In this document: in pieces, positions 1 through 64,000 of the stretch
How the letters are laid out: every line of letters begins with the position of its first letter
How positions within the stretch are numbered: position 1 is the stretch's first letter
Assembly (NCBI GenBank): GCA_027459325.1
Contig: DAIDIO010000001.1
Span: 124,001-188,000 of the forward strand
Direction: 5' to 3'
DNA: 64,000 nucleotides
From: Candidatus Saccharimonadota bacterium
GTDB lineage: Bacteria > Patescibacteriota > Saccharimonadia > Saccharimonadales > UBA4665
Translations under genes and position numbers: made by a program
The notes under the pieces: model-generated
Told to the model about the DNA's origin: nothing
Database searches by the model: none
The model's input: only the letters and a program-made list of their open reading frames with translations

Positions 1-1
1 G

Positions 2-793
2 TTAGTCGGCAAGGCAATTAAAGACCGGCGCGATTCCGTCATTTTAGCCACTAAGTTTGGTAACGAACGAAGTCCTGACGGTAAGTTTTTGGGTGTTAAC
101 GGTAAACCGGAATACGTCAAAAAGGCTTGCGAGGCTAGCTTGAAGCGATTAGGCGTTGATCATATCGATCTTTATTACCAACACCGGGTAGATACGACAG
201 TACCGATTGAAGACACTATTGGTGCAATGGCTGACTTAGTTAAAGAGGGCAAGGTCAGATATCTTGGCATGAGTGAAGCTGCCGCCGAGACCATCAGACG
301 AGCCGCTAAGGTTCATAAAATTACTGCGCTGCAAACCGAATATTCACTATGGACGCGTGACCCAGAAGAAGAGATCCTGGAAACCGTTCGGGAGCTTAAC
401 ATCGGCTTTGTCGCCTATAGCCCACTAGGCAGAGGCTTTTTAACGGGTCGCTGGAAAACCCCCGAAGACCTGCCTGCTAACGACTGGCGGCGTAATCAGC
501 CCCGCTTCCAGGGCGATAACTTCACCAAGAACCTAGAGTTAGTAGAAAAAGTGCGTGAAATAGCCGGTGAAAAGCACGTTGAACCGGGTCAGTTAGCGCT
601 TGCTTGGGTACTAGCTCAAGGCCAGGATATTGTGCCGATACCGGGTACAAAACATATTGAATACTTAAAGCAAAATATTGAAGCCACCAAGATCAAGCTA
701 TCCGAAGAAGATATGGAGCGGCTCAATGAGGCGGCACCGGCTGGTTTTGCCAGCGGCGATCGTTATCCGGATATGTCAACAGTTAATCGTTAA
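2..793 (+). CDS. Aldo/keto reductase, 5' end outside window
   Basis: NAD(P)H-dependent aldo/keto reductase, a cytosolic TIM-barrel oxidoreductase acting on carbonyl compounds. The frame is open from the first bases of the window, so the N-terminus (roughly 60-70 residues including the catalytic Asp/Tyr region) lies upstream; the TTG at 89 is not the real start. Visible family marks are the catalytic-His segment [19 protein letters not shown], the [12 protein letters not shown] stretch and the coenzyme-binding [13 protein letters not shown] near the C-terminus. The layout resembles the AKR group related to YajO and potassium-channel beta subunits. The substrate cannot be predicted. The gene ends convergent with the next gene, overlapping its stop by 11 bp. 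Confidence 0.93.
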
Positions 794-1616
794 GGTGAAT
801 GACTTTCATAATACCGTCTGTATGTAACTCGCCCCGCCAAGTCCGATTAACTAATTTATAGGGGTTATCCAGTTTAATTTCGTCGATTTTTTTAACTTTG
901 GTGACTTTACTGATACCGTCTATGATTAGCTCACGTTCCTTATTAGTGTCAGGATCAACCATATGCGTAAGTTGCCAATTGTGCTTAATAGGCACCAGTC
1001 CGATGTCTAGCGAGGCAGCCCCGACCCACAGAAGTTTATCGCCAAAAACGTGAGCTTTTCGGTTATGCCAATGAATGCTGTGTGGAGTCAGCGGGTGTTT
1101 AGCATCAAAGGTGGTTGCCCAGAACCGGACATGATGCCGGTTAAAATTAGTTTTTCTGACTGGCATGCTAAAAGAAATATCCTGACGTCGGCCAAATAAA
1201 TATAAGTAGCTCATTGGTGAATGAAGATATCGTCTGTTGAGAACGATGCTTAAGATTTGTTTAATAACCGAGCTAGCATTAGTCGGATCAGATTTATTCC
1301 AGCCGGCTTTTTCCATAGTCATAATTAGTTCACGCCTAGTACAGATGATGCCAATGTTGAGCGGGTCAGAAGCAAAGCCGTCTGGGGTAACGCAGTATAG
1401 CGGTAGATGTTTTGGCGGGAGTATTATCCGCCAAATTCTGATTAAAGCCGGTATTAATACGTAAGCTGCCACGCCGTAAGTGAGCAATAATGCGATCAGA
1501 TAGGGTAAGTGTTTGTTAAAAAAGGGCAGAGTGTATTGCCAGGAGACTACAGCAATAACAATGCCGGGTATGAACACTGCCAGTCGCTTTAAGAATTTAA
1601 CGAGAATTTGTACCAT
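783..1616 (-). CDS. LssY C-terminal-domain membrane protein
   Basis: A 277-residue protein with two hydrophobic N-terminal segments (about residues 10-30 and 38-62), then a soluble domain resembling the LssY C-terminal domain (LssY_C). The supporting stretch is [17 protein letters not shown] followed by [25 protein letters not shown] and a [14 protein letters not shown] region, which keep the order known for that family. LssY was named from a Legionella type I secretion locus, but the domain's biochemical role is unknown, so only membrane location is inferred. It is convergent with the aldo/keto reductase and stands alone on this strand. Confidence 0.75.
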
Positions 1617-1702
1617 CTAACAGATTATATATTACACGATTGGTGGGCATTATATCATCGTTAAAATTACTGCGGCAAAAACGTTTATGCTAAAATATCT
1701 TC

Positions 1703-1972
1703 ATGCAACCTGAAACTTCTCCTGTTGAGCAACCACCGGTTGAGAGTCCGGTCCCGGATCCGGCTGCCCAACCAATGCCTGCCGAAGCATTGCTTCCAGC
1801 TACTCAACCGGCCCCTGATAAACCAGCGCCAATCGATAACCTGGCGCCCCAAAAAGCTAATGTTTCTAAATCTGCGAAAAGTTCTAATCATGTGACTACG
1901 GCCATTATTGCTACCGTCATTATTGTGATAGTTCTAGCCGTCCTTGCGGTTTATGCCTACACAAAAAAATAG
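1703..1972 (+). CDS. Proline-rich small membrane protein, C-terminal anchor
   Basis: An 89-residue protein: a Pro/Ala/Glu-rich low-complexity N-terminal half (about residues 1-55) and one transmembrane helix at about 64-86, ending in a short basic tail. No known domain is recognised. The start is favoured because a -10 hexamer TAAAAT (1691-1696) ends exactly 6 nt before the ATG, which predicts a leaderless transcript. It lies 22 bp upstream of tsaC, which has its own -10, so co-transcription is not required. Many proteins of this build occur in the window. Confidence 0.7.
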   Translation: MQPETSPVEQPPVESPVPDPAAQPMPAEALLPATQPAPDKPAPIDNLAPQKANVSKSAKSSNHVTTAIIATVIIVIVLAVLAVYAYTKK

Positions 1973-1994
1973 TTAAGGTCTAAAATAGTAGCCG

Positions 1995-2561
1995 ATGTTT
2001 GATGAAGCAATTAGATGCCTGCTTAAGCCAGGTGGTGTAGGTATTATTCCGACCGATACGGTTTATGGGCTGGTAGCCCGGGCCGCTGATCCGCAAGCTA
2101 TTGGTAGGGCCTATAGTCTTAAGGCCAGGGAATCCAAGCCGGGGCCGGTCATTGCCGCCAGCATTGATCAACTGGTTGAGCTAGGTGTTAAGAGACGGTA
2201 TTTAATACCGGTGGAGCAGTACTGGCCCGGCCCGATCAGTATAATCGTGCCGCATGGCCTGAGTTACCTTAGCCAGGGACTGGGTAGCCAGCCGTTTAGA
2301 ATCCCAGATAACCAAGCTCTAGTAAAGTTACTGGAAGTAACTGGGCCGTTGCTAGCAACCAGCGCTAATCAACCCGGCGAGCCGGTTGCGACTAATTTGC
2401 AGGCAGCTAAGGATTATTTTGGAGATAAAGTCGATTTTTATGTGGATGGTGGCGACTTATCTCATAACTCATCATCAACAATTATACGGGTTATTGATGA
2501 CGCCATTGAGGTTGTCAGAGAAGGTGCAGTCAAAATCAGTGAAGACGGCAAGATGGCTTAA
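1995..2561 (+). CDS. tsaC: L-threonylcarbamoyladenylate synthase (YrdC/Sua5)
   Basis: Makes threonylcarbamoyl-AMP from Thr, bicarbonate and ATP, the first step of tRNA t6A37 modification, in the cytosol. At 188 residues it is a YrdC-only form without the Sua5 C-terminal domain. Visible motifs are IPTDTVYGL near residue 18, the KARESKPGP basic loop near 42, YWPGPISIIVP, RIPDN and LATSANQPGEPV. The partner gene tsaE begins at the far end of this window. A TAAAAT hexamer ends 8 nt before the ATG, consistent with an almost leaderless message. Identification is firm; TsaC and Sua5 naming is interchangeable here. Confidence 0.93.
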   Translation: MFDEAIRCLLKPGGVGIIPTDTVYGLVARAADPQAIGRAYSLKARESKPGPVIAASIDQLVELGVKRRYLIPVEQYWPGPISIIVPHGLSYLSQGLGSQPFRIPDNQALVKLLEVTGPLLATSANQPGEPVATNLQAAKDYFGDKVDFYVDGGDLSHNSSSTIIRVIDDAIEVVREGAVKISEDGKMA

Positions 2562-2578
2562 TTGATTAAATAGTGAGG

Positions 2579-3268
2579 TTAGGAAGTCGATATCTGAATG
2601 TCTTCCAGGTTATCTACTACTCTAACGCGGTTCGTTTCGTAACTACCAAGGCTGTCTAGGTGTGGTATATCGCCGTTACGCTTGATGAGTAGAGCCTGTG
2701 CACCGAGGTTAAGAGCCAGTTGGGCGTCAACATATTGGTCGCCAATAACCAAGACGTTAGCCGGGTTTAACGAGTGTCTCTCCAGCCAATCACCAACCGA
2801 GCGTTTGTCAGGTTTTCGGAACTCAACTTCATCACTGGCTCTTACTTCGTGTATGCAGTCAGCGAGCGCGGTGCTGGCAATAATTGTTTTAGGACTGGCT
2901 GGCCCCCTCCCCCCATTAGCCCGGTTGGTTACTACTAGTTGATCAATAGACTGCCGGGCACAAGCGTTGGCAAGATTAAGGGCATCCTGGAATAGATGGC
3001 TTTCCAGATCGCTGGCATAATGTTTGTCCTGTTTTTCTAAGAAGAGGCTTACAACTTTTTTAAGCTCATCTATTGAACTTATGCCAAGGGTGGCCTTAAC
3101 AGTATCTTCCAGCGAACCATGGTAATTATGAAGGACTGTTTCTTGAGAGGGCATTTGATGTCCGCTTACCTCTACTACTTCTTCTATAATTTTTATAAAG
3201 ACTCCGAAACTATCGATCAGGGTGCCGTCTAAGTCCCAGATTAATCCCTTAATGTTATTTATTTCCAT
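2579..3268 (-). CDS. HAD-superfamily hydrolase
   Basis: Haloacid-dehalogenase-type phosphatase of about 229 residues. Motif I is WDLDGTLIDS at about residue 10, the motif II region VVTNR at about 113, a Lys in FRKPDKRS, and motif IV VIGDQYVDAQLA with the acidic pair. The cap is helical, as in phosphoglycolate-phosphatase-like members. An earlier in-frame start exists at 3295, but the ATG at 3268 places the family's N-terminal beta strand correctly and leaves only a 14-bp overlap with murC, so the two are probably translated from one message. The substrate is unknown. Confidence 0.88.
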   Translation of the reverse strand: MEINNIKGLIWDLDGTLIDSFGVFIKIIEEVVEVSGHQMPSQETVLHNYHGSLEDTVKATLGISSIDELKKVVSLFLEKQDKHYASDLESHLFQDALNLANACARQSIDQLVVTNRANGGRGPASPKTIIASTALADCIHEVRASDEVEFRKPDKRSVGDWLERHSLNPANVLVIGDQYVDAQLALNLGAQALLIKRNGDIPHLDSLGSYETNRVRVVDNLEDIQISTS

Positions 3269-4559
3269 GCTGAAATTCCTGACGTAGCCAATCATCTAGC
3301 GAGCCACCACCACCACCAGCCATTCCGACAACCATATCGCCGTTTTTAAGATGTTGCTTTATAGCTTCGACTAAAGAGTGGTTTTTATTAGCTGCTTCAG
3401 CAACCATGGGATTACTGAGATAAGTTATCAGCTCCTGGGGCGACAGTATAGATATATTTTTATCTTCTCTGGCCAGGTAACTGGGCAGCCAATACAGATG
3501 TTTAACATTATTAAATAAATCCCTGTACTGTTCTTTAATGTAATGCTGCCTCCGGTCGGTCAGCGGTTCGTAAACAATAACTAACTCCTGTCCGTTCAAT
3601 GCGGCTATTTCCATAGCGGCATTAAGGGCGGCTTTTATCTTCTCCGGGGTGTGGGCGTAGTCGCTATAAAGACCGGGTGCCAGCTTTTCCATCCGCCGAC
3701 TTAGGCCTGGAAAACGGTTGATACTGGCAAGTAATGCTTCTTTTGGCTGATTAAGAATTTTAGTGGCTGCCGATACCGCCAGACAGGCATCGAGACGGTT
3801 ATATTTACCAAGCAATTGTATTTCGTTAATTACCGGGTTAGCACTGTCAAGAATATGCAGTTTGTTGCTACCATTTAGGCGAAGATAGGTGGCATCTTCA
3901 TCCCAAATGTAAGTAGAATCTGATTGACTTATGAACTCCTGGAAGGCCGCCTGATAGTCTTCCCGGGTTGAAAATATTTCATGGTGATCCCAGCTAACTC
4001 CGGAAATTAAGCTGACTTCGGGCTCAAAACTTAAGAAATTCCTGTCAAATTCATCGGCTTCATAAATGAAGTATTCGCTCCCCTCGGTATATTGGCCCAT
4101 TTCGGCAAAGCTGGTTTTGGCCGGTAGCAGATAGCTGACGGGTATGCCCGATTCAATAAACAGCCAGGTCAGCATAGCTGTAGTAGTGGTTTTACCATGC
4201 GTACCGGCAATAGCAATTAATTTTAAGTGTTTGTCGTCCAGAATCTGGTTAAGCAGCTCATCCCGCTTGGATAGCCTAATCGACTGAGACTTAGCAAATT
4301 CTAATTCCGGGGGGTTAGGGTCTTCAAGAGTCAGGGCTGAGCTATAAACCAGCCAGTCAATCGGGTGACTGGCATGAAGTTTTTTAATTGTCGACTCTTC
4401 CTGGCCGATATGGATATTAGAAATACCTTTGTGTCTAAGAAAATCTATATAGCTGGAATTTTGCTTATCTGAGCCAGATACGCTGTAGCCGGCTTGTGCA
4501 GCAATTAAAGCCAGGGGGCCAATACCGGCGCCGCCGATGCCTGAAAAGTAGATATGCAT
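3255..4559 (-). CDS. murC: UDP-N-acetylmuramate--L-alanine ligase family protein
   Basis: Mur ligase adding the first amino acid of the peptidoglycan stem peptide, ATP-dependent and cytosolic. N-terminal Rossmann-like UDP-binding domain (YFSGIGGAGIGPLALIA), central ATPase with AIAGTHGKTTTTAML at about residue 117, then YEADEFDRNFLSF and SWDHHEIF typical of MurC/Mpl, and a C-terminal domain with SRRMEKL and DYAHTPEKIKAAL. The length (434) suits MurC. A Gly-rich run, VGMAGGGGGSLDDWL, near the end replaces the usual GAGDI-type loop. Mpl, the recycling ligase, is the main alternative. It is transcribed divergently from the 4635 gene; a TATAAA on the minus strand ends 10 nt before the ATG. Confidence 0.88.
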   Translation of the reverse strand: MHIYFSGIGGAGIGPLALIAAQAGYSVSGSDKQNSSYIDFLRHKGISNIHIGQEESTIKKLHASHPIDWLVYSSALTLEDPNPPELEFAKSQSIRLSKRDELLNQILDDKHLKLIAIAGTHGKTTTTAMLTWLFIESGIPVSYLLPAKTSFAEMGQYTEGSEYFIYEADEFDRNFLSFEPEVSLISGVSWDHHEIFSTREDYQAAFQEFISQSDSTYIWDEDATYLRLNGSNKLHILDSANPVINEIQLLGKYNRLDACLAVSAATKILNQPKEALLASINRFPGLSRRMEKLAPGLYSDYAHTPEKIKAALNAAMEIAALNGQELVIVYEPLTDRRQHYIKEQYRDLFNNVKHLYWLPSYLAREDKNISILSPQELITYLSNPMVAEAANKNHSLVEAIKQHLKNGDMVVGMAGGGGGSLDDWLRQEFQHGNK

Positions 4560-4579
4560 ATGTTAAGAGTTTATAGTCT

Positions 4580-4610
4580 TTGACGTCTCTTCGTCCAGTT
4601 GCTATATAAT
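4580..4610 (+). promoter_or_regulatory. Promoter in the murC divergent region
   Basis: TTGACG at 4580-4585 and TATAAT at 4605-4610 with a 19-bp spacer, followed by the ATG at 4635. It overlaps the start region of murC on the other strand, whose own TATAAA is at 4570-4575, so the two promoters probably interfere. The spacer is longer than the optimum of 17. Confidence 0.55.
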
Positions 4611-4634
4611 ATAGTTAGATTAAATAAAACAAAA

Positions 4635-5237
4635 ATGTATAAAAATAAAATTCAAAAGTACGCTAAGCAGTTTATCTCGCCGCTGACCTTAGGAGTTATG
4701 ACGATTATTTTTGGCCTGGTCTGTGTTTTTGCACTAAGAGCCAATAACAGTCATATGGGCCAGCTGAGGGCCGCTGTTTATGCAGCTGATAAGAACAACA
4801 CTAACGTGACTTTAGCCCTTCAGAACCTTCAGAAATACGTCACCAGGCATATGAACACCGACCTTAGTAGCGGTAAGGGGGCGGTCTATCCACCAATTCA
4901 GCTTAAGTATACCTACCAGCGATTGCTAAACCAGGAAAGTGATCAGGTAGCAAGCAGTAATGCCGCTCTTTATACTGAAGCTCAGAATTATTGCCAGCAA
5001 ATCATACCGAACGCTTTTTCAGGCAGGACGCGTGTACCCTGTATTGAACAATACATCGAGTCTCATGACAGCACCCTGGCTACCATACCGTCTTCACTTT
5101 ATGAATTTGATTTCGTCAGTCCCTCTTGGTCACCTGATTTAGCCGGATATAGTTTAATAGCGACTATTTTGAGCTTTTTTGCCCTGATAGTCGCTATTAT
5201 TTACCGTTTTGCAAGAAAGCCTTTGCTTTCCTTGTAG
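4635..5237 (+). CDS. Double-anchored membrane protein, unknown
   Basis: Unrecognised protein of about 200 residues with a transmembrane helix near each end (residues about 18-38 and 170-192) and a polar domain between them, predicted outside the membrane. That domain holds two Cys residues (NYCQQII and VPCIEQYI) that could form a disulfide. The ATG at 4635 is chosen because the in-frame TTG at 4599 lies inside the promoter. It is convergent with the next gene. No domain assignment is possible. Confidence 0.65.
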   Translation: MYKNKIQKYAKQFISPLTLGVMTIIFGLVCVFALRANNSHMGQLRAAVYAADKNNTNVTLALQNLQKYVTRHMNTDLSSGKGAVYPPIQLKYTYQRLLNQESDQVASSNAALYTEAQNYCQQIIPNAFSGRTRVPCIEQYIESHDSTLATIPSSLYEFDFVSPSWSPDLAGYSLIATILSFFALIVAIIYRFARKPLLSL

Positions 5238-5248
5238 TCGGTTACTAC

Positions 5249-5869
5249 TTATTTAGCAGGAGTAGTACTGTTGCTGCCACTTGGCTGAACTGAGTTGCTT
5301 GTGCTACCGGAGCTGCTACTCTGGTCAGAACACTGCTGGCCGTTAGGATGAGAACTGTTCCAGGTTGCTACAGCCTTTGCTACCTGACCGGTGCTTTGTA
5401 GGTTCTCCCAGAAGGTAACGCTAGAGCGGTTAATGACCATTTGATCATATGGTTGGTGTAATTCACAACCAAGTTTAACCAGGCTAACGTTATTGCTGGT
5501 AGAGCTTGAGCTAGTGCTAGAGCTGCTTGAGTTAGTTTGTAAATAGAAGATATTTGTTAGTACTAAGAAGTTATTATTTAGAGTCTTAATGTTTCCAAAG
5601 TATACTTGTCCAGTATTAAGGAAGACTGCCTGCAGCTTGCTACCATTAATGTACTGGTTTTCTGTGTCCTTAGTATTGTTGTTACCGGCATACAGAGCGG
5701 CGATTATGCCGATCAGTAATATTACTACGCAGGCTACGGCTGCGGTTACGCCGATACGTGTCCACAAGTCTTTATCTTGATTTTTTAATGGGTGCCTGTT
5801 CACGCCAGGCGCAGGAGCGTGTTGTGCTGGGTTAACAGCAGGTTGCGCGCCACGATTGGAAAAATCCAT
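5249..5869 (-). CDS. Single-pass membrane protein with Ser-rich ectodomain
   Basis: A 206-residue protein: about 38 polar Pro/His-containing residues, a basic patch, one transmembrane helix at about 40-62, then a domain containing GQVYFGNIKTLNNNFLVLTN, two low-complexity Ser/Thr tracts and a Pro/Ser-rich tail. A beta-rich module of the form VYFGNI...FLVLTN is common in small Saccharibacteria membrane proteins, but its function is unknown. On its own strand the start is preceded by an AAGGAAGG-type Shine-Dalgarno. The Cys pair in LGCELH and GQQCSDQ may be oxidised outside the cell. Confidence 0.7.
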   Translation of the reverse strand: MDFSNRGAQPAVNPAQHAPAPGVNRHPLKNQDKDLWTRIGVTAAVACVVILLIGIIAALYAGNNNTKDTENQYINGSKLQAVFLNTGQVYFGNIKTLNNNFLVLTNIFYLQTNSSSSSTSSSSTSNNVSLVKLGCELHQPYDQMVINRSSVTFWENLQSTGQVAKAVATWNSSHPNGQQCSDQSSSSGSTSNSVQPSGSNSTTPAK

Positions 5870-6034
5870 TTTTGTTACTCCACCTTCCTTTAGTGCTAAT
5901 GTTTACCGTCACAGTGTAATACAAGCGTTAGCTTTTATGCAAGAGATTTCATTAATTTCAGTATAACAGAGGTGTAAAACTCCTGCTCTTACACCTGATA
6001 ATCTCTTAAAAATCCTCAATCTAGGGAAAAGGGG

Positions 6035-6064
6035 TTGACAAATAAAAAGCCAACCGAGTATGTT
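6035..6064 (+). promoter_or_regulatory. Promoter of the 64-residue protein gene
   Basis: A perfect -35 TTGACA (6035-6040) and TATGTT (6059-6064) with an 18-bp spacer, about 45 bp before the ATG at 6109. A GA-rich ribosome-binding stretch (AAGAGAGGGAG) lies before the start. This is one of the stronger canonical promoters in the window and implies a leadered, abundant message. Confidence 0.65.
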
Positions 6065-6108
6065 AGGGGTACACTACTATAAGGTAAGAAGAGAGGGAGC
6101 CTAAATAT

Positions 6109-6303
6109 ATGGCCTACAAGCACACGAATTCAAAGGGTGTTACATACTACTTAAACTCAAAGGACGTTACATTACGTGGCGGCAAGAAGCAAACCATTTA
6201 CTACTTCAGTAAAGATGAGCGACCAGAGGCTACTGACCTGCCATCAGGTTACGAAGTAAATGAAAACCCACGCAACGGTTTTCTTACTGTAAAGCGCAAA
6301 TAG
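6109..6303 (+). CDS. Small basic protein, unknown
   Basis: A 64-residue soluble, Lys/Tyr-rich protein without a membrane segment. Its repeated short beta-like segments (GVTYYLNSKDVTLRGG, QTIYYFSK, NGFLTVKRK) suggest a compact all-beta fold. Strong promoter, ribosome-binding site and a dedicated terminator (6323-6360) mark it as a monocistronic, well-expressed gene. Function is not recognised; a nucleic-acid-binding role is possible from its charge but unproven. Confidence 0.75.
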   Translation: MAYKHTNSKGVTYYLNSKDVTLRGGKKQTIYYFSKDERPEATDLPSGYEVNENPRNGFLTVKRK

Positions 6304-6322
6304 TTAGATATAACCTCACATT

Positions 6323-6360
6323 TATCCGGTAGACTTTCAATTAAGCTACCGGATATTTTA
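6323..6360 (+). terminator. Rho-independent terminator
   Basis: A 10-bp perfect stem, TATCCGGTAG (6323-6332) with CTACCGGATA (6346-6355), followed by TTTTA. It ends the 64-residue protein gene just before the -10 of the ABC transporter operon. Confidence 0.85.
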
Positions 6361-6378
6361 TATGTTATAGTAGGCACA

Positions 6379-7137
6379 ATGAGCGAAGTCATCGTAAAAG
6401 TAAAAAACTTGAGAAAGCTTTATGGTGATAAAGTAGCCGTTAAAGGCATTTCCTTTGAAGTTAAAAAGGGCGAAATTTTCGGCATTCTCGGCCCTAATGG
6501 TGCCGGCAAAACGACGACACTTGAAATGATAGAAAGCCTACGGGAAATTGATGGCGGTACTATCTTAGTTGACGGTATAGACGTGGCTAAATACCCGAAT
6601 AAGGTTAAATATATTATTGGGGTACAACCGCAAACTCCCGCCTTCCAGGATAAACAGAAACTAACCGAAATTATTGAAATGTTTGCAGCTGCTTATGGTG
6701 AAAAAGTTGACCCCAAAGGCTTTCTAGAAGAGGTGCAACTGGGAGATTATGCTAATAGTTATGTTGAGCAGTTATCTGGCGGTCAGAAACAGCGGCTTAG
6801 TATCGCCGCCGCCCTAGTCCACAGTCCAAAGGTTTTCTTTCTAGATGAACCGACAACCGGCTTAGATCCGCAGGCCAGACGCAACTTATGGGAATTGGTG
6901 CAGTACGTCCGGAGTAAAGGTGTAACAGTGATTATGACGACGCACTATATGGAGGAAGCCCAGCTACTCTGTGACCGGGTTGCAATTATGGACAATGGCA
7001 AAATTATTGAACTCGATACGCCTTCAAATCTTATAAAACAGTTACTTAAGCGTGGCTTTACTAAAAAACAGGTAGTTGAGGACGCCACCCTGGAAGATGT
7101 CTTTATTGATTTAACAGGTAAAGGTCTGCGCGAATGA
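6379..7137 (+). CDS. ABC-2 type exporter, ATP-binding subunit
   Basis: Nucleotide-binding subunit of an ABC exporter, cytosolic face of the membrane. Walker A GPNGAGKTTT at about residue 38, Q-loop at VQPQTP, signature LSGGQKQR at about 134, Walker B VFFLDEPTTGLDP and switch His in MTTHYMEEA. A C-terminal segment after ATLEDVFIDLTG is typical of drug and lipid exporters. TATAGT ends 7 nt before the ATG, so the message is nearly leaderless. The stop overlaps the permease start by 4 bp (ATGA), indicating translational coupling. Substrate unknown. Confidence 0.93.
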   Translation: MSEVIVKVKNLRKLYGDKVAVKGISFEVKKGEIFGILGPNGAGKTTTLEMIESLREIDGGTILVDGIDVAKYPNKVKYIIGVQPQTPAFQDKQKLTEIIEMFAAAYGEKVDPKGFLEEVQLGDYANSYVEQLSGGQKQRLSIAAALVHSPKVFFLDEPTTGLDPQARRNLWELVQYVRSKGVTVIMTTHYMEEAQLLCDRVAIMDNGKIIELDTPSNLIKQLLKRGFTKKQVVEDATLEDVFIDLTGKGLRE

Positions 7138-8384
7138 GTACTTTTGTAATAATCCTGATAATTGTACTGTTATTGGCTATCCTCAGACGAGTTATTCTAC
7201 CGAGGCTAAAAAAATCTAAACCAATAGCTACGAAAAGCGGCCGCTCACAAATAGCCGTTAGTGAATATCATGACGTTAGCTTTAAAAGGCAGCTATCGAC
7301 CGTATTGGTCTTTACTAAATTAAGCACTGCCAGGTTTTTTAGGGATCGGCTTGCCCAATTTTTTACTATTTTATTCCCCCTGATATTCCTTTTTGTCTTC
7401 GGTAGCTTAACAAAGAATGGCAGCAACGTCTCATTTAAAGTCGCTGTCATTAATCAGTCTAGTTCCGTCTACGCCAAACAACTGGACAAGCAGTTAAACA
7501 GCAGTAAGACATTTAAGGTTCAGGCTAAGGACACGACACTCTCAAGTGCCAAAAATGCTCTCTCTCAGAGCCAGGTTGACGGCATAATCGTTTTGCCGCC
7601 GGGCTTTGGACAGATTGTCAACCGGGCACCATCTGGCCAAATTAAAGTGCTATATGACCAAACTACCTCAGGTACCGGCCAAACTCTGACTTCGGTACTT
7701 AGCGGTGTCGTAAAAGGTATTAATTCCAGGTTCGTAACCGTTCGGGAGCCCATAACCGTCACCGGCCAAGAACTTAACACTAAAGGTCTGACATCGTTCG
7801 ATTATACGTTCGCTGGCCTTCTCGGTTTTTCAATTATAGGTATTGGCATATTCGGTCCGGTCAATGTTTTCCCGGAACTCAAAAAGCAGGGTATTTTAAG
7901 GCGACTTCACACAACTCCGCTTCGAGTTTGGCAATATTTCACAGCTACCATGCTTAGCCAGGCGATTACTGGTGTTATTTCAATAGTCATCCAGTTTATT
8001 GTTGCTATAGAGGTTTTTCATTTAAAAATTGATGGTAGTTATCCTCAGATTTTCATCTTCACTATATTCAGCATCTTCATGATACTGGGCCTCGGTTTGG
8101 CTATTGGTGGTTGGTCAAGGAATGAAAGACAGGCAGCGCCGCTAAGTAATATTGTGGTCTTCCCGATGTTATTCTTATCCGGGACTTTCTTTCCCCGTTA
8201 CGTTATGCCGGAGTGGTTGCAGACCATTACCAACTATCTACCCCTAACACCGGTTATAGACGGGCTTAGACAGCTGACTACCCAAGGCAAGAGCCTACTC
8301 GATGTCGGACCGCAACTCGCTCTAATGGCTGTTTGGTTTATCATTATTTATGCCATAGCTTTCCGCGTCTTTAAGTGGGAATAG
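7134..8384 (+). CDS. ABC-2 type exporter, permease subunit
   Basis: Membrane half of the exporter encoded with the preceding ATPase. 416 residues: an extra N-terminal transmembrane helix (about 1-18) and basic linker, a second helix near 80-100, a large extracytoplasmic domain (about 105-225) and a C-terminal bundle of five helices containing the ABC-2 segment GILRRLHTTPLRVWQYFTA and SGTFFPRYVMPEWLQ. The loop motif VDGIIVLPPGFG is typical of ABC-2 permeases with YhgE/DrrB-like ectodomains. The extra N-terminal helix is not usual in the family. Confidence 0.9.
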   Translation: MSTFVIILIIVLLLAILRRVILPRLKKSKPIATKSGRSQIAVSEYHDVSFKRQLSTVLVFTKLSTARFFRDRLAQFFTILFPLIFLFVFGSLTKNGSNVSFKVAVINQSSSVYAKQLDKQLNSSKTFKVQAKDTTLSSAKNALSQSQVDGIIVLPPGFGQIVNRAPSGQIKVLYDQTTSGTGQTLTSVLSGVVKGINSRFVTVREPITVTGQELNTKGLTSFDYTFAGLLGFSIIGIGIFGPVNVFPELKKQGILRRLHTTPLRVWQYFTATMLSQAITGVISIVIQFIVAIEVFHLKIDGSYPQIFIFTIFSIFMILGLGLAIGGWSRNERQAAPLSNIVVFPMLFLSGTFFPRYVMPEWLQTITNYLPLTPVIDGLRQLTTQGKSLLDVGPQLALMAVWFIIIYAIAFRVFKWE

Positions 8385-8448
8385 ACGGAAGTCGAACTTT
8401 TACGCGACCATTGCCAAATAAGCATTACGGTGTTACAATATGTAAAGT

Positions 8449-9513
8449 ATGGCTAAACAACCTCACGAACGGCCTGGTCAAGAATCGTTCAATCTGCCTA
8501 GTATAGAGCAGCCAGCAGCTAAGCCTCTAACCCCAGAGCAGGTCAATGCTCATTTTGAGATGAGAGGGTACTTTTTTGAAGCTTATTCCAGTGAAACTAT
8601 GGCCGAAAGGTACTTATCTGATGTAACTAAGACAGAGACTGTTCGTACCGCACTTGCTAAACAAAAGCAAGCTGAAGCAAAAGTTGAAATCAATAACGCG
8701 AAAAGAAAATTTGCCATCTGGAAAGATTACCATCTTTTAGAGTCTGTAGACGATAAAGAGGTGACATTTTGGATAGAAGGTGATGACCAAGAAGGCACCA
8801 AAACTAACGCTTTCAACGATGACTTCGCTGAAGCCTATAAGCAGTTTCAGCTGGTGGTTGCTAGCTGCGGCGAATATTTGCCGAAAGGTTGGCTGAAAGA
8901 AAAGAAGCCTTCATTTGATGTCAAAGTTGAATTGGACCCCAGAAGGCTTATTGAAGCCAGTAATTCCACTCTTCTAAGCCCGGAAGCACTAACAGCCGCT
9001 GAATATTGGACGACAACCTTACTATTATGCAGTGCCGTAAACGCCAGAAAAGGCAATCCGGAACAGCCATCATCTAAAGATGAAGAGAGGAGAGCCACTG
9101 ATTATGACTACCCAAAAAACTATAAAGAGCTAGTTGAAAGAGTTAGAAGTGAACTTAGATATCGATTCCAAGAAGATATAAAAGAACAGCCCGAAAATCT
9201 TGATGAGCCAGTCCAGAAAGCTCAAATAATCGATATGACTAGTCGTCTCCCAACAGTACAGCTAGAGCATGCTCTTGATTATGCTATAGCCCAAAGCGCT
9301 GACCGGTTGCCTGTACTTAGACAATACAATTTACTGCCTGCAGCTATAGCCGACTATGGTAATGAATTATTTAGAATTGCCGTGCTAAAGGAGCAAGGAG
9401 AAATCGATCAGCAACCCGAACGTCGGGCTAATTATCTTAAACTTAGAAAAATTATTAATTTAAACAGAAAAAATATCGCTCTCGGCATACTATCGCTCGA
9501 AGGTGATTTATAA
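8449..9513 (+). CDS. Unknown soluble protein, 354 residues
   Basis: No domain recognised. The protein is charged, without signal peptide or membrane segment, and is mostly predicted helical, with several basic/acidic heptad-like stretches (for example KQKQAEAKVEINNAKRKFA). TACAAT ends 9 nt before the ATG. Its last codons hold the -10 of the following dihydrouridine synthase gene, so the two genes are very tightly packed but likely have separate starts. Confidence 0.6.
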   Translation: MAKQPHERPGQESFNLPSIEQPAAKPLTPEQVNAHFEMRGYFFEAYSSETMAERYLSDVTKTETVRTALAKQKQAEAKVEINNAKRKFAIWKDYHLLESVDDKEVTFWIEGDDQEGTKTNAFNDDFAEAYKQFQLVVASCGEYLPKGWLKEKKPSFDVKVELDPRRLIEASNSTLLSPEALTAAEYWTTTLLLCSAVNARKGNPEQPSSKDEERRATDYDYPKNYKELVERVRSELRYRFQEDIKEQPENLDEPVQKAQIIDMTSRLPTVQLEHALDYAIAQSADRLPVLRQYNLLPAAIADYGNELFRIAVLKEQGEIDQQPERRANYLKLRKIINLNRKNIALGILSLEGDL

Positions 9514-9520
9514 TAGACAG

Positions 9521-10501
9521 ATGAAATTTTGGGACAGTTTAGAAAAGCCATTCTTCGTGCTGGCGCCGATGGATGACGTTACTGACGTTGTTTTCCGTCA
9601 AATTGTGTCAGAATGCGCTAAGCCGGATATTTTTTTCACCGAATTTGTTAATGTTGACGGTTTACAGAGTCCGGGGAGGCCAAGGCTTATTAAAAAGCTG
9701 TTTCTTTCCCAATATGACAAGCCTCTAATTGCCCAATTGTGGGGTAAAAATCCGGATAATTTCACCAAAACTGCTGAACAGATTGCAGACGGTAGTCTAG
9801 CTAAAGAACTAGGTTTCCCGGCAGGAATTAATTATGCCGGCGTGGACTTAAATATGGGTTGTCCACAAAAGAACGAAGTTACTGCCGGAACCTGCTCGGC
9901 CCTTATTAATGACCGGCCTCTGGCCAGTGATATTATCAGTGCCACTAAAGCCGGTCTGAATGGCAGGTTACCAATTAGTGTAAAAACCAGGCTTGGTTGG
10001 AACGAAGTAGACTTAAGCTGGCCGGAATTTTTGCTAAAACATGATTTAAACATGCTAACCATCCATGGACGTACCCGGAAAGAGATGAGCAAGGTACCGG
10101 CTCATTGGGATCAGATTGGCGAAGTAAAAAAAATTCGGGATAAAGTTGCACCGACAACTTTAATAGTCGGCAATGGCGACGTCATGAGCCGTCAGCAAGG
10201 CCTAGAACTTGCCAAAAAGTATCAATTAGACGGAATCATGATAGGGAGAGGTATTTTTCATGATCCATTCGTTTTTAGTGAAGATAGCATCTGGAAAGAA
10301 ATGACCAAAGAAGAAAAGATAGCTTTATACAGAACACACGTTGAACTCTTCAAAAATACCTGGAAGAACAATGAGCGACCGGTTTATACGCTCAATAAAT
10401 TTTGTAAGATATATATCAACGGCTTTGATGCAGCTAAAGAACTTAGAGAAGAGCTTATGAAGTCCTCCAGCGCCGAGGCGTTGCTTAGGAGCCTGTCTTA
10501 A
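9521..10501 (+). CDS. tRNA-dihydrouridine synthase
   Basis: FMN-dependent reductase that converts uridines in the tRNA D-loop to dihydrouridine. Family marks are LAPMDDVTDVVFR at the N-terminus, the GVDLNMGCPQK catalytic Cys loop, SVKTRLGW, LTIHGRTRKEMSK and NGDVMSRQQGLELA with GIMIGRGIFHDPF. A GTG at 9503 is in frame, but ATG 9521 is preferred: TATAAT (9509-9514) ends exactly 6 nt upstream and FMN-binding Dus proteins begin close to the LAPM motif. The three Dus subtypes cannot be separated by eye. Convergent with the kinase gene, overlapping it by 17 bp. Confidence 0.92.
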   Translation: MKFWDSLEKPFFVLAPMDDVTDVVFRQIVSECAKPDIFFTEFVNVDGLQSPGRPRLIKKLFLSQYDKPLIAQLWGKNPDNFTKTAEQIADGSLAKELGFPAGINYAGVDLNMGCPQKNEVTAGTCSALINDRPLASDIISATKAGLNGRLPISVKTRLGWNEVDLSWPEFLLKHDLNMLTIHGRTRKEMSKVPAHWDQIGEVKKIRDKVAPTTLIVGNGDVMSRQQGLELAKKYQLDGIMIGRGIFHDPFVFSEDSIWKEMTKEEKIALYRTHVELFKNTWKNNERPVYTLNKFCKIYINGFDAAKELREELMKSSSAEALLRSLS

Positions 10502-11498
10502 CTGACTTTGGCTGGCTTATTGAGGCTAGTAAGTCCAGCCACTGAGCATCCGTTGGCCGATTCTCGGGTTTATTTGCCAGGCTGTTCATGGTAATTTCAT
10601 TTAATTCAGGCAAAACATACTTATTGAGATTTTTTGCTTCAATTGGCGCCTCATAACTAACCGATTGCTTAAAAATAGTAAACTTCTCGGTAATATCTTT
10701 ACCTTCTGCTCGAAAAGGTAATGTGCCGGTTAACATCCTATATGCCGTCACTCCCCACGAAAATATATCCGATTCGGTCGACACGAGGGTTGGATTAGAG
10801 AGTAATTCTGGAGCTGTATAGCCGGGAGTACCAATAATGCCGGACTTTTCCGTTGGATAACTCCAAAGACGCTCTTCTCTTGAGTTGGCCCGCTTTAGTT
10901 TATCATCAGTGGCTTCTACCAGACCGAAGTCGGTCAGCGCCCAGTAGTCACCATCGGAGTAGCCTACGAAGTTATTTGGTTTAATATCTTGATGAATATA
11001 GCCTAGATCATGCATGGCAACAATTGCCGGTATGATTTGTGCCGTCATTTTAATCATTAATTCAGCGCGTTTGCGTTTACTAGTTTCTTCACCGATTTTT
11101 TGCTCCAGAGTTGTATCTGCTAATTCTGTTACTACATAGCGCTGAGGTGATGGGCCGTCTGTTATAGTGCCGACCGTTCTAGTCTTAACGATATGACTGA
11201 TTCCGTTCAATGCAATATGAGCTTCTAGTTCCCGTGTAGTTTGGCGGGCTACTTCAGCGTTTGGTTCACGGAAAACTTTTACGGCAACGTTTGGATCTTT
11301 GGGTGTTATTGAATCATGAGCCCGGTATACATCAGCAAGATTACCTGGTGAAATAGGTCCGTCATCAATTAATAAGAATCGGTGATCGGCAATCAGATCA
11401 CCTTCGTTAAATCTCGAAATTGGCTGCCCTAATATAGGCATCGAATAATAGGGCACTTCAGCCGGTACGCATAATTCGTTCAAGTGAGGTTGTGGCAT
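10485..11498 (-). CDS. Hanks-type Ser/Thr protein kinase
   Basis: Soluble eukaryotic-like protein kinase of 337 residues, with no transmembrane segment or PASTA domain. VAVKVF carries the ATP-binding Lys (about residue 73), the Glu of helix C lies in TTRELEAH, the catalytic loop is YIHQDIKPNNF (HQD instead of HRD), DFG is in LTDFGLVE, and APE is in YTAPELLSNP. The Gly-rich loop is degenerate (DDGPISPGNLADVYRA). All catalytic residues are present, so activity is plausible. Targets are unknown and no partner phosphatase is adjacent. Confidence 0.88.
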   Translation of the reverse strand: MPQPHLNELCVPAEVPYYSMPILGQPISRFNEGDLIADHRFLLIDDGPISPGNLADVYRAHDSITPKDPNVAVKVFREPNAEVARQTTRELEAHIALNGISHIVKTRTVGTITDGPSPQRYVVTELADTTLEQKIGEETSKRKRAELMIKMTAQIIPAIVAMHDLGYIHQDIKPNNFVGYSDGDYWALTDFGLVEATDDKLKRANSREERLWSYPTEKSGIIGTPGYTAPELLSNPTLVSTESDIFSWGVTAYRMLTGTLPFRAEGKDITEKFTIFKQSVSYEAPIEAKNLNKYVLPELNEITMNSLANKPENRPTDAQWLDLLASISQPKSVKTGS

Positions 11499-11697
11499 AT
11501 TATTTTTGTTACACGGGGTCTATTATTTTAAGTCCACTACTATTATAGATCTTATAGTCAACCACGTTAAGCTTTTGCAGTAATAAATAGTACAGAAGAA
11601 CCAAAAAATTCGTGCTTGCATATTTTTAGCTTAAGCAGATAATTGAAAATAGGCTTACCAAAACAAAGACCGAATAATAAAGCCAGAATCCTCATCA

Positions 11698-12432
11698 ATG
11701 GTTGTACAAATAGCTGAATCAATGCCAGGTTTAGCGACTGATATAGAAGATGATCAAGTCGCCACTGCTGCAAGCTATGAATCAGCAGTACCATTCGAAG
11801 ATTATCTACATATAGAAAGCATTGGCACAAAGTGCGATAGTTTTGTTAACCAGGCAGTCAATAAACTCGGTGCCTTAGTAATGGCTAACGGCAGACATGA
11901 GGCAATCAGGATAAATGGTCCGGCCGGAGAAGTTACAATTTATGATTATGATGAGGGGGTATTCGGCCTAAAGGGCGTATCCAGCCATGAGGGCAGTGCC
12001 GATAACCTGCGAGCATACGTTTTAAGGTGTGTGGCAATTAGGTCGGCTGTACAGCAAACCGATATACCTAAAAGATACAACCCGGAACCGGAAACGGCCG
12101 AAGAGACTAATTTAGAAAGCAATCAAAAAAGGGAACTAGAAGAAGCTAACGAGGCCCTAAGAGCAATAGGCAAAGAAGCAATTGGGCTGCATTTCAAACT
12201 TAGATCAAATAGAACACCTCATGAAATTCGGTCTGAAATTGAAGAACATATACAGACTATAATCCGTTATGAAAGATTGACTGCGGCTTACCAAAAAGAT
12301 CTTTCCAGCACCCCTCCTGGTAAGAATAAAGTGGCATCTAATCAACCGGATGAAATGCTTGCGCACAGTCAACGACGAATACGCAAACTCCAGTCAGTGT
12401 TATTTCAGCTAGTGCAAAATGAAATTTACTAG
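11698..12432 (+). CDS. Unknown soluble protein, 244 residues
   Basis: No domain is recognised. The N-terminal half is acidic and mixed, the C-terminal half from about residue 130 is strongly charged and helical (NQKRELEEANEALRAIGKEA and onward), probably coiled coil. No signal or membrane segment. The start is uncertain: ATG 11698 or ATG 11722 (MPGLATDIEDD). Divergent from the kinase gene, with a ~200-bp region between them in which no strong promoter stands out. Confidence 0.55.
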   Translation: MVVQIAESMPGLATDIEDDQVATAASYESAVPFEDYLHIESIGTKCDSFVNQAVNKLGALVMANGRHEAIRINGPAGEVTIYDYDEGVFGLKGVSSHEGSADNLRAYVLRCVAIRSAVQQTDIPKRYNPEPETAEETNLESNQKRELEEANEALRAIGKEAIGLHFKLRSNRTPHEIRSEIEEHIQTIIRYERLTAAYQKDLSSTPPGKNKVASNQPDEMLAHSQRRIRKLQSVLFQLVQNEIY

Positions 12433-12476
12433 CGCCTTGTAACCTGATAAAACCAATAATTACCTTTTTATTGCTC

Positions 12477-13016
12477 TTACGGAGCCAGGCTTATCTGCGA
12501 AGAGCTAGTTACTTCAATTTCGGGTTCACCGTTATAATTCACTATACTTCCAGTTACGTCAATACTTTGCCCAGAGTATTCATTAAGCCAATTTGAGCCA
12601 TCGGGCGTTCCTGCCGGTATCCAAACCGAAAAGCCATAGGGCGCTGATGAATACTGGTTTAAGTACATCTGCCCACTGTATGAAGTATAAGCATATCCCG
12701 TAAATTGTACGCAGCCAGTTTGACCCTCCTCGCTAGCAGCTTGTGATGCCGTGACACAGTTTGGTGGCTGCGGTTTTGGATTTGGTTGGCCCGAGCCAAG
12801 CTGACCTGATGTTATTGGTGGTGAATTATTTCCTGAAGAAAGCCCCGATTTAATAGGGGCTGGGCTCACTGGGTTTGTATTCTTAAGATTGGCAATACTT
12901 ATAACGACGACTAATACTATTAATACAACCAAGATGCTGCAAACACTCATAATCACTGTTATAGTCCTGTTTCTAGATCGATTACTTGTCGGTTGCTTTC
13001 TCGGGCTGTCATCCAT
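12477..13016 (-). CDS. Membrane-anchored protein with OB-fold-like ectodomain
   Basis: A 179-residue protein with a basic N-terminus (about 20 residues), one transmembrane helix at about 19-42, a Pro/Ser/Gly-rich linker to about 85 and a folded domain. That domain runs GCVQFTGYAYTSYSGQMYLN, then SVWIPAGTP, SIDVTGSIVNYNGEPEIEV, SSSQISL. The pattern (strand, fold-back, GxxVxVTGxVxxYxGxPxIxVxxxxQI) resembles OB-fold modules attached to secreted nucleases and DNA-binding proteins. The single pair of Cys (NCVTA, TGCVQ) could form a disulfide. Function is inferred only loosely. Confidence 0.65.
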   Translation of the reverse strand: MDDSPRKQPTSNRSRNRTITVIMSVCSILVVLIVLVVVISIANLKNTNPVSPAPIKSGLSSGNNSPPITSGQLGSGQPNPKPQPPNCVTASQAASEEGQTGCVQFTGYAYTSYSGQMYLNQYSSAPYGFSVWIPAGTPDGSNWLNEYSGQSIDVTGSIVNYNGEPEIEVTSSSQISLAP

Positions 13017-13120
13017 AGCAGTAATTACATAACTCTTATTTATTTACTATACTCTCAAGAACAAGCAGCGCAATTAAACAAGCATACACCGTATAATACT
13101 TATGCTAAACTGAAAGCAAT

Positions 13121-13840
13121 ATGGACAATCAAACAACGCAGCCAATATTTACGCAATCAACCGCCCCTCAACAACCTGTCATGCAGCAACGGCCTAAATC
13201 AAAGAATAATCTTAAACCACTATTGTTTAGTATATTAGCCTTAGTAGTTCTTGCAGCCGTAGGCTATGGCGTCTATTATTGGCAGCACAAGCAGGTTAGC
13301 GATGACAATACCAAAGTTTCTAGCCTTCAGTCTCAGGTATCCAGCTTGCAGGCCCAGATCAATAAGCTCTCCCAAGCTGCTAAACCGTCTAGCAAGTCCA
13401 GCACAAGCTCAACTCAGCCAAGTGCAACTGCTTTAACCTCATTTACAAGCAAAGACGGCAAATTCTCATTACAATACCCAAGTTCATGGTTAGTAACCCC
13501 AAGTTGCACAAACTTGGATAATCAATTCAATGCCGGCTCTAACACAAGTTCTGCTGGTGCATGTAATACTAGCAGCGGAGCTAGCCCAGAGATTACAGTG
13601 CTAGACACTACTCATCCATGCATTGTACCGAGTAGTGGTGGCACTACGCGACAGGTAATTGTATCTGGGGTAAAAGGGCAAGAATATACCTCCACAGATG
13701 GTACACACATTGTGTATTGTGTTGCATCTCCATCAGTTTCAGGCTTGAGCTATGTGGCTACATATACCCAATCGGCCGGCAATCCAAATGTCTCATCTGA
13801 CTTCAATAATATGGTTACTGGCAGCCTTAAGTTTAATTAG
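13121..13840 (+). CDS. Membrane-anchored coiled-coil protein, paralogue 1
   Basis: 239 residues: Gln/Pro-rich cytoplasmic tail beginning MDNQTTQPI, one transmembrane helix at about 35-53, a short heptad-repeat coiled coil (VSSLQSQVSSLQAQINKL) and an extracellular Ser-rich linker leading to a domain with DGKFSLQYPSSWLV. The F-x-x-x-YP-x-SW-x-V signature resembles PsbP-like domains. It shares its first ~90 residues and its upstream ~25 bp with the 15909 gene. Four Cys in the ectodomain suggest disulfides. Likely cell-surface exposed; role unknown. Confidence 0.75.
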   Translation: MDNQTTQPIFTQSTAPQQPVMQQRPKSKNNLKPLLFSILALVVLAAVGYGVYYWQHKQVSDDNTKVSSLQSQVSSLQAQINKLSQAAKPSSKSSTSSTQPSATALTSFTSKDGKFSLQYPSSWLVTPSCTNLDNQFNAGSNTSSAGACNTSSGASPEITVLDTTHPCIVPSSGGTTRQVIVSGVKGQEYTSTDGTHIVYCVASPSVSGLSYVATYTQSAGNPNVSSDFNNMVTGSLKFN

Positions 13841-14121
13841 GTCAGCTAATATCATTCTTTAGTCGAATATTTAGGTTATAAGAAGCATTTATACAGATAT
13901 CATTTTAAATCTTACTAAGAATAATAATTATGGTGGGTTACTTGCTGTTTATTTGAAACACGTTCACAAAAAAATATTCTAGCAGATTTTACAGAGGGCT
14001 GGATTAGTACTCAGCGAAACCCTGACAAGCTCAAGACTAAGTTTACTCAAGAGACGGAGTATGACTTATAAGGATATGTGAGTATAAGATTAATCCTTTT
14101 GAAACAAAGACAGCTTTATAG
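13841..14121. other. Intergenic stretch with decayed repeat copy 1
   Basis: No intact gene. From about 13960 the plus strand reads as a fragment related to LFET....ILAD..EGW.ST, ending in ...TQETEYDL and a stop near 14069, with frameshifts before it. The same reading recurs at 15765-15840 and 16622-16786. The stretch CTCAAGAGACGG..TATG.CTTATA.G (14047 on) matches the other two copies closely. Confidence 0.55.
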
Positions 14122-14841
14122 TTACTTAGAGTAAATTGATTTTAATATAGCTAGGGCAGTTTTGCCATTAACTGAACTGAACCATGCATTTGCTTGCTGA
14201 GTAGACGTAAAGTTTTGATTGGTAGGCTGTATGGTAATCTCCGCCATGTTGGAATTGTTATCGTACTGGAATACTGGCACTGTACCTACGGTTATGCTTT
14301 GACCCTGCTTCACTGAGCTTAGAGGCGTGTTAGTAATAGCAAAAACAGGTGTATGTTCCACTGCTTCAACATAGTAGCCGCCCAATATGGTCAAATTGTT
14401 GATCCCAACAGTTACGGAAGACGCTGAGTATGGAATAAAATTAGACGGAAAATCATCTTTTATGTAAGGGTTTGTATAGGTTAGTGTTAGTGTTTTGTTA
14501 GAGTTGGATAGAGAAGCACTGGCATATTTAAACTGTGAATCGCTGTTATCTTTAACAGTCCAACTAGGCGGATATTTGAAGCAAAAGACTGATTGATAGG
14601 GGTCGCAGTAGCTCTTCCAGTTAGCGGTTGTGATATTGGTTGCAGATTTAGCGGAAATAAGCTGACTGCTCAGTGACTGTAGCTCGATACTTAGTTTTGC
14701 GTTCAGGCTTACTGCGTCTTGCATTTTTTTATGTTGGCTAGTGTACAGGTAAGCGCCTACGCCTATAAGAAGCAATACAACTATTAGAGCGAATATAACC
14801 TCATGTTTTCTTCTATTTTTTGGTGATTGTATTGGATCCAT
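14122..14841 (-). CDS. Membrane-anchored coiled-coil protein, paralogue 2
   Basis: About 239 residues from the ATG at 14841. Basic N-terminus, transmembrane helix at about 16-34, coiled coil (LNAKLSIELQSLSSQLISA) and an extracellular domain containing VFCFKYPPSWTV, the same YP-x-SW signature as paralogue 1. An open frame continues upstream to 14940 but would overlap the previous gene by 95 bp. The preferred start lies 4 bp after the stop of the 15676 gene, so the two form an operon on the minus strand. Two Cys at YCDPYQSVFCF probably pair outside the cell. Confidence 0.72.
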   Translation of the reverse strand: MDPIQSPKNRRKHEVIFALIVVLLLIGVGAYLYTSQHKKMQDAVSLNAKLSIELQSLSSQLISAKSATNITTANWKSYCDPYQSVFCFKYPPSWTVKDNSDSQFKYASASLSNSNKTLTLTYTNPYIKDDFPSNFIPYSASSVTVGINNLTILGGYYVEAVEHTPVFAITNTPLSSVKQGQSITVGTVPVFQYDNNSNMAEITIQPTNQNFTSTQQANAWFSSVNGKTALAILKSIYSK

Positions 14842-14845
14842 CTTC

Positions 14846-15676
14846 TTAACTACCTTGTATCTTAATCGACTGAGCCAATGACTTAACTGCGGGTTCATAC
14901 TGACTATTATCATTAGTTTTAGTTGTGCCATTAGGACCATTTTTGTTATTTACGTTAGAAGTGATTACTATCACGCATGAACTATTAGCAAGTACGTAGT
15001 ACTCATTATTTGATTGACTGCCATAAGTCAGACTTTCAGCACCTTGATTTAAGTAATAGGTGCTGTAGCCGTTGATAGAAGTGGTAGAGGTGACATCTGA
15101 TGATTGAGGTGTAAGTCCGCCAAGCAAATCTTGCCAATACCAATCTTGAGCTGACGTGCTATCCGTATGCTTATAAACTGATATGTTAATCCCGCCATAT
15201 GAAGATGAAGTATTGTTGGTATTGAGTGAACTTGGGACAACAACTGTTGTGTCCAAACAGGTTACAGCGGACGCGGAGTATCCGTTATAGCACGGTGCAG
15301 CATATTTAGATGCTGTGGCTTCAATCCAACCAGCTGGTACTGTAAAACTTACTTGCTTATTAGCAAGGGTCACAGTACGGGAAGTAGTGGGTTTTGAAGA
15401 AATGACACTTCCATTATTCTGATTGGTAATACTTTCTAGCTCTTGCCTTGCATTAACTAGCTCACTGTTTAGCTGAGACTGATGGCTATTCATAGAAGTT
15501 AACTTATTCTTTTGCCATATATATATGCCCACGTCCGCAGCCGCTATTATAATCAAAACCAAGAAAAACACAGGTAAGAGTTTCGAGTGCATTTGGCTTA
15601 CTGAAGCATAAGATGGGGCAATATCAATTTGGTTTTCAGTTTTATCGATGCCGGTCTGTTGAGGTTTATTATCCAT
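14846..15676 (-). CDS. Membrane-anchored coiled-coil protein, paralogue 3
   Basis: 276 residues with the same plan: polar tail starting MDNKPQQTG, transmembrane helix at about 34-55, coiled coil (SHQSQLNSELVNARQELESI), then a domain with VSFTVPAGWIEATASKY, a variant of the YP-x-SW motif. Three Cys in the ectodomain. First gene of a two-gene minus-strand unit with paralogue 2 and transcribed divergently from paralogue 4. The C-terminal part has NNEYYVLANSSCVIVITSN, a beta-rich stretch. No known function. Confidence 0.72.
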   Translation of the reverse strand: MDNKPQQTGIDKTENQIDIAPSYASVSQMHSKLLPVFFLVLIIIAAADVGIYIWQKNKLTSMNSHQSQLNSELVNARQELESITNQNNGSVISSKPTTSRTVTLANKQVSFTVPAGWIEATASKYAAPCYNGYSASAVTCLDTTVVVPSSLNTNNTSSSYGGINISVYKHTDSTSAQDWYWQDLLGGLTPQSSDVTSTTSINGYSTYYLNQGAESLTYGSQSNNEYYVLANSSCVIVITSNVNNKNGPNGTTKTNDNSQYEPAVKSLAQSIKIQGS

Positions 15677-15908
15677 GATATATTTTTCGTTAATTTAGAA
15701 TAACATAAGCAGAATGGAATAATATATACCTTTAGACACTGCACAACCCATGCCGTATGATGCAAACACCTTGGTGGGCATCTTTTTGTCGCAGTGGCAG
15801 TTAAGACACAATCCTCTCAAGAGACGGCGTATGTCTTATAGGTTGCTGTTAGTATAAGATGAAATCGTTTGAAACAACTGGTGCCGCTTATGCTAAACTG
15901 AGAGCAAT
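15677..15908. other. Intergenic stretch with decayed repeat copy 2
   Basis: Holds the second copy of the repeat (about 15760-15880). It reads CKHLGGHLF then, after an apparent internal deletion, VKTQSSQETAYVL and a stop at 15838-15840, followed by the shared non-coding part (AGTATAAGATGAAATCGTTTG and neighbours). The last ~25 bp before the ATG at 15909 are almost identical to the region upstream of 13121. Confidence 0.55.
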
Positions 15909-16592
15909 ATGGACAATCAGACTACACAACCCATAGTTACGCAATCACCACCTCAACAGCCTGTTTCACAGCCACCAATCAGCTCAAAAAGCAAGCTGAA
16001 ACCACTATTGCTCACTCTATTAGCCTTAGTAGTACTTGTAGTAGTAGGTTATGGTGTTTATTCTTGGCAACATAAGAAGGTTAGCGATGCCGACACAAAG
16101 GTTACAAGCCTGCAATCACAAATATCTAGCTTACAGTCTCAGGTTAATAAGCTCAGCAAGTCAGCGAGAAGCACAACATCAAGCCCAGCATCTTCGTCTA
16201 GCACAAACTACTTACAGATTAAGGAATTGGGTATTGAGCTACCTCTTTCAAGTACTATTGCAGACTTGTCCTATACTTGGGATAGCACCAACTCTCAAGC
16301 TACGGTCGGCTCAGCGGCTTTACTGAAATATGCAGAAACCCAAGACCCTAGCGAATGTGGAGCTTATGAGGGTACAATTTACCGATTAGGCACAATAAGC
16401 AAAGGCAGCGTTCCAACTGGCTTTACAGGCTATTATAAGTCATATACTGTAGGTGGAAACGCTTATACGTTATATTTGCCGACAAATGGATGTGCAACTA
16501 GTGGTAGCTCTAGTGCTAATAATGTGGTTAATCAGTCTGGTACATATGAAACTGCGCTAGAGAGCGCACTTCAAAACGCTAAGACTTTATAA
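15909..16592 (+). CDS. Membrane-anchored coiled-coil protein, paralogue 4
   Basis: 227 residues. The first ~90 residues closely match paralogue 1 (MDNQTTQPI, LKPLLLTLLALVVL transmembrane helix, VTSLQSQISSLQSQVNKL coiled coil), whereas the ectodomain (YLQIKELGIELPLSSTIADL...) is unrelated to the YP-x-SW domains of the others. The abrupt change after the coiled coil looks like exchange of one surface domain for another on a fixed anchor. Two Cys (PSECGAYE, NGCATSG) are spaced as a plausible disulfide. Confidence 0.75.
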   Translation: MDNQTTQPIVTQSPPQQPVSQPPISSKSKLKPLLLTLLALVVLVVVGYGVYSWQHKKVSDADTKVTSLQSQISSLQSQVNKLSKSARSTTSSPASSSSTNYLQIKELGIELPLSSTIADLSYTWDSTNSQATVGSAALLKYAETQDPSECGAYEGTIYRLGTISKGSVPTGFTGYYKSYTVGGNAYTLYLPTNGCATSGSSSANNVVNQSGTYETALESALQNAKTL

Positions 16593-16621
16593 ACCTTCCT
16601 TGTTAAAAGCCATGTTTTAAG

Positions 16622-16786
16622 GTGTTAAATAAGCATAAGAACTTTGGTGGAGATGGAATCAACTTATTTGAAACATACCCAATTGAAGATATTCTAGCTG
16701 ATATTGCCGAAGGCTGGAATAGCACACTGCAAAGTATTGAAGGTTTGGATACTCATCCAACTCAAGAGATAGCATATGTTTTATAG
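16622..16786 (+). pseudogene. Coding remnant, repeat copy 3
   Basis: The longest copy of the intergenic repeat: a 54-codon frame (possible GTG start) reading ...NFGGDGINLFETYPIEDIL, ADIAEGWNSTLQSIEGL and DTHPTQEIAYVL. Copies 1 and 2 preserve the end of the same frame with frameshifts or deletion, so these are likely remnants of one gene family's 3' end rather than three independent genes. I do not recognise the parent protein. Confidence 0.45.
16631..16652 (+). repeat. Left direct repeat flanking AbrB-Doc module
   Basis: AAGCATAAG-A-ACTTTGGTGG-A-G, matching 17469-17490 with two mismatches in 22 positions. The right copy runs into the 3' end of the tRNA at 17483-17558, so this left copy looks like a displaced tRNA-end duplicate. 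Confidence 0.6.
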
Positions 16787-16846
16787 CTTGCGATAAGGAT
16801 AAGATAAAGGCGCTTGAAATAGCTATATACAGGTAATTCTAACTTT

Positions 16847-16859
16847 GTTATAATATAAC
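16847..16859 (+). promoter_or_regulatory. Promoter/operator of the AbrB-Doc module
   Basis: TATAAT (16849-16854) sits inside the palindrome GTTATA-A-TATAAC (16847-16859). AbrB/MazE-type antitoxins usually repress their own promoter, and this palindrome is a natural candidate site. A GAAAGGA ribosome-binding sequence follows before the ATG at 16878. Confidence 0.55.
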
Positions 16860-16877
16860 AGAGAAAGGAACTGTATA

Positions 16878-17090
16878 ATGAGCCAAAAAGTTATAAAAAT
16901 AGGTAGTTCTTTAGGTGTGACTATTCCTAAGAGTGAAATTGCTAAACTTCATATTATTCCTGGTGATGAAGTAGATATTACCATTCAAAAAAAGGTCACT
17001 CGTTTGGCAAAACACGAGCAATTATTAAAAAGTTTAGAGAGTTTCATGAATACTTACGATAAAGACCTTCGACAACTATCTAAAAAATAA
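16878..17090 (+). CDS. AbrB/MazE-type antitoxin
   Basis: 70 residues. The N-terminal swapped-hairpin DNA-binding domain is seen in KVIKIGSSLGVTIPKSEIAKLHIIPGDEVDI. The C-terminal ~25 residues are basic and helical and presumably wrap the toxin. Expected to neutralise the Doc toxin encoded directly downstream and to repress the operon. Its stop codon shares one base with the toxin start, so translation is coupled. Pairing of AbrB with Doc instead of Phd is less usual but known. Confidence 0.88.
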   Translation: MSQKVIKIGSSLGVTIPKSEIAKLHIIPGDEVDITIQKKVTRLAKHEQLLKSLESFMNTYDKDLRQLSKK

Positions 17091-17476
17091 TGAAATATCT
17101 AGATCCTGAAGAAATATTACTAATACATCACCAATTGATAGAGCGTTACGGTGGTGCTCATGGCACGCGTGATCTCGGTCGTATTAAGTCAGTTTCTGTA
17201 GCTCCTGCTCAACACGTCTTCGGAGAAGAACAGTACAAAAACATTTTTGATAAAGCTACTGTATATGCTCGTAACCTTATAGTTGATCATCCTTTCTATG
17301 ATGGAAATAAGCGCACAGGTATTACTTGCTCCATTATGTTTTTAAAGAAGAACGGTTATCATTTTAAAGCTATGCCCGGGGAAGTCGAAAAAATAGCTAT
17401 AAAAATTGCTGTACAGCAAATGTCTATACCGGATATCGGAAAATGGTTAAAAGCGCATTGCTTATATAAAGCATAA
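17090..17476 (+). CDS. doc: Doc/Fic-family toxin (death-on-curing)
   Basis: 128-residue Doc toxin. The Fic core is HPFYDGNKRTG at about residue 64-74, with catalytic His and the anion-binding loop; ILLIHHQLIERYGGAHGTRD at the N-terminus is typical of Doc. Doc phosphorylates elongation factor Tu and halts translation. The family's key residues are all present, so the module is likely functional. The gene ends 6 bp before the tRNA 3' end (CCA) at 17483, on the opposite strand. Confidence 0.9.
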   Translation: MKYLDPEEILLIHHQLIERYGGAHGTRDLGRIKSVSVAPAQHVFGEEQYKNIFDKATVYARNLIVDHPFYDGNKRTGITCSIMFLKKNGYHFKAMPGEVEKIAIKIAVQQMSIPDIGKWLKAHCLYKA

Positions 17477-17490
17477 GTACTTTGGTGGGG
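17469..17490 (+). repeat. Right direct repeat, overlapping tRNA 3' end
   Basis: AAGCATAAG-T-ACTTTGGTGG-G-G, matching the left repeat at 16631-16652. Its second half is the complement of the CCA end and first acceptor bases of the tRNA. The pair encloses 816 bp containing only the AbrB-Doc module and remnant sequence. Confidence 0.6.
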
Positions 17491-17558
17491 GTGCCTGGAT
17501 TTGAACCAGGGACCAATCGGTTATGAGCCGACTGCTCTAACCACTGAGCTACACCCCC
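17483..17558 (-). tRNA. tRNA with CAT anticodon (Ile2 or Met)
   Basis: Complete cloverleaf on the minus strand: acceptor GGGGGTG with CACCCCC, D-arm AGCTCAGTGGTTAGAGC, anticodon loop CTCATAA, T-arm CCTGG-TTCAAAT-CCAGG, discriminator A and an encoded CCA (17483-17485). The CAT anticodon means either elongator Met or, after lysidine modification by TilS, Ile for AUA codons. The acceptor and body resemble Ile2-type genes more than the 33268 copy does, but this is a weak inference. Confidence 0.9.
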
Positions 17559-17640
17559 GTGTAGTTTTATCTCAGCGATAAGCTAACAGATGAGAGTATA
17601 CCAGATTAGATCAAAGATATATAATATAACTTAGAGTTTT

Positions 17641-18093
17641 ATGATCGCCAAACTAAAAAATTTAAAAAAAATAGAATACTTTCTAGGCCGACTTAATGAC
17701 GTTAGGTTCATAGGTCAGGTTATTTTTGTGATTATAGTGTTATTAATCAGCTGGAGTGGAGTTAAATCTATTCAGACTAACTATAACCTTCAGAAGCAAA
17801 TTACAGCCTTAAGGCAACAGAATAGCTTGCAGCAATTACAGGATGAGAATCAAAAATTGCAGAATCAGTATTATCAGACAAATCAATATCTTGAGTTATC
17901 GGCTAGGCAAAATCTTGGACTTGCGGCGTCAGGCGAGAAGGAATTGTTAGTTCCATCTCAAGTCGCATTATCTTATACTGTAGATTTACCATCACTGGAT
18001 AAACTAAGCACAAGTGCCCCCAAAAAGTCTGCCATACAAAGTAATTTTCAATCTTGGATTGACTTCTTCTTACATAGACCTAACAATATGTAA
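17641..18093 (+). CDS. FtsB/DivIC-like septum formation initiator
   Basis: 150-residue bitopic membrane protein: basic N-terminus, transmembrane helix at about 25-43, then a long coiled coil (LQKQITALRQQNSLQQLQDE and on, to about 95), and a short C-terminal part with LELSARQNLGLAASGEKELLV, the characteristic end of the FtsB/DivIC family. These proteins scaffold the divisome and link FtsQ and FtsL to septal wall synthesis. TATAAT lies at 17620-17625, 15 nt before the start. Confidence 0.82.
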   Translation: MIAKLKNLKKIEYFLGRLNDVRFIGQVIFVIIVLLISWSGVKSIQTNYNLQKQITALRQQNSLQQLQDENQKLQNQYYQTNQYLELSARQNLGLAASGEKELLVPSQVALSYTVDLPSLDKLSTSAPKKSAIQSNFQSWIDFFLHRPNNM

Positions 18094-18144
18094 CCCTTTA
18101 CATTATTTACCCCTGTTGTTATACTTATATACTGATTCATTTAA

Positions 18145-18219
18145 CGCGGGGTGGAGCAGCGGCAGCTCGCGTGGCTCATAACCACGAGGTCGCAGGTTCG
18201 AGTCCTGCCCCCGCAACCA
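18145..18219 (+). tRNA. Initiator tRNA-fMet (CAT)
   Basis: Starts with C1 opposite A72, the mismatch diagnostic of bacterial initiator tRNA. Acceptor CGCGGGG with CCCCGCA, anticodon stem with three G:C pairs next to the loop CTCATAA, T-arm GCAGG-TTCGAGT-CCTGC and encoded CCA (18217-18219). Its 3' part is duplicated at 19307-19342, flanking a toxin-antitoxin module. Confidence 0.93.
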
Positions 18220-18230
18220 GATCATGCACC
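18195..18230 (+). repeat. Left tRNA-fMet-end direct repeat (att-like)
   Basis: 36 bp spanning the T-arm and 3' end of tRNA-fMet plus 11 bp beyond (ending AGATCATGCACC). It recurs at 19307-19342 with one mismatch, 1112 bp away. tRNA 3' ends are classical attachment sites for integrases, but no integrase gene is present between the copies. Confidence 0.75.
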
Positions 18231-18239
18231 AACAGGGTT

Positions 18240-18265
18240 AGACCGAGTTCCATGACCGGTCTTTT
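18240..18265 (+). terminator. Terminator after tRNA-fMet
   Basis: AGACCG (18240-18245) pairs with CGGTCT (18257-18262) and is followed by TTT. A related copy follows the tRNA-end repeat near 19350-19375. Confidence 0.6.
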
Positions 18266-18378
18266 AATTTGCTCCTTAAGCTCTCACCCCTGTTAGCCGG
18301 TTCTAGTCCTATCCCTATTGGCTCGAACCGCACAAAATCGTTGAAGATCCTATGTTAACTTCTCGGGGCGGTTCCAGA

Positions 18379-18409
18379 AGTGTCCAATCCTCTATATGAG
18401 GGCTGGACA
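18379..18409 (+). repeat. Conserved hairpin, copy A
   Basis: GTGTCCA..CCTC pairs with GAGG..TGGACAC around a TATAT loop. The 21 bp from 18391 to 18411 (TCTATATGAGGGCTGGACAC and one more base) recur exactly at 19510-19530. There is no T-run, so it is not an obvious terminator; it may be part of a small RNA or a recombination signal. Confidence 0.5.
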
Positions 18410-18513
18410 CCCAGAACCTATACCGTGTTCCATGACCGGTTTCTTTTATAGTAAGGTACCCTTAACTAACAGAACATGCGTAAATATTGCGCAAAAGTAC
18501 TATAAATTCACGC

Positions 18514-18948
18514 CTATTTATCTTTCAGTTGCGGAAATAAGTACCTAACTGAAGATGTATGAATAATTTTGGTGCCATTGAATTCTTTAAGTGACAACAG
18601 ATCCTGATCAGCAGTGATAATTAAGTCAGCCTTCGCTTCCAAGGCGCACTCCAGGATTTTATTATCGGCAGGATCGCGTTCAGTGAGAACGTCAACCTTT
18701 TGCTGAGGTCGTATTACTGTGACAGCTTCTTCAAGACGGTTCAGCCAGCGCACTACGTCAGCTCGTGAAAACCCAAGTTTAGGACTTTCTAACTTATCCT
18801 GCAGTTCCTGCAGTATTGCCGGGGAGGTGTAGTATTTGGCCAAATACTGAGCGGCTGAATCCTCAACTATCTTATAAATGATACTTTGCGGATTTAGTGC
18901 AGATGCAATATATACGTTAGTATCTAGCACTAACCTAACGGGTTTCAT
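18514..18948 (-). CDS. PIN-domain ribonuclease toxin
   Basis: 144 residues, of the group often annotated as 'putative toxin component, PIN family'. The acidic active-site residues are visible: Asp in LVLDTNVYIAS at residue 8, Glu in SPAILQELQDKL, Asp in ERDPADNKILECAL and Asp in ADLIITADQDLL. PIN toxins are Mg-dependent RNases, often cutting tRNAs or other structured RNA. The gene overlaps its antitoxin by 4 bp (18945-18948), so the two are coupled. Confidence 0.88.
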   Translation of the reverse strand: MKPVRLVLDTNVYIASALNPQSIIYKIVEDSAAQYLAKYYTSPAILQELQDKLESPKLGFSRADVVRWLNRLEEAVTVIRPQQKVDVLTERDPADNKILECALEAKADLIITADQDLLSLKEFNGTKIIHTSSVRYLFPQLKDK

Positions 18949-19160
18949 CCAAGATATTTTTCTATATCATCAATGCTGGTAAGGTTGAGAGCATCAAGTT
19001 TCTTACGGACTTGAGCTGACATGTCTTTCCAGGTTCGTTCCCAAGCAGCTTGCTCCAGCAGTCTACGCACTACAACACTTTTAGAAACGCCATCTTCCTT
19101 AGAGAAACGCTCGATCTCTTTTTTCAGTTTTTCGTCTAGTGAGATACTTAATGTTGTCAT
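18945..19160 (-). CDS. Ribbon-helix-helix antitoxin
   Basis: 71 residues. TTLSISLDEKLKKEIERFSK followed by GVSKSVVVRRLLEQ is a standard ribbon-helix-helix DNA-binding domain; the rest is helical and acidic at the end (SIDDIEKYLG), likely the toxin-binding part. On the minus strand TATGAT (19167-19172) ends exactly 6 nt before the ATG, so the operon message should be leaderless. Confidence 0.87.
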   Translation of the reverse strand: MTTLSISLDEKLKKEIERFSKEDGVSKSVVVRRLLEQAAWERTWKDMSAQVRKKLDALNLTSIDDIEKYLG

Positions 19161-19306
19161 GTCATTATCATAACAAAATAATTAATAATTTATAAGAACT
19201 TTATTAATAGTTTTACATTAGATTGATTAATCAAGAATGATTTTGACAGGTATGCCTATGTTAGGATACAGCTAGTCGCGGAAAAGACGGTGATACACTA
19301 TGGTTC

Positions 19307-19342
19307 GGTTCGAGTCCTGCACCCGCAACCAGATCATGCACC
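19307..19342 (+). repeat. Right tRNA-fMet-end direct repeat (att-like)
   Basis: Same 36 bp as 18195-18230 except for A instead of C at 19321. It includes the T-loop, the acceptor 3' strand and CCA, but the upstream half of a tRNA is missing. Confidence 0.75.
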
Positions 19343-19500
19343 CAAAAGACGAGGCCGAGTTCCAAGACCGGTCTCTATTAATTTACCACTGTTAAATCGG
19401 TCATTTTGGCCTATATTTTCAAAAACAATCAAAAGCAGCAATGTTAGGTTCGAACCTTCAATACACCTTTATTGCCCAGATTAACCCCGGTTCTAAAACC

Positions 19501-19530
19501 GTCCACTCGTCTATATGAGGGCTGGACACC
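19501..19530 (+). repeat. Conserved hairpin, copy B
   Basis: Shares 21 exact bases (19510-19530) with copy A at 18391-18411. The left arm has drifted (GTCCACTCGTC) but GTCC still pairs with GGAC, so the stem is partly conserved. Confidence 0.5.
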
Positions 19531-19577
19531 TCAAAATCTGACCGGGTTCCATGACTTATCTCCATCAAGATAGATAT

Positions 19578-19614
19578 CTAATTTACGACTGTCTACGTAA
19601 ATTAGTGGTACAAT
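19578..19614 (+). promoter_or_regulatory. Inverted repeat and -10 before the tRNA row
   Basis: A perfect 10-bp inverted repeat, CTAATTTACG (19578-19587) and CGTAAATTAG (19596-19605), separated by 8 bp, directly followed by TACAAT (19609-19614). It occupies the -35 position and could be an operator or an RNA-free DNA signal. It is the only promoter-like element before the Trp-His-Cys tRNA row. Confidence 0.45.
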
Positions 19615-19669
19615 TAAAACATGAAATATTGGCGCAACAAACTGCATTGTCATAACTCTCATCATTTGA

Positions 19670-19743
19670 GGGGGCTTAGTGTAATGGTAGCGCGTTAGAT
19701 TCCAAACCTAAAAGTAAACGTTCGATTCGTTTAGTCCCTGCCA
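19670..19743 (+). tRNA. tRNA-Trp (CCA anticodon), atypical
   Basis: Acceptor GGGGGCT with AGTCCCT (first pair G-T), D-stem GTGT/GCGC with loop AATGGTA, anticodon loop TTCCAAA with four clean pairs and one A-C mismatch next to it, T-stem AAACG/CGTTT with a normal TTCGATT loop, discriminator G and encoded CCA. The fold is complete but weak. A leaderless-looking 25-codon frame begins at 19621 and runs into it; I regard that as chance. Confidence 0.7.
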
Positions 19744-19774
19744 GATTAAGGCACGAGGGCTTTTTTAATAATTT

Positions 19775-19849
19775 GTTGAGCGTAGTTTAACAGTAAAACG
19801 TTAGCCTGTGACGCTAAAGACGCGGGGACAGCACCCGTCGGCCACCCCA
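19775..19849 (+). tRNA. tRNA-His-like (GTG anticodon), degenerate
   Basis: Anticodon arm TTAGC-CTGTGAC-GCTAA is perfect and reads GTG; G-1 pairs with C73, and CCA is encoded. The acceptor stem has three mismatches in seven pairs. The T-stem (GCGGG/CCCGT) is intact, but its loop is GACAGCA, without the TTC core, and the D-loop AACAGTA has no GG pair. It may be a pseudogene or a structurally reduced tRNA. Confidence 0.55.
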
Positions 19850-19862
19850 CAAGCTAGAGTAC

Positions 19863-19937
19863 GCGACCGTGGCGGAATAGCTGCGCAGCTGTTTGCAAAA
19901 CAGTTTTAAGCAGGTGCAAGTCCTGTCGGTCGCTCCA
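19863..19937 (+). tRNA. tRNA-Cys (GCA anticodon), atypical loops
   Basis: Acceptor GCGACCG/CGGTCGC is a perfect 7-bp stem with discriminator T and encoded CCA. Anticodon arm GCTGT-TTGCAAA-ACAGT reads GCA. The T-stem GCAGG/CCTGT is paired, but the loop is TGCAAGT (G where T55 should be), and the D-arm has only three pairs (GCG/CGC) and a loop without GG. The strong acceptor argues that the gene is maintained despite the unusual elbow. Confidence 0.65.
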
Positions 19938-19955
19938 AGCCAATTTACAATCCAA

Positions 19956-19982
19956 TAAAAAAGCCCCTCTAATGGAGCTTCT
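19956..19982 (-). terminator. Terminator for the 502-residue protein gene
   Basis: On the minus strand AAGCTCC-ATTAGA-GGGGCTT forms a stem (one G-T pair) followed by six T's. It lies at the end of the 19986-21446 gene and would also serve weakly for the tRNA row on the plus strand. Confidence 0.65.
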
Positions 19983-19985
19983 TAT

Positions 19986-21446
19986 TTACCAAACATTTAA
20001 TTTTGGTATAGGTGATTTGCCCTCAGAATTAAGTAACTCCGGATCGGCCATTTGATGAACAAAACCATAATAAAAACTACTGCCTGCTCCTGAAACTGAG
20101 CCGGCAGTTTTCCATTTGCCGAATTTTGCCAGATCATCTAAATTAAAATTGACGGGATTATTAGCTTTACGGACGGCGAACCAAGCTAGAGCTGCAAGTT
20201 GCCTTGAATTGCGCCGGGTTAGTATCCAAGGTTGCGACATGGCGGCGCAATCCAAAGCATAGTGGGCGATATCGAGCAGTGTGAATTCGTCGTCAGATTC
20301 CTCTGGAGCTGTAATATCCGGGTATTTCTCAGCTAATTGACTATATAATTCGGCTATTTCACGGCTTCTCAATTGATGAAATCCATCAATGTCTCCATGA
20401 GCATCCCCTAATAGTATTATGAAATCACTCCAAGAGTTTGGTAAATGTCGGCCATACTCAGCTTTAGACATAGCACAGCTGATTATAAAATCAGTCAAAG
20501 GCTGCTTAATATTATTTTGCCTGACATAATGATTAGCCAAAGACTGAATGCCTCTTACGACTCCGGCTAATTCATTAAGATTTTGCCGGTTTTGTAAGCT
20601 GCCAGCTTTAGATTGAACGATTTGGAGAAAGGCATTCAGGCCGCCTTGTGATCCTGATCTAGCGATCTGTTGAGTAATCTGTTGCAAAGTATCCTTTTTC
20701 AAACCGACGGCCCCTAAAGACATAGCTAGCCGCTTACTTGCACCGCTGGCTATTACTTGAAGTGCTTGTTCGACCGGTTGGAAATCAGTAACGCCCTGAT
20801 CTAGCCATATCTCCGCAGCAATCCTTTCTTCGGAAAGTAGGTTCTCGTCAAGCCAGACTTCGTCTAAATAAGTATAGGTAGGCAGACTAAGCTCGTTAGC
20901 GCGTGATTGATTAACAAATTTTGCCCCAAAAGCGCCTTGTCCGAGCTCGTGCCAGTGAAGGACTAGGGTTTTAAATATTGAGGGTTTCATGTCGTCCAAA
21001 TATTTCGGATATTGAGGGGGACGGTGCGCTTCAATAAGCTGCTCCAGTTTGTCCAGGTATAATTTAAAATTCTGATCAGTGGATGTTTGATCAAAGCTGT
21101 ATGTCATACGTAACCAATCTGCTCCTTTCCTAGCGCTTTCGCGCACTGTACCGTCAGTGTGTGTCATCCCGTAGAACGCGAAATCTATTGCCAGGTCTAG
21201 TTTCTTACCCGGCTTTATGTGCCAACCGAAGGCACCCAAAAGTGACAAAAAGGCTGCAAGCCTATAGGCGGGCTGGATACTTTCATAGCTGTTCACTAGC
21301 TTTAAATAAGTATCAGTTAAAGCATCAATATTTTTAACTCTTTTATATTTTAACTCTCTTAGTATTTGTTGCCGGGCTAACTTAACCTCGGCTTTATCAC
21401 CATACTTTATTTGGTTAAGTAAGTCGTTTAATTCTACTGTTGTCAT
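19986..21446 (-). CDS. Unknown helical protein paired with phosphoesterase
   Basis: About 486 residues from the ATG at 21446, which follows a GAGGGGAGAAAAGG ribosome-binding stretch; an open frame to 21494 lies inside the upstream gene. No domain is recognised. It is soluble and predicted almost entirely helical, with stretches (AYRLAAFLSLLGAFGW, VRESARKGADWLRM, LNAFLQIVQSKAG) suggestive of HEAT- or TPR-like packing. The start overlaps the phosphoesterase stop by 32 bp, so the two proteins are made from one message and probably act together. Located between toxin-antitoxin modules. Confidence 0.7.
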   Translation of the reverse strand: MTTVELNDLLNQIKYGDKAEVKLARQQILRELKYKRVKNIDALTDTYLKLVNSYESIQPAYRLAAFLSLLGAFGWHIKPGKKLDLAIDFAFYGMTHTDGTVRESARKGADWLRMTYSFDQTSTDQNFKLYLDKLEQLIEAHRPPQYPKYLDDMKPSIFKTLVLHWHELGQGAFGAKFVNQSRANELSLPTYTYLDEVWLDENLLSEERIAAEIWLDQGVTDFQPVEQALQVIASGASKRLAMSLGAVGLKKDTLQQITQQIARSGSQGGLNAFLQIVQSKAGSLQNRQNLNELAGVVRGIQSLANHYVRQNNIKQPLTDFIISCAMSKAEYGRHLPNSWSDFIILLGDAHGDIDGFHQLRSREIAELYSQLAEKYPDITAPEESDDEFTLLDIAHYALDCAAMSQPWILTRRNSRQLAALAWFAVRKANNPVNFNLDDLAKFGKWKTAGSVSGAGSSFYYGFVHQMADPELLNSEGKSPIPKLNVW

Positions 21447-22098
21447 GCCTTTTCTCCCCTCTAAGCAGTATTTTCGCAAATTTTTTACCGTCAATAACCT
21501 CTAGTGCAGAACCATCACCACAAAGACTGCCGTCTGGCATCGTAGAAAACGTATCAATGCACCAGACGTAAGGTTGAACTTCTAGGCATGTTTCCATCGG
21601 AGTATGCCCGAACACTTGAGGCTTGTCTTTATAGGTCACACTGCCGTAAGGTCTCGCCCAAATGGGGCTATTGTCACCCCATAAATTATTAGCATCTTGG
21701 ATGCCAGACCATTCGTTAGTTATACCGGCGTGAGAATATGTGACTCCGTCAATTTCTAAGGTTACAGGCATCTTTAAAAGCCACTCCTTTAGGTCTTTGT
21801 TCTCTGGTGAGTTAATTAACGTATAGGTTATATGGTTATATCCGGTTTGTAGGGAAGGCGTGTCATAAACATAGATATAATCATGATTGCCAAGAACTAA
21901 GTTTATTTTGTTTGGAAATTTGCTCTGTAGGCTTTTCAATAACTTCCAAGTACTTAGAGTGTCTTTCGGACCAGCATTAAAATCGTCCGCATAATCACCG
22001 CAGAAAACAACCTTGTCATAACTGCTCATGGCATTAACAACCCATTCCATTATCCAACTTTTTGTATGGATATCGCCTATAGCGAGTACCTTTCCCAT
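21415..22098 (-). CDS. Calcineurin-like metallophosphoesterase
   Basis: 227 residues with the full metal-binding set of the calcineurin-like family: GDIH at residue 8, CGDYADD at about 33, GNHD at about 69, SHAG at about 117 and GHTPME at about 167. The order and spacing suit PrpE/ApaH-like phosphatases and diesterases acting on phosphoproteins or dinucleotides, but the substrate is open. Operon partner is the 19986-21446 gene. It starts only 4 bp after the end of the ParE-like toxin gene, so all four minus-strand genes from 22673 to 19986 may be one transcription unit. Confidence 0.9.
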   Translation of the reverse strand: MGKVLAIGDIHTKSWIMEWVVNAMSSYDKVVFCGDYADDFNAGPKDTLSTWKLLKSLQSKFPNKINLVLGNHDYIYVYDTPSLQTGYNHITYTLINSPENKDLKEWLLKMPVTLEIDGVTYSHAGITNEWSGIQDANNLWGDNSPIWARPYGSVTYKDKPQVFGHTPMETCLEVQPYVWCIDTFSTMPDGSLCGDGSALEVIDGKKFAKILLRGEKRHDNSRIKRLT

Positions 22099-22102
22099 GT
22101 TT

Positions 22103-22414
22103 TTAAATTATCTTATCCCAATCTCTTCGTCCATATAACATGCGCCTGACTATCATGGAGTCATCTATAACAACATAAAATATCAAGTAGTTGCCGACAA
22201 TAATTCTACGATATTGATGCTCTCGTTCAGTTAATGATTTATAAACACTAGTCTGAACAGGAGATAGTAATCGTTTTTTAATCGTTGTTTCTACCTCATT
22301 GATTAAATTTAGCGCTGCTGATGGATTATTAAGTTCAAGTAAGATGTAGTCTGTAATTTTGTTTAGGTCTTCGTAGAATAGTGGAGAATACCTTAATCCA
22401 AATTTCTTAGCCAT
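22103..22414 (-). CDS. RelE/ParE-family toxin
   Basis: 103 residues. FGLRYSPLFYEDLNKITDYI, then a helix with LINEVETTIKKRL, and YRRIIVGNYLIFYVVIDDSM followed by RMLYGRRDWDKII form the standard RelE/ParE fold. The ending -YGRRDWDKI is typical of ParE/RelE toxins of the Phd-associated type. Whether it cuts mRNA at the ribosome or poisons gyrase cannot be told from sequence by eye. It overlaps its antitoxin by 8 bp. Confidence 0.88.
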   Translation of the reverse strand: MAKKFGLRYSPLFYEDLNKITDYILLELNNPSAALNLINEVETTIKKRLLSPVQTSVYKSLTEREHQYRRIIVGNYLIFYVVIDDSMIVRRMLYGRRDWDKII

Positions 22415-22673
22415 TTATTTTGGTTCTGATTTTGGTAAAAACATCTTCATGTGTCATGGTTTCGGGATTGGTCTTAGCAAAGCTATCAGCTTTATCTAGC
22501 GATTGCTCTATGTAGTCTAGATGCGCCATTTTGCTATACCTATCAAGGCTGATCAGTACCATTGAACCTCGACCATTTCTAGTAAAAATAATCGGCTTAT
22601 CGCTTTTATTAACCCTTTTTTCAATTTCCGTAAAGTTATTTCTTAGATCAGATATAGGCCTAATGTCTAACAT
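22407..22673 (-). CDS. Phd/YefM-family antitoxin
   Basis: 88 residues starting MLDIRPISDLRNNFTEIEKR followed by DKPIIFTRNGRGSMVLISL, the Phd/YefM DNA-binding fold; the C-terminal ~40 residues are the disordered toxin-binding part. Expected to repress its own promoter by binding the palindrome at 22702-22717. A GAAAGGA ribosome-binding site precedes the start on the minus strand. Confidence 0.9.
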   Translation of the reverse strand: MLDIRPISDLRNNFTEIEKRVNKSDKPIIFTRNGRGSMVLISLDRYSKMAHLDYIEQSLDKADSFAKTNPETMTHEDVFTKIRTKING

Positions 22674-22701
22674 ATAATTTATTCCTTTCTCTAACCCATA
22701 T

Positions 22702-22717
22702 TATCATAATTATGATA
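22702..22717. promoter_or_regulatory. Palindromic operator of the Phd-ParE module
   Basis: A perfect 16-bp palindrome, TATCATAA-TTATGATA, about 30 bp upstream of the antitoxin start. It overlaps a TATGAT that could be the -10 on the minus strand, the usual arrangement for Phd/YefM autorepression. Confidence 0.6.
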
Positions 22718-22898
22718 GAAAATTCAATGTAATTTGATTCGAGTTCTGGCGACTCTTGGGAGCGTTAGATAAGCACTTTGCTTAAAACAAGACGATATTT
22801 GGCTTGATAGCGTTGCGGTTATTGCCCATAACCTTGTGAGGCTTACATAATTTGTAGACCGATCGACTGGCTCTGGGTTTGTGATACTTATGGTTTGA

Positions 22899-23327
22899 CA
22901 TGCCTATTATGCTATGACATGGTACGGTCTGGTGCTTGCTAAAGCGTACGGAGAAGGCATTCCAGAAAATATGGCAATCGATAAAGATGGTAACCCTACA
23001 ACAGACCCTGAGGACGCTATGAATGGTTTTTTACTCCCGTTTGATAGAAGCTATAAGGGCTCTGGGTTAGGAATGGTAGTTGAAATGCTAGGAGGTCCAC
23101 TTGTGGGTGCTACATTTGGCCAGATTGAAGTTGACTGGGGAAGCTTATTTATAGCGATTGATCCAGGTTTATTAGTAGATATAGTGGAGTTCAAAGAGCA
23201 TAGCTCGGAGCTTATAGAAAAAATCAAGAACTCACGTAGCATTAAAGGGGTTCGTATTCCTGGAGAACGTGCTACTAAGGCTCGAAAAGAAGCTTTGGAA
23301 AACGGCTATGTTGAGGTAGATGAATAA
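22899..23327 (+). pseudogene. Truncated Ldh2-family malate/lactate dehydrogenase remnant
   Basis: 137+ codons matching only the C-terminal third of the malate/L-lactate (type 2) dehydrogenase family: GIPENMAIDKDGNPTTDPEDA, then LLPFDRSYKGSGLGMVVEML, GGPLVGATFG, SLFIAIDPGLLVD and VRIPGERATKARKEALENG. Family members are about 330-350 residues, so the NAD-binding and catalytic-His parts are missing. A stop lies directly upstream of the surviving part. A fragment brought in or left behind by island turnover. Confidence 0.75.
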
Positions 23328-23476
23328 TCTTAAAACAAATAGGTATTGTTTAGGGTCTAGTCTGCTGCGGTAGCATAATTCAATAGCCTTCTTTCCCGAT
23401 TCACATCTTTCCCTCTAACTAGCTTATATATTATAAGGTTCCAATTCGTTTGTTCTTTGGCAGCCAAACAATCCAA

Positions 23477-23504
23477 TTGACAAGTGATACACTTTTGATA
23501 CACT
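23477..23504 (+). promoter_or_regulatory. Promoter and tandem operator of the RHH-RelE module
   Basis: TTGACA (23477-23482) and TACACT (23499-23504) with a 16-bp spacer, ending 7 nt before the antitoxin ATG. The nonamer TGATACACT occurs twice (23485-23493 and 23496-23504), 11 bp apart, covering the spacer and -10. Tandem sites one helical turn apart are typical for ribbon-helix-helix repressors. Confidence 0.6.
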
Positions 23505-23511
23505 AAATGTT

Positions 23512-23736
23512 ATGAGTACAGCAAAATCACGTCTAAATATAAGCCTCCCTGATGACACCAAAAAAGCTCTTCTTAGTATTGCTAAGCGAGACCAAATGCC
23601 AGCGGCTACTAAAGCCGTACGTCTTATGGAAATTGGCATGGAGACTGAAGAAGATGAAGTATGGGATAAAATTGCTGCAGGTAGAGATAATAAAGACACC
23701 GTTTTTCACACACACCTTACTGTATTCGGAAGCTAA
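23512..23736 (+). CDS. Ribbon-helix-helix antitoxin (RelB-like)
   Basis: 74 residues. SRLNISLPDDTKKALLSIAK then MPAATKAVRLMEIGME is a ribbon-helix-helix DNA-binding domain. The acidic C-terminus (TEEDEVWDKIAAGRDNKDT) presumably contacts the toxin. The gene is directly followed, with no spacer, by the RelE toxin gene. Confidence 0.85.
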   Translation: MSTAKSRLNISLPDDTKKALLSIAKRDQMPAATKAVRLMEIGMETEEDEVWDKIAAGRDNKDTVFHTHLTVFGS

Positions 23737-24009
23737 ATGTACAGGATCAGCTATGCGGACGAGGTGGTCAAGGATGATTTACCTAATATTCTTGAGCCAT
23801 GGAAAACCGAAATTAGAAAAGCTATTGAAACAAAGCTAACGACACGACCGGAAATATATAGTAGACCTCTTCGCCGTTCTCTTAAAGGTTATCGTAAATT
23901 ACGAGTTGGCGGCTACCGCATCATCTTCAGAATAGAAAATAATAATGTGAAAATATTTATCATTCAGCACCGCTCAACTGTATATACGAAAGCTCCAGAC
24001 CGTCTTTAA
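23737..24009 (+). CDS. RelE-family mRNA interferase toxin
   Basis: 90 residues: MYRISYADEVVKDDLPNI at the start, then RPLRRSLKGYRKLRVGGYRI and the final strand NNNVKIFIIQHRSTVY. The L-K-G-x-x-K-L-R-x-G-x-Y-R-x-x-F/Y pattern is the RelE signature and includes the basic catalytic residues. Expected to cut mRNA in the ribosomal A site. Fourth toxin of the island. Confidence 0.9.
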   Translation: MYRISYADEVVKDDLPNILEPWKTEIRKAIETKLTTRPEIYSRPLRRSLKGYRKLRVGGYRIIFRIENNNVKIFIIQHRSTVYTKAPDRL

Positions 24010-24032
24010 ACCTACTCTCAAAAGAGGGGTTC

Positions 24033-24066
24033 GCTAGCCTAGAGTTCGAATGCCTCATCCCCAACC
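24033..24066 (+). other. tRNA 3'-end-like remnant
   Basis: Reads GAGTTCGAATGCCT then CATCCCCAACCA, resembling a T-loop followed by an acceptor strand and CCA, without a matching 5' half. It marks the right edge of the toxin-antitoxin-rich stretch and could be a worn attachment site. Weak evidence. Confidence 0.35.
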
Positions 24067-24142
24067 AAATAAGATTCATGACGAACCATTAAAACCTTTA
24101 ATTTAAAAAAAGCACAAATAGCTAGAGAGTTCAATTTGCTAG

Positions 24143-24391
24143 TCAAAGTCCTAGGGCTTTTTTGAATTTCCCTTGGTCGTAGCCGCTGATCTTAGTTACT
24201 TTGCCAGATCCGTCAGTAATAACTGAAAAAGGTACCCCGATCATGCCATCGTTCTTATCCATAAACTCAGCCATAACTATTGGATCGGTGTCGGTGATTT
24301 TTTTCTCATATGGCTGACCTATCTTATCAAGCCACATTTCTAGAGTGCGGCAGGCCGCGCAAATTGATGTTGAATAGATTGTTACTTTCAT
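24143..24391 (-). CDS. Glutaredoxin-like thiol oxidoreductase
   Basis: 82 residues with a thioredoxin fold. The redox motif is CAAC in IYSTSICAACRTLEMWL at about residue 12, the cis-Pro is in GVPFSVI, and a Gly pair follows in KISGYDQG. This CxxC is not the CPYC of classical glutaredoxins, and NrdH-like or mycoredoxin-like roles are possible. It lies 9 bp after dipZ on the same strand and has an AGGAGA ribosome-binding site, so it is likely the cytosolic electron donor or partner of that system. Confidence 0.85.
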   Translation of the reverse strand: MKVTIYSTSICAACRTLEMWLDKIGQPYEKKITDTDPIVMAEFMDKNDGMIGVPFSVITDGSGKVTKISGYDQGKFKKALGL

Positions 24392-24400
24392 TATTATCTC

Positions 24401-26107
24401 CTAACTCCCGAAGGTGAATGTATTAAGGGCTACGCCGTTTGGAACGGACAGCGTAACCGTTTGGTTACTATTAAATTTTGGTAAATTAACAAGGTTATAT
24501 AATCTTTGTCCTTGCAGAACCAATTGGCTGTTTGTTATATCGTTGCCGGCAGCCCCGGTTTGACTAATTGGTTGGTTATTCAAAGTAACGCTAATGTTAG
24601 CTGGAGAATTTGATCCCACAACTACATAAACGTTTCTAGCACTAAACTTAAAGGTTAATGTGCTACTGCCTCTAGCGACAATCTTATCGCCATCTATCTC
24701 CCAGGTACCACCTAGGGTCCAGCTGTTGCTGTCTAGGCTAGAGGCCGGCGTGAAGGTACTGACCGGTGCTGAGTCTAGTGCCGGTGAACCTTCGTAATCA
24801 CTGGCTCGGTTAAAGCCAAAGTAGGTCTCAGGTGTTTGATTCGCGGTAATCGGAACATTATTACTCTGTTCGGTGGGTTTTACATTTGTTAAGTTGGCGC
24901 CGTTATCTACCAGAAGCTGCCTTATAGCTTGCTCCTCCGTGGTATAGTCGCCTTCACCCAAATGGATCCGGCGAATATTTCCTTGAGCATCAATTAGATA
25001 GCCGGCTGGCCAGGTCTGGTTGTTGTAGGCATTCCAAGTGGCTAAGTTAGCATCTATTGCTACCGGGTAAGTTAGATGTTGCTGTTTAACTGCATTCTGG
25101 ACGTTACTAAGGACCTTTTCGTAAGAAAACTCCGGCGCTTCAACTCCAACTATTTCAAAGCCGTAGTTTTTGTAGCGTTCATACCAGGCTTCCAGATGAG
25201 GATTATTGCGGATGCAGTTTATGCAGGTATAGGTCCAGAAATCTACCAGAACAACCTTACCTCTGAGCTGCTTAATATGAAGTGGTTTACTGTTAACCCA
25301 GCCAGTTATTCCGGTGAAGTCCGGCGCCTTTATTGGTGGGCTAACATTCAACAGCTTAGCGTTATCCGTCTTATTTTTAGAGCTTGGCAACAAATTTTGG
25401 CTAAGACCGTCAAAGTTGAACGGAGTGTGGTTAGAGACATAGGTTTGGAATTTTACGCTATATCCGGTAGCAATTGCTAAGCCGACAAGAATAAATAGCA
25501 CGGCTATTACCTTTTGGAATTTGCCCCGCGGATCGGCTGCAAATTTTATTCTATTTATAAAGCTTTGGCCGTAATACCCAATACCCAGCAATATGACAGC
25601 TAAACCTATTACGTAAGAAACCATGTAAGCCATGGCTTCAGCGAAGTTTGCCGGTAGTACGCTAGCTAGTATGTAGGCGTAAACAGGGCTGCAGCTGGAG
25701 AAGACAGGCCCTAGAGCAGCGCCAATTATTATTGGTCCGGCAATTCCGCCCTTAGCCTTATAGCCTTTACCAAGAGCTTTCTGGGCGGCCGCCTCTATGC
25801 CCAGACCCCCTATGATTCGGGCGTAGATACCCGGAAACAGCATAACGATACCTAGGGCAATAATAATGCCACCTGAAAAGTAAGTAATGACGGCTGGTGA
25901 GATATTAATTAAAACCGTAGATACCTTGAGCAGCAGCGTAAAGATAATTATAGAAACCGCCAATGATACGGCTATGATGATTGGTCTTTTCTTATCCCTG
26001 GTGTTGCCTGTAACTGAGCCGCCAATAATAACTGGCAGCAAAGGGAGAACACAAGGGGCGAGAACGGTGAGGATACCGGCGATAAAAGCGGTTACAAATA
26101 AAAACAT
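24401..26107 (-). CDS. dipZ: DipZ-type CcdA-thioredoxin fusion protein
   Basis: 568 residues in three parts. The N-terminal CcdA/DsbD-like membrane domain (about 1-225, six to seven helices) has Cys in APCVLPLLP and FSSCSPVY, which shuttle electrons across the membrane. A thioredoxin/TlpA domain follows (about 255-400) with WTYTCINCIRNNP, the CxxC, and the cis-Pro in TWPAGYLID. The last ~150 residues form a beta-rich module with a jelly-roll look, as in actinobacterial DipZ. It would reduce or isomerise disulfides outside the cell. TATAAT precedes it by 15 nt, along with an AAAGG site. Confidence 0.9.
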   Translation of the reverse strand: MFLFVTAFIAGILTVLAPCVLPLLPVIIGGSVTGNTRDKKRPIIIAVSLAVSIIIFTLLLKVSTVLINISPAVITYFSGGIIIALGIVMLFPGIYARIIGGLGIEAAAQKALGKGYKAKGGIAGPIIIGAALGPVFSSCSPVYAYILASVLPANFAEAMAYMVSYVIGLAVILLGIGYYGQSFINRIKFAADPRGKFQKVIAVLFILVGLAIATGYSVKFQTYVSNHTPFNFDGLSQNLLPSSKNKTDNAKLLNVSPPIKAPDFTGITGWVNSKPLHIKQLRGKVVLVDFWTYTCINCIRNNPHLEAWYERYKNYGFEIVGVEAPEFSYEKVLSNVQNAVKQQHLTYPVAIDANLATWNAYNNQTWPAGYLIDAQGNIRRIHLGEGDYTTEEQAIRQLLVDNGANLTNVKPTEQSNNVPITANQTPETYFGFNRASDYEGSPALDSAPVSTFTPASSLDSNSWTLGGTWEIDGDKIVARGSSTLTFKFSARNVYVVVGSNSPANISVTLNNQPISQTGAAGNDITNSQLVLQGQRLYNLVNLPKFNSNQTVTLSVPNGVALNTFTFGS

Positions 26108-26129
26108 TTAAGCCTTTCAAAGATTATAT

Positions 26130-26171
26130 ATTGCTGCGCCCTAGGACTTTTGAGCCATCGGGCACAGCAAT
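26130..26171 (-). other. Hairpin between fasciclin gene and dipZ
   Basis: On the minus strand ATTGCTGTGCCC pairs with GGGCGCAGCAAT (12 bp, one G-T) around an 18-nt loop, followed by A/T-rich sequence without a clean T-run. It could attenuate read-through from the fasciclin gene or stabilise its 3' end. The dipZ -10 overlaps its downstream edge. Confidence 0.5.
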
Positions 26172-26179
26172 AAGATTTA

Positions 26180-26803
26180 TTAGGGCATTAGTACGCTATT
26201 AATGACGAAGGTTACGCCATTACTGGAAATGACGTCTGGTGTTTGAATAGTTACTAAATTGCCTTTTGCGTCCTTTAGTTCCAGCTGGTTATTTTGCATG
26301 ACAGGTGTTAGTTGTTCGCCCTGTACGGTAGTTAATGTCTGTCCTTTTTCAGCCATTACTTTCAGAGCGGCTGAGGTGTAAGTACCTGGAACAACGTGGT
26401 AGGTCAAAATGTTCTTTAGCTGATCGACGTTAGCCGGCTGCTGCAGTGCACTGACGGTTGATGCCGGCAATTTGGCAAAGGCGCCATTGTTAGGGGCGAA
26501 AACTGTAAATGGTCCGGCTGATTCCAGTGTGCTGACTAGTCCTGCCTCTTGGACAAGCTTAACTACTGTCGTGACGTTTTTTGCATTAAGAGCGTTCTGG
26601 ACAATATTTTTAGAGTCTACCATTTTAGCTCCGCCTACGGTAACTCCATCGCTACTGGACATAGAAGACATCGACATTGAAGTAGTTGTGTTCTTACTTT
26701 GATGCCCGATGGCGTAACCAATGCCAAGACCGACAAGCAGGGTGATAACCGCGGTTATTATCCAGCTGCTTTCTATAGCCCCCGATTGATTTAATTTTTT
26801 CAT
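26180..26803 (-). CDS. Membrane-anchored fasciclin (FAS1) domain protein
   Basis: 207 residues: short N-terminus MKKLNQSGAIESS, a transmembrane helix at about 13-32, a Ser/Met-rich linker and one FAS1 domain with the H1 motif FTVFAPNNGAFAKLP and the H2 motif LTYHVVPGTY, ending GVTFVINSVLMP. FAS1 domains mediate adhesion to cells or matrix. A single extracellular FAS1 on a membrane tether suits a host-attachment role in an epibiont, an inference. Strong AAAGGAGGA ribosome-binding site; divergent from marR. Confidence 0.92.
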   Translation of the reverse strand: MKKLNQSGAIESSWIITAVITLLVGLGIGYAIGHQSKNTTTSMSMSSMSSSDGVTVGGAKMVDSKNIVQNALNAKNVTTVVKLVQEAGLVSTLESAGPFTVFAPNNGAFAKLPASTVSALQQPANVDQLKNILTYHVVPGTYTSAALKVMAEKGQTLTTVQGEQLTPVMQNNQLELKDAKGNLVTIQTPDVISSNGVTFVINSVLMP

Positions 26804-26847
26804 AGTTCCTCCTTTACAGAGTTTGTTATAAGTTAATTGTTGAGATA

Positions 26848-26867
26848 GTTTACTTTACAAAGTAAAC
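26848..26867. promoter_or_regulatory. Palindromic operator between fas1 and marR
   Basis: A perfect 9-2-9 palindrome, GTTTACTTT-AC-AAAGTAAAC, in the 85-bp divergent region. Its size and place fit a MarR dimer site controlling both genes. A related palindrome lies at 27385-27398. Confidence 0.65.
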
Positions 26868-26888
26868 ATAATGAGATAATATGGTAGT

Positions 26889-27362
26889 ATGAAAGCAATG
26901 TCAATAAGAATTAATCCCGACACTTTTACTCTAGGAGATCTAACCACCTACCAGGTCGGAGCGATGCAGGCGGCCGCCCACCGGGCTCTAAAGAAGCATG
27001 GCGATGAACTCCTCAAAGACTATGGCATAACCAGCATGCAGTGGCATATTATTGGTGCCGTGCTGGATAAAGATGATCAAGGGGCCCGTATTTCTGAGTT
27101 AGCCGATCAGCTGGACACTACGATGGCTTTTTTAACGACCAATGTAAATTTACTGGAGTCGAAGGGTATTTTACGGCGTTCGGATAATAAGACCGATGGA
27201 CGGTCCCGATTGATCTACGTATCTAAGAGTTTTCGGCCAAAATGCAAAGAAATTGAAGCAGCCTTAAGAACCAAACTTCGCCAGTCCATTTATTCCAAAC
27301 TAACTCCTGAAGAGCTGCACACCTATATAAAAGCCGTCATCAAATTTGCCCAGTTAGGTTAA
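26889..27362 (+). CDS. MarR-family transcriptional regulator
   Basis: 157 residues with the winged-helix core ISELADQLDTTMAFLTTNVN (recognition helix) and LRRSDNKTDGRSRLIYVSK (wing with the D-x-R-S-R/K signature), flanked by N- and C-terminal dimerisation helices. MarR proteins usually repress until a small ligand or oxidation releases them; no Cys-based switch is obvious beyond one Cys at KCKEIE. It lies between the fas1-dipZ-glutaredoxin genes and yggT, both with candidate operators. Confidence 0.92.
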   Translation: MKAMSIRINPDTFTLGDLTTYQVGAMQAAAHRALKKHGDELLKDYGITSMQWHIIGAVLDKDDQGARISELADQLDTTMAFLTTNVNLLESKGILRRSDNKTDGRSRLIYVSKSFRPKCKEIEAALRTKLRQSIYSKLTPEELHTYIKAVIKFAQLG

Positions 27363-27384
27363 TAAGCGAGTCAGACCCGCCTAT

Positions 27385-27398
27385 GTAAGTTAACTTAC
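27385..27398. promoter_or_regulatory. Palindrome upstream of yggT
   Basis: A perfect 14-bp palindrome, GTAAGTT-AACTTAC, 57 bp before the yggT start and 23 bp after marR. It shares the GTAA..TTAC arms with the palindrome at 26848-26867, so it may be a second site of the same regulator. Confidence 0.5.
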
Positions 27399-27454
27399 TG
27401 CTGTTTGCGCCAAGCTAGTCTACACTACGTAGTTACTTCTAAAGGAGGTAAAAT

Positions 27455-27871
27455 ATGCCAACGCATATACAACAAGTCAAACAAGTAGGAAACGACGGAA
27501 CGGTAGCAACTAGAACTGAAAGAGTTGAAGGTAATGAAACTTACCGGGCACAAAACGAGCGGCGGCATGCCAGTCTGGCCTCCAGAATTATCTGGTACTT
27601 AGCCGGTATATTACTAGTACTGCTGGCCTTCAGGTTTATTCTCGCGTTACTGGGCGCTAATCCCAATAACCAGTTTGCCAACTTCATTTACAGCGTCAGT
27701 CATCCTTTTGTAGCGCCTTTCTTTGGTCTGTTTGGATACAATCTTCATTACGGAGTATCAAGGTTTGAGATATTCACCCTAGTAGCTATGCTGGTTTATG
27801 CCGTTATTGCTTGGGGTCTATCCAAAGCCTTTACTATTAAGCGCGACGCCGAGATCGACAGCCAAGTCTAG
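27455..27871 (+). CDS. YggT-family membrane protein
   Basis: 138 residues: a polar N-terminal ~45 residues, then two transmembrane helices (about 47-66 and 105-126) around SHPFVAPFFGLFG, which is the YggT core (P-F-x-x-P-F). YggT proteins are small integral membrane proteins linked to cell division and osmotic or ionic balance; the mechanism is unclear. It has the strongest Shine-Dalgarno in the window (AAAGGAGGT) and a palindrome upstream. Confidence 0.8.
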   Translation: MPTHIQQVKQVGNDGTVATRTERVEGNETYRAQNERRHASLASRIIWYLAGILLVLLAFRFILALLGANPNNQFANFIYSVSHPFVAPFFGLFGYNLHYGVSRFEIFTLVAMLVYAVIAWGLSKAFTIKRDAEIDSQV

Positions 27872-27916
27872 AATCAATACTTAAGCGATTTTGTCTTAAA
27901 TGGTATTATCTAACCT

Positions 27917-28465
27917 ATGGATAAATTGCTTGCCTTAATTTTGGTAGGCTTTTCGGTAGGATTAGATAACTTTGCAATTTCGGTTGCTATGGGTTTATCC
28001 GGCCTAAGTAAACGTCACCGTATAAGAAATAGTCTGGTCTTTTGTGGCTTTGAAACCGGCATGCCTATCATCGGTTTCTTTATTGGCAGGGGGCTGGCGT
28101 CCTCCTTAGGATCGGCAGCTAGTATATTCGGTGGAGGCTTACTGGTGGCTACCGGTATTTATACGATTATCCAAGACTTGCTTATTGCCGAAACCGGTGA
28201 GCCGGCTCCAAACAGTATTAAGCGTCTGCTAATAATGGGCGTGTCTATAAGTATTGATAGCTTAATAGTTGGATTTAGCTTAGGCGCAGCTAAAGAGCCG
28301 CTAGCTGAAACGGTTATAATTATTGGTATTTTTAGCATCATCCTGTCTTTACTGGGTATGGAGCTAGGCTCCAGACTCAAGAGTAACATTGAAAGTTATA
28401 GCGAACTCTTTGGAGGCGCTATTTTAATAGTAGTAGGCTTCTTAATTGGCTTTAAAGTGCTTTAA
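27917..28465 (+). CDS. mntP: MntP-type manganese exporter
   Basis: 182 residues with six transmembrane helices arranged as two repeats of three. Each repeat has the conserved acidic signature: GFSVGLDNFAISVAMGL in the first and GVSISIDSLIVGFSLG in the second. These Asp residues are needed for Mn transport in MntP. Also GFETGMPIIGFFIG. TATTAT ends 7 nt before the ATG, so the message should be almost leaderless. No Mn riboswitch is visible upstream. Confidence 0.88.
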   Translation: MDKLLALILVGFSVGLDNFAISVAMGLSGLSKRHRIRNSLVFCGFETGMPIIGFFIGRGLASSLGSAASIFGGGLLVATGIYTIIQDLLIAETGEPAPNSIKRLLIMGVSISIDSLIVGFSLGAAKEPLAETVIIIGIFSIILSLLGMELGSRLKSNIESYSELFGGAILIVVGFLIGFKVL

Positions 28466-28516
28466 GGGCGTATTTGAGCTTAGCTAATTACACTAAATGC
28501 ATTACAATAACTACTA

Positions 28517-28861
28517 ATGCAAAACAGTTTAGATACAAGTAGTGGCGGGGGCACCCAGGCGGTTACTCAGAATCCTCAGTCGGCCACATCTGATAATAGT
28601 CTTTCAGGAAATCAGGGTAATTTACAGTCCAGCTCAGTCAATCTTTTGAATGGCACCAATGGCGTAACCCTAAACCCAACTTCTCTACCAACCGTTCCCC
28701 TTAACTCTTCGACAACCACTAGCCCGAGCTCCCTTGTAACAACTCCCCCTAAGCACCATAGTGTGAACGCTATTTTACTGGCTATAGTTATAGTTATTTT
28801 TGTAGCTGCTATAGCAATTTTCTGGAAAACAACACTAGCTGCAAAAAATACAACAGAATAA
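28517..28861 (+). CDS. Small C-terminally anchored membrane protein
   Basis: 114 residues: a Ser/Thr/Asn/Gln-rich low-complexity N-terminal region of about 80 residues and a transmembrane helix at about 85-105 (NAILLAIVIVIFVAAIAIFW). Unknown function; the same layout as the 1703 gene. TACAAT ends 8 nt before the ATG. Confidence 0.65.
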   Translation: MQNSLDTSSGGGTQAVTQNPQSATSDNSLSGNQGNLQSSSVNLLNGTNGVTLNPTSLPTVPLNSSTTTSPSSLVTTPPKHHSVNAILLAIVIVIFVAAIAIFWKTTLAAKNTTE

Positions 28862-28940
28862 GTTGTCTGACTATTGCAGACAGACGTATAAACAAACTAC
28901 AATTACAACTGAGGTCAACAAACAAAAAACATAAGCAGAT

Positions 28941-28968
28941 TTGACAAAATAGCAAATTTGTGTATAAT
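28941..28968 (+). promoter_or_regulatory. Near-consensus promoter of a short transcript
   Basis: Perfect TTGACA (28941-28946) and perfect TATAAT (28963-28968), 16-bp spacer, with TG just before the -10 hexamer. This is the best match to the sigma-70 consensus in the window. Transcription would begin near 28975. Confidence 0.8.
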
Positions 28969-29030
28969 GTAATATGTTGAGTGATCACAAAACAAAAACA
29001 TTAACAATATAAAAAGTAAGGATCATCATT

Positions 29031-29114
29031 ATGAAAAGCAATGGTGGTTTAACTTTTGAGCTAACAACCTCTCAAGACTTTATTAAGATTGATAGGTTGC
29101 TGAAAAAGCTCTAA
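29031..29114 (+). CDS. Micro-ORF, 27 residues
   Basis: Encodes MKSNGGLTFELTTSQDFIKI followed by DRLLKKL and stop. AAGGATC 7-13 nt before the ATG is a fair Shine-Dalgarno. The peptide is soluble, with a basic amphipathic end. No similarity is recognised. Support comes from its central place in a transcript with strong promoter and terminator; coding status is not proven. Confidence 0.5.
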   Translation: MKSNGGLTFELTTSQDFIKIDRLLKKL

Positions 29115-29124
29115 GGTAACAAAC

Positions 29125-29156
29125 AAAAGAGTCTGCTTAAAACGGCAGACTCTTTT
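29125..29156 (+). terminator. Strong rho-independent terminator
   Basis: AAAAGAGTCTGC (29125-29136) pairs perfectly with GCAGACTCTTTT (29145-29156) around an 8-nt loop. The A-arm and T-run are symmetric, so it can work in both directions. Confidence 0.88.
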
Positions 29157-29181
29157 AATTTGCATTAATTATGTTATCGTT

Positions 29182-29874
29182 ATGTTAATGAGAGCAATTG
29201 AGAAAGATGACCAGTTTGCAGGCTTAGATGCCGAACGTCAGCTAATAGAGCAGGCTACATCTGAGGATATGCCTAACCTGTTTGAACTACAGGTCCAATT
29301 GCTAGAACCAGAGTATCCATCAGATTCTGATGAGATAAGGGCCTTAAGAGAATGGCTGCCGGTTTATGAGGAGGTGCTAACAGCCAAAGACATGCAAAGT
29401 GTAACTGAAAATATTGCTGTGGCCGCACTTCGTATTTTATCTGGTAGCTATAGAAGGCAGAGAGTACTTCAGTCAAATAGCCCATCTGACTATGATTTTA
29501 GAACACAAAGCTGGCAGCACCCTTACGGCATAAATGTTGATTCTTTCTTGCAAGCAAGTGTTAATGAAGACCGCTTTTTAGGTGTAATGGCCGATGAATT
29601 AATTAACGAAGGCCTGAATGCTATACAGACTTCTTATAGCGCCACTACTATAATCTATGAAAATGCGCCGTTTGAGTTTGGATTAGACACCTCTTTGTCA
29701 GTTGATGCGTTGTCACAGGAACAAGAAGCCTGGCTGTCATTTTACGGAAAGTCTTTGATCTACGCTTCAGAACGGCTTAAAAAACCTTTTAGTAAACTTG
29801 CTATTCCAGAACTAATCGATGCGGCAGATATAAACGGTGATGCAGTTACCAAGATTTTATCATTTAGCCGGTAA
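29182..29874 (+). CDS. Unknown soluble protein, 230 residues
   Basis: No recognised domain, no membrane segment. Acidic, helical, with ALRILSGSYRRQRVLQS near residue 95. The start may be ATG 29182 or ATG 29188; a TATGTT ends 6 nt before the first. Convergent with the P-loop kinase gene, overlapping it by 15 bp. Confidence 0.6.
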   Translation: MLMRAIEKDDQFAGLDAERQLIEQATSEDMPNLFELQVQLLEPEYPSDSDEIRALREWLPVYEEVLTAKDMQSVTENIAVAALRILSGSYRRQRVLQSNSPSDYDFRTQSWQHPYGINVDSFLQASVNEDRFLGVMADELINEGLNAIQTSYSATTIIYENAPFEFGLDTSLSVDALSQEQEAWLSFYGKSLIYASERLKKPFSKLAIPELIDAADINGDAVTKILSFSR

Positions 29875-30432
29875 CCATCTAAACTTTTCGCCTGACATTA
29901 CTTTGGCAGCTGACATAGCTATTAACTCGTCCGCTAACTGATCAATCGGCTTAGAAGCATCAATTATGTTCGCCCCCTGATTACGCCACATTTCATATAT
30001 ACTTTGGTGCCTTTCTAATGTCTGCAAAAGCTCATGCGGTTGGGCGCCCCATTCTCTTTCGGTTCTCCTTGATAAGCGGTCTTTTATGGTTTGATCGCTT
30101 ACATAAAGAGCGAATACTCCGGAAAATAGATCAGCCAATTTATCAAAATTATCTATCGCCCTATAAATGAATCCGATATTACCATCGCTTTTAGCTTTAA
30201 TTTCTTCAATTGTCGACCGTGGCACAAACCAGCCGTGGGACTTTATAAATTCAGCCGTTCTTTGGTTGGGCTTAACACTTGATTTAGGATGCACATAGCC
30301 GGTTTTTAAATTTGTCCACCTTGCCAAACCATCGTTGTCTACATCGTACGCAGGATAACCTTTGTCTTTCAAAGCCTTACAAATAGTTGATTTTCCTATC
30401 CCGGCACTGCCTGTAATACAGTAAATACGCAT
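29860..30432 (-). CDS. P-loop kinase (adenylate-kinase-like)
   Basis: About 190 residues. Walker A GSAGIGKST at residue 7-15 of the chosen start, then ALKDKGYPAYDVDND with an acidic pair, a lid-like RLSRRTEREWG segment with several Arg, and a helical end. The pattern fits small-molecule or nucleoside kinases of the AAA_18/adenylate-kinase-like group; the substrate is unknown. An in-frame ATG lies at 30450, but 30432 is preferred because TATAAT on the minus strand ends exactly 6 nt before it. Confidence 0.78.
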   Translation of the reverse strand: MRIYCITGSAGIGKSTICKALKDKGYPAYDVDNDGLARWTNLKTGYVHPKSSVKPNQRTAEFIKSHGWFVPRSTIEEIKAKSDGNIGFIYRAIDNFDKLADLFSGVFALYVSDQTIKDRLSRRTEREWGAQPHELLQTLERHQSIYEMWRNQGANIIDASKPIDQLADELIAMSAAKVMSGEKFRWLPAK

Positions 30433-30530
30433 CTGGTAATTATAAGGCATTATCGATTGCTAAATTAAATTCTTACACAAGTGGAAATTTTAACTGTCCT
30501 GGCACTCCTGGGGAACTAGAGTTATTCTCT

Positions 30531-31082
30531 ATGCAGGAAAGATTGAATATAAATAAAGTATCATCGGGCGGACATGCAGTTTTCATGTACAGTAGCCGGA
30601 AATCTCGATTAAGCTTTGTAGTCGAATACTTTCGCCAGGGTATAAAAAATAATGACTTATGCGTATTTGTTACACCGGAGCCAGAGAGTATCGTTATAAA
30701 AGATTTCTTGGGTGCCGGCCTAGATATTAAGAAGGAGATCAAAAGTCGAGCGGTCCGGATTTTTAATATGGACCGGACTTACATGCCTAACAAAACTTTT
30801 ACAGCAAAATTTATGTTGCAGAATTTGAATGATTTTCTAGATTCTGTAAAGCAAGAAGGTTATAACGGGCTTAGGACTGCCGGCGAAATGAGCTGGTTAA
30901 CAAGTCACCCACAATTCTTAGACGAAGCTCAAAAATATGAGCAAAACGTCAGCAATTTAGATGCTCAATCTGTCCCATTTGAATGTCTTTGTCTATACCC
31001 GCGCGAAGCTATTTCTAAGGAAATAGCTGAATCCGCTCGCCATACTCATCCAACTATCGTCTATGACGATATAGTTATTTAG
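30531..31082 (+). CDS. Stand-alone MEDS sensory-domain protein
   Basis: 183 residues made almost entirely of a MEDS domain (the sensory domain first described in DcmR-type regulators): GGHAVFMYSSRKSRLSFVVE, YFRQGIKNNDLCVFVTPEP, then NLNDFLDSVKQEGYNGLRTA and GEMSWL, and ECLCLYPREAIS. The fold is RecA/KaiC-like without a P-loop. Elsewhere it is fused to histidine kinases or DNA-binding domains; here there is no output domain, so it would have to act through a partner. Function unknown. Confidence 0.8.
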   Translation: MQERLNINKVSSGGHAVFMYSSRKSRLSFVVEYFRQGIKNNDLCVFVTPEPESIVIKDFLGAGLDIKKEIKSRAVRIFNMDRTYMPNKTFTAKFMLQNLNDFLDSVKQEGYNGLRTAGEMSWLTSHPQFLDEAQKYEQNVSNLDAQSVPFECLCLYPREAISKEIAESARHTHPTIVYDDIVI

Positions 31083-31098
31083 GATAAATATATCAATT

Positions 31099-31398
31099 TC
31101 AGGAGAGACTATTAGCTAGAACGTCTACATTTTCAATAACTGGTGCTGTTTCGAATAAGTGCGGAGCTTGTGCCATTAATGCTGACGCTACTTTGCCATG
31201 CAAATGTGTCAGTCTTCCATCTTCATCGTCGAAAGTATCAAATATACCATAGCGGTTATGATCAAGTTTTATGGCGTACCATGATCGAGTGCCAGGTTCC
31301 TGTTCAATGAGTGTTTGAGCGCTTCTCAAAAACTCCTCTACTTCTTTTTCTTTACCTTCTTTGGCAATCAGTGAAGCAAATATACCTTTAGTAATCAT
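31099..31398 (-). CDS. Antibiotic biosynthesis monooxygenase (ABM) domain protein
   Basis: 99 residues. GIFASLIAKEGKEKEVEEFL, then EPGTRSWYAIKLDHNRYGIF, DTFDDEDGRLTHL and VIENVDVLANS make the dimeric alpha+beta ABM fold. Such proteins include quinol monooxygenases and many uncharacterised enzymes. The usual His in this fold is present in HLHGK. Substrate unknown. Stands alone. Confidence 0.85.
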   Translation of the reverse strand: MITKGIFASLIAKEGKEKEVEEFLRSAQTLIEQEPGTRSWYAIKLDHNRYGIFDTFDDEDGRLTHLHGKVASALMAQAPHLFETAPVIENVDVLANSLS

Positions 31399-31741
31399 TT
31401 ACTAATAGTCTACCAAAATTATGCGATGAAAGAAAACGAGGCGTACTGGTCAGAATTTATTTAGTCCTAACAAAAGGCTAGCATATAGCCAGGTAGATGC
31501 TGTGGCAAAAGTTGTAGGTGAATCGAATCGGAGTGTTATTAACGAAGATTATCTGAAGCAAAGTCTTATAGCCGTCAAATTAAACCGTTAGACGATTTTA
31601 GCAGGAACTTTATACATAATATTTACAGTGATAGCGGCGAGGTGGACAAAATGGAATCAATTTAAATAAGAACTGATAAAGATGAGTAAAATAGTTAGGG
31701 TAGAAACCAATGTTTCAGTCTAAATGAATGTTACTGAACCG
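31399..31741. other. Gene-free stretch with coding remnants
   Basis: Two decayed reading fragments on the plus strand. 31475-31590 reads NKRLAYSQVDAVAKVVGES then NRSVINEDYLKQSLIAVKLN and stop. 31642-31715 reads WTKWNQFK, stop, ELIKMSKIVRVE, and matches WAKWNQLKLDLVDMLQIVKQ at 32756-32846. They look like pieces of one lost gene on both sides of the APH-like gene. Confidence 0.5.
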
Positions 31742-32689
31742 CTATGCTAAATGTTTACCAAAAGTATTGCTATCAATAGGTTGGCCAGCAAGATATTGAT
31801 TAATACAGTATCGTAATGTTGCTTTTTTAATTTGCCAAACGTAATCATGACCAATTTTCTCAGCTATGCCCTTTTCAAAAGAAACTCCCCATATTGCTTT
31901 CAGCATCAACATATCATCTGTATATTGTGATAATTTCTCTATCTCTAAATGAGTGGCTGCAGAATCTACTGCATTAAAATATGATCGAATTTGAGTCTCG
32001 CTGAAATCATAAGCTAACTTATTGTCACCATCAGGTGTTGTGAAGTTCCAAAACCTGCCGATGAATGGGCTTGTCAGAACATCAAAACCCGCAGGAGCTA
32101 TGAACTTATGTTCAAAGTCAATGACTCCACCCGGCATCATATTAAAGGGCCCTAAATCTCCATGAGTTAAAACCAGCGGCAATCCACTAATTTTTGCTTC
32201 TGCTTTTCTGAAAACAGTCTCGAGTTGCCCTTGGTCTAAGTCAGGATTTTCCTCTACAACATTAGCTAGACCAATGCCTTCACGTAAATTACTTGGCTCA
32301 TTTATTGTCACGGCAGATTTTAATTGAGCCAGCAGAAATAATACCGCAATATGGCAGTATTGATTAAAAGTAGCATCCTTCACGCTTTTCGATTCAGAAA
32401 ATTCAGCTTTGAATAGATCTCCAAAAGTTTTGGAACCAAGCGAAGATTCTGTAAAGTAAGCAGTGTCACTACTTATTTCCCCATTACTTAAAATTTCAGG
32501 CGTTGGGAAACCTTGTTTATAAACCAGCTCCGCAAAAATTAGTTCATCTTGTATTCTGTCTCGCGGCCCTGCTCTTAAGTAGCTTGAACCATCAGTAGAC
32601 AAGTAGATGTAGCCACTTTCTAAAGCTCTAGTCTTAACGTATGTCCAATCAGTATCTGCTATGTGCAAACGTTCTGGGAGAGTTTCCAT
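31742..32689 (-). CDS. APH-like phosphotransferase
   Basis: 315 residues. The kinase-like fold of aminoglycoside/choline phosphotransferases is visible in the catalytic loop LVLTHGDLGPFNMMPGGVIDFEH, where HGDLGPFN has the catalytic Asp and Asn and IDFEH the metal-binding Asp. The N-lobe is divergent (TDWTYVKTRALESGYIYLS). Substrates of such proteins range from antibiotics to sugars and homoserine, so resistance should not be assumed. TATTAT ends exactly 6 nt before the ATG on the minus strand. Confidence 0.82.
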   Translation of the reverse strand: METLPERLHIADTDWTYVKTRALESGYIYLSTDGSSYLRAGPRDRIQDELIFAELVYKQGFPTPEILSNGEISSDTAYFTESSLGSKTFGDLFKAEFSESKSVKDATFNQYCHIAVLFLLAQLKSAVTINEPSNLREGIGLANVVEENPDLDQGQLETVFRKAEAKISGLPLVLTHGDLGPFNMMPGGVIDFEHKFIAPAGFDVLTSPFIGRFWNFTTPDGDNKLAYDFSETQIRSYFNAVDSAATHLEIEKLSQYTDDMLMLKAIWGVSFEKGIAEKIGHDYVWQIKKATLRYCINQYLAGQPIDSNTFGKHLA

Positions 32690-32912
32690 GCGCTAATAAT
32701 ACTAGCATCTAAATAGAAAGCACATACCAATTATAAGCAGTATAGTAGACCAGCGTTGGGCGAAATGGAACCAGCTTAAACTGGATCTTGTCGATATGTT
32801 GCAGATAGTGAAACAGGTTAGAGAAGCAATGACTATTGCAGGCTGAAGTAATATAATTGAATCATAGTTCTTATTCTTGCAATCACACAGAGCCTAAGAT
32901 AGATTGTTTACA
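32690..32912. other. Intergenic stretch with second remnant copy
   Basis: Plus-strand 32750-32848 reads DQRWAKWNQLKLDLVDMLQI then VKQVREAMTIAG and stop: the better-preserved copy of the fragment at 31642. No start codon or promoter is associated with it. Confidence 0.5.
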
Positions 32913-33224
32913 ATGAGTCTTAAACCTGGGCTAACTGAAATTAATAGCGAGAGACTGTCTGACCAGACACTAGTAGCTATGGGTATTAAAACTGGAACCA
33001 TACCTGTTGCAAAAAATGTTGTAATTGGCTCTCCTGATTACGGGTCGTTAGCTTTAGTATTGGAAGATTATGCTAATGCTGGTTGGCCAGAAGAACGTAT
33101 TCTTGGCATGTGGTTGGCATACGAGGGTCTAGCTAGAGTGGCAGAGTTTGACTCTAAGAAAACTACGGAACCAGAGCCAAGTTATAAAAGAGTTATTGGT
33201 CATCTTCAACAATTGTTCAGATAG
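32913..33224 (+). CDS. Unknown small protein, 103 residues
   Basis: Soluble, no recognised domain. The sequence has a central hydrophobic helix pair (YGSLALVLEDYANAGWPEER then ILGMWLAYEGLARVAEF). The ATG at 32913 is preferred over the in-frame TTG at 32904. It stands between the APH remnant region and the tRNA at 33268, so it may be accessory. Confidence 0.5.
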   Translation: MSLKPGLTEINSERLSDQTLVAMGIKTGTIPVAKNVVIGSPDYGSLALVLEDYANAGWPEERILGMWLAYEGLARVAEFDSKKTTEPEPSYKRVIGHLQQLFR

Positions 33225-33267
33225 TTCTTGGTCACTTCTAAAGTCTCGTCTAAAACACAAGTAAAAA

Positions 33268-33344
33268 TGGTAGCGGCGAGTGGGCTTGAACCACTGACCT
33301 CAGGCTTATGAGTCCTGCGCTCTAACCAGCTGAGCTACGCCGCC
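33268..33344 (-). tRNA. tRNA with CAT anticodon (probably elongator Met)
   Basis: Minus strand: acceptor GGCGGCG with CGCCGCT (first pair G-T), D-arm AGCTCAGCTGGTTAGAGC, anticodon loop CTCATAA, T-arm AGTGG-TTCAAGC-CCACT, discriminator A, encoded CCA (33268-33270) and a following T-run. Body and D-arm resemble elongator tRNA-Met of many bacteria. It is the third CAT tRNA in the window. Confidence 0.9.
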
Positions 33345-33393
33345 ATGAATTATTAATTCAGACCATAAATATACCATGAATTATATCTGTTAG

Positions 33394-34167
33394 CTAGTTT
33401 TTGATGGCTAAGATAGCAGCGGCAATGACTCCAATTATTATGACCAATATTCTGAGAGTATGAGAAGAAACCTTTTGAATGTAAGTCGATCCTAGATAAC
33501 CGCCACAAGTACTACCGCAGGCTGTTATAAGGCCTATGCGCCAATTAATCAGGTGGGAAGTGAAAAGAATAGCTATGGTCGCAAATGCAATGGCTATAGA
33601 CACGACGTTCTTTACGGCATTCATTCTGTGTATATAGTTATGTAAGCCCGTAAAACCTAAGAAAGCTAACATTACAAAGCCAAAGCCCGCCCCGAAGTAA
33701 CCCCCATAAATAGACAAGGGAAAAAGGCCGACCGAGATAAGTAATAGCGGTTTTATATCGTTAGCGGCTTTTTTGCTAGTCATATGCCTCTTTAGCTTTT
33801 TGTAAATAAATGGCTGAAAGGCGAACAGCACAACCGCCGTTATAAGTAGCCAGGGAACCATGCTGGCAAAGTCGTTAGCCCGGGTGTGTCTAAGTAAAAG
33901 CGCGCCAATTAAGGCACCGGCTATAGCGGGAATGAGCAGGATAATAAAGTATCTCTTGGGTACTTTCTTGAGCTGTTTTTTGTAGCCGTAGGCCGAGCTA
34001 ACTCCACCAGGTAGAATGCTGACGTTAGCAGTAGCGTTAGCAATTAATGCTGAGACATGTCCAAAAGCTATAATTACCGGAAAACCCACTAACATACCAC
34101 CACCGGCAATGGCGTTCATGCCGCCGACAAATATCCCGGCCAGAAATAGTATAAGATCGTTAAACAT
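33394..34167 (-). CDS. TauE/SafE-family anion exporter
   Basis: 257 residues with eight predicted transmembrane helices. The N-terminal repeat begins FLAGIFVGGMNAIAGGGMLVGFPV (split here over two halves), and the second repeat has YGGYFGAGFGFVMLAFLGF, both classical for TauE/SafE. Transports small anions such as sulfite or organosulfur compounds in known members; specificity here is unknown. Divergent from tilS. Confidence 0.88.
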   Translation of the reverse strand: MFNDLILFLAGIFVGGMNAIAGGGMLVGFPVIIAFGHVSALIANATANVSILPGGVSSAYGYKKQLKKVPKRYFIILLIPAIAGALIGALLLRHTRANDFASMVPWLLITAVVLFAFQPFIYKKLKRHMTSKKAANDIKPLLLISVGLFPLSIYGGYFGAGFGFVMLAFLGFTGLHNYIHRMNAVKNVVSIAIAFATIAILFTSHLINWRIGLITACGSTCGGYLGSTYIQKVSSHTLRILVIIIGVIAAAILAIKN

Positions 34168-34230
34168 TTTGATTTTTAAGCTTTACTCTTTAAACAGTAT
34201 AACTGAATACTTGTACAATAGGTTCTACAT

Positions 34231-35121
34231 ATGGAGATTGCCTTGCCATCGAATCAAACCTATATTGCCGCGATTAGTGGAGGTGTTGATTCAATGGTTC
34301 TACTTGATCTTTTGATCGGTAAAGCTGAGAAATGTAACTGGCAGATTATCGTCGCTCATGTTGACCACGGCATCAGAAGTGACTCACTGCTGGATAAACA
34401 GTTGGTAGAGCAGGTGGCAAATAACCATAATCTTCTTTTTGAAACAACTCGCTTAAGTTTGGGTCCCGGCTCAAGCGAGGAGCTAGCCAGGCAGCAGCGT
34501 TACCGGTTTTTGGAAGAACTAGCTTCTAAATACCATGCTTCCGCAATTGTTACTGCTCATCATCAAGATGATTTAATAGAGACGGCCATAATTAATTTGA
34601 TTCGTGGGACCGGCAGAAAAGGCCTCACTTCACTTATAGATAATGACTCACGGCTTCGACCACTAATTCATTACACCAAAGCCGACATCATTAATTACGC
34701 TAGGCAACGATCTATTAGCTGGCGGGAGGATAGTTCTAACACGGACGAATCTTATCTTAGGAACTATATCCGTCGTAATATAATGCCGCGGATTGACGCT
34801 TCAGCTAGATCTAAGCTGGTTGGTATATTAAATGAGCTTAGCAGAATCAACCGACAGTTAGATGCCATTCTAGCGGAAATTATTAACCAGCAAACCGTGG
34901 CTAATGAGTTGGACCGGGCCTGGTTTAAATTGCTGCCACATAGGACCGCTTTGGAGGTTATGGCTAGCTGGCTCAGACAAAATAACCTGGCAGGATTTAG
35001 CAAGTTAACCCTTGAAAGATTAGTCGTATCTGCTAAAGTGGCAAGAGTAAAACAAAGCTTTCCAATTTATAACAACCAATATTTATTTATTAATAAGAGT
35101 ACTTTAAGCCTAAGAGACTAG
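34231..35121 (+). CDS. tilS: tRNA(Ile)-lysidine synthase
   Basis: Attaches lysine to C34 of the CAU-anticodon tRNA-Ile so it reads AUA. N-type ATP pyrophosphatase with AAISGGVDSMVLLDLL (PP-loop SGGVDS) at about residue 10, AHVDHGIRSDS, VTAHHQDDLIETAIINLIRG and RRNIMPRID. 296 residues, with a shortened C-terminal region compared with the E. coli protein. The needed substrate, a CAT tRNA, is encoded within 17 kb (17483 and 33268 candidates). TACAAT ends 11 nt before the ATG. Confidence 0.92.
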   Translation: MEIALPSNQTYIAAISGGVDSMVLLDLLIGKAEKCNWQIIVAHVDHGIRSDSLLDKQLVEQVANNHNLLFETTRLSLGPGSSEELARQQRYRFLEELASKYHASAIVTAHHQDDLIETAIINLIRGTGRKGLTSLIDNDSRLRPLIHYTKADIINYARQRSISWREDSSNTDESYLRNYIRRNIMPRIDASARSKLVGILNELSRINRQLDAILAEIINQQTVANELDRAWFKLLPHRTALEVMASWLRQNNLAGFSKLTLERLVVSAKVARVKQSFPIYNNQYLFINKSTLSLRD

Positions 35122-35128
35122 GCTTAAA
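35103..35128 (+). other. Hairpin at the tilS stop
   Basis: TTTAAGCCTA (35103-35112) pairs perfectly with TAGGCTTAAA (35119-35128). It includes the tilS stop codon and lacks a T-run, so it is a candidate message-end stabiliser more than a terminator. Confidence 0.45.
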
Positions 35129-35156
35129 CAAGGGAAAAAAGGTATAATAGTCTTTT

Positions 35157-37022
35157 ATGGATAGTAAACTTCCCGGCCAGAACCGTAAGCAATCGCCGAA
35201 AAACCGTCATGCTAAAAATGCCGGCTTTATAGCGTTAGTTGTGCTTTTCGCGCTAATTGTCTTTGCGGCCTATGATCAACCTACTAATTTAAATGAAATT
35301 AGCGTTACTCAGGCAATAACCGATAACAACGCCGGAGATTACTCGAAGGTCTTAGTCAGCGGTAATGAGCTGGATATAACGCCTAAGGGTCAAAACCATG
35401 CCACTCTCAAAACTTATGTCGATCCGAACTCCAGCCTTAAATCTCAAGGTTTTAACATAACCAAATCCCAGTTTACCTATAAAGCTGCCAGCTCCAGCAG
35501 TTCAACCATATTGTCACTCGCCGAATCAATCGTGCCTGTTCTACTGATTGGGGCGCTGCTTTACTTTATGCTTAGGAGTGCCCAAGGCCAGGGTAATCAG
35601 GCCTTGTCCTTTGGAAAGAGCCGGGCCCGCCTTTACGGCAACGAAAAGGATAAAGTAACCTTTAAGGAAGTTGCTGGTTCAGCTGAAGCTAAACAAGACT
35701 TGGAAGAAGTCGTCGAGTTTCTAAAGTTCCCGAAGAAGTTCAACTCTATGGGCGCCCGTATTCCTAAGGGCGTTCTACTGGTTGGTCCTCCTGGTACCGG
35801 AAAGACAATGCTGGCCAGAGCTGTTGCAGGTGAAGCCAATGTGCCATTCTTTAGTATCTCAGGCTCAGAATTCGTGGAAATGTTTGTCGGCGTTGGTGCA
35901 TCCAGAGTGCGGGACCTTTTTGCTAAAGCTAAGAAGAATGCGCCCTGCATTATTTTCGTAGATGAAATTGATGCCGTCGGCCGCCGCCGCGGTAGCGGTA
36001 TGGGTGGTGGACATGACGAGCGGGAACAAACCCTAAACCAGATATTAGTCGAAATGGATGGCTTTGAGCAGGGACAGAACGTTATTGTCCTGGCTGCTAC
36101 TAACCGGGCAGACGTACTTGACCCTGCCTTGCTTCGACCTGGTCGGTTTGACCGACGGGTGAATATTGGTTTGCCTGACCGACGGGACAGGGAAGCCATT
36201 CTTAGAGTCCACTATGCCAAGAAACCACTGGCTAAGAATGTTGACCTAGATTCTCTAGCTGCTAAAGCGGCTGGTAGTTCTGGCGCAGATCTAGCTAACA
36301 TAGCTAACGAATCTGCCATTATTGCGGCCAGAAATTCCCATCAGCAGATTACCCAACATGACGTTACAGAAGCATTCGAGCGGGTCGCAATTGGACCGGA
36401 GCGTAAGAGCCGGATTATGTCTGATAAGGATAAGGAAGTAACTGCTTACCATGAGGCGGGACATGCTTTGGTTGGACACGTATTACCGGATGCCGATCCG
36501 GTACATAAGGTCACTATTATCCCCCGCGGTAATACTGGTGGAGTGACATGGTCTATTCCACCCGAGGATAGAATGTTTACCAGCCTGGTACAGTTTAAGG
36601 ACGCACTAGCCCGTGCGCTGGGCGGCCGTGTGGCTGAAGAGATAATTCTAGGTTACGACCACATTACTACTGGGGCTGGCAGTGATTTACCGAATGCCGC
36701 AGAAATGGCTAGAGATATGATCGTAAATCAGGGTATGGGCAAGAAGTTAAGAAACCAGGTATTTCATATTGATGATGGCATGATGATCGACCGACTGGTC
36801 CATGAGCGGGAATACTCAGATGAAACCGCTAAAGCAATCGACGACGAAGTCGAAAGTTTAATTACCGAAGCTGCCAATCGGGCAAGATTTGTTATTAAAG
36901 CAAACCTCGATAAACTTGAGGCTTTAAAGGATAAATTACTGGAAAAAGAGACAGTCGATGCCGATGAGGTAGCTGAAACTCTTAAAGGTGCTAAACTTCC
37001 GGCGTCTGCTGCATTATACTAG
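35157..37022 (+). CDS. ftsH: ATP-dependent zinc metalloprotease FtsH
   Basis: Membrane-bound AAA+ protease for membrane-protein quality control. Two transmembrane helices (about 22-42 and 123-142) frame an extracytoplasmic domain. Walker A GPPGTGKT at about 206, Walker [12 protein letters not shown], second region of homology [20 protein letters not shown] (20 residues), zinc site HEAGH at about 427 and the third ligand Asp region [12 protein letters not shown]. Length 621 is normal. TATAAT ends 8 nt before the ATG. murJ follows after 6 bp, so the two may be co-transcribed. Confidence 0.97.
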
Positions 37023-37028
37023 GTTGGA

Positions 37029-38627
37029 ATGAAGCCGACCGCTAATCCCAGACAACGTAAAGCCCGTATCAGCATTTCCAATGTGGCTTTTTTGCTAATT
37101 GCTACGTCGATGACCGGACAGTTGCTAGGATTTTTAAGAACTAAATTAGTTAATGCTAACTTTCCAACCGCTGGTCCGCATAGTACTGACGCCTATTTCG
37201 CGGCCTTTAACGTGCCCGACTTATTCTTTTATACAATAGCGGCCGGCGCCTTAGGCGTGGCATTTATGCCGGTGCTGGCAGACCGGCTTTCCAAGAATGA
37301 CCGCCGTGGTATGTGGGAGCTATCTAACAGCCTTATGAACTTCCTGGCAATTCTAATGGGTATTGTCGGCGTAATTATCTTAATTTTTGCTAATCCATTA
37401 ATAAAGTACGTTGTGGCTCCCGGATTATCTCCAGCACAAATACATACAGCTGCCAACATCATGAGGTTAATTGCTTTTAACCCGTTTTTGTTCATGGTCT
37501 CGGGAATATTAAATGCCTCACAGCAGGCCATGGGACGGTTCTTTTTTTATGCCATAGCTCCTCTGTTCTATAACCTGTCGATTATCATCAGCATCTATGT
37601 CTTTAAGGGTAATATTGGACTGGTTGGACTAGGGATTGGTGCGCTAGCCGGAGCCTTGTTGCAACTGGGCATAGTTATAGCTGGCTTATGGAAACTTGGG
37701 TATTCCTGGAAGCCAAAGATTCAGTGGCATAGCGGTGAGTTTCATTTAATCCTCAGAAACCTGCCACCGAGATCGCTAGACCAGGGCATGGATCAAATTG
37801 AAAGTATTGTCGAAACTCATGTCGCCAGCGGACTGGGCAGCGGCAATATTACCTACTATAACAATGCCTTCATCCTTTCGACGGCGCCCATTCTACTGAT
37901 TGGCACAGCTATATCGACGGCTGCCTTCCCGAGACTTAATAACCGTCTCAGCCGGGGCCGGCCGGATCTATTCAGAAAAGACTTTTTAATGGTTATACGG
38001 GCCATGATATGGATAAGTGCGCCGTTAGTGGTTCTCTGTTATTTCTGTCGTGGTTACTTAGCCCGGCTAATTTATGCTCACGGCAGCCCGCAAATAGCTG
38101 CTATTTTCGGTTATTTAACCTTGGCTATTTTCTTTAGAATTATGTATGCAATAATTTCCCGCTGGTTTTATGCTCAAAAAGATACAAAAACGCCTATGTT
38201 TGTTTCAATTTTTACTATCGCCTTAAATGTCGTACTTGCAATAACATTATCTAACCCGAATACTTATGGAGTAGAGGGTCTAGCGATGGCCCAGTCAATA
38301 GTAGCCCTTGTTGAAGTCATGATATTGGTAGCAATAATGCTGTATCGCGATCATAAATTATTTGATTCAGAATTCCTGAGCGGAGTATGGCGAATAATTT
38401 CAGTGACCGGCTTCACCGTGGTGGCTAGCTTTATTATGATTTCATTGTATCCCTTAGGCATAAATGACCGTGGTATATTTACTCTTGGTAGCAAGCTGTT
38501 CTTTATTACAGCCATTACGTTTGCAGTACACTTTGCTGTATCGGCGCTATTTGATCTCGACGAAGTCAGGCCGGTCTTTAGCCGAATTAAGCGGATTGCT
38601 TTAAGCCCCGTTAAAGTTGATCTTTAG
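37029..38627 (+). CDS. murJ: Lipid II flippase MurJ (MviN)
   Basis: 532 residues with about 14 predicted transmembrane helices, MATE-like MVF family. Family marks include TSMTGQLLGFLRTKLV at the start, STDAYFAAFNVPDLFFYTIA, GALGVAFMPVLADRL, and PRSLDQGMDQIESIVE, with conserved Arg residues lining the cavity. Flips lipid II across the membrane for wall synthesis, linking it to murC elsewhere in the window. Six bp after ftsH. Confidence 0.95.
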   Translation: MKPTANPRQRKARISISNVAFLLIATSMTGQLLGFLRTKLVNANFPTAGPHSTDAYFAAFNVPDLFFYTIAAGALGVAFMPVLADRLSKNDRRGMWELSNSLMNFLAILMGIVGVIILIFANPLIKYVVAPGLSPAQIHTAANIMRLIAFNPFLFMVSGILNASQQAMGRFFFYAIAPLFYNLSIIISIYVFKGNIGLVGLGIGALAGALLQLGIVIAGLWKLGYSWKPKIQWHSGEFHLILRNLPPRSLDQGMDQIESIVETHVASGLGSGNITYYNNAFILSTAPILLIGTAISTAAFPRLNNRLSRGRPDLFRKDFLMVIRAMIWISAPLVVLCYFCRGYLARLIYAHGSPQIAAIFGYLTLAIFFRIMYAIISRWFYAQKDTKTPMFVSIFTIALNVVLAITLSNPNTYGVEGLAMAQSIVALVEVMILVAIMLYRDHKLFDSEFLSGVWRIISVTGFTVVASFIMISLYPLGINDRGIFTLGSKLFFITAITFAVHFAVSALFDLDEVRPVFSRIKRIALSPVKVDL

Positions 38628-38669
38628 CTTTTGTCTACCTCTGTTAATTCTGTTATAATAGGCATAACA

Positions 38670-40448
38670 ATGACAACCAACCATATCCGCAACTTTTCTA
38701 TTATTGCTCATATTGACCACGGCAAGTCGACTCTGGCTGACCGGCTTATGGAACTGACTGGCACCGTACAAAAGCGTGATATGAAGGCACAGCTGCTGGA
38801 CCGTATGGATTTGGAGCGGGAGAAGGGTATAACAATTAAACTGGCTCCAGTGCGTATGGCTTATAAAGGCTTCGAATTGAATTTGATTGATACGCCCGGG
38901 CATGTTGATTTTAGTTATGAAGTCAGCCGTAGCTTAGAGGCTTGTGAGGGAGCCTTACTGGTGGTTGATGCTACACAGGGCATCCAAGCCCAAACTGTTT
39001 CTAACGTCTACCTGGCAATGCAGGCTGAGCTGACGATTATTCCAATACTTAATAAAATTGATCTACCGGCTTCTGACATCGATAAATGCGCTCATGAAAT
39101 TATAAGTCTGCTGGGTTGCAAGAGAGAAGACATACTGCTAGCCTCAGCTAAAACCGGCGAGGGCGTAGATCTTATACTGGATGCAATTATTGATAGGTTG
39201 CCACCGCCAAAAGAAACAACCGATAATAAAACCCGAGCCCTAATATTTGATAGTTATTATGATGACTACCGCGGCGTTATCCTCTACGTCAGAATCTTTA
39301 ATGGTGAAGTGAATAAGTCAGAGAACTTTAAGATAATGTCAACCAAAGCTGAGGGTATTGCTCTTGAAGTCGGCTTTTTAAATCCCGGCATGAAAGCCAA
39401 CAATCTGTTAAAACAGGGAGAGATAGGTTATATAGTAACTAATCTTAAATCTACCCGGGAGGCCAAAGTCGGCGATACATTAACTTTGCTATCAGCGCCT
39501 GCCGATCAGCCTTTACCGGGCTATAAGGACGTAAAACCCTTTGTTTATGCCGGCTTCTTCCCGGAGAGTAACGAGGATTACCAGGAGCTTAAAGACGCTA
39601 TAGAAAAGTTGTCTCTCAGTGATTCAGCTATCCAGTTTCAGCCAGAAAACTCGCCGGTGCTCGGATTTGGTGTACGCATCGGCTTCCTGGGACTACTGCA
39701 CATGGATATAGTCAGGGAACGGCTGGAGCGAGAATATGATCTAAGCTTAGTAGTTACTAACCCTTCGACCGATTACAAAGTGCTGCTAAGTAGCGGTCAG
39801 GAAATTGATATCAAAAGCGCTAGCGATCTACCGGATACCAGCCTGATTAAAGAAATCAGGGAACCGTGGATTGAGGGAGAGATTATTGTGCCCCAGGAAT
39901 TCGTTGGTTCGGTAATCCAGTTAATATCCTCAAAACGGGGTATCCAAAAGAACCTAAGCTATGCCAGCACCAGAGCGCTGGTTAGCTTCGAAGCCCCACT
40001 AGCCAATTTGTTAACAGATTTTTACGATCAGCTGAAAAGCTTAACCAGCGGTTACGGTTCTTTTAATTATGAACTTAAAGATTATCGGGTTGAAGATTTA
40101 GTTCGCGTCGATTTTTATGTAGCCGGTGAAATGGTTGGCGCTTTATCGCTGATGGTTCATAGAAGTGAAGCCAACGCCCTAGGCCGTGAAGTGGTTGCAA
40201 AGCTAAAAGATATAATTCCACGGCAAAACTTCAAAGTCGCCCTTCAGGCCGCTATTGGCGGTAAGTTTATTGCCCGCGAGGACCTTAGTGCTTACCGGAA
40301 GGATGTTACCAGCGGTCTGTATGGCGGTGATGTATCAAGAAAGAAGAAAGTTTTAGCTAAGCAGGCAAAAGGTAAAAAGCGTCTAAAACGTTTCGGTAAG
40401 GTAGATATCCCGAGCGAAGCCTTCACGGTAATGCTGAAGCGGGACTGA
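38670..40448 (+). CDS. lepA: Elongation factor 4 (LepA)
   Basis: Ribosome-associated GTPase that promotes back-translocation or aids ribosome assembly. G1 AHIDHGKSTLADRL, G2 region with ERGIT-type ERE KGITIKL, G3 DTPGHVDF, G4 NKIDLP, and the LepA-specific C-terminal domain ending KKLKRFGKVDIPSEAF-like. About 592 residues. The in-frame start at 38631 is rejected: TATAAT (38654-38659) sits between it and ATG 38670, and the protein family begins MT..HIRNFSIIAHIDHG. Confidence 0.96.
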   Translation: MTTNHIRNFSIIAHIDHGKSTLADRLMELTGTVQKRDMKAQLLDRMDLEREKGITIKLAPVRMAYKGFELNLIDTPGHVDFSYEVSRSLEACEGALLVVDATQGIQAQTVSNVYLAMQAELTIIPILNKIDLPASDIDKCAHEIISLLGCKREDILLASAKTGEGVDLILDAIIDRLPPPKETTDNKTRALIFDSYYDDYRGVILYVRIFNGEVNKSENFKIMSTKAEGIALEVGFLNPGMKANNLLKQGEIGYIVTNLKSTREAKVGDTLTLLSAPADQPLPGYKDVKPFVYAGFFPESNEDYQELKDAIEKLSLSDSAIQFQPENSPVLGFGVRIGFLGLLHMDIVRERLEREYDLSLVVTNPSTDYKVLLSSGQEIDIKSASDLPDTSLIKEIREPWIEGEIIVPQEFVGSVIQLISSKRGIQKNLSYASTRALVSFEAPLANLLTDFYDQLKSLTSGYGSFNYELKDYRVEDLVRVDFYVAGEMVGALSLMVHRSEANALGREVVAKLKDIIPRQNFKVALQAAIGGKFIAREDLSAYRKDVTSGLYGGDVSRKKKVLAKQAKGKKRLKRFGKVDIPSEAFTVMLKRD

Positions 40449-40471
40449 CTCTGGTATAATTGATCAATCAA

Positions 40472-41188
40472 ATGGAAGACCGAATAATACAAAAACTAAC
40501 CGGCTACACTCCCGACCAGCACGCTCTCGACCTTATCCGCTCGACGAAGATTTTGCTGTTAGTCGGTCCTACGGGGGCAGGCAAGGATGCCTTAAAAGTC
40601 GAGCTGCTTAAAACCAATAATTACCACCATATAGTTTCCCATACAACCAGGCCGCTGCGTATCAATCATGGAATACCAGAAGAAGACGGCGTCGATTATC
40701 ACTTTATTGATCTAGCCACAGCTGAGGCCATGATCGATAAGCATGAATTTATTGAAGCAAAAATAAACCATGGTAATCTGTACGGCACCAGTATTAATGA
40801 AATTAAACTGGCCCGTGACGATAACAAGATTGCTCTTACCGATGTTGATGTCCAAGGAGTCAGAGAATATAAAGAACTTGATCCGAAAGTTACGGCGATC
40901 TTTCTGTTGCCACCGAGCTTTGTCGTCTGGCAGGATCGCCTAACTCACCGTTACGGTGATGTGGTTGACGCCGATGATCATAAAGTAAGGTTACAGACCG
41001 CTCTGGCAGAACTGGAAGAGATGCAAAATAGCGGTTATTATGATGCGGTCATCAATGACTACATGCCTGATACTTATAAGCAGGTAACTGACATCATAGT
41101 TAACGGTATTACACCGGATCAATCAAAGGCCCTGGCAGTAGCCGAGCAGCTTATTCGTGACATAAAAGATTATTTAAGTAAGGTTTAA
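40472..41188 (+). CDS. gmk: Guanylate kinase-like protein with altered P-loop
   Basis: About 238 residues. GMP-binding and lid features are seen in SHTTRPLRINHG, GVDYHFIDLATAEAMI, FIEAKINHGNLYGTS and DVDVQGVREYKEL. It would phosphorylate GMP to GDP. The P-loop is GPTGAGKD, with Asp in place of the Ser/Thr that normally follows the Lys and helps bind Mg-ATP. The N-terminus is also longer by about 25 residues than usual. ATG 40472 is chosen (TATAAT 40455-40460 lies 11 nt upstream); an earlier in-frame TTG lies within the -10. Confidence 0.85.
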   Translation: MEDRIIQKLTGYTPDQHALDLIRSTKILLLVGPTGAGKDALKVELLKTNNYHHIVSHTTRPLRINHGIPEEDGVDYHFIDLATAEAMIDKHEFIEAKINHGNLYGTSINEIKLARDDNKIALTDVDVQGVREYKELDPKVTAIFLLPPSFVVWQDRLTHRYGDVVDADDHKVRLQTALAELEEMQNSGYYDAVINDYMPDTYKQVTDIIVNGITPDQSKALAVAEQLIRDIKDYLSKV

Positions 41189-41192
41189 GACA

Positions 41193-41855
41193 GTGGATCA
41201 GCTAGACTATTTTGTCCTTCAAGCCAGAAGCGAAGGGCAGACTGACGATCAAATTCGTCAGCAATTACTAAGTGCCGGTTGGCCGGTAGCCCAAATAAAC
41301 GCGGCTCTCTCACCGGCACCAATGCCTAAAGCAAAATCACGTATTAGAAATTCAAAAATAGTTATTGCTATTGCGGTAGTTAGTCTTGTGGCAGTACTTG
41401 CGGGGGTAATAGTATTTGCGCTTTCCAAAAGTACCAGTAGCCCGAAGATAAGCTATACCACAGTTGCTAGCGAGTTTATTTCTGACGTCCAAACTAAGAA
41501 TCAAACGGCCGCCGATAGTCTAGAAAGCCAGGCGCTGAAAAGCCAGGGCGGCAGTTCTGCTCATACCGCAAGTTTTGAGCAGTACTGCATAAACTACGGT
41601 AAAGGCTGCACACTCTTCTTCAGCAGCAACTTTATTAATCAGGCAACGGTATCGTATGGTAGCTATAAAGCCCTGAATGGCACTTTAGGTAAGAGTGTTA
41701 CCTTGACCCTGCCCGGCAATAAATTTCCCGGATCGAGTTGTACAACTTCCGCTTATAACATAGTACTGACTTTAAACCTGGTGCCCTACCATAACACTTG
41801 GCTTATTGACAGCATCAGCCCGGGCGGCGTAAATGATACTATCAGCTGCAGCTGA
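41193..41855 (+). CDS. Single-pass membrane protein, unknown
   Basis: 220 residues from a GTG, 4 bp after gmk. The cytosolic N-terminus has a small helical motif, DDQIRQQLLSAGWPVAQINA, often found in CPR membrane proteins; a transmembrane helix follows at about 51-70 and then an ectodomain with four Cys (QYCINYGKGC, SSCTTSA, ISCS). The ectodomain start YTTVASEFISDVQTKNQTAA resembles DUF4878/NTF2-like lumazine-binding folds. Function unknown. Confidence 0.7.
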   Translation: MDQLDYFVLQARSEGQTDDQIRQQLLSAGWPVAQINAALSPAPMPKAKSRIRNSKIVIAIAVVSLVAVLAGVIVFALSKSTSSPKISYTTVASEFISDVQTKNQTAADSLESQALKSQGGSSAHTASFEQYCINYGKGCTLFFSSNFINQATVSYGSYKALNGTLGKSVTLTLPGNKFPGSSCTTSAYNIVLTLNLVPYHNTWLIDSISPGGVNDTISCS

Positions 41856-41886
41856 ACTAGCGGCCGATTAGTATATAATTAGACCA

Positions 41887-42189
41887 ATGAAAGCAATTTG
41901 GAACGATCAAGTAATAGCTGAGGCAGATAAAGATCAACTAATCTATATTGAGCGGAACTGGTATTTTCCGCCGAATAGCGTAAAAGCCGAATTCTTAAGA
42001 AAAAGTGATACGCCCTACACATGTCCATGGAAGGGTGTCTGTCAGTACTTTGACGTAGGTGAGGGCGATAACTGGTCTAAAGACAATGCCTGGTCTTATC
42101 CCGAACCAAAACCTTCCGCCTTTGATATTGTCAAGAAAGATTTTAGTAATTACGTCGCCTTCTGGCGAGACGTAAAAGTCACTGAATAA
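41887..42189 (+). CDS. DUF427 domain protein
   Basis: 100 residues: MKAIWNDQVIAEADK, then IERNWYFPPNSVKAEFL, DTPYTCPWKGVCQYFDV and NAWSYPEPKPSAFDIV. These match the DUF427 family (a small beta-rich fold with a conserved Cys-Pro-x-K). Two Cys are present. Function unknown; often met with stress genes. TATAAT ends 7 nt before the ATG. Confidence 0.9.
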   Translation: MKAIWNDQVIAEADKDQLIYIERNWYFPPNSVKAEFLRKSDTPYTCPWKGVCQYFDVGEGDNWSKDNAWSYPEPKPSAFDIVKKDFSNYVAFWRDVKVTE

Positions 42190-42195
42190 CCGGCG

Positions 42196-42348
42196 TTAAT
42201 CTTTTTCGGGGACTTTCTTTCCCTTCTGCCGAGCTTTACTTAGGCCAACGGCAATTGCTTGCTTGTCGCTCTTGTATTTGCCCTCATGCTTATGCTCGTG
42301 CATCGCAGACTCAACGTCTTTGCTTGCGCTTTTATCGTACTTTGTCAT
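42196..42348 (-). CDS. Small Lys-rich protein (DUF6496-like)
   Basis: 50 residues, reading MTKYDKSASKDVESAMHEHK, then HEGKYKSDKQAIAVGLSKAR and QKGKKVPEKD. The M-H-E-x-K-x-G-x-x-x-S ... QAIAVGLSKAR pattern fits the DUF6496 family of tiny basic proteins. Soluble, possibly nucleic-acid- or nucleoid-associated, unproven. It lies just downstream of the DJ-1 gene with 17 bp of space, on the opposite side of DUF427. Confidence 0.75.
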   Translation of the reverse strand: MTKYDKSASKDVESAMHEHKHEGKYKSDKQAIAVGLSKARQKGKKVPEKD

Positions 42349-42365
42349 AGCTTAACCCTTATTCA

Positions 42366-43121
42366 TTAATAGGTGTCGGTTCTTTCCTCGTTAGCCAGTG
42401 TGCTTGGCTGTAGCTCATCGGGGTCATCAAGCTCTTGCCCAGCCAAAATGTCGTTTTCATCGGCTGAATCAATCTGGTCTCTTTTACGGTCGTAACCCAA
42501 TGATTTTAACCGGGAATCGGCTTCATTGGTCTTTTCACTCGAACCGATAACCGTATTGGCGCCTTCCTCTACGGCGCTGCCTGTCTGGTCTTCTAGCATT
42601 GTCATGATGGCTTCTATGAATAGCGGTAAGTCATCCGGTTGGCGGCTGGTAATTAAATTGTCGTTAATTACAACCGGCATATCGACCCAGTCTCCACCGG
42701 CGTTCATAATATCGTCCCGAATCGTATGGTAACTGGTCAATTTACGGCCATCAACTAGGTCAGCGGAAACTAACACCCAAGGAGCATGACAGATTATCGC
42801 TACGGGCTTGCCGCTATCTAGGAAACTTGCCGCCCACTGTTTTACGTCCTCATTAACTCTTAAACTATCAGCATTGATAGCTCCGCCCGGCAATACCAAG
42901 GCGTCATAATCGATCCAGTCAGCTTGATCAAGTAGTAAATCGGCTTCAAATTTATCACCCCTATCGGCATGATTAAGCCCAATTAACTGCTTGTCCTTCG
43001 TTGTTATTACTGTTACCTCTGCACCGGCTTCTTTAAGTGTCTGCACCGGTTCTTCAAACTCGGCTTGTTCGAAGTAGTTATCAACTAACACTGCAACATG
43101 TTTGCCGTTTATATTCCTCAT
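42366..43121 (-). CDS. DJ-1/PfpI-family protein with C-terminal extension
   Basis: 251 residues. The first ~180 form a class I glutamine-amidotransferase-like DJ-1/PfpI domain: KHVAVLVDNYFEQAEFEEPV with the conserved Glu, WIDYDALVLPGGAINADSL, and the nucleophile elbow AIICHAPWVLV with Cys followed by His. Members are proteases, chaperones or glyoxalase/deglycases. The last ~70 residues, acidic and polar (DENDILAGQELDDPDELQPS), are not part of the family and look disordered. Confidence 0.9.
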   Translation of the reverse strand: MRNINGKHVAVLVDNYFEQAEFEEPVQTLKEAGAEVTVITTKDKQLIGLNHADRGDKFEADLLLDQADWIDYDALVLPGGAINADSLRVNEDVKQWAASFLDSGKPVAIICHAPWVLVSADLVDGRKLTSYHTIRDDIMNAGGDWVDMPVVINDNLITSRQPDDLPLFIEAIMTMLEDQTGSAVEEGANTVIGSSEKTNEADSRLKSLGYDRKRDQIDSADENDILAGQELDDPDELQPSTLANEERTDTY

Positions 43122-43244
43122 AATAAACCCCCATATTTTTACCTTTAAAGCTTAAAGCAGAAAAGGCTAATCCGCTGTGAAGAATTATGCGCCAACAGAT
43201 AAAACCGATTGCAAAAAATATCATAACATGCTATAATATATCTA

Positions 43245-43859
43245 ATGAGTCACGAAATAATAAAGTATCAGGACCCTTTTAGACTAAACGTCGAAAGATT
43301 CTTGCCCGATCCCTCTTATAGCCGGGAGAACATGTTTAAAAGGATTGTTAGATTAGAATATAACTCGACAATTGACGAGTTAACGGGCGCTAAAAATCGT
43401 CGTGGCTTCAACGAGGTAGTTGCTAGAGCTCTCGTTGGACGTCACGATCCTCGGGGTAGCGTTGCGTATGTCGATCTAGACAATTTCAAAAAAGTAAACG
43501 ATACTATGGGCCATGCAGCTGGAGACGGAATACTCCAAGGCTTTGTGGGTTTTATGCGTGAGAGTTTGCGTAAATATGACGTAATAGGTCGTTTTGGTGG
43601 TGATGAATTCGGTATTCTTTTGCCAGATTCCGATGAACAGTCGGCGGCCAATCGCTTGGAAGAGATACGTAGTGCATTTGCAGACATATACCAAAGAGAA
43701 AAAGTGACCACAAGCATAGGCGTGGTCGGTATAGAAGGCCATGAAGCTATCGAAACTTTACTTGCTCACGCCGATCAGGCAATGTATGAAGCCAAGAAGA
43801 GGCGCAATAGCGTAGTTGCATACAGCCAAATAGAGCAGATGACCACAAAAGCTAGCTAG
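43245..43859 (+). CDS. Soluble GGDEF-domain diguanylate cyclase
   Basis: 204 residues: ~45 residues of unknown N-terminus, then a full GGDEF domain (DELTGAKNRRGFNEV, YVDLDNFKKVND, AAGDGILQ, GRFGGDEFGILLP). The catalytic GGDEF is intact, and RKYD five residues before it matches the RxxD inhibitory site, so the enzyme should make c-di-GMP from GTP with product feedback. It has no membrane or sensor domain. TATAAT (43232-43237) ends 7 nt before the ATG. No c-di-GMP phosphodiesterase is seen nearby. It ends just before the hrcA CIRCE. Confidence 0.92.
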   Translation: MSHEIIKYQDPFRLNVERFLPDPSYSRENMFKRIVRLEYNSTIDELTGAKNRRGFNEVVARALVGRHDPRGSVAYVDLDNFKKVNDTMGHAAGDGILQGFVGFMRESLRKYDVIGRFGGDEFGILLPDSDEQSAANRLEEIRSAFADIYQREKVTTSIGVVGIEGHEAIETLLAHADQAMYEAKKRRNSVVAYSQIEQMTTKAS

Positions 43860-43894
43860 CACTCTTGACACTTGAGTGCTAAAAGGCCTAAAAT
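43857..43894 (+). promoter_or_regulatory. CIRCE operator and promoter of hrcA
   Basis: TAGCACTC-N9-GAGTGCTA (43857-43881) is the CIRCE inverted repeat bound by HrcA. Its 9-bp spacer holds TTGACA (43865-43870), the -35, followed after 18 bp by TAAAAT (43889-43894), which ends 9 nt before the hrcA ATG. HrcA binding would block RNA polymerase directly, giving heat-shock and autoregulation. Confidence 0.92.
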
Positions 43895-43903
43895 ATATAG
43901 ATT

Positions 43904-44614
43904 ATGACCCCAAGACAACAAGCAATATTAACAGCCATTGTTGAGCAATATGCGGAAGTCGCCAGCCCTGTTGGCTCCACTTTGCTTGCTAAACTTTTTA
44001 ATGTCAGTAGCGCTACTATACGAGCCGAGATGGCTGAGCTAGAACGCTTAGGCTTTATTGATCAACCTCATACTAGCGCCGGACGGGTACCAACCGACAA
44101 GGGTTACCGTTATTACGTTAATAATATAAGCGCGAATTTTGAGAAAGAAGATAACGAATCCAGAGGAGCAGCGCGTGCTCTTACGGCACGAGTGCACAGC
44201 GCCGGGGCGCCCGAGAGAATGATTAGAAATGCCGTTGATACGTTAGTTGAATTAACCCACAACCTTGGCATGGCCACAATCGGTAACCAGCTATACATGA
44301 GTGGATTATCCAATCTTTTCGGCCAACCGGAATTTATGAACGCCATACAAGTACAACAGGTAGCCAGGCTGCTAGATAACCTTGAGCCCTGGCTGCGTGA
44401 AGCTGCACCAAACGAACCGCTTAGTGTCTATATCGGTCAGGAAAACCCGGTCGGTCGGGCAGCCGGTTGCTCATTAATCATCAGCCGTTTCCGTAGTCCT
44501 TTTTCTGATGCCAGCTACATTGGTACCCTCGGTCCGACCCGCCAAAGTTATAAGGATGTTATGAGCTTGGTAAAACGGGCCGGGCAGGAACTGGAAGAGG
44601 TGCTTTATGAATAG
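43904..44614 (+). CDS. hrcA: Heat-inducible transcription repressor HrcA, compact form
   Basis: Represses the dnaK genes through CIRCE until heat or loss of GroEL support inactivates it. The N-terminal winged helix is clear: MTPRQQAILTAIVEQYAEVA, VSSATIRAEMAELERLGFID and HTSAGRVPTDKGYRYYV. The C-terminal part retains IGTLGPTRQSYKDVMSLV, the conserved end of the GAF-like domain. At 236 residues it is about 100 shorter than usual, and the inserted dimerisation domain seems to be missing. First gene of hrcA-(44607)-grpE-(45301). Confidence 0.9.
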   Translation: MTPRQQAILTAIVEQYAEVASPVGSTLLAKLFNVSSATIRAEMAELERLGFIDQPHTSAGRVPTDKGYRYYVNNISANFEKEDNESRGAARALTARVHSAGAPERMIRNAVDTLVELTHNLGMATIGNQLYMSGLSNLFGQPEFMNAIQVQQVARLLDNLEPWLREAAPNEPLSVYIGQENPVGRAAGCSLIISRFRSPFSDASYIGTLGPTRQSYKDVMSLVKRAGQELEEVLYE

Positions 44615-44813
44615 AGAGGGCAGAAATGATCAGAACAACAGTTCAAAAGAACCACGCCGGAGCTTTATAAGAAGATATCTTCCAGCTCGTTTAGCGGGGC
44701 AAGCAATGGTGGAGGTAGTCTTTGACCAGCAAATAAGAGAAATAGCTGCCGAGACCGAACAGTTACAAGTCCAGCAAGAACAACAACAAGGAAAAGCAGG
44801 AGAAAATGACTAA
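44607..44813 (+). CDS. Small charged protein between hrcA and grpE
   Basis: 68 residues, overlapping hrcA by 8 bp and grpE by 8 bp, so it is translated as part of the chaperone operon. Basic first half (RRSFIRRYLPARLAGQAMVE) and a Gln/Glu-rich helical end (ETEQLQVQQEQQQGKAGEND) with coiled-coil character. No known domain and no membrane segment. Its placement implies a role in, or regulation of, protein folding; this is inference from context. Confidence 0.7.
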   Translation: MNREGRNDQNNSSKEPRRSFIRRYLPARLAGQAMVEVVFDQQIREIAAETEQLQVQQEQQQGKAGEND

Positions 44814-45282
44814 GCCTAAAAAAGATAGCCCTAAAGAAGAGAACCTGGCGCAGCTTGAACAGCAAGTAGCCGACTTAACTAATGCCTTGCAGAGAGAACG
44901 AGCCGACGCCATAAACATGCGGCGCCGGCATGAAGAAGATCTGGCCGGTTTGAGAGTAAGAGTAAAAGCTAATGTGGTCAGAGAACTTTTGCCAGCGATA
45001 GATAATCTGGAAAGAGCCCTTAACCACACACCAAAGGAGTTGGAAGATAATCCATACGTAAAAGGCGTTGAAGCTGTCGTAAAGCAGTTCGCTAAAAGCC
45101 TGTCCGACATTGGTGTAAAAAGAATTGAGACAGTTGGTCAACCTTTTGACCCGCGCTATCATGAAGCCGTGTCGGTTGAAGAGGGTGAAGGCAGTCAGGA
45201 AATAGTTAGTGAAGAACTACAATCCGGGTATAAAATAGACGAAGAAGTAATTCGGCACGCTATGGTAAGAGTTAAAACTTAA
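44806..45282 (+). CDS. grpE: Nucleotide exchange factor GrpE
   Basis: 158 residues. The long N-terminal coiled coil (LEQQVADLTNALQRERADAI) and the beta-rich end with GVKRIETVGQPFDPRYHEAV and the terminal VIRHAMVRV are standard for GrpE. It releases ADP from DnaK. Positioned within the CIRCE-controlled operon. Confidence 0.95.
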   Translation: MTKPKKDSPKEENLAQLEQQVADLTNALQRERADAINMRRRHEEDLAGLRVRVKANVVRELLPAIDNLERALNHTPKELEDNPYVKGVEAVVKQFAKSLSDIGVKRIETVGQPFDPRYHEAVSVEEGEGSQEIVSEELQSGYKIDEEVIRHAMVRVKT

Positions 45283-45300
45283 CCCCGAGCAATAACCGTT

Positions 45301-45657
45301 ATGAGTACGGAGATAATTTATTTAAACAATCTAGTATCAGCAGACTTCGTCCATAAGAAGGTTATGACTGAAAGTGCTGATGACTTACCAGCTCAGCAGT
45401 ACACCACGGAAAGTCAGCAGCTTGCAAAGATGAATGAGCAGCCGAATATTCATGAACTGCCAGATTTCCAGCAATTTAGGGAAGCGGTTAGAAAAACAGT
45501 AATTCTAAGGACGCTGGAACAGGTCAATGACGAGGAAATGGCCGTGCTGTACAGACAGGAGCTGTGGTTAATAAAGAATAATTTTAGTCCCGATCAATGG
45601 CAGGACGTACAGCGTTTAGCTGCCAAAAGAATTGGCCAAACTCTTAAAACAGCTTAG
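45301..45657 (+). CDS. Unknown protein in the chaperone operon
   Basis: 118 residues, 18 bp after grpE and directly before the second CIRCE. Soluble and helical in its C-terminal half (LPDFQQFREAVRKTVILRTL then NDEEMAVLYRQELWLIKNN and FSPDQWQDVQRLAAKRIG). No domain recognised. Likely co-expressed with hrcA and grpE; may be a client- or ribosome-related helper, which is only a guess from position. Confidence 0.68.
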   Translation: MSTEIIYLNNLVSADFVHKKVMTESADDLPAQQYTTESQQLAKMNEQPNIHELPDFQQFREAVRKTVILRTLEQVNDEEMAVLYRQELWLIKNNFSPDQWQDVQRLAAKRIGQTLKTA

Positions 45658-45659
45658 AA

Positions 45660-45698
45660 TTAGCACTCTTGACACACGAGTGCCAATTGGTTTAAACT
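45660..45698 (+). promoter_or_regulatory. CIRCE operator and promoter of dnaK
   Basis: TTAGCACTC-N9-GAGTGCCAA (45660-45686), one base off the perfect CIRCE in its right arm. TTGACA (45669-45674) is within the spacer, as in the hrcA copy, and TAAACT (45693-45698) follows after 18 bp. A 53-nt leader with a GAAGGG site precedes the dnaK ATG. Confidence 0.92.
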
Positions 45699-45751
45699 AG
45701 CAACATATAGCATTGACTGCTAAGCATAAACGATTAAGAAGGGTATTAAAT

Positions 45752-47662
45752 ATGAGCAAAATCATTGGCATAGACCTCGGAACGACCAACTCAGCAATGG
45801 CTGTTATGCAGTCCGGAAAGCCTGAGATAATTGCAAACAGTGAGGGGAACCGTACCACCCCAAGCGTAGTAGCTGTTAATAAGAACGGCGAGAGACTGGT
45901 TGGCCAAGTTGCCCGCCGTCAGCAGGTAACTAATCCGAAAAACACAATTTATGAAGTAAAGCGCCTCATAGGGCGAAACTTTAAAGATGAAGAAGTTCAG
46001 CGCGATCTTAAGCTTATGGGTTATGAGATCGTTAAGAGCGGCAACGGCGTTAAAGTCAAAATGTCGGATAAAGAATACAGTCCTGAAGAAATCAGCGCTA
46101 TGGTACTGGCTAAACTCAAAGCTGATGCCGAAAGTTTCCTGGGCGACAAAGTCAACGAAGCGGTTATTACCGTACCGGCTTATTTCGATGATTCTCAGCG
46201 TCAAGCCACAAAAGATGCCGGAAAAATAGCCGGTCTGGAAGTTAAACGTATAATTAACGAACCGACAGCTGCGGCCCTCGCTTACGGCCTTGATAAGGGT
46301 AGTAAAAAAGATGAAAAGATTGCCGTATACGACCTAGGCGGCGGAACTTTTGACGTTTCTATATTGGAGCTCGGTGACGGAGTCTTTGAGGTTAAATCAA
46401 CCAATGGCGATACTCATTTAGGGGGTGCAGACTTTGACCGAGTCCTGATTAACCACTTTGCTGACGAATTTAAGAAAGAGCACGGCATTGACATATCTAC
46501 AGATAATGCAGCTATGCAACGCTTACGGGATGAAGCTGAAAAGGCTAAGATTGAACTGTCCTCAGCCCAAGAAGTAGACATTAATCTGCCATTTCTAACT
46601 GCTGACGCAGACGGACCTAAACACTTTGAGTATAAGCTAACCAGAGCCAAATTAGAGAGCCTGGTCGGAGATTTAATTGATAAGACGGCTGACCCATGCC
46701 AAAAGGCACTTAAGGATGCTGGACTGAGCGCTAGTGACATTGATGCCGTGGTACTAGTAGGCGGCATGACTAGGATGCCAGCCGTCCAGGCTAAAGTTGA
46801 AGAGATCTTCAAAAAAGAACCAATGAAGGGGGTTAACCCTGACGAGGTTGTAGCCATTGGCGCAGCTATTCAGGCTGGAGTTCTTCAAGGTGATGTTAAG
46901 GATGTTTTGCTACTGGATGTCACGCCGCTAAGTCTTGGCATAGAGACTATGGGCGGTGTGATGACCAAGCTGATTGAGCGAAACACTACCATACCAACCA
47001 GCAAGAGTGAAGTCTTCTCAACCGCTGCAGACAACCAGCCGCAAGTAGAAATACATGTGGCCCAAGGTGAACGCGATATGATCGAGGGTAATAAGAGTCT
47101 AGGCCGATTTATACTTGACGGCATTCCCCCTGCCCCTCGTGGAGTACCGCAAATTGAAGTAACTTTCAATATTGATGCCAACGGCATCTTAAATGTCACA
47201 GCCAAGGATAAAGGCACCGGTAAGGAGCAGAGCATTACTATTTCCGGCTCCGGTAATTTAGACAAAACTGAAGTAGAAAAAATGGCTAAAGAGGCTGAGG
47301 CTCATGCCGAAGAAGATAAGGCTAAGAAGGAAACGGTAGAAGCCCGTAATCTACTAGATTCGGCAATCTATCAGGCAGAGAAACTTAAGAAAGATTATGC
47401 CAACAAAATCAGCGAAGAAGACGAAAAGACTTTAGATGAAGCTGTTGACGTAGCTAAAAAGGTAGTAAAGGACAGTAAGGCCAGCAAAGACGATATTGAA
47501 AAAGCAGCTAAAGAATTAAACGATAAATTAATGCCGATAGGTGCTAAAATGTATGAAACGCCGGAAGCTAATCCATCCGAGGATAATAAAGAGTCTTCAG
47601 ATTCAAAAACCAAGGATGAAACAATAGAAGGCGAAGTTGTCGACGAAGATAAGAAAGAGTAA
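45752..47662 (+). CDS. dnaK: Molecular chaperone DnaK (Hsp70)
   Basis: ATP-driven chaperone. The nucleotide-binding domain begins [18 protein letters not shown] and contains [33 protein letters not shown] and [16 protein letters not shown]; the linker [14 protein letters not shown] leads to the substrate-binding beta domain, then a lid and a Lys/Glu-rich acidic tail (VDEDKKE). The upstream in-frame start at 45713 is rejected since ATG 45752 has GAAGGG before it and fits the family N-terminus. 636 residues. Confidence 0.98.
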
Positions 47663-47664
47663 GT

Positions 47665-48198
47665 ATGCTTTCAGCCGAGGACGGTAGTCCGAACAGTAAT
47701 GGGGATTCTTTACTAGACGTAAGTGTTTGCCGTAGCGAGTCATTTCCCTTCGAAGCAGTTATGGATTGCTACGATCAATTAACTCAAGAATTCCCAGGCG
47801 AGTCGGTTGATAAAAATCTAGTAGCTGCCATAAGCACTGTGCTTGCCGCTCAAGGCAGTTATTCCAGGTTTGCCCAAAATAACCAAAAAGACCTGATTAA
47901 GTCTCAAATTGAGCGGGGGCTTTTAGCAGGGGTAGAGGACTTTACAAGGAATTTCGAGATTGCCGCTGCCGAAAACCAGTTTAGGCATATGGTAAAGATG
48001 CAGAATAGTAAACCGCTAGAGGCTTTGGCAAGATATTCAGTAGAAGCTGAAATGCGTTTAACACGTACCCGGCCTCGCGGTTCTGAAGAGGACACGGAAC
48101 GGCTCTCTGAAGAAGATAAAGAAAGACGAATAGATATTGAAGAAGCTGTTCGGTACCTGATTCGTGGGTTGTTTTTGCCTCCCAGAATAGATAACTAA
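47665..48198 (+). CDS. Unknown protein between dnaK and dnaJ
   Basis: 177 residues, starting 2 bp after the dnaK stop and ending 27 bp before dnaJ. Soluble, mostly helical (AVMDCYDQLTQEFPG, LVAAISTVLAAQGSYSRFA, FEIAAAENQFRHMVKMQ). Not GrpE, not a J-domain. No known domain recognised. Its location makes it a good candidate for a lineage-specific Hsp70 co-factor. Basic Arg/Glu-rich segment near residue 140. Confidence 0.7.
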   Translation: MLSAEDGSPNSNGDSLLDVSVCRSESFPFEAVMDCYDQLTQEFPGESVDKNLVAAISTVLAAQGSYSRFAQNNQKDLIKSQIERGLLAGVEDFTRNFEIAAAENQFRHMVKMQNSKPLEALARYSVEAEMRLTRTRPRGSEEDTERLSEEDKERRIDIEEAVRYLIRGLFLPPRIDN

Positions 48199-48225
48199 GC
48201 TTAAAGAAGTTGGTAGAATTAAATA

Positions 48226-49305
48226 ATGGCTAAAAGAGACTATTACGAAATACTTGGCGTAAATAAAGACGCTTCAGCAGATGAAATTAAAAAGGCCTTC
48301 CGTCGGGCTGCTGTTGAGCATCATCCCGATCGGGGAGGGGACGAGCAGAAGTTTAAAGAGATTAATGAAGCTTACGAAGTATTAAAAGACGAGCAAAAGC
48401 GAAAGCGCTATGATCAGTTTGGACATGCCGGTGTTGGTAATGGCGGCGGTAATCCTTTCGCAGGCAGTGCCAGTGGTTACCAAAATATTAATTTTGATTT
48501 TGGCGATCTTGGCCTCGGCGATATCTTTAGTAGTTTTTTTGGTGGTGGCGGCTCCGGACCGACTCGGCAAACAAGGGGACGTGATGTTGAGGCGGCGGTA
48601 GAAATAAGTTTTGATGAAGCGGTTTTTGGAACAGAGAAACAGATAACCCTAACCATGGAGGATAATTGCGAGCACTGCAAGGGTAGTCGGACTGAGCCAG
48701 GTTATGAACTAAAAAATTGTGATCAGTGCGGCGGTACAGGGCAAGTAGTTAACGTAACCAGGACCATATTCGGCAATATTCAGCAGGCTAGTTTATGCCC
48801 TAAGTGTAAAGGTAGCGGTAAGATCCCGGAAAAAGATTGCAGTGTCTGTAAGGGCAAAGGAACCGTTAATCGTCGTCAGGATATTACACTTAAGATTCCA
48901 GCCGGCATAGATGACGGTGCGACTATCAGGCTAAGAGAGCACGGAGAGGCCATAGCTAACGGGCCAAAAGGTGATCTTTACATAAATATTAGAGTCAAAC
49001 CTCATAAAAGATTTACGAGAGAAGGCGATATTATTTTAAGCGAAGAACATGTTTCAATGGTAGATGCGGCCTTAGGAACGGAAATAGACGTGGAGACTGT
49101 TGACGGACCAGTACGAATGAAAGTTCCTTCAGGCACACAGAGCGGTAGCGATTTCAAGCTTTCGGCTCACGGAGTGCCTCACATTAAGGGATCGAACAGG
49201 GGTCCCCATATAGTAACTTTGATAGTCGATACGCCAACTAAGTTAACAAAACATCAGATAGAATTATTAGAGCAGTTTAAAGCTGACAAACGAAAACTTT
49301 GGTAG
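48226..49305 (+). CDS. dnaJ: Molecular chaperone DnaJ (Hsp40)
   Basis: 359 residues. J-domain with HHPDRGGD (HPD) at about residue 31, a Gly/Phe-rich linker (about 72-115), a zinc domain of four CxxC pairs (CEHCKG, CDQCGG, CPKCKG, CSVCKG), and the substrate domain. The first repeat has Arg where the usual final Gly stands (CEHCKGSR). It stimulates DnaK ATPase. TAGAAT ends exactly 6 nt before the ATG, so an internal leaderless promoter is possible in addition to the CIRCE promoter. Confidence 0.97.
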
Positions 49306-49324
49306 TCGGGTGTATAGTGTAATT

Positions 49325-49432
49325 ATGAAAAAGCTGAACAACTCTGGCTTTATACCAATGCTAATCATGCTGATTATAGCCGTAGTATTAGTCATCTATC
49401 TGATTTATAGAAAAATTCACGTCTCTCATTAA
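49325..49432 (+). CDS. Micro membrane protein, 35 residues
   Basis: Reads MKKLNNSGFIPMLIMLIIAV then VLVIYLIYRKIHVSH. One transmembrane helix fills residues 9-28. Its beginning, MKKLNNSGFI, matches that of the fasciclin protein (MKKLNQSGAI), so it may be a shared N-terminal targeting form; it lacks the Glu-5 needed for a pilin signal. TATAGT ends exactly 6 nt before the ATG. Confidence 0.6.
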   Translation: MKKLNNSGFIPMLIMLIIAVVLVIYLIYRKIHVSH

Positions 49433-49565
49433 GAAAACGGCATATGCTTAATAGCGAATGCCGCAAGAGATTAACTATAGACAAATTAATAAAACTATTA
49501 TATAATGCTAATCTTATAAACCATAAGAATTGTTTAAAGAATATAATACTGATTATTAGCTAAAT

Positions 49566-49997
49566 ATGTTTAAAGATTTACATATCATTGGGGCGGTTGC
49601 CCGTATAAACTTTGTCGGTCATACCGATCACTTTGTGCCGGCCAGAGTCGATACCGGTGCTAAAACATCAGCTGTCTGGGCATCGCACGTTCAGCTAGTC
49701 GGTGACCAGCTTAGATTTTGCTTATTTGGCGAAAGTAGTGAGTATTTTGACGGCCGTGTAATAAGTACTCGAGATTTCACTACTAAGAAAATTCGAAGTA
49801 CCAATGGCGCTGTAGAGAGGCGGTATGTAGTCAAGTTGCCCATTAATATAAATGGTCGTAGAATAAAAGCTTCCTTTACTCTCGCTAACCGAGAACATCA
49901 AGCGTACCCTGTACTAGTAGGCCGAAATGTTTTACGAGGTAAATTCGCGGTTGACCTAAAGCATGCAAGCCACATTACGAAAGGACGAAAAAAGTAA
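49566..49997 (+). CDS. Retropepsin-like protease partner of RimK
   Basis: 143 residues, formerly annotated 'ATP-dependent zinc protease' (Zn_protease family). The aspartate motif is in PARVDTGAKTSAVWASHV, followed by VKLPININGRRIKASFTLAN and YPVLVGRNVLRGKFAVDL, which match the retropepsin-like fold. In several bacteria it is encoded with rimK, as here (0 bp apart), and is thought to remove or trim RimK-added glutamates. This is by family and context. Confidence 0.85.
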   Translation: MFKDLHIIGAVARINFVGHTDHFVPARVDTGAKTSAVWASHVQLVGDQLRFCLFGESSEYFDGRVISTRDFTTKKIRSTNGAVERRYVVKLPININGRRIKASFTLANREHQAYPVLVGRNVLRGKFAVDLKHASHITKGRKK

Positions 49998-50900
49998 ATG
50001 AACATAGCTATTCTATCTAAAGGTCCAGGCAATTACTCAACTAAGCGTCTGAAAGAAGAAGCCGAAGCCCGCGGCCACAAGGTCTGGGTTATTAATTATG
50101 CTAAGTGTTATATAACACTTGAACAAGGTCGCCCGCTCGTCCACTATAAAGGCCAGGAAGTAAAAGATATTGATGTAATCATTCCCAGAATTTCTTCGGC
50201 CATTACGCGTTATGGTTCAGCAATTGTGCGTCAATTTGAAATGCAAAATATCCCTACGGTCACAAGTTCAATAGCAATTGTGCGCTCAAGGGATAAACAG
50301 CGCAGCATGCAACTGCTGGCTAAATCTGGTGTTGGAATACCAAAGACAGTGTTTGCAAGAGAAACCGCCGATTTTGAAGGAGTGCTGGAACAGGTTGGCG
50401 GAGCGCCGGTTATTATCAAGGTTGCTAGGGGCACTCACGGCAATGGTGTGGTGCTCGCTGAAACCAGAAAAGCTGCCCTGGCTGTAATGCAAGCCTTTTT
50501 TGTAGAAGAAGTGAACTTCCTGGTTCAGGAGTTTATTGAAGAAAGTGCTGGTGTGGATATCCGTGCTTTTGTAGTTAATGGTAAGGTAGTGGCCAGTATG
50601 ATCAGACAAAGTCTGGATGATGACTTCCGATCCAACTTACACCAAGGCGGTGAAGGCCTAGCTGTAAAATTAACTGTTGAGGAAAGAAAAACGGCTCAAA
50701 AAGCCGCCAAAGCCATGGGTCTTAGCGTTTGCGGAGTGGATATGATGAGAAGCGAACGAGGCCCGCTTGTTCTGGAGGTTAACTCCAGTCCGGGTTTCGG
50801 CATTGAGAAAGTAACTTCCCGTAATGTTGCAGCCCCGATTATTGAATATGCCGAGATGATTGCTAAAGCCGGTCGGCGTAAAGACCGGGTCGGCGCTTAA
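49998..50900 (+). CDS. rimK: RimK-family alpha-L-glutamate ligase
   Basis: 300 residues, ATP-grasp ligase adding glutamates to the C-terminus of ribosomal protein S6 in known members. RimK start MNIAILSKGPGNYSTKRLKE, YGSAIVRQFEMQNIPTVTS, ATP-binding VIIKVARGTHGNGVVLAE, FVEEVNFLVQEFI, RAFVVNGKVVASM, and Mg-binding LVLEVNSSPGFGIEKV. In phylogenetic outliers RimK may act on other proteins. Its start follows immediately after the partner protease. Confidence 0.93.
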   Translation: MNIAILSKGPGNYSTKRLKEEAEARGHKVWVINYAKCYITLEQGRPLVHYKGQEVKDIDVIIPRISSAITRYGSAIVRQFEMQNIPTVTSSIAIVRSRDKQRSMQLLAKSGVGIPKTVFARETADFEGVLEQVGGAPVIIKVARGTHGNGVVLAETRKAALAVMQAFFVEEVNFLVQEFIEESAGVDIRAFVVNGKVVASMIRQSLDDDFRSNLHQGGEGLAVKLTVEERKTAQKAAKAMGLSVCGVDMMRSERGPLVLEVNSSPGFGIEKVTSRNVAAPIIEYAEMIAKAGRRKDRVGA

Positions 50901-50932
50901 AGCATAAGCATCACTCGTGCTATATTTAGTCT

Positions 50933-51439
50933 ATGAATAGTGCAGAGCTGATATTAGCTGCCATAGTCTTTATTCCGGCATTAATCCTCTTCTGGTTTAG
51001 GATAAATGCCTCAATAGTATTCCTGAGTTTATGTCTCGGCAACGTACTGATGCAATTTGTGAGCCCAGACGCTCATCAATTCCTGGCGCTATTTTCTGCA
51101 CATGTAACGAAAGGTATAGATGCCGGTAACAGCACTATAAAATTAATACTTATTCTATTCCCTCCGATATTATCGTCGGTAATGATGGTAAAAAGTGTTA
51201 AGGGTAATCATAAATATCTGAATATACTCCCGGCCCTGGGTGTAGGATTACTGGCAGCCCTATTAGTAACCCCCCTATTGTCTGCACACCTCAGTAACTC
51301 AATAATTAACTCTAATGACTGGACACAGCTGAAAAGCAATGAAGCGGCGGTAGTAGGTATCAGTAGCATTATTGCTTTATTGGTTTTATGGCTTCAGGGT
51401 CCGAAAAATAAACATGAAAAAGGCAAACACTCCAAATAG
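50933..51439 (+). CDS. Integral membrane protein, unknown
   Basis: 168 residues with about four hydrophobic segments (about 3-22, 24-46, 70-88, 100-120 and one near 140-158), a polar loop with Asp/His (SPDAHQFLALFSAHVT), and a charged end. No family recognised. TATATT ends exactly 6 nt before the ATG. It may be one of the many small integral membrane proteins typical of this lineage. Confidence 0.65.
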   Translation: MNSAELILAAIVFIPALILFWFRINASIVFLSLCLGNVLMQFVSPDAHQFLALFSAHVTKGIDAGNSTIKLILILFPPILSSVMMVKSVKGNHKYLNILPALGVGLLAALLVTPLLSAHLSNSIINSNDWTQLKSNEAAVVGISSIIALLVLWLQGPKNKHEKGKHSK

Positions 51440-51495
51440 CCAACATTGACTTTTTTACTGAATTACGGATAATGTAAGAAGTTATTTAGCAACAT

Positions 51496-51572
51496 GGGCC
51501 CATAGCTCAGCCGGTTAGAGCACCTGCCTTTTAAGCAGGGTGTCGTGGGTTCGAGTCCCACTGGGCCCTCCA
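51496..51572 (+). tRNA. tRNA-Lys (TTT)
   Basis: Acceptor GGGCCCA/TGGGCCC, D-arm AGCTCAGCCGGTTAGAGC, anticodon loop CTTTTAA reading TTT, T-arm GTGGG-TTCGAGT-CCCAC, discriminator T and encoded CCA. All pairs are canonical. Confidence 0.95.
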
Positions 51573-51593
51573 CAGCTATACCTTGTTAACTTG

Positions 51594-51626
51594 GTTCCTA
51601 GTTCCTTGTGTACTAGGAACTTTTTT
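51594..51626 (+). terminator. Terminator after tRNA-Lys
   Basis: GTTCCTAGT (51594-51602) pairs with ACTAGGAAC (51612-51620), followed by six T's. The -10 of the next gene (TATACT, 51629-51634) begins just 3 bp after the T-run. Confidence 0.88.
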
Positions 51627-51640
51627 GCTATACTTTATGC

Positions 51641-52627
51641 ATGACTACCTCGCAAAAAATAATTGAATATATTGAAGAACATGGCCAAGTTACCGGATCC
51701 GAACTAGCAGATTTTTTAGATATAACTGACCGTGCGGTTAGAAAGCAGCTAAAAACATTGCTTGACAATGATAAGGTCGCAAAAACGGGTAAACCACCTA
51801 AGGTCTATTATTCTGTACGATCTAAAATAATTCCCTTACAAGAAACAGAAGATCAACTTAAGTCAATTGACAAGAATATCCGGAATGAAATTATAGATAA
51901 TTTCTTGTACGTTACTCCTAGAGGAACGATGCTGGAGGGCTTGGATGGTTTTTCCATCTGGTGCCAAGAAAGAAAGCTTGACCCCATAACAACGGCCAAT
52001 ACTTATAAAAGGACCATTGCTAAATATAGAAAATACGCCAAACACGGCCTTATTGACGGAATGTATAAGATGAAATCGACGTTTGACGATGTGGCACTGG
52101 ATAACCTTTTTTATATTGATTTCTATGCCATAGAAATATTTGGTAAAACAAAGCTAGGACAACTTCTGTTGTTTGCCAAGCAGAGCCAAAATAAAAAACT
52201 AATCAACGAGCTATCGGATATTATTAAACCCTCTGTTCTAAAAGTAATTCAAGAGTATGACATTGATGGGGTCGGATTTATACCGCCCACCGTCAAAAGA
52301 GAAGTGCAACTTATGAAGCAGATTCAAAAAAGACTAAATCTTTCTACGAGAACTTTGGTAATTAACAAGGTTAAGACACAAGTAGCTGTGCCCCAAAAAA
52401 CTCTAAGTAAAATTGAGGATAGAGTAATAAATGCCAAGGAAACTATTGTTGTCGAGAGAAATGAAAGCTGTAGTAATATTTTGCTCATAGATGACGCTGT
52501 CGGGTCAGGCTCTACACTGAATGAAACTGCTAAAAAGATTCGCCAAAAGGGTTTTTGCAAGGGCAAAATTATCGGACTAGCAATTACGGGTAGCTTCACG
52601 GGGTTTGAAGTTATAAGCGAGGTGTAA
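51641..52627 (+). CDS. Winged-helix protein with phosphoribosyltransferase domain
   Basis: 328 residues in three parts. N-terminal winged helix (EHGQVTGSELADFLDITDRA then VRKQLKTLLDNDKV) at 1-55; a helical middle; and a C-terminal type I phosphoribosyltransferase core with the PRPP motif ILLIDDAVGSGSTLNETAKK at about 286. A wHTH joined to a PRTase recalls PurR of Gram-positive bacteria, a PRPP-sensing regulator, but the middle part is different. Could be a regulator or an enzyme. TATACT ends exactly 6 nt before the ATG. Confidence 0.8.
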   Translation: MTTSQKIIEYIEEHGQVTGSELADFLDITDRAVRKQLKTLLDNDKVAKTGKPPKVYYSVRSKIIPLQETEDQLKSIDKNIRNEIIDNFLYVTPRGTMLEGLDGFSIWCQERKLDPITTANTYKRTIAKYRKYAKHGLIDGMYKMKSTFDDVALDNLFYIDFYAIEIFGKTKLGQLLLFAKQSQNKKLINELSDIIKPSVLKVIQEYDIDGVGFIPPTVKREVQLMKQIQKRLNLSTRTLVINKVKTQVAVPQKTLSKIEDRVINAKETIVVERNESCSNILLIDDAVGSGSTLNETAKKIRQKGFCKGKIIGLAITGSFTGFEVISEV

Positions 52628-52768
52628 TGGTAGTTTAGGCTATCAGGTTGAGAGCCATAGGATAAATAGTTCTTTATTCTACTTAAGCTTGGTTGCAATA
52701 AATTCACAGCAAGCCCTCCAGATTTCTTCACAACATTTACCCAGATTATTATTTGTAGAATCTTAGTT

Positions 52769-53113
52769 CTAACATTGGATTCTTAAGTCTTTTTCAAATA
52801 ACTTATTAACCTGCTCTTTTATTAAAAGGTATATTCCGTCAATATCTGGTATGTTCCAGACTAATGCTTTTGTCTCGTCAATGTCATAGTTCTTTTTAGC
52901 GTCTGAGTAACCAGAATCGGTCATAAATACATTAAGCTGCGACCTGTTTAATAAATCTTGTGTGGTTTGTTGCCAACTGGATGACAAATAGTTATCTATA
53001 TCATCAACCCTGAGTGCCTCAACTGCAACTGGGTCAACATCTCCATTTAAGGCTAAACCTGCTTGTATGCCACTGGAGTAGATTTCAATGGTAGATTTCC
53101 TAGAATCTAGCAA
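52769..53113 (-). CDS. Unknown protein, start uncertain
   Basis: Up to 114 residues with a TTG as the only acceptable start in frame; the frame stays open for about 9 codons before a stop, so it may be 5'-truncated. Acidic and soluble, reading ...STIEIYSSGIQAGLALNGD, LLNRSQLNVFMTDSGYSDAK and WNIPDIDGIYLLIKEQ. No recognised domain. Neighbouring intergenic stretches (52628-52768, 53114-53262) hold nothing recognisable. Confidence 0.45.
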   Translation of the reverse strand: MLDSRKSTIEIYSSGIQAGLALNGDVDPVAVEALRVDDIDNYLSSSWQQTTQDLLNRSQLNVFMTDSGYSDAKKNYDIDETKALVWNIPDIDGIYLLIKEQVNKLFEKDLRIQC

Positions 53114-53262
53114 GCCAGGCTTTATGTCTTTTAATGTTTATGACGCAGTAGTTGATAAAGGGTGCTATTCTTTGATGAATTCATGGCCTGATTCAATAAA
53201 TTACAAAACCCAATTCATTAACTAGCGAATATGCATTAAACAAATTTGCTATGATTATCGAT

Positions 53263-53919
53263 ATGACTAACAAGACAGTTATTGATAAAACTAAAGAATT
53301 TGTTGAGGCTAAGTTCTGCGGGGAAAGTACCGGTCACGACTGGTGGCACATGTATAGGGTATGGAAACTGGCAGGCCATATTGCCGTTCAAGAACCATCG
53401 GCAGATAAGTTCGTCGTGGAGTTAGCTGCGCTACTGCACGATATAGCTGACTGGAAATTTAATGATGGAGATATGGACGCAGGACCAAAAGCTGCCCGGC
53501 AGTGGCTGGAAAGCATTAATGTTGACGACAATATTATTTTAAAAATCGAAGATATTGTAAGGAATGTGTCTTTTAAAGGAGCTAACGTTAAGCAGAATAT
53601 GGCTTCACTAGAAGGTAGGATTGTCAGCGACGCAGATAAACTTGACGCAATTGGAGCAATTGGTATTGCCAGGACTTTTGCATATGGGGGCGGTCATAAC
53701 ACACCGATATATGACCCGGCTATAAAACCTGTTCAGCATGATACGTTTGAAGATTATAAGAACAGCAAATCTCATTCGATAAATCATTTTTATGAAAAAC
53801 TGCTACTACTTAAAGATAATCTATATACCGATACCGCTAGACAGATAGCCGATCACCGCCATAAGTACATGGAGCAGTACTTAGAAGAATTTTATAAAGA
53901 ATGGGAGGGAGAGCTTTAA
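53263..53919 (+). CDS. HD-domain phosphohydrolase (YedJ-like)
   Basis: About 218 residues. His/Asp motifs HDWWHMYRVWKLAGHI at about 21, AALLHDIADWKF at about 62, and SDADKLDAIGAIGIARTFA at about 127 are the HD metal-binding set. Similar to YedJ/YpgQ-type proteins acting on nucleotides. ATG 53263 is preferred over the in-frame 53251 since TATGAT ends 7 nt before it and overlaps the first. Confidence 0.9.
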   Translation: MTNKTVIDKTKEFVEAKFCGESTGHDWWHMYRVWKLAGHIAVQEPSADKFVVELAALLHDIADWKFNDGDMDAGPKAARQWLESINVDDNIILKIEDIVRNVSFKGANVKQNMASLEGRIVSDADKLDAIGAIGIARTFAYGGGHNTPIYDPAIKPVQHDTFEDYKNSKSHSINHFYEKLLLLKDNLYTDTARQIADHRHKYMEQYLEEFYKEWEGEL

Positions 53920-53957
53920 GCGGTAACGGGAATCTTTACGGGTGTATAGTTAGGATT

Positions 53958-54515
53958 ATGAAACTTACAGTGGTGCGCCATGCCGAGACGATAGAAAATG
54001 TTCAGGGAATTATACAAGGACATGCTAGAGGTACTTTAACTGAGCACGGCATAAGCCAGGCTAAACAGGCTGCTCAAAAGCTGAGGTCGGAGTCAATTGA
54101 CGTTATCTACTGCTCGGATCTGTCTCGCTGCGTCGATACGGCCAAAGAGATAATAAAATACCACCCTAATACGGCCATTCATTACACTGAGCAGCTAAGG
54201 GAAATGGACGCAGGCGTTCTTGATAAATACCCTTTCAAAGTGCCGGACTTTATATCCAATATAGGGGCTCTAATCATTAAGTATTTTAATGTTAAGTTAC
54301 CGGGTGCAGAATCGGTTAGTGACCTCCGTCTGCGCGTCAGGCGCTTTATAAATGTGGTTTATAAGGAACACCCAAACGATAGAGTACTTTTTATAACTCA
54401 TGGCTTAACAATGCGAGCGATCGAAGCAGTTGTTAATGGTAGTAAGACTATCGATGTTCGCCCAATAAAAAATTGTGAGATATGGCGGTTGGACATCGAG
54501 TTCCCTCTCGAATAA
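53958..54515 (+). CDS. Histidine phosphatase family protein
   Basis: 186 residues. The catalytic RHAETIENVQG at about residue 6, IYCSDLSRCVDTAKEI, LREMDAGVLDKYPF and the second His in VLFITHGLTMRAIE are typical of the phosphoglycerate-mutase-like branch-1 group. Substrate unknown (sugar phosphates or cobalamin-type compounds in relatives). The start at 53901 lies within the previous gene's 3' end; ATG 53958 is better, with TATAGT ending 7 nt before it. Confidence 0.9.
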   Translation: MKLTVVRHAETIENVQGIIQGHARGTLTEHGISQAKQAAQKLRSESIDVIYCSDLSRCVDTAKEIIKYHPNTAIHYTEQLREMDAGVLDKYPFKVPDFISNIGALIIKYFNVKLPGAESVSDLRLRVRRFINVVYKEHPNDRVLFITHGLTMRAIEAVVNGSKTIDVRPIKNCEIWRLDIEFPLE

Positions 54516-54576
54516 ATAGTTAACAATTAGAGAATTCTTACAGCAACTTTTGGCATAAGGCAACATACTAGCTAGC

Positions 54577-54795
54577 ATGCTTTTAGCTTTTCCGACAGAT
54601 ATCTTAATAGCAATTATAGTAATCATAGTATTTATAGCGCTTGGCTTCGTATTTTTTCTTGGAATGTTTAACGCTAAACAAAGTGAAGACGTAAGGAACG
54701 AACCTGAAGAGGTAAAGGAGAAGTCAGACGCTCCTGAAATTCCCTCGGAAGGACAAAAGGAAAAGCCGATTGACGAAATGGATAAGATACATTAA
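54577..54795 (+). CDS. Small membrane protein with acidic tail
   Basis: 72 residues: transmembrane helix at about 6-30 (DILIAIIVIIVFIALGFVFF) and a cytosolic or external tail of alternating Glu/Lys/Pro residues. No recognised domain. Sits 25 bp before mscS-like. Confidence 0.6.
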   Translation: MLLAFPTDILIAIIVIIVFIALGFVFFLGMFNAKQSEDVRNEPEEVKEKSDAPEIPSEGQKEKPIDEMDKIH

Positions 54796-54820
54796 CCGTA
54801 TTTAGTATAAAATATGATTA

Positions 54821-55453
54821 ATGAAGAAACCCGTCTGGGGCTCTATGGGCCTTAAAGTATTCCCGTATCTAGTTGTTCTTATAGCCGGGCTGAGTGTCAG
54901 CTATATTTATGGCGGAGTTTTGCATGGCAGGCTGGATCATCGATTACTATCGCTAGTAGGTATTTTATTCTTTGCCTTTGCTGGCATTACTGCTCTCAAT
55001 GTCATGAGCAGCCAGGTCCGCCAGAGCATCATCTCGCATAGGCTAGGTGTTGGCCGGGCAGCAGCGCTACAGTTTGTTATAAGAGTATTCGGATACCTTA
55101 TTATATTGTTTGTTACTATCGGTCGGATCGGCATACCTGTCGGTCACTTACTGCTTGGTAGTGCTGTTATTGGTATTATCCTGGGCGTTGCAGCTCAACA
55201 AGCACTAGCAAACTTCTTTGCCAGTATTGTTCTCATCATAGTGCACCCATTTACTGTCGGGCAGAGAATTACACTAGTGTCGGGTTCGCTAGGCGGTAAA
55301 TATGTCGGTACGGTTGATGATATCGGCCTGACTCACACTAGTTTAGCTCAAGACGATGGCAGCGTAGTCAGGCTACCTAATGTAACTATACTCAGCGCTG
55401 CGGCCGTAACTGTACATAAACGCACTGAACATATAAAGTCAGAAAAGCCTTAG
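54821..55453 (+). CDS. MscS-family mechanosensitive channel, short
   Basis: 210 residues. Helices at about 10-28, 36-56 and 80-105, then the pore-lining helix GSAVIGIILGVAAQQALANF (20 residues) with its Gly/Ala packing, and the beta domain start VHPFTVGQRITLVSGSLGGK and VRLPNVTILSAAAVTVHKR. It opens under membrane tension to release solutes. The cytosolic cage (C-terminal alpha/beta part) is missing, which makes this a truncated type common in small genomes. Confidence 0.85.
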   Translation: MKKPVWGSMGLKVFPYLVVLIAGLSVSYIYGGVLHGRLDHRLLSLVGILFFAFAGITALNVMSSQVRQSIISHRLGVGRAAALQFVIRVFGYLIILFVTIGRIGIPVGHLLLGSAVIGIILGVAAQQALANFFASIVLIIVHPFTVGQRITLVSGSLGGKYVGTVDDIGLTHTSLAQDDGSVVRLPNVTILSAAAVTVHKRTEHIKSEKP

Positions 55454-55520
55454 TGCTCGAAGGAAGACAATAGAAGCATAGCCTGAGCTTAAACCGGCTG
55501 TATGTTACAATATATCTAAC

Positions 55521-56120
55521 GTGAAAAACAATAGTAAAAGTCTCAATGTCGCCAGATTTTTGCCGATTCTCTATATGTTTGTGGCTGTTATCGGCCTGGT
55601 TGTTGCCTATTGGTTAACTTATGACAAAATTCATATACTGAAGAACCCAAACTATAAACCAATCTGTGACATTAGTCCCATAATTAGTTGCGGCGACATC
55701 ATGAACGCTAAACAATCGAATTTACTTGGCGTGCCCAACCCAATTTTTGGATTAGTTGGTTTTGCAATGCTACTGGCTTTTGGGCTAGCTCTTCAGGGTG
55801 GCGCTAAATTAAAGCGGTGGCTATGGCTGGTAATTAACGGTGGAGCAGCAGCCGGTTTTTTGTTCTTTGTTTATTTATTCTCACAAGGCGTATTTGTTCT
55901 ACACGCAATTTGTCCTTTCTGTTTTGTTATATGGATGATAACACCGCCGGTTTTCTGGTATACGACCCTGCATAATCTACAGGAAGGTAACATTAAGGTT
56001 AAAGCCAAACTAAAAGATTGGTTAGTGAAGCATCATGGAGATATATTGCTTCTTTGGTATGTAATTGTGTTTGGTATATTGCTCGTAAAATTCTGGTATT
56101 ACTGGAAGACTATAATTTAA
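55521..56120 (+). CDS. VKOR-family quinone-linked disulfide oxidoreductase
   Basis: 199 residues with four to five transmembrane helices. The loop Cys pair (ICDISPIISCGDI), the conserved Ser/Thr-Gly stretch LLGVPNPIFGLVG, and the active CxxC in LHAICPFCFVIW are the VKOR signature. It reoxidises a thioredoxin-like partner (DsbA-type) using quinone, allowing disulfide formation. Complementary to DipZ elsewhere in the window. GTG start; TACAAT ends 9 nt before it. Confidence 0.92.
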   Translation: MKNNSKSLNVARFLPILYMFVAVIGLVVAYWLTYDKIHILKNPNYKPICDISPIISCGDIMNAKQSNLLGVPNPIFGLVGFAMLLAFGLALQGGAKLKRWLWLVINGGAAAGFLFFVYLFSQGVFVLHAICPFCFVIWMITPPVFWYTTLHNLQEGNIKVKAKLKDWLVKHHGDILLLWYVIVFGILLVKFWYYWKTII

Positions 56121-56181
56121 GACCACTTAAGTCTCAGAAGCTGACTTACAGCAACCAATGAATAAGGTATAATATTAGGTA

Positions 56182-56913
56182 ATGTCAGGTCATTCCAAGT
56201 GGTCAACTATTAAGCGACAAAAGGGCGCTAAGGATGCAGCGCGCGGTGCTGTCTTTACAAAACTTGGTAATACTATAGCCGTTGCCGCCAGAAATGGTAC
56301 TGATCCGACTACAAACTTTTCACTGCGACTAGCTATCGATAAGGCTAAAGCCGCCAACATGCCAGCCGCTAATATCCAACGGTCCATAGACCGGGTTAAA
56401 GATAAAGATGCTGCTCAATTGACAGAAGTTATGTATGAGGGTTATGGTCCCGGCGGGGTAGCTATATTAGTTGAATGTGCAACCGACAATATAAACAGAA
56501 CGTATCCGGAAGTTAGATCGGCATTTACTAAACACGGCGGTAATATTGCCGAAAAGGGCGCCGTAGCTTTTCAGTTTGATCAAAAAGGTATGATACGGAT
56601 AACTGAGACCGGTGATGATGTGCTCCTCAAGGCCCTTGATGCCGGAGCCGAGGACGTTACGGAAGAAGACGGGGAATCAATTGTCTACACGGAGGCTAAG
56701 GAATTAGCGAGAGTTCGTGATGCTCTTAATGACAGTGGCCTGAGTATTACTGAAGCTGAACTAACTTACGTACCGAATAATGTCGTTGAGATCAATGATG
56801 CCGCTACCGCCGGTAAAATAATGCGTCTGATGGAGTCCCTGGAAGACATTGATGACGTTTCTAGCACTCATGTGAATTTTGATATTCCTGAAGAAATTCT
56901 GGCAAATGTCTAA
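56182..56913 (+). CDS. YebC/PmpR-family protein
   Basis: 243 residues, beginning SGHSKWSTIKRQKGAKDAAR and carrying NFSLRLAIDKAKAANMPAAN, VMYEGYGPGGVAILVE and FTKHGGNIAEKGAVAFQF. YebC proteins were described as transcription regulators, and more recently as translation helpers at proline stretches, so the role is open. TATAAT ends 8 nt before the ATG. First of the yebC-ruvC-ruvA-ruvB cluster. Confidence 0.95.
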   Translation: MSGHSKWSTIKRQKGAKDAARGAVFTKLGNTIAVAARNGTDPTTNFSLRLAIDKAKAANMPAANIQRSIDRVKDKDAAQLTEVMYEGYGPGGVAILVECATDNINRTYPEVRSAFTKHGGNIAEKGAVAFQFDQKGMIRITETGDDVLLKALDAGAEDVTEEDGESIVYTEAKELARVRDALNDSGLSITEAELTYVPNNVVEINDAATAGKIMRLMESLEDIDDVSSTHVNFDIPEEILANV

Positions 56914-56964
56914 TTTAGGCTTAGAATCAGAAAAGAATAACAATCAGCTAGAAAGCATTAGATA

Positions 56965-57435
56965 ATGAGAATAATAGGCATTGATCCTGGAACCGGCATT
57001 CTTGGTTTTGGTGTCATTGAAGTCGATAAGAATAAAGCTCAGTTGGTAGATGCTGGTGTTATTAGGACTCCGTCTCATGAAGACGACGCCAAACGTTTGG
57101 AGATAATTTATGACGAGTTGACCGACATAATTGCCTCGACTAAACCGGTAGCCATGTCAGTTGAGAAACTGTTTTTTTCCCAAAACGTCACCACCGCCAT
57201 GACCGTCTCTCAGGCCAGGGGAATAGTATTGCTGGCTGGGCGGCAGGCCGGACTAGCCATTTATGAATATACGCCACTGCAAATTAAACAGGCTTTAACC
57301 GGTTATGGCCGGGCGGATAAGAAACAAATCCAGGAAATGGTTAAGACTATTTTAGGCCTTAAAACTGTGCCTAAACCAGACGACTGTGCCGATGCTTTGG
57401 CGGCTGCTATAACCCACAGCATGACTATGAGATAA
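56965..57435 (+). CDS. ruvC: Holliday junction resolvase RuvC
   Basis: 156 residues. Acidic catalytic residues: Asp in IIGIDPGTGILGFG at 6, Glu in SVEKLFFSQNVTTA at about 66, and the Asp pair in PDDCADALAAAI at about 139. It cuts Holliday junctions after RuvAB branch migration. Located 51 bp after yebC. Confidence 0.96.
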   Translation: MRIIGIDPGTGILGFGVIEVDKNKAQLVDAGVIRTPSHEDDAKRLEIIYDELTDIIASTKPVAMSVEKLFFSQNVTTAMTVSQARGIVLLAGRQAGLAIYEYTPLQIKQALTGYGRADKKQIQEMVKTILGLKTVPKPDDCADALAAAITHSMTMR

Positions 57436-57443
57436 TATATCCT

Positions 57444-58019
57444 ATGATAGCGACGCTAAGTGGAGTATTGGCTGAAAAGTTTAATGACGTGGTTGTGCTC
57501 GATGTTAATGGCGTGGGCTATGCGGTTTATGTAAGCCTGGAAGACTATGGCAATCTGACTCAGGGAGAACAAGTCAAAGTCTACATTTATGAACATATCC
57601 GGGAACAAAGCCACGACTTATTTGGCTTTATCAGTAACAGTAACAGACAGTTTTTTGAACTGCTACTAAGTGTTAACGGAGTAGGTCCAAAAATGGCTCT
57701 TAACGTGTTAAGTGTAGGTAGCGCAGATAATGTTCGGCAAGCCATAGCCAATGGTAACGTTAAATATATCCAACAAGCCAGTGGTGTCGGTAAACGGGTT
57801 GCCGAGCGGGTAGTTGTCGATCTTAAGGATAAAGTCGGGCTGGCTTCAACCGATCTGGAAGCGACCGGTATTTTCGTCAGCGAGAATACTCAAGACGAAG
57901 CTGTTCAGGCATTGATTGCTCTGGGTTACAGTTCATCCGATGCCGCCCGAGCCTTGGCAAATGTTGACACCAGTCTACCTTTAGATGAACGGGTGAAGTT
58001 AGCTCTTCAGAAGCGCTAA
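57444..58019 (+). CDS. ruvA: Holliday junction DNA helicase subunit RuvA
   Basis: 191 residues: OB-fold N-terminal domain (MIATLSGVLAEKFNDVVVLD), helix-hairpin-helix pair with VNGVGPKMALNVLS and ASGVGKRVAERVVVDLK, and the C-terminal RuvB-binding domain (QDEAVQALIALGYSSSDAAR). Eight bp after ruvC; GATAAT ends 7 nt before the ATG. Confidence 0.96.
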   Translation: MIATLSGVLAEKFNDVVVLDVNGVGYAVYVSLEDYGNLTQGEQVKVYIYEHIREQSHDLFGFISNSNRQFFELLLSVNGVGPKMALNVLSVGSADNVRQAIANGNVKYIQQASGVGKRVAERVVVDLKDKVGLASTDLEATGIFVSENTQDEAVQALIALGYSSSDAARALANVDTSLPLDERVKLALQKR

Positions 58020-58046
58020 GCTTCAGATAAAGAGTATAATACTAAC

Positions 58047-59075
58047 ATGATTGATCGAATTGTAAACGATCCTGAGCCGGAGGACGTCAGAGAAGTCGAG
58101 ATAGAAATTACTCTACGACCGAGAGATTTCAGCAGTTACATAGGCCAGGAACGGTTAAAAGAAAACCTACAACTGGCCATAAGCGCCGCCCAGAAACGTG
58201 AAGAACCGTTAGATCACATTCTGCTTCACGGACCACCGGGCCTGGGTAAAACAACCATGGCAAGTGTCATAGCAAATGAAATGAAAAGTCAGATACGGGT
58301 TACGGCTGGACCGGCAATTGAAAGGGCGGGAGATCTGGCAAGTTTACTTACCAATTTATCCGACGGGGACATTCTGTTTATAGATGAGATTCACCGCTTA
58401 AACCGGACAGTCGAAGAGGTTCTTTACTCGGCAATGGAAGATTTTAAGCTAGACATTATGCTCGGCAAAGGTCCGTCTGCTAAGTCGCTACGTCTGGATT
58501 TACCGCGTTTTACTATCATTGGTGCAACTACCCGGGCCGGTGATCTGGCAGCCCCACTCCGTGACCGCTTTGGCATGATCCACCGCTTAGAGTTTTATAC
58601 GATTGATGAGATTGAACAGATTATTAAGCGCGCCGCTAAGATCCTTAATGTCAAAATAGATAGTGCGGCTGCCACTGAGCTGGCTAAACGATCAAGGCTG
58701 ACTCCGCGCATTGCTAACCGCTTGCTTAAACGGGTTAGAGACTACGCTGACGTAAACGGCGATGGCTTTATAAACACCGAACTTAGCCATAAAGCACTTG
58801 GCCTTCTGGATATTGACGATCTAGGTCTAGATGCTTCAGATAGAAGGTTACTACTAGCAATCATTGAAAATTACGAAGGCGGTCCGGTTGGTCTGGACAC
58901 CCTGGCTGCCCTAACAGCCGAAGAACGTGGCACCATTGAAGACTTTTACGAACCTTATTTGCTGCAAATAGGACTCTTAGAGCGTACTCCGAGAGGCCGT
59001 AAGGTTACCCACAAAGCTTATAAGCACCTTAACAAGACACGACCTAAGCTCGACTCACAATCATCACTGCTTTAA
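58047..59075 (+). CDS. ruvB: Holliday junction helicase motor RuvB
   Basis: 342 residues, AAA+ motor: [20 protein letters not shown], Walker [10 protein letters not shown] at about 66, Walker [12 protein letters not shown], sensor 1 [18 protein letters not shown] with Arg finger, and a winged-helix end with [22 protein letters not shown] ends exactly 6 nt before the ATG. The stop overlaps the pilin gene's stop by 4 bp (convergent). Confidence 0.97.
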
Positions 59076-59572
59076 TCCAGATTTTGTAATTCGTCGTATT
59101 TAGCACCGTTAAAATTACCTTCATAACTTGCGTACAGGTTATATTGTGCGCATGTTTGATCTGCCTTAGAGCCAACCTTGCCATCGCAAGACAGTCCGTC
59201 GGATTGGGTTGGATAATACTCGTATTGCTTCGGCACTGGTTTGTTATTTCCTCCTAGACAGGCGGTTTTTGAAGGATTACACTTACTTAACGGATCGACA
59301 AGAATCGAATTATCCAGGTTCGGCATATATTTAGTGCGCCAACCGGCATCATTCATGTCGCTTAAGTTAGGGAAATAGCCATACCGGCTGTAAAACGTTT
59401 CAATATTACGTTGCAGAGCTAACAGATTACTTTGTCTAGTCGTATTTCTAGCCCTGGCCTGAATGCTGTTATATGTCTTAAAAACCAAAGCAGCCAGCAC
59501 AATTATTACTAAGATAAGTATTACAAGCTCATAAATTGTGAAGCCATCGGAATTTTTATCTTTACTAATCAT
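59072..59572 (-). CDS. Type IV pilin-like protein
   Basis: 166 residues. Prepilin signal [21 protein letters not shown]: cleavage after Gly, Phe+1, Glu+5 and a hydrophobic helix. Then a globular domain with [17 protein letters not shown] and four Cys, a shape typical of minor pilins. It would be cut and methylated by a prepilin peptidase (not in this window) and join a pilus or secretion pseudopilus with ATPase 59652-61385. Confidence 0.88.
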
Positions 59573-59651
59573 TGGGGAAATATTGTTTGTTTGACTTTCA
59601 TTTGCTTTAAGAATAGTTGGCCGTTAGCCTAAAATCAAGGCGTGCATTTGT

Positions 59652-61385
59652 TTAGAGGCAGCTTAGAACTTCGTCTAGGGTAGTCAGTCCTCTCAGCGCT
59701 TTTACCAGTCCGTCAATACCCAGCGGTATAAAAATGTTATTTTTTATAGCAATTTTAGAAATATTAGCCTGGCTCTCTCCGGCCGCCAGTTTGGCTGCAA
59801 TTACCTGATCGATCTCGAGTATTTCCTGAATGCCTATTTGACCCTTAAAGCCACTATAGTCACAGCGGGCACAGCCGTTCTTGCTAGCTTCCCAAAGCCG
59901 GTGCAGACTGGTTTCCGAAGTGCTAAGGTCGTTAGATTTAAGCGAGCTGATTTTTTCGTTAGCGGCGATTTTCTCCAGTCTATGTAAAGCTTTAATACCG
60001 CCATACTCGCCGACACCTAAAGTCATAAGCAAGGACTTCAAAGCCTGATTAGTCGGATGAACAACCACCTTGCAGTCATCGCATAGTCGCCGGGCTACGC
60101 GGGTGGCCATTGTCAGCCGGCTAACGTGAGCCAGTCTGAAGGGTTCGACACCGAGTGCCGAGATAACCCTTAAAGACTCTAGGGCGCTCGGGCTATGAAC
60201 ACCAGCCAGAACAAGACAATGCGCAGACATGCCTATAAGTTCATCAGCTACTGACGGGCTGGCAATGTTATCGATCAGAAGAACATCTGGATCATTCCGC
60301 TTCACGAGGCTAAGGGCTGCTTCATAAGTCGGCAAGTTGGAGTTTAATTCCATTTGACTAGCTCCGCTAACCCGGTAAGAAACTTTATCTTCAATAGTTA
60401 ACACGTTAAGGTTAGCTATACTGAGTTTATCTAATAGACTATATAGGGCTGTATTTTTTCCATGACGCTTCGGTGAGGCCACGATGACCAGGCCATGCTT
60501 ATTAGTTAGGCTATGCTCTACTGCTGCCAGATTTGTGCCGTATATTCCTAGACTGTTTAGTTTAGGTATCTGACCGTTCTCGCTGAATAGATTGAGTGTC
60601 AACTTTTCGCCATCAATCAGCGGCAGACTTAATAATTCCACCCGGTATATGTGGTGGCGGCTGCTTATTCTAAATTGCCCCTGACTGCCGGCCATAGACT
60701 TAAGCCGGTTAGCTATCATGTTTAGGGAGCCATATGGCAATTTATGCACTTCCTTTAGTCGGCCGTTTAGTCTAAACCGGACACTCAAGGCGTCCTGTTT
60801 TGGCTCAATGTGTATTGAAGTAGCATTGGCGGTTATAGCTTGCTCAAGTATATGGTGCACCGTGCTCAGAATATCTGCTTCGGAATAGGATTTTGAAGTA
60901 ATAGCCGGATGCGTTCTGAGCTGCCCGGGAGGCATCATAGCTAAGGCCGAATGTAAATGCGATGGCGGTGTAATATGTAGACTATAGTTTTCGCCAATTG
61001 TCTTGGCTAGTACTTCGGCGGCGCCAGGCATCAGCAGGGCATCTGAGGCTACAAGTTTTTTATTAGCCTTATCTATACTAAATACGACCACCCGATAACG
61101 GTGGGCCATTTGATGGGGTAGGACTGCTAGATGAGCAGCATCTAGCTCACTAAGCGGTAAACTAATAAAGGGTAAATTAACTGCTTGGGCGTAGGCTTTG
61201 GTGAGTGTGCTCTCGTCTAAAGTACCATAATGTAGTATCAGTTCGGCCAGGGGTAAATGACTAGCCTTAACTTCGGCTTTTAATTCTAATATTCTGGCAT
61301 TACTAACGCCAGCGTCTTGAAGTATTTTTTCAGCCAAACTATCTGACATTCGCATAGTCGGCTCCCAGTCTGATTGTTTTCCCAC
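59652..61385 (-). CDS. PilB/GspE-like ATPase with altered nucleotide site
   Basis: 577 residues from a GTG. N-terminal MshEN/GSPII_E domain (ARILELKAEVKASHLPLAEL), central ATPase with ATSIHIEPKQDALSVRFRLN and GRL, and C-terminal Cys pairs CDDC and CARC. Walker A is IVASPKRHGKNTALYSLL: the first Gly is replaced by Ser and the final Thr/Ser by Asn. Walker B is DPDVLLIDNIAS instead of DPD-x-I-x-x-GEIRD, so the catalytic Glu is gone. It may be a non-hydrolysing paralogue of a PilB assembly motor. Confidence 0.85.
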   Translation of the reverse strand: MGKQSDWEPTMRMSDSLAEKILQDAGVSNARILELKAEVKASHLPLAELILHYGTLDESTLTKAYAQAVNLPFISLPLSELDAAHLAVLPHQMAHRYRVVVFSIDKANKKLVASDALLMPGAAEVLAKTIGENYSLHITPPSHLHSALAMMPPGQLRTHPAITSKSYSEADILSTVHHILEQAITANATSIHIEPKQDALSVRFRLNGRLKEVHKLPYGSLNMIANRLKSMAGSQGQFRISSRHHIYRVELLSLPLIDGEKLTLNLFSENGQIPKLNSLGIYGTNLAAVEHSLTNKHGLVIVASPKRHGKNTALYSLLDKLSIANLNVLTIEDKVSYRVSGASQMELNSNLPTYEAALSLVKRNDPDVLLIDNIASPSVADELIGMSAHCLVLAGVHSPSALESLRVISALGVEPFRLAHVSRLTMATRVARRLCDDCKVVVHPTNQALKSLLMTLGVGEYGGIKALHRLEKIAANEKISSLKSNDLSTSETSLHRLWEASKNGCARCDYSGFKGQIGIQEILEIDQVIAAKLAAGESQANISKIAIKNNIFIPLGIDGLVKALRGLTTLDEVLSCL

Positions 61386-61559
61386 CCGACAACATTATTC
61401 ATATTGTATATTAACTCCGGTGTTATTCACAGTAAAACATTAAAATTATATGAAATTAGATTATCTTAGGCTTAGTTATCCTAGCCAAAACTGTTAGAAT
61501 ATATTAAACAAGGTTTTAAAAGGATACTACAAGCCTTTACTAAAGAGAGGGGATAATTT

Positions 61560-62588
61560 ATGGCTAAGGCCACTACTAAAGCAGATACTAAGCCAGAGGC
61601 TAGTGAAGGTAAAGCAAAAGCCTTAGGATTAGCGCTAGAATCTATTGAAAAGCAATTTGGTCGGGGATCAATAATGAAGCTAGGCGAAACCCACCATACG
61701 GTTGTTGAGACTACTCCTACAGGTGCCTTAAGTTTAGACTTAGCTCTTGGTGGCGGTTTACCAAAAGGCCGGGTTATTGAGATCTACGGTCCTGAATCAT
61801 CCGGTAAAACAACCATAACTCTGCATGCCATAGCCGAAGTTCAGAAGAACGGTGGCACAGCCGCCTTTATTGATGCAGAGCACGCTCTTGACCCGGCATA
61901 CGCCAAGCGTATCGGTGTTGACGTCGACAATCTCTTACTCAGTCAGCCGGATAATGGTGAGCAGGCTCTTGAAATAGTTGAAACATTAGTCCGTTCTAAC
62001 GCCGTTGATTTAATCGTAGTTGACTCAGTTGCTGCCCTGGTTCCGAGGGCGGAAATTGAAGGTGAAATGGGTGACGCCTTGCCAGGGTTGCAGGCACGTC
62101 TCATGAGCCAGGCTCTTAGGAAATTGACAGGTGTAATTAGCCGCTCCCGAGGCAGCGTAATATTTATTAACCAGATCCGTATGAAAATTGGCGTGATGTT
62201 TGGCAATCCAGAAACAACTACAGGCGGCAACGCCCTGAAGTTTTATGCCTCTGTGCGCATGGATATCCGACGGGTTGGCCAGATCAAACAAGGTGAAGAA
62301 ATAGTTGGAAACCGCGTTAAAGTTAAAATAGTCAAGAATAAGATCGCCCCACCTTTCCGCCAGGCCGAATTCGACATTATGTATAACCAGGGTATCGCTT
62401 ACGTAGGCGATGTAGTTGATTTGGCAGTAAACAATAACCTACTCGAAAAAGCCGGAGCCTGGTATTCATATCAAGGAGAAAAGGTTGGACAAGGTCGGAC
62501 GGCGGCCATTAGCTATCTAAACGATAATCCAAAAATACTAAAAGAGATAATTACTAAGATTAAAGAAATAGACGCCGCTAAAGTATGA
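61560..62588 (+). CDS. recA: Recombinase RecA
   Basis: 342 residues. Walker [11 protein letters not shown] at about 77, [40 protein letters not shown], and the L2-region [20 protein letters not shown]. Mediates strand exchange and repair. Strong GAGAGGGG site 8 nt before the ATG. No LexA box (CGAAC-N-GTTCG-type) is seen upstream, so SOS control is not evident from sequence. Confidence 0.98.
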
Positions 62589-63187
62589 AGCTGACTGCTA
62601 TTAAAAAGCAGATTAACAGTAACCACCGATTTAGTATTTTCGTAGATAACAAATACTCGTTTTCACTCGGCGAAACCGAAATTTTAAATAGTGGCATAAA
62701 AATAGGCCAGGAATTAACGACTGAAGAACTCAGTAGACTTAAGCAGCTGTCCGTCCAGGATAATCTTTATGCCCGGACTCTTAAACTGGTTGCCGTTAGA
62801 CCTAAAAGCGAATGGGAAGTAAAAACCTATCTTGAGCGAAAAGGTGCTTCCCCTACCCTGACAGAAACTATACTTAACAAGTTAAGAGACATTGGCTTGC
62901 TTGATGATTATAAATTTGCCGAAATGTATGCCCGGGACATAAAAGCCCACTCCCCTGCTTCACGTCGTAAAATATTATCCAAGCTTAAACAAAAACGCGT
63001 TAATGAAGAAGCAATAAAAAACTTTTTAGAAAATATAAAGGACAATGATACAGATGCCCTGCAGGCGCTAATTGAAACAAAATCCCAGAAGTATAAAGAT
63101 CCGGTTAAGCTGATGGCTTACCTGTCACGGCAGGGTTTCAATTATTCAGACATTAAGGAAGCCCTAAATAAACAAAATACGGATTAA
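62585..63187 (+). CDS. recX: Regulatory protein RecX
   Basis: 200 residues, overlapping recA by 4 bp (ATGA). Three-helix repeats: [40 protein letters not shown] and [20 protein letters not shown]. It limits RecA filament growth. The tight overlap couples its supply to RecA. Confidence 0.93.
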
Positions 63188-63711
63188 AGTGTAGTTGGAA
63201 CAGGGGCGCTAACCCGTAGCTTAGCTTTACTCACAAGCTCGCTAATAACAATTGCCTTAGGTGTAATTTCCTGAATTAAGGATCTGTCGATGCTCAGTGA
63301 GCCACCGGTAAAGCTCTTTAGAATACTTTGGGAAACATATAACTTTTGAATATATAGGGTGTTAGTATCATAGGCGTAATCACTTACCTTGCCTACCTTG
63401 GTTTTATCTAGCGTGACTACCTGCTTACCGACCGGATCAAAGCCTATTTCCAGAACCTTTTTTAATCTTACTAGCTCCTCTGGTTCAGCTAGTACTTCAT
63501 GATCATTAACAAAAAAGCCCATTGGTCCGGTTTCTCTGATGTCCTGGGTGAGTAAGACCAGATCATTTTTATTGAATTTATCCTCACAATAAAAGCCTTC
63601 AATTTTAAGGTTATCTGGATTAATAATGACAGACGTGACAATAGCCACTGCGCTGCCCGTCCTTAAGGATAATACTTGTTTATTCTGAAGGCTTTCGCTG
63701 AGCTGCAACAT
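63184..63711 (-). CDS. PRC-barrel domain protein
   Basis: 175 residues with two PRC-barrel-like halves: LSESLQNKQVLSLRTGSAVA with VTSVIINPDNLKIEGFYC, and VLEIGFDPVGKQVVTLDKTK with VGKVSDYAYDT. PRC barrels occur in RNA-processing factor RimM and in photosynthetic proteins; the exact role is unknown. Convergent with recX, overlapping by 4 bp. Confidence 0.82.
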   Translation of the reverse strand: MLQLSESLQNKQVLSLRTGSAVAIVTSVIINPDNLKIEGFYCEDKFNKNDLVLLTQDIRETGPMGFFVNDHEVLAEPEELVRLKKVLEIGFDPVGKQVVTLDKTKVGKVSDYAYDTNTLYIQKLYVSQSILKSFTGGSLSIDRSLIQEITPKAIVISELVSKAKLRVSAPVPTTL

Positions 63712-63767
63712 ATATCTAGTATAACTCTAGGCAACCGACTAGCTAATGAATTAGTATAATGAGACTT

Positions 63768-64000
63768 ATGAACAGTAGTTTAAGCTTAAATTCCGACAGT
63801 CCAGAAGAGACCTTAAAAATAGGCGAGACTATTGGTAATAATTTGCGTGGTGGCGAGGTAATTGAGCTGATTAGTGATCTTGGTGGAGGGAAGACTACGC
63901 TGACTAAAGGAATTGCTGAGGGAGCAGGTTCTAAAGACAATGTTCATAGCCCTAGTTTTACCATTGAAAACGAATATACGGCAAAAGATTTAATTATTCA
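63768..64000 (+). CDS. tsaE: tRNA threonylcarbamoyladenosine ATPase TsaE, 3' end outside window
   Basis: 77 codons of the N-terminal part. ELISDLGGGKTTLTKGIAEG is the P-loop region, with Ser at the place of the first Gly of the usual G-D-L-G-A-G-K-T, and SPSFTIENEY is the second TsaE signature. TsaE is the ATPase that supports t6A modification with TsaB/TsaD; tsaC is at 1995. TATAAT (63755-63760) ends 7 nt before the ATG. Confidence 0.9.
   Translation, partial: MNSSLSLNSDSPEETLKIGETIGNNLRGGEVIELISDLGGGKTTLTKGIAEGAGSKDNVHSPSFTIENEYTAKDLII

Follow-up and report, generated by a model that had tools for sequence, protein, structure and literature searches.

Promoter-like -10 boxes adjoining start codons suggest leaderless or near-leaderless genes beside Shine-Dalgarno-led genes in a Saccharibacterium

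About one gene in five in this Saccharibacterium seems to have its promoter pressed against its start codon. The adjacent-box pattern is confirmed as real and genome-wide, and the boxes are very probably ordinary -10 elements that would yield leaderless or near-leaderless mRNAs, beside other genes led by Shine-Dalgarno (SD) sequences. This coexistence had been proposed in an initial annotation of one 64,000-nt stretch of the genome (the window, with a GC content of 43%), and it is supported at the sequence level by the onset of the positional peak, by the mutual avoidance of box and SD motif, and by shuffle controls.

The initial annotation listed 22 window starts with a TATAAT-like hexamer ending 6 to 8 nt before the start codon, and all 22 do carry a TAnnnT hexamer at that distance (Table 1). 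At least five of six positions match TATAAT in 21 of them, the exception being TACACT at 23512, and the spacer is exactly 6 nt at 10, as claimed; the description of six further starts with a box 9 to 11 nt upstream also held. A promoter-blind gene finder picked 17 of the 22 starts as its own. Of the other five, three are downstream ATGs (30432, 53263, and 53958), one opens a 35-aa ORF too short for the gene finder (49325), and one belongs to an ORF truncated at the window edge (63768). Across the window, a hexamer with at least five of six matches stood at spacers 6 to 8 in 24 of 79 pipeline starts, against 82 of 1,917 among all ATG triplets of the two strands, a total that contains these starts. 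Eight more starts with a box were absent from the earlier list (1616, 13016, 22098, 26889, 37029, 54821, 57444, and 63711).

Table 1. Candidate -10 boxes adjoining start codons in the window, and two SD-led counter-examples
Element	Sequence	Position	Strand	Spacer (nt)	Start	Gene and remarks
-10	TAAAAT	1691..1696	+	6	1703	89 aa, no Pfam family; TATGC precedes, extended -10
-10	TAAAAT	1981..1986	+	8	1995	Sua5/YrdC
-10	TATAGT	6366..6371	+	7	6379	ABC transporter ATPase; TG extended
-10	TATAAT	9509..9514	+	6	9521	Dihydrouridine synthase; overlaps 3' end of preceding ORF
-10	TATGAT	19167..19172	-	6	19160	Ribbon-helix-helix protein; TG extended
-10	TACACT	23499..23504	+	7	23512	TG extended; perfect TTGACA 16 nt upstream of hexamer
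-10	TATTAT	27904..27909	+	7	27917	Mntp manganese efflux family; TG extended
-10	TACAAT	28503..28508	+	8	28517	
-10	TATAAT	30439..30444	-	6	30432	Weak AAA_18 match, below Pfam cut-off; upstream ATG 30450 also possible
-10	TATTAT	32696..32701	-	6	32689	APH family phosphotransferase
-10	TATAAT	35143..35148	+	8	35157	AAA and peptidase M41, FtsH-like
-10	TATAAT	41874..41879	+	7	41887	DUF427
-10	TATAAT	43232..43237	+	7	43245	GGDEF; TG extended
-10	TAGAAT	48214..48219	+	6	48226	DnaJ; TG extended
-10	TATAGT	49313..49318	+	6	49325	35-aa ORF, no Pfam family
-10	TATATT	50921..50926	+	6	50933	TG extended
-10	TATACT	51629..51634	+	6	51641	HTH protein; TG extended
-10	TATGAT	53250..53255	+	7	53263	HD domain; TG extended; longest-ORF start ATG 53251 within hexamer
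-10	TATAGT	53945..53950	+	7	53958	Histidine phosphatase; longest ORF from 53901
-10	TATAAT	56168..56173	+	8	56182	YebC/TACO1
-10	TATAAT	58035..58040	+	6	58047	RuvB
-10	TATAAT	63755..63760	+	7	63768	TsaE, continues beyond window
SD	AAAGGAGG	26808..26815	-		26803	Fasciclin-domain gene; SD-led counter-example
SD	AAAGGAGG	27441..27448	+		27455	SD-led counter-example

A -10 matrix scan of upstream regions against controls, which the initial annotation had proposed, was run over 465 kb of the 823-kb genome, using 458 first-ATG starts, and gave a sharp peak that sets in at spacer 6. Matches numbered 29, 24, 26, and 16 at spacers 6, 7, 8, and 9 over a background of 4.9, with none at spacer 5, a step to zero that holds only for first-ATG starts because longest-ORF starts give 5 matches there. 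Spacers 6 to 8 together held 79 matches against 14.8 expected (P = 1.4e-31). The matrix scored the very starts to which it had been fitted; a held-out test, in which training used only boxes from beyond the window, agrees, with 23 matches against 3.0 expected at the 79 window starts. A matrix-free count of hexamers with at least five of six matches to TATAAT, made on longest-ORF starts, gave 35, 31, and 26 at spacers 6, 7, and 8, compared with some 7 at each position farther upstream. In a two-motif fit of the upstream regions that took TATAAT and AGGAGG as seeds, 45% of the mass of the first motif fell at spacers 6 to 8, against 3 to 9% in five dinucleotide shuffles.

Boxes were found at 92 of 458 gene starts (20%) and at 36 of 143 unambiguous starts, against about 1% of internal ATGs (24 of 1,829 in frame and 37 of 3,468 out of frame) and 10 of 249 out-of-frame ATGs upstream of genes. 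In the longest-ORF-start scan TATAAT also topped its 19 other A3T3 permutations, with 111 occurrences against 89 for the runner-up TAATAT. Shuffled upstream regions show no peak. Chance and general A+T richness are both rejected on the shuffles, the internal-ATG controls, the permutations, and cross-genome controls.

Several further features suggest that these hexamers are promoter elements. A TGn extension, which lies outside the model, precedes 38 of 95 boxes against 18 of 143 background matches (Fisher P = 1.8e-6), and 26 of 32 boxes against 7 of 36 background matches in a pool of eight best-matching named loci. The enrichment is not general to every genome, being absent from G037 (2 of 11 against 5 of 9). 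The -35 signal is weak, with 12 of 95 at a gap of 17, yet 9 at a gap of 10. Genomic context is also distinctive: a box precedes 66 of the 263 genes that probably have a promoter of their own and 29 of the remaining 195 (P = 0.008). Co-directional gaps of 21 to 60 nt precede 26 of 53 box genes against 36 of 241 (P = 3e-7), and gaps of 20 nt or less precede 10 of 53 against 128 of 241.

Where transcription would begin relative to the AUG is the point on which the strongest alternative turns. The boxes might be promoters with leaders of about 3 to 10 nt as the rule, the start point lying at least 9 nt past the box, so that the genes would be short-leadered rather than leaderless. This we consider unlikely. 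A smaller excess of boxes at spacers 9 to 12 (16, 9, 13, and 8 against 4.9) is in its favor, as is an A at -1 in 65% of spacer-8 boxes, consistent with transcription beginning at the base that precedes the AUG. At spacer 6, too, the start-point signature hardly stands out from that of other starts, with a pyrimidine at -1 in 72% against 62 to 63% in the other classes. Transcription usually starts seven to eight bases downstream of the -10 box. The sixth base past the box is a pyrimidine in 67% of cases at spacer 7 and 77% at spacer 8, which points to a start at just that distance and against longer leaders; at spacer 8 this base is position -3, where the other classes have 38 to 42%, a clear start-point signature. 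Onset at exactly spacer 6 argues the same way, and is expected if no start point may fall within the AUG.

A very improbable alternative is that the A+T-rich hexamers provide an unstructured, translation-enhancing context near start codons and are not promoters. Over 40 nt, starts of every class are indeed less strongly folded (about -3.5 kcal/mol) than internal stretches (about -5.3 to -5.9 kcal/mol), but this weak folding is equal in all three classes (box, SD, and neither); we found no special fold at the putative leaderless starts in the first 40 nt. Nor would such a context explain why TATAAT is the strongest permutation and carries TGn, or why the signal is still present in genomes of 60 and 62% GC (G069 and G037). 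A gene-calling artefact, whereby TAA would accumulate near starts because genes are opened at the first ATG that follows an in-frame stop, is rejected: the TAA of TATAAT is in frame with the start at spacer 8 by geometry but out of frame at spacers 6 and 7, the same pipeline yields no peak in Escherichia coli or in pools of gammaproteobacteria and alphaproteobacteria, and the box persists at unambiguous starts.

The proposed split between two translation modes is supported by the SD genes. SD motifs occur at 107 of 458 starts, against 16 to 20 at positions shifted by 20, 30, and 40 nt. Box (spacers 6 to 9) and SD motif avoid each other, coinciding in 2 of 458 genes when about 22 would be expected from 95 box and 107 SD genes. 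Between 20 and 54 nt upstream, 36 -10 matches were found for the 57 SD genes that probably have a promoter of their own and 9 for the 48 likely to be operon-internal. Among the genes initially assigned to a separate SD class, those at 26803, 27455, 24391, and 16878 and recA (61560) belong there; dnaK (45752), also described as having a clear SD sequence, has the weaker motif AAGAAGGG and fails the SD test.

The suggestion that leaderless initiation is a main start mode stands in the sense of one of two main modes, at 16 to 29% of genes depending on method, with 23% SD-led and 56% in neither class. By these criteria 258 of 458 genes have neither box nor SD motif. Mis-called starts account for little of this class, in which 16 of 258 genes have a box at 6 to 8 nt from another in-frame start, against 6 at a control distance. 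ATG opens 90 of 95, 96 of 105, and 236 of 258 genes in the three classes, a dominance to which the pipeline's preference for ATG contributes. Loss of the SD machinery is rejected: IF3, S1, and bS21 were all matched in the genome itself, and the anti-SD sequence TACCTCCTTT was read in seven of nine relatives with a 16S match (two were incomplete or unread), the genome's own 16S being missing from the assembly. Across 21 genomes, IF3 was matched in 18, S1-domain proteins in 21, and bS21 in 20.

Placement of the genome as a Saccharibacterium, and of its relatives in the class Saccharimonadia, was made by RecA. The analysis drew on 47 of 80 named loci (the 8 best matches, 23 alphaproteobacterial, 10 gammaproteobacterial, and 6 from Streptomyces) and left out the other 33. 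Sampled genomes of Saccharibacteria and other Patescibacteria measure about 0.6 to 1.7 Mb, and a TGA-as-sense reading, tried for groups below 50% GC, was chosen for none. The peak was present in all six sampled genomes of the same family, order, or class and in 9 of 15 elsewhere in the phylum, the other 6 showing none at P < 0.01; with a looser TAnnnT criterion, G017, from the same order, also lacked it (5 against 2.7). Among the controls, Deinococcus radiodurans showed the same peak. The same pipeline counted 0 of 119 in E. coli, 5 of 175 in the gammaproteobacterial pool (expectation 4.1), and 3 of 358 in the alphaproteobacterial pool (expectation 3.0), with no peak in any of them. Gene-by-gene conservation of start mode was looked for among the relatives and not found. 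For ruvB (58047), the same box arrangement occurs in the same-family genome L213, and an SD motif takes its place in L217.

The position, sequence, and extension of the boxes, their avoidance of SD motifs, their genomic context, and their spread are read directly from the genomes. From these we infer the RNA 5' ends and the mode of ribosome initiation. The hexamers would be ordinary sigma-70-type -10 boxes, often with a TGn extension, at which RNA polymerase would start on the A of the AUG at spacer 6 and up to about 3 nt earlier at spacers 7 to 9. The resulting mRNAs would have no 5' leader or nearly none, and would be translated from a 5'-terminal AUG without SD pairing. Genes that probably have a promoter of their own would use this mode more often, particularly those preceded by a gap of 21 to 60 nt, just long enough for one promoter. 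The remaining genes, leadered or operon-internal, would rely on the retained SD system or on translational coupling. The mode appears common to the sampled relatives of the same class and probably operates in many of the genomes sampled elsewhere in the phylum, though not in all.

It is conceivable, and we put it forward tentatively, that leaderless initiation is an ancestral and widely kept mode of the Candidate Phyla Radiation (CPR), lost in some of its lineages. Genes would flip between leaderless and SD-led states over short evolutionary times, and a complete promoter could thereby fit between genes a few tens of nucleotides apart in these reduced genomes. Patescibacteria make up a very large, mostly uncultured share of bacterial diversity and have reduced ribosomes. 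If about a fifth of genes are leaderless in many of their lineages, gene starts may be partly mis-annotated, expression would not be predictable from SD motifs, and a further deep lineage would join the argument for ancient leaderless initiation in bacteria.

In the open-licence literature we found no paper treating leaderless genes in Saccharibacteria, Patescibacteria, CPR, or TM7, and an earlier mention is possible; in the search hits examined for passages, the word "leaderless" occurs, if at all, only within a reference or about the factor YchF. A survey of non-SD genes in 260 prokaryotes ascribes their upstream nucleotide bias to leaderless mRNAs, and its phyla table does not include Patescibacteria (Nakagawa et al. 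2017, PMC5397173). A close parallel is with the "TA-led" genes of Actinobacteria and Deinococcus-Thermus, in which a TA-like box lies some 10 bp ahead of the start (Zheng et al. 2011, PMC3160421). According to that study, leaderless genes make up about 20% of genes in Actinobacteria and more in Deinococcus-Thermus, with SD genes alongside; medium-GC groups have TAtaaT boxes, and orthologues change mode with phylogenetic distance. The study covers 207 genomes, one of them "unclassified," and the term TM7 is absent from it. Our genes resemble these in the Pribnow-like box about 10 bp upstream, the share of about 20%, and the coexisting SD genes, and differ in lineage, here Saccharibacteria and other Patescibacteria. 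In D. radiodurans about a third of genes have a -10 motif, mostly 6 to 7 bp ahead of the ORF, beside an RBS class, and this motif has been shown to function as a -10 region (Zhong et al. 2025, PMC12340547); that motif is TANNNT, whereas ours is TAtAAT, read from the sequence of a 43% GC window. Leaderless genes of this kind are already known from Actinobacteria and Deinococcus, and the lineage is what the present candidates would add.

Matches to a -10 matrix were concentrated immediately upstream of start codons. Across 458 starts, the counts at spacers of 0 to 12 nt between the hexamer and the start codon were 9, 6, 6, 2, 2, 0, 29, 24, 26, 16, 9, 13, and 8, against a background of 4.9 matches per position farther upstream. 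The scan, proposed in the initial annotation, thus places the beginning of the peak at spacer 6 (0 at 5, 29 at 6), as leaderless initiation predicts, because with any shorter spacer transcription would begin within the AUG. Plain matches of at least 5/6 before longest-ORF starts numbered 5, 35, 31, 26, and 14 at spacers 5 through 9. To derive the matrix, two motifs were fitted with spacers left free, starting from the seeds TATAAT and AGGAGG; the first motif (T90 A97 T53 A71 A53 T96) placed 45% of its mass at spacers 6 to 8, compared with 3 to 9% in five equally seeded dinucleotide shuffles, and the second remained purine-rich. When trained outside the window, the matrix found boxes at 20% of starts versus 1.1 to 1.3% of internal ATGs, and at 10/249 (4%) of out-of-frame ATGs upstream of genes.

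The assembly comprises 822,790 bp in 27 contigs, and the window spans positions 124001 to 188000 of contig C11. Its best RecA matches are eight loci with 71 to 74% identity. Seven of these have titles naming Candidatus Saccharibacteria or Saccharimonas, and the eighth is an "uncultured bacterium"; this points to class Saccharimonadia and phylum Patescibacteria. Beyond the window, 401 kb of this genome was added to reach the 458 starts. Each gene was assigned its longest ORF start unless an ATG occurred within 60 nt of it, in which case the first such ATG was used. All 22 starts listed in the initial annotation do carry a TAnnnT box at 6 to 8 nt, 10 of them at exactly 6. A promoter-blind gene finder chose the same start for 17 of the 22 and gave eight further box-bearing starts in the window that were absent from that list.

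The boxes also had promoter character. An extended -10 TG precedes 38/95 boxes at spacers 6 to 9 versus 18/143 background matches, and a -35-like hexamer showed a weak peak at gap 17 (12/95; 0 to 9 at other gaps). The sixth base 3' of the box was a pyrimidine in 72, 67, and 77% of cases for spacers 6, 7, and 8, compared with 62 to 63, 51 to 54, and 38 to 42% at the same positions in other start classes; this signature is clear for spacer 8 only and suggestive for 7.

A split between two translation modes, also suggested earlier, was supported: Shine-Dalgarno (SD) four-mers lay 3 to 11 nt upstream of 107/458 starts (16 to 20 at shifted positions), and only 2 of the 95 box-bearing starts had both signals. 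With those two counted as leaderless, -10 matches at 20 to 54 nt numbered 36 in 57 SD genes with a probable promoter of their own versus 9 in 48 likely intra-operon SD genes. Among co-directional genes, leaderless candidates avoided gaps of ≤20 nt (10/53 versus 128/241) and preferred gaps of 21 to 60 nt (26/53 versus 36/241). Neither signal was found for 258/458 genes; 91 of the 166 co-directional ones lie ≤20 nt from the preceding gene, where translational coupling is plausible. The predicted leaderless share is 16.4% by matrix excess at spacers 6 to 9, 18% by TAnnnT excess at 6 to 8 (133 versus 50.6 expected of 458), and 29% by a mixture fit at 6 to 9, which gives no weight to "neither" and is probably too high. 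The "main start mode" of the initial annotation therefore holds as one of two main modes.

The anti-SD is intact in the readable 16S tails of seven relatives, and the genome encodes IF3, bS21, and S1-domain proteins, one of ~370 aa with four matches. Leaderless initiation would thus appear to coexist with a seemingly complete SD system. In other bacteria, leaderless initiation proceeds via 70S ribosomes or IF2, and it may do so here.

Several other features were seen in the window (table below). The stretch upstream of hrcA resembles half of the CIRCE consensus. The 35-aa ORF is possibly a small membrane protein, and its N-terminal peptide is similar to that of the fasciclin-domain protein.

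Additional features observed in the window
Feature	Position	Strand	Observation
Upstream of hrcA (start 43904, Pfam HrcA)	43864-43903		GAGTGCTAA between TTGACA and -10 box
35-aa ORF behind dnaJ	49325-49432		-10 box at spacer 6; one hydrophobic stretch; MKKLNNSG
Fasciclin-domain protein	26803	-	MKKLNQSG
Three consecutive tRNA-like stretches	19670-19937		Trp, partial, Cys
Middle tRNA-like stretch	19781-19840		Partial 60-nt Rfam match; ARAGORN reports only the outer two

Using one pipeline and the same matrix throughout (box at 6 to 8, P<0.01), we found a significant peak in each of the six other genomes that share a family, order, or class with this one (G004, G087, G017, G019, G018, and G069); by the laxer TAnnnT test, G017 was not significant (P 0.14). 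The eight named loci closest by RecA, when pooled, had 29 boxes versus 3.7 expected (128 starts), also significant. In the rest of the phylum, 15 genomes were chosen for long contigs among 73 "same phylum" genomes, and nine showed the peak (G025, G048, G037, G044, G080, G053, G071, G052, and G065). The six with no peak at P<0.01 (G082, G091, G032, G042, G061 [P 0.015], and G076) are weak evidence, because each sampled genome offered 29 to 80 starts. G037, at 62% GC, had the highest ratio of all (11/75 starts versus 0.9 expected; stretches L176 to L179), with TGn not enriched (2/11 boxes). Among controls, Deinococcus radiodurans plasmid MP1 was positive (matrix, 6 versus 1.0; TAnnnT, 12 versus 2.6; 125 starts), and Streptomyces gave 0/77 by matrix and 5 versus 1.2 by TAnnnT. 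Escherichia coli had no matrix match at 6 to 8 in 119 starts, and there was no excess in gamma (5/175 versus 4.1 expected) or alpha (3/358 versus 3.0 expected) pools.

Start signals differed among orthologues. For ruvB within the order (28 readable of 29 loci given, from 57 matching genomes, weak matches included), a box lay at 5 to 10 nt in 6/28 and an SD motif in 12/28; within the same family, locus L213 has a box at exactly 6 and L217 an SD motif in its place. The yebC orthologues, our own included, had an SD motif in 16/30 and a box in 7/30; two of these boxes had spacer 5, and one was accompanied by an SD motif. Upstream sequence was missing at one yebC locus. By eye, 6/30 yebC loci (L245, L249, L254, L258, L261, and L266) have the upstream promoter TATAATAACAG, a longer common string than the -10 box alone, with near variants in other yebC loci. 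The recA orthologues had a box in 0/11 and an SD motif in 7/11. These differences indicate that predicted start mode is characteristic of a lineage and not of an individual gene, which agrees with the findings of Zheng et al. on Actinobacteria (PMC3160421).

For Saccharibacteria, Patescibacteria, CPR, or TM7, our search of the open-licence literature gave no paper that treats leaderless genes, although an earlier mention is possible; the lineage therefore seems to be the new element, of a kind already known. The leaderless candidates of this genome would work like the TA-led genes known from Actinobacteria and from Deinococcus-Thermus (PMC3160421 and PMC12340547), with which they agree in the sequence-level features tested.

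Follow-up and report, generated by a model that had tools for sequence, protein, structure and literature searches.

A row of three tRNA genes, for Trp, His and Cys, is found in a 64,000-nucleotide stretch of DNA from a Candidatus Saccharimonadota bacterium (the window, by which the whole analysed stretch is meant), and the D- and T-loops of its His and Cys members depart from the usual tRNA pattern. The question raised by this locus is whether these genes are decaying remnants or tRNAs in which the contact between the two loops, the elbow, is built in a different way, and what role such a row may have. The features of the locus are collected in Table 1.

Table 1. Features of the window around the Trp-His-Cys tRNA row.
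Feature	Position	Strand	Basis
tRNA-Met, initiator-like (C1.A72 mismatch); insertion apparently at its 3′ end	18145..18219	+	ARAGORN, Rfam
att-like direct repeat, copy 1 (tRNA 3′ end and downstream sequence)	18195..18262	+	repeat D1
PIN-domain (VapC-like) toxin gene	18514..18948	-	Pfam PIN_3, 1.9e-16
Ribbon-helix-helix antitoxin gene	18945..19160	-	Pfam RHH_1, 9.6e-7
att-like direct repeat, copy 2, immediately upstream of row	19307..19374	+	repeat D1
-10-like box TACAAT, 6 nt before leader ATG	19609..19614	+	-10-like hexamer in all five homologues
Leader ORF MKYWRNKLHCHNSHHLRGLSVMVAR, rich in Trp/His/Cys codons, running into tRNA-Trp	19621..19698	+	kept in five genomes
Predicted leader hairpin (anti-tRNA): His/Cys codons and CTCTCA paired with 5′ part of tRNA-Trp	19645..19681	+	MFE, four of five homologues
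tRNA-Trp (CCA anticodon), canonical elbow	19670..19743	+	ARAGORN, Rfam
Predicted terminator-like hairpin: tRNA-Trp 3′ strand and AGGGCTTTTTT; excludes tRNA-Trp acceptor stem	19733..19766	+	MFE
tRNA-His-like gene (GTG), A18/A55, G54/G58, acceptor 4/7	19776..19849	+	Rfam
tRNA-Cys (GCA), A18/G55, G19 and C56 kept	19863..19937	+	ARAGORN, Rfam
502-aa protein	19986..21494	-	no Pfam match; 24% identity, E 1e-21, to row-adjacent ORF of G216
Calcineurin-like phosphoesterase	21415..22098	-	Pfam Metallophos; 66% identity to cassette ORF of G216

The row proposed in an earlier note on this DNA (19670–19937) is real. Its genes score 56.1 (Trp), 34.9 (His-like) and 48.2 bits (Cys) with the Rfam tRNA model RF00005, all above the gathering score of 29 bits. 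The stems had also been described exactly: the anticodon stems and T-stems of His and Cys are paired throughout, the acceptor of Cys is a perfect 7 bp, and that of His has three mismatches, at 1:72, 4:69 and 5:68. The acceptor of Trp pairs in 7/7 positions including wobble pairs, and Cys has an encoded CCA. The anticodon stem of tRNA-Trp contains an A31.C39 mismatch, which is kept in all five genomes that carry the row. Canonical copies of tRNA-Trp and tRNA-Cys are present elsewhere in the genome (822,790 bp in 27 contigs, 91.5% complete); a second tRNA-His was not found in this 91.5% complete assembly, from which tRNA-Asn and others are absent as well. G063, a relative with the row, has canonical tRNA-His, -Cys and -Trp outside it. 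Because such copies exist elsewhere, in the own genome for Trp and Cys and in G063 for all three, the row is regarded as a second tRNA set. The idea that all tRNAs of the lineage are odd was rejected, as 30 of the 31 own-genome tRNAs recognised by the scan outside the window have GG and T55-C56.

The loop sequences quoted earlier for the two genes are correct: AACAGTA and GACAGCA for the D- and T-loop of His, AATAGCTG and TGCAAGT for those of Cys, with A18 and G19 in both. The claim built on them, that His and Cys lack both halves of the elbow contact, does not hold, since the outer elbow pair G19-C56 is present in all three row tRNAs and the change concerns 18-55 alone, plus 54-58 in His. The elbow of His and Cys is exchanged, not lost. 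With the canonical bacterial elongator tRNA (RF00005) the row shares the cloverleaf, U8, T33, CCA, G19-C56 and a score above gathering. The canonical tRNA has G18-U55 and T54/A58, whereas the inner contact is A18-G55 in Cys and A18-A55 in His, and His has G54/G58; the inner contact of Trp is normal. The proposed likeness to organellar tRNAs is not borne out either. An organellar tRNA with a lost elbow loses both contacts between the D- and T-loop, whereas here the outer pair is retained, residues 18 and 55 covary and the inner pair is exchanged in a defined way.

This covariation is seen most clearly in viral tRNAs. The His D-arm, used as a query against viral contigs, leads to tRNAs with the T-loops TGCGAAT and GGCAGAA; neither the conserved T-arm of His nor the D-arm of Cys, both taken from the window, gave a tRNA in these contigs. 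Counts of gapped patterns in these contigs were dropped as a statistic, as 29 gap lengths are estimated to yield several chance matches and many matched loci contain no tRNA by structure. A structural scan of the fetched viral loci was used instead, which requires stems, U8 and T33 and is blind to the sequence of the D- and T-loops. The first set comprises 634 tRNAs from 109 loci, in which AG D-loops occur with G55 in 24 cases, with A55 in one and with T55 in none, and GG D-loops with T55 in 552 cases and with G55 in none. The second was fetched with a bait fixing nothing but the D-arm with A18, and its bait-matched tRNAs have G55 in 53 cases and T55 in five. All bait-matched tRNAs were then removed and the rest clustered at 85% identity, giving 1158 tRNAs from 184 contigs. 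Here the concordant combinations are G18G19/T55 (920) and A18G19/G55 (98), against one A18G19/T55 and eight G18G19/G55; seven of these eight read A-G-G (A18-G19-G20), so that residue 18 is likely A in them too. Fisher's test on the 18/55 association gives 2e-126, which overstates the significance, since related tRNAs do not count as independent observations. The 98 A18G19/G55 tRNAs span 37 anticodons and 33 contigs, and tRNAs of the A18/G55 type have stem scores of 20.35 out of 21, compared with 20.38 for canonical ones. The earlier view of a correlated change rather than random decay is well supported by this covariation. The T-loop pair 54/58 of the viral tRNAs (loci L031–L298) is limited to T/A, A/T, G/G and A/A, and A/T (e.g., AGCGTTA) is seen with both elbow types.

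The same combination occurs in cells. When bacterial and archaeal genomes are searched with the bait and a free T-loop, G55 is present in 62 tRNAs and T55 in nine; the tRNAs come from Patescibacteria, Omnitrophota, Clostridia, Nanoarchaeota and further groups. An example is the saccharibacterial MAG G289 (95% complete), where the sole Thr(TGT) tRNA among the 38 type I tRNAs recognised has A18, the T-loop GGCAGAG, perfect stems and an encoded CCA. Near-identical genes are present in L306 and L342, titled Saccharibacteria, and in L335, titled Nomurabacteria. If this is truly the only tRNA for ACA in G289, the alternative elbow works in translation. It is well supported that A18/G55 marks a general viral-type class of tRNAs, widespread among viral tRNAs and present in cellular genomes as well. 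Cys and the His of four relatives fit this class (A18 with G55, G19 and C56, good stems), and the window His, with A55, does not fit it fully. In the searchable literature, with its few subscription papers, no description of such a class was found, an absence which proves little. Another elbow variant appears in tRNA-Gly(GCC) of G289 (C20, C7; L461, L463), L003 (76–152, minus strand) and L433 (494–570) and in tRNA-Ala(TGC) of G289, which have the D-loop AGTTGTTTA and the T-loop TTAGAGT. These chromosomal tRNAs have U19/A56 instead of G19/C56, an exchange within the outer elbow pair that may be compensatory.

In tRNA, residue 18 contacts 55 by inserting between 57 and 58; the exposed elbow pair, used by many partners, is 19-56 (PMC4810234). 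In other RNAs with the T-loop sequence UGNRA, an A from outside the loop is placed against its G, forming a composite GNRA turn (PMC2258182). A18 together with G55-C56-R57 fits this composite turn, and the change can be read as a motif swap which keeps the outer surface. According to this reading, the entry of residue 18 into the T-loop would be unchanged, A18 would be paired with G55, and the GNRA-type turn would consist of G55-C56-R57-A18. The combination of U54 G55 C56 R57 A58 with an outside A would be the same composite motif as the lonepair triloop/T-loop motif of riboswitches and rRNA, whereas in the row tRNAs it would stand in for the contact between the D- and T-loop. Since position 55 is not U, A18/G55 tRNAs need no pseudouridine 55, and they would fold as an L without it; such independence might bring an advantage. 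Reviews call position 55 universally conserved and treat G18/G19 as constant (PMC4810234, PMC9976931), and the exchanged 18/55 pair bears on tRNA finders, on TruB dependence and on enzymes that recognise the elbow.

A deviating elbow is shared by the staphylococcal non-proteinogenic tRNA-Gly, in which GG at 18-19 is changed to UU or CU (PMC4052509). The altered elbow and the small set of amino acids could suggest that the row, like these tRNAs in staphylococcal wall synthesis, provides dedicated aminoacyl-tRNA donors for a non-ribosomal reaction. This is very improbable: the row has AG rather than UU or CU at 18-19, the annotated neighbours include no aminoacyl-tRNA transferase, and the same elbow occurs in the sole Thr(TGT) tRNA found in G289.

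The distribution of the row bears on whether it is decaying. A pattern search with the tRNA-His detected the row in two further genera, and BLAST found it in five of 93 genomes of the family, belonging to five of 41 genera (the window genome, G063, G147, G182 and G216). This occurrence is patchy; BLAST against 21 relatives returned the window row itself as the sole match, because carriers are rare. The row, its spacing and its leader are 86–93% identical across genera over about 300 bp. The His of the four relatives has the T-loop GGCAGCA, with G55, and an acceptor of TTGGCCG with CGGTCAC or CGGCCAC, forming 6/7 pairs; its first acceptor pair is U1.C72, and G-1 and C73 are present in all. Judged against these homologues, the window His, with TTGAGCG/CGGCCAC and A55, is a decayed copy. 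A wider search of 393 genomes of the order added just a distant array in G057, a member of another family. This array (L451, L460; C61) contains at least 15 tRNA genes, in which canonical and A18/G55 types are mixed, and its His has U1.C72 with C73, as in the row.

The earlier note had held that canonical copies elsewhere, plus no expression of the row genes, would make these simple pseudogenes. Canonical copies do not lead to this conclusion, as the row is conserved between genera. That the genes are pseudogenes left by an old insertion agrees with the canonical Trp and Cys in the same genome, with the lost G55 and mismatched acceptor of the window His, and with the damage in G182, where the row Cys is impaired and the row tRNA-Trp (L428) has a damaged D-arm and the anticodon TCA, which would read UGA and is probably a product of decay. 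This explanation is nevertheless improbable in view of the identity of row, spacing and leader across genera, of the Cys, which retains its full acceptor, CCA and matched A18/G55, and of the His, which is intact in three relatives and kept with compensated T-stem changes in G182. Decay looks confined to the window His and to Trp and Cys of this one relative.

The position of the row points to mobility, and the mobile origin suggested in the earlier note gains support from the patchy distribution together with repeated tRNA 3′ ends. The row is preceded by tRNA-Met in three carriers (the window, G063 and G182), by tRNA-Asn in G216 and by a 3′ fragment of tRNA-Gln in G147. The 25-nt 3′ end of the window tRNA-Met recurs at 19307, within a 68-nt direct repeat (D1) whose copies are 87% identical; a second repeat pair, D2, lies at 18369–18436 and 19488–19555. 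Copies of the tRNA 3′ end that flank an insert number three in G063 and two in G216, and G182 has a partial second copy. In the window, two copies enclose the toxin module that directly precedes the row, and no copy was found beyond the row. Four of the five carriers, even the one with tRNA-Asn, have a sequence resembling GACCGnGTTCCnTGACCGGTCT after the tRNA end. Among the neighbouring ORFs examined by Pfam, no integrase or recombinase gene was found. The data support the view that the row is a mobile cassette, for which three different tRNA genes have apparently provided the 3′ end as insertion site.

Upstream of the row a short reading frame is conserved. It starts with MK(Y/N)W and contains HCHNS in all five genomes, as in MKYWRNKLHCHNSHH of the window and MKYWCHNIHHCHNSHH of G182. 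Genomes differ in it by an in-frame 3-nt indel and by synonymous changes (CTG/TTA, CAT/CAC, TAT/TAC), and the other two frames of the region contain stops. Trp, His and Cys, the amino acids of the three row tRNAs, make up five to nine of the 15 leader residues, compared with 3.5% expected from the ORFs of the window (Trp 0.9%, His 1.9%, Cys 0.7%), which gives a binomial P of 1e-4 to 3e-10 per leader. This triple is the most enriched of all 1140 residue triples in the leaders, although the five leaders are related and count as one case, the changes within which are consistent. On these grounds a leader peptide is well supported as the product of the frame. Each of the five genomes has a -10-like hexamer 6–7 nt upstream of the ATG, which suggests a leaderless transcript; a generic promoter scan did not report the TACAAT box at 19609.

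The leader also weighs on the idea that the row is an accessory set of phage origin, constitutive and serving codon supply, in which the leader ORF would be incidental and the elbow variant a neutral drift fixed in viruses. Signs of such an origin could be seen in the frequency of A18/G55-type tRNAs in viral arrays, in the G057 array, which shares the elbow types and, in its His, the U1.C72 mismatch, and in the 76% identity between the tRNA-Trp and one from a phage. Codon supply is unlikely, however, given a conserved leader with exactly the three cognate residues, and given that Trp, His and Cys, rare in the window ORFs, are a poor choice for general supply.

A regulatory role of the leader is suggested by RNA folding, which predicts two mutually exclusive folds of the 5′ RNA: the leader hairpin with the terminator-like hairpin, or the folded tRNA-Trp. 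The terminator-like fold, in which AGGGCUUUUUU is paired with the 3′ strand of tRNA-Trp, is the MFE form for four of the five homologues. All pairs of the leader hairpin are kept in the five homologues, and 98% of cells are paired with one compensatory change (G182, terminator stem). With only five similar sequences, 212 of 500 pair shuffles do at least as well; the fold z-score is -0.84, and a terminator scan found none, including the 19733–19766 hairpin. When the leader is masked in silico, in a model without tertiary structure, G063 and G147 show a clear shift of pairing to the tRNA and G182 a partial one, whereas the window and G216 show none. The switch is offered as a tentative model. 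In this model, ribosomes would translate the leaderless Trp/His/Cys-rich peptide, and a shortage of charged tRNA-Trp, -His or -Cys would stall them on the leader, and the leader hairpin could not form. The tRNA-Trp would then fold, the overlapping terminator would be prevented, and His and Cys would be transcribed. A ribosome running on into tRNA-Trp would favour the leader hairpin and the terminator form. The row is best seen as the cargo of a small mobile cassette at tRNA 3′ ends; it brings a second Trp/His/Cys set, in which His and Cys have an alternative elbow, and the set is probably controlled by leader-peptide attenuation. Of the readings of this locus, this one is judged moderately probable.

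Such an attenuator, which we infer from the leader and the predicted folds, resembles those of the trp/his type: cognate codons abound in a short ORF, which is followed by a terminator-like hairpin that competes with another fold. The differences are that the row leader precedes tRNA genes and covers three amino acids, and that the alternative fold is the tRNA itself. No match to the T-box covariance model, up to an E of 10, was obtained in the Rfam scan of positions 17000–24500. The searchable literature, in which few subscription papers are included, describes no peptide-attenuated tRNA operon, though absence there proves little. To our knowledge, a leader peptide whose residues correspond to the tRNAs encoded behind it would, if true, be a new use of attenuation. 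Two other systems are comparable. First, among the tRNA arrays of phages and mobile elements, the trn operon of an Anabaena megaplasmid likewise places extra tRNAs on mobile DNA beside housekeeping tRNAs, and it is kept off until induced, with TrcR as the repressor (PMC10272220); the row has three genes only, and its control would be a cis-acting peptide rather than a TrcR repressor. Second, in the yjdF riboswitch a tRNA fold also competes in cis with an alternative pairing (PMC9142559), whereas there a ligand drives translation control and here a ribosome would drive termination.

What the second set could be for is suggested by its neighbours. RNase-type toxin genes (VapBC, PemK, HepT/NTase) lie near the row in four genomes, and the fifth has a ParE-like gene; the PIN toxin with its RHH antitoxin is 86–94% identical in three genera (window, G063, G182), the copies of the PIN gene in G063 and G182 being 86–92% identical. 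The use of these tRNAs as decoys by toxins, raised in the earlier note, is a conjecture, though the row does lie beside VapBC and other toxin genes of the RNase type. The row could be a backup against tRNA nucleases, its altered elbow resisting the neighbouring toxins (VapC, PemK, HepT type) or anticodon nucleases of host or phage, so that translation is restored. The nearly identical VapBC in three genera and a leader that would sense the loss of exactly these tRNAs speak for it; islands at tRNA flanks gather toxin genes anyway, the anticodon loops of the row are ordinary and the toxin type differs among genomes, and the proposal is rather doubtful. A little less doubtful, and still tentative, is a mobile response to tRNA loss, in which the leader would sense a shortage of Trp, His or Cys tRNA, the fold of the first tRNA would control termination, and the spare elbow would escape elbow-acting enzymes. 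Under the reading judged moderately probable above, too, the spare set may replace tRNAs lost to nucleases.

In the window, the stretch of about 240 bp that follows the initiator tRNA is present twice and encloses the PIN/RHH toxin-antitoxin pair, as if toxin cassettes were stacking at the initiator tRNA. In G063, a TOTE-type primase-helicase gene (L421, 7023–9149) stands beside VapBC, inside the repeats of the tRNA-Met 3′ end.
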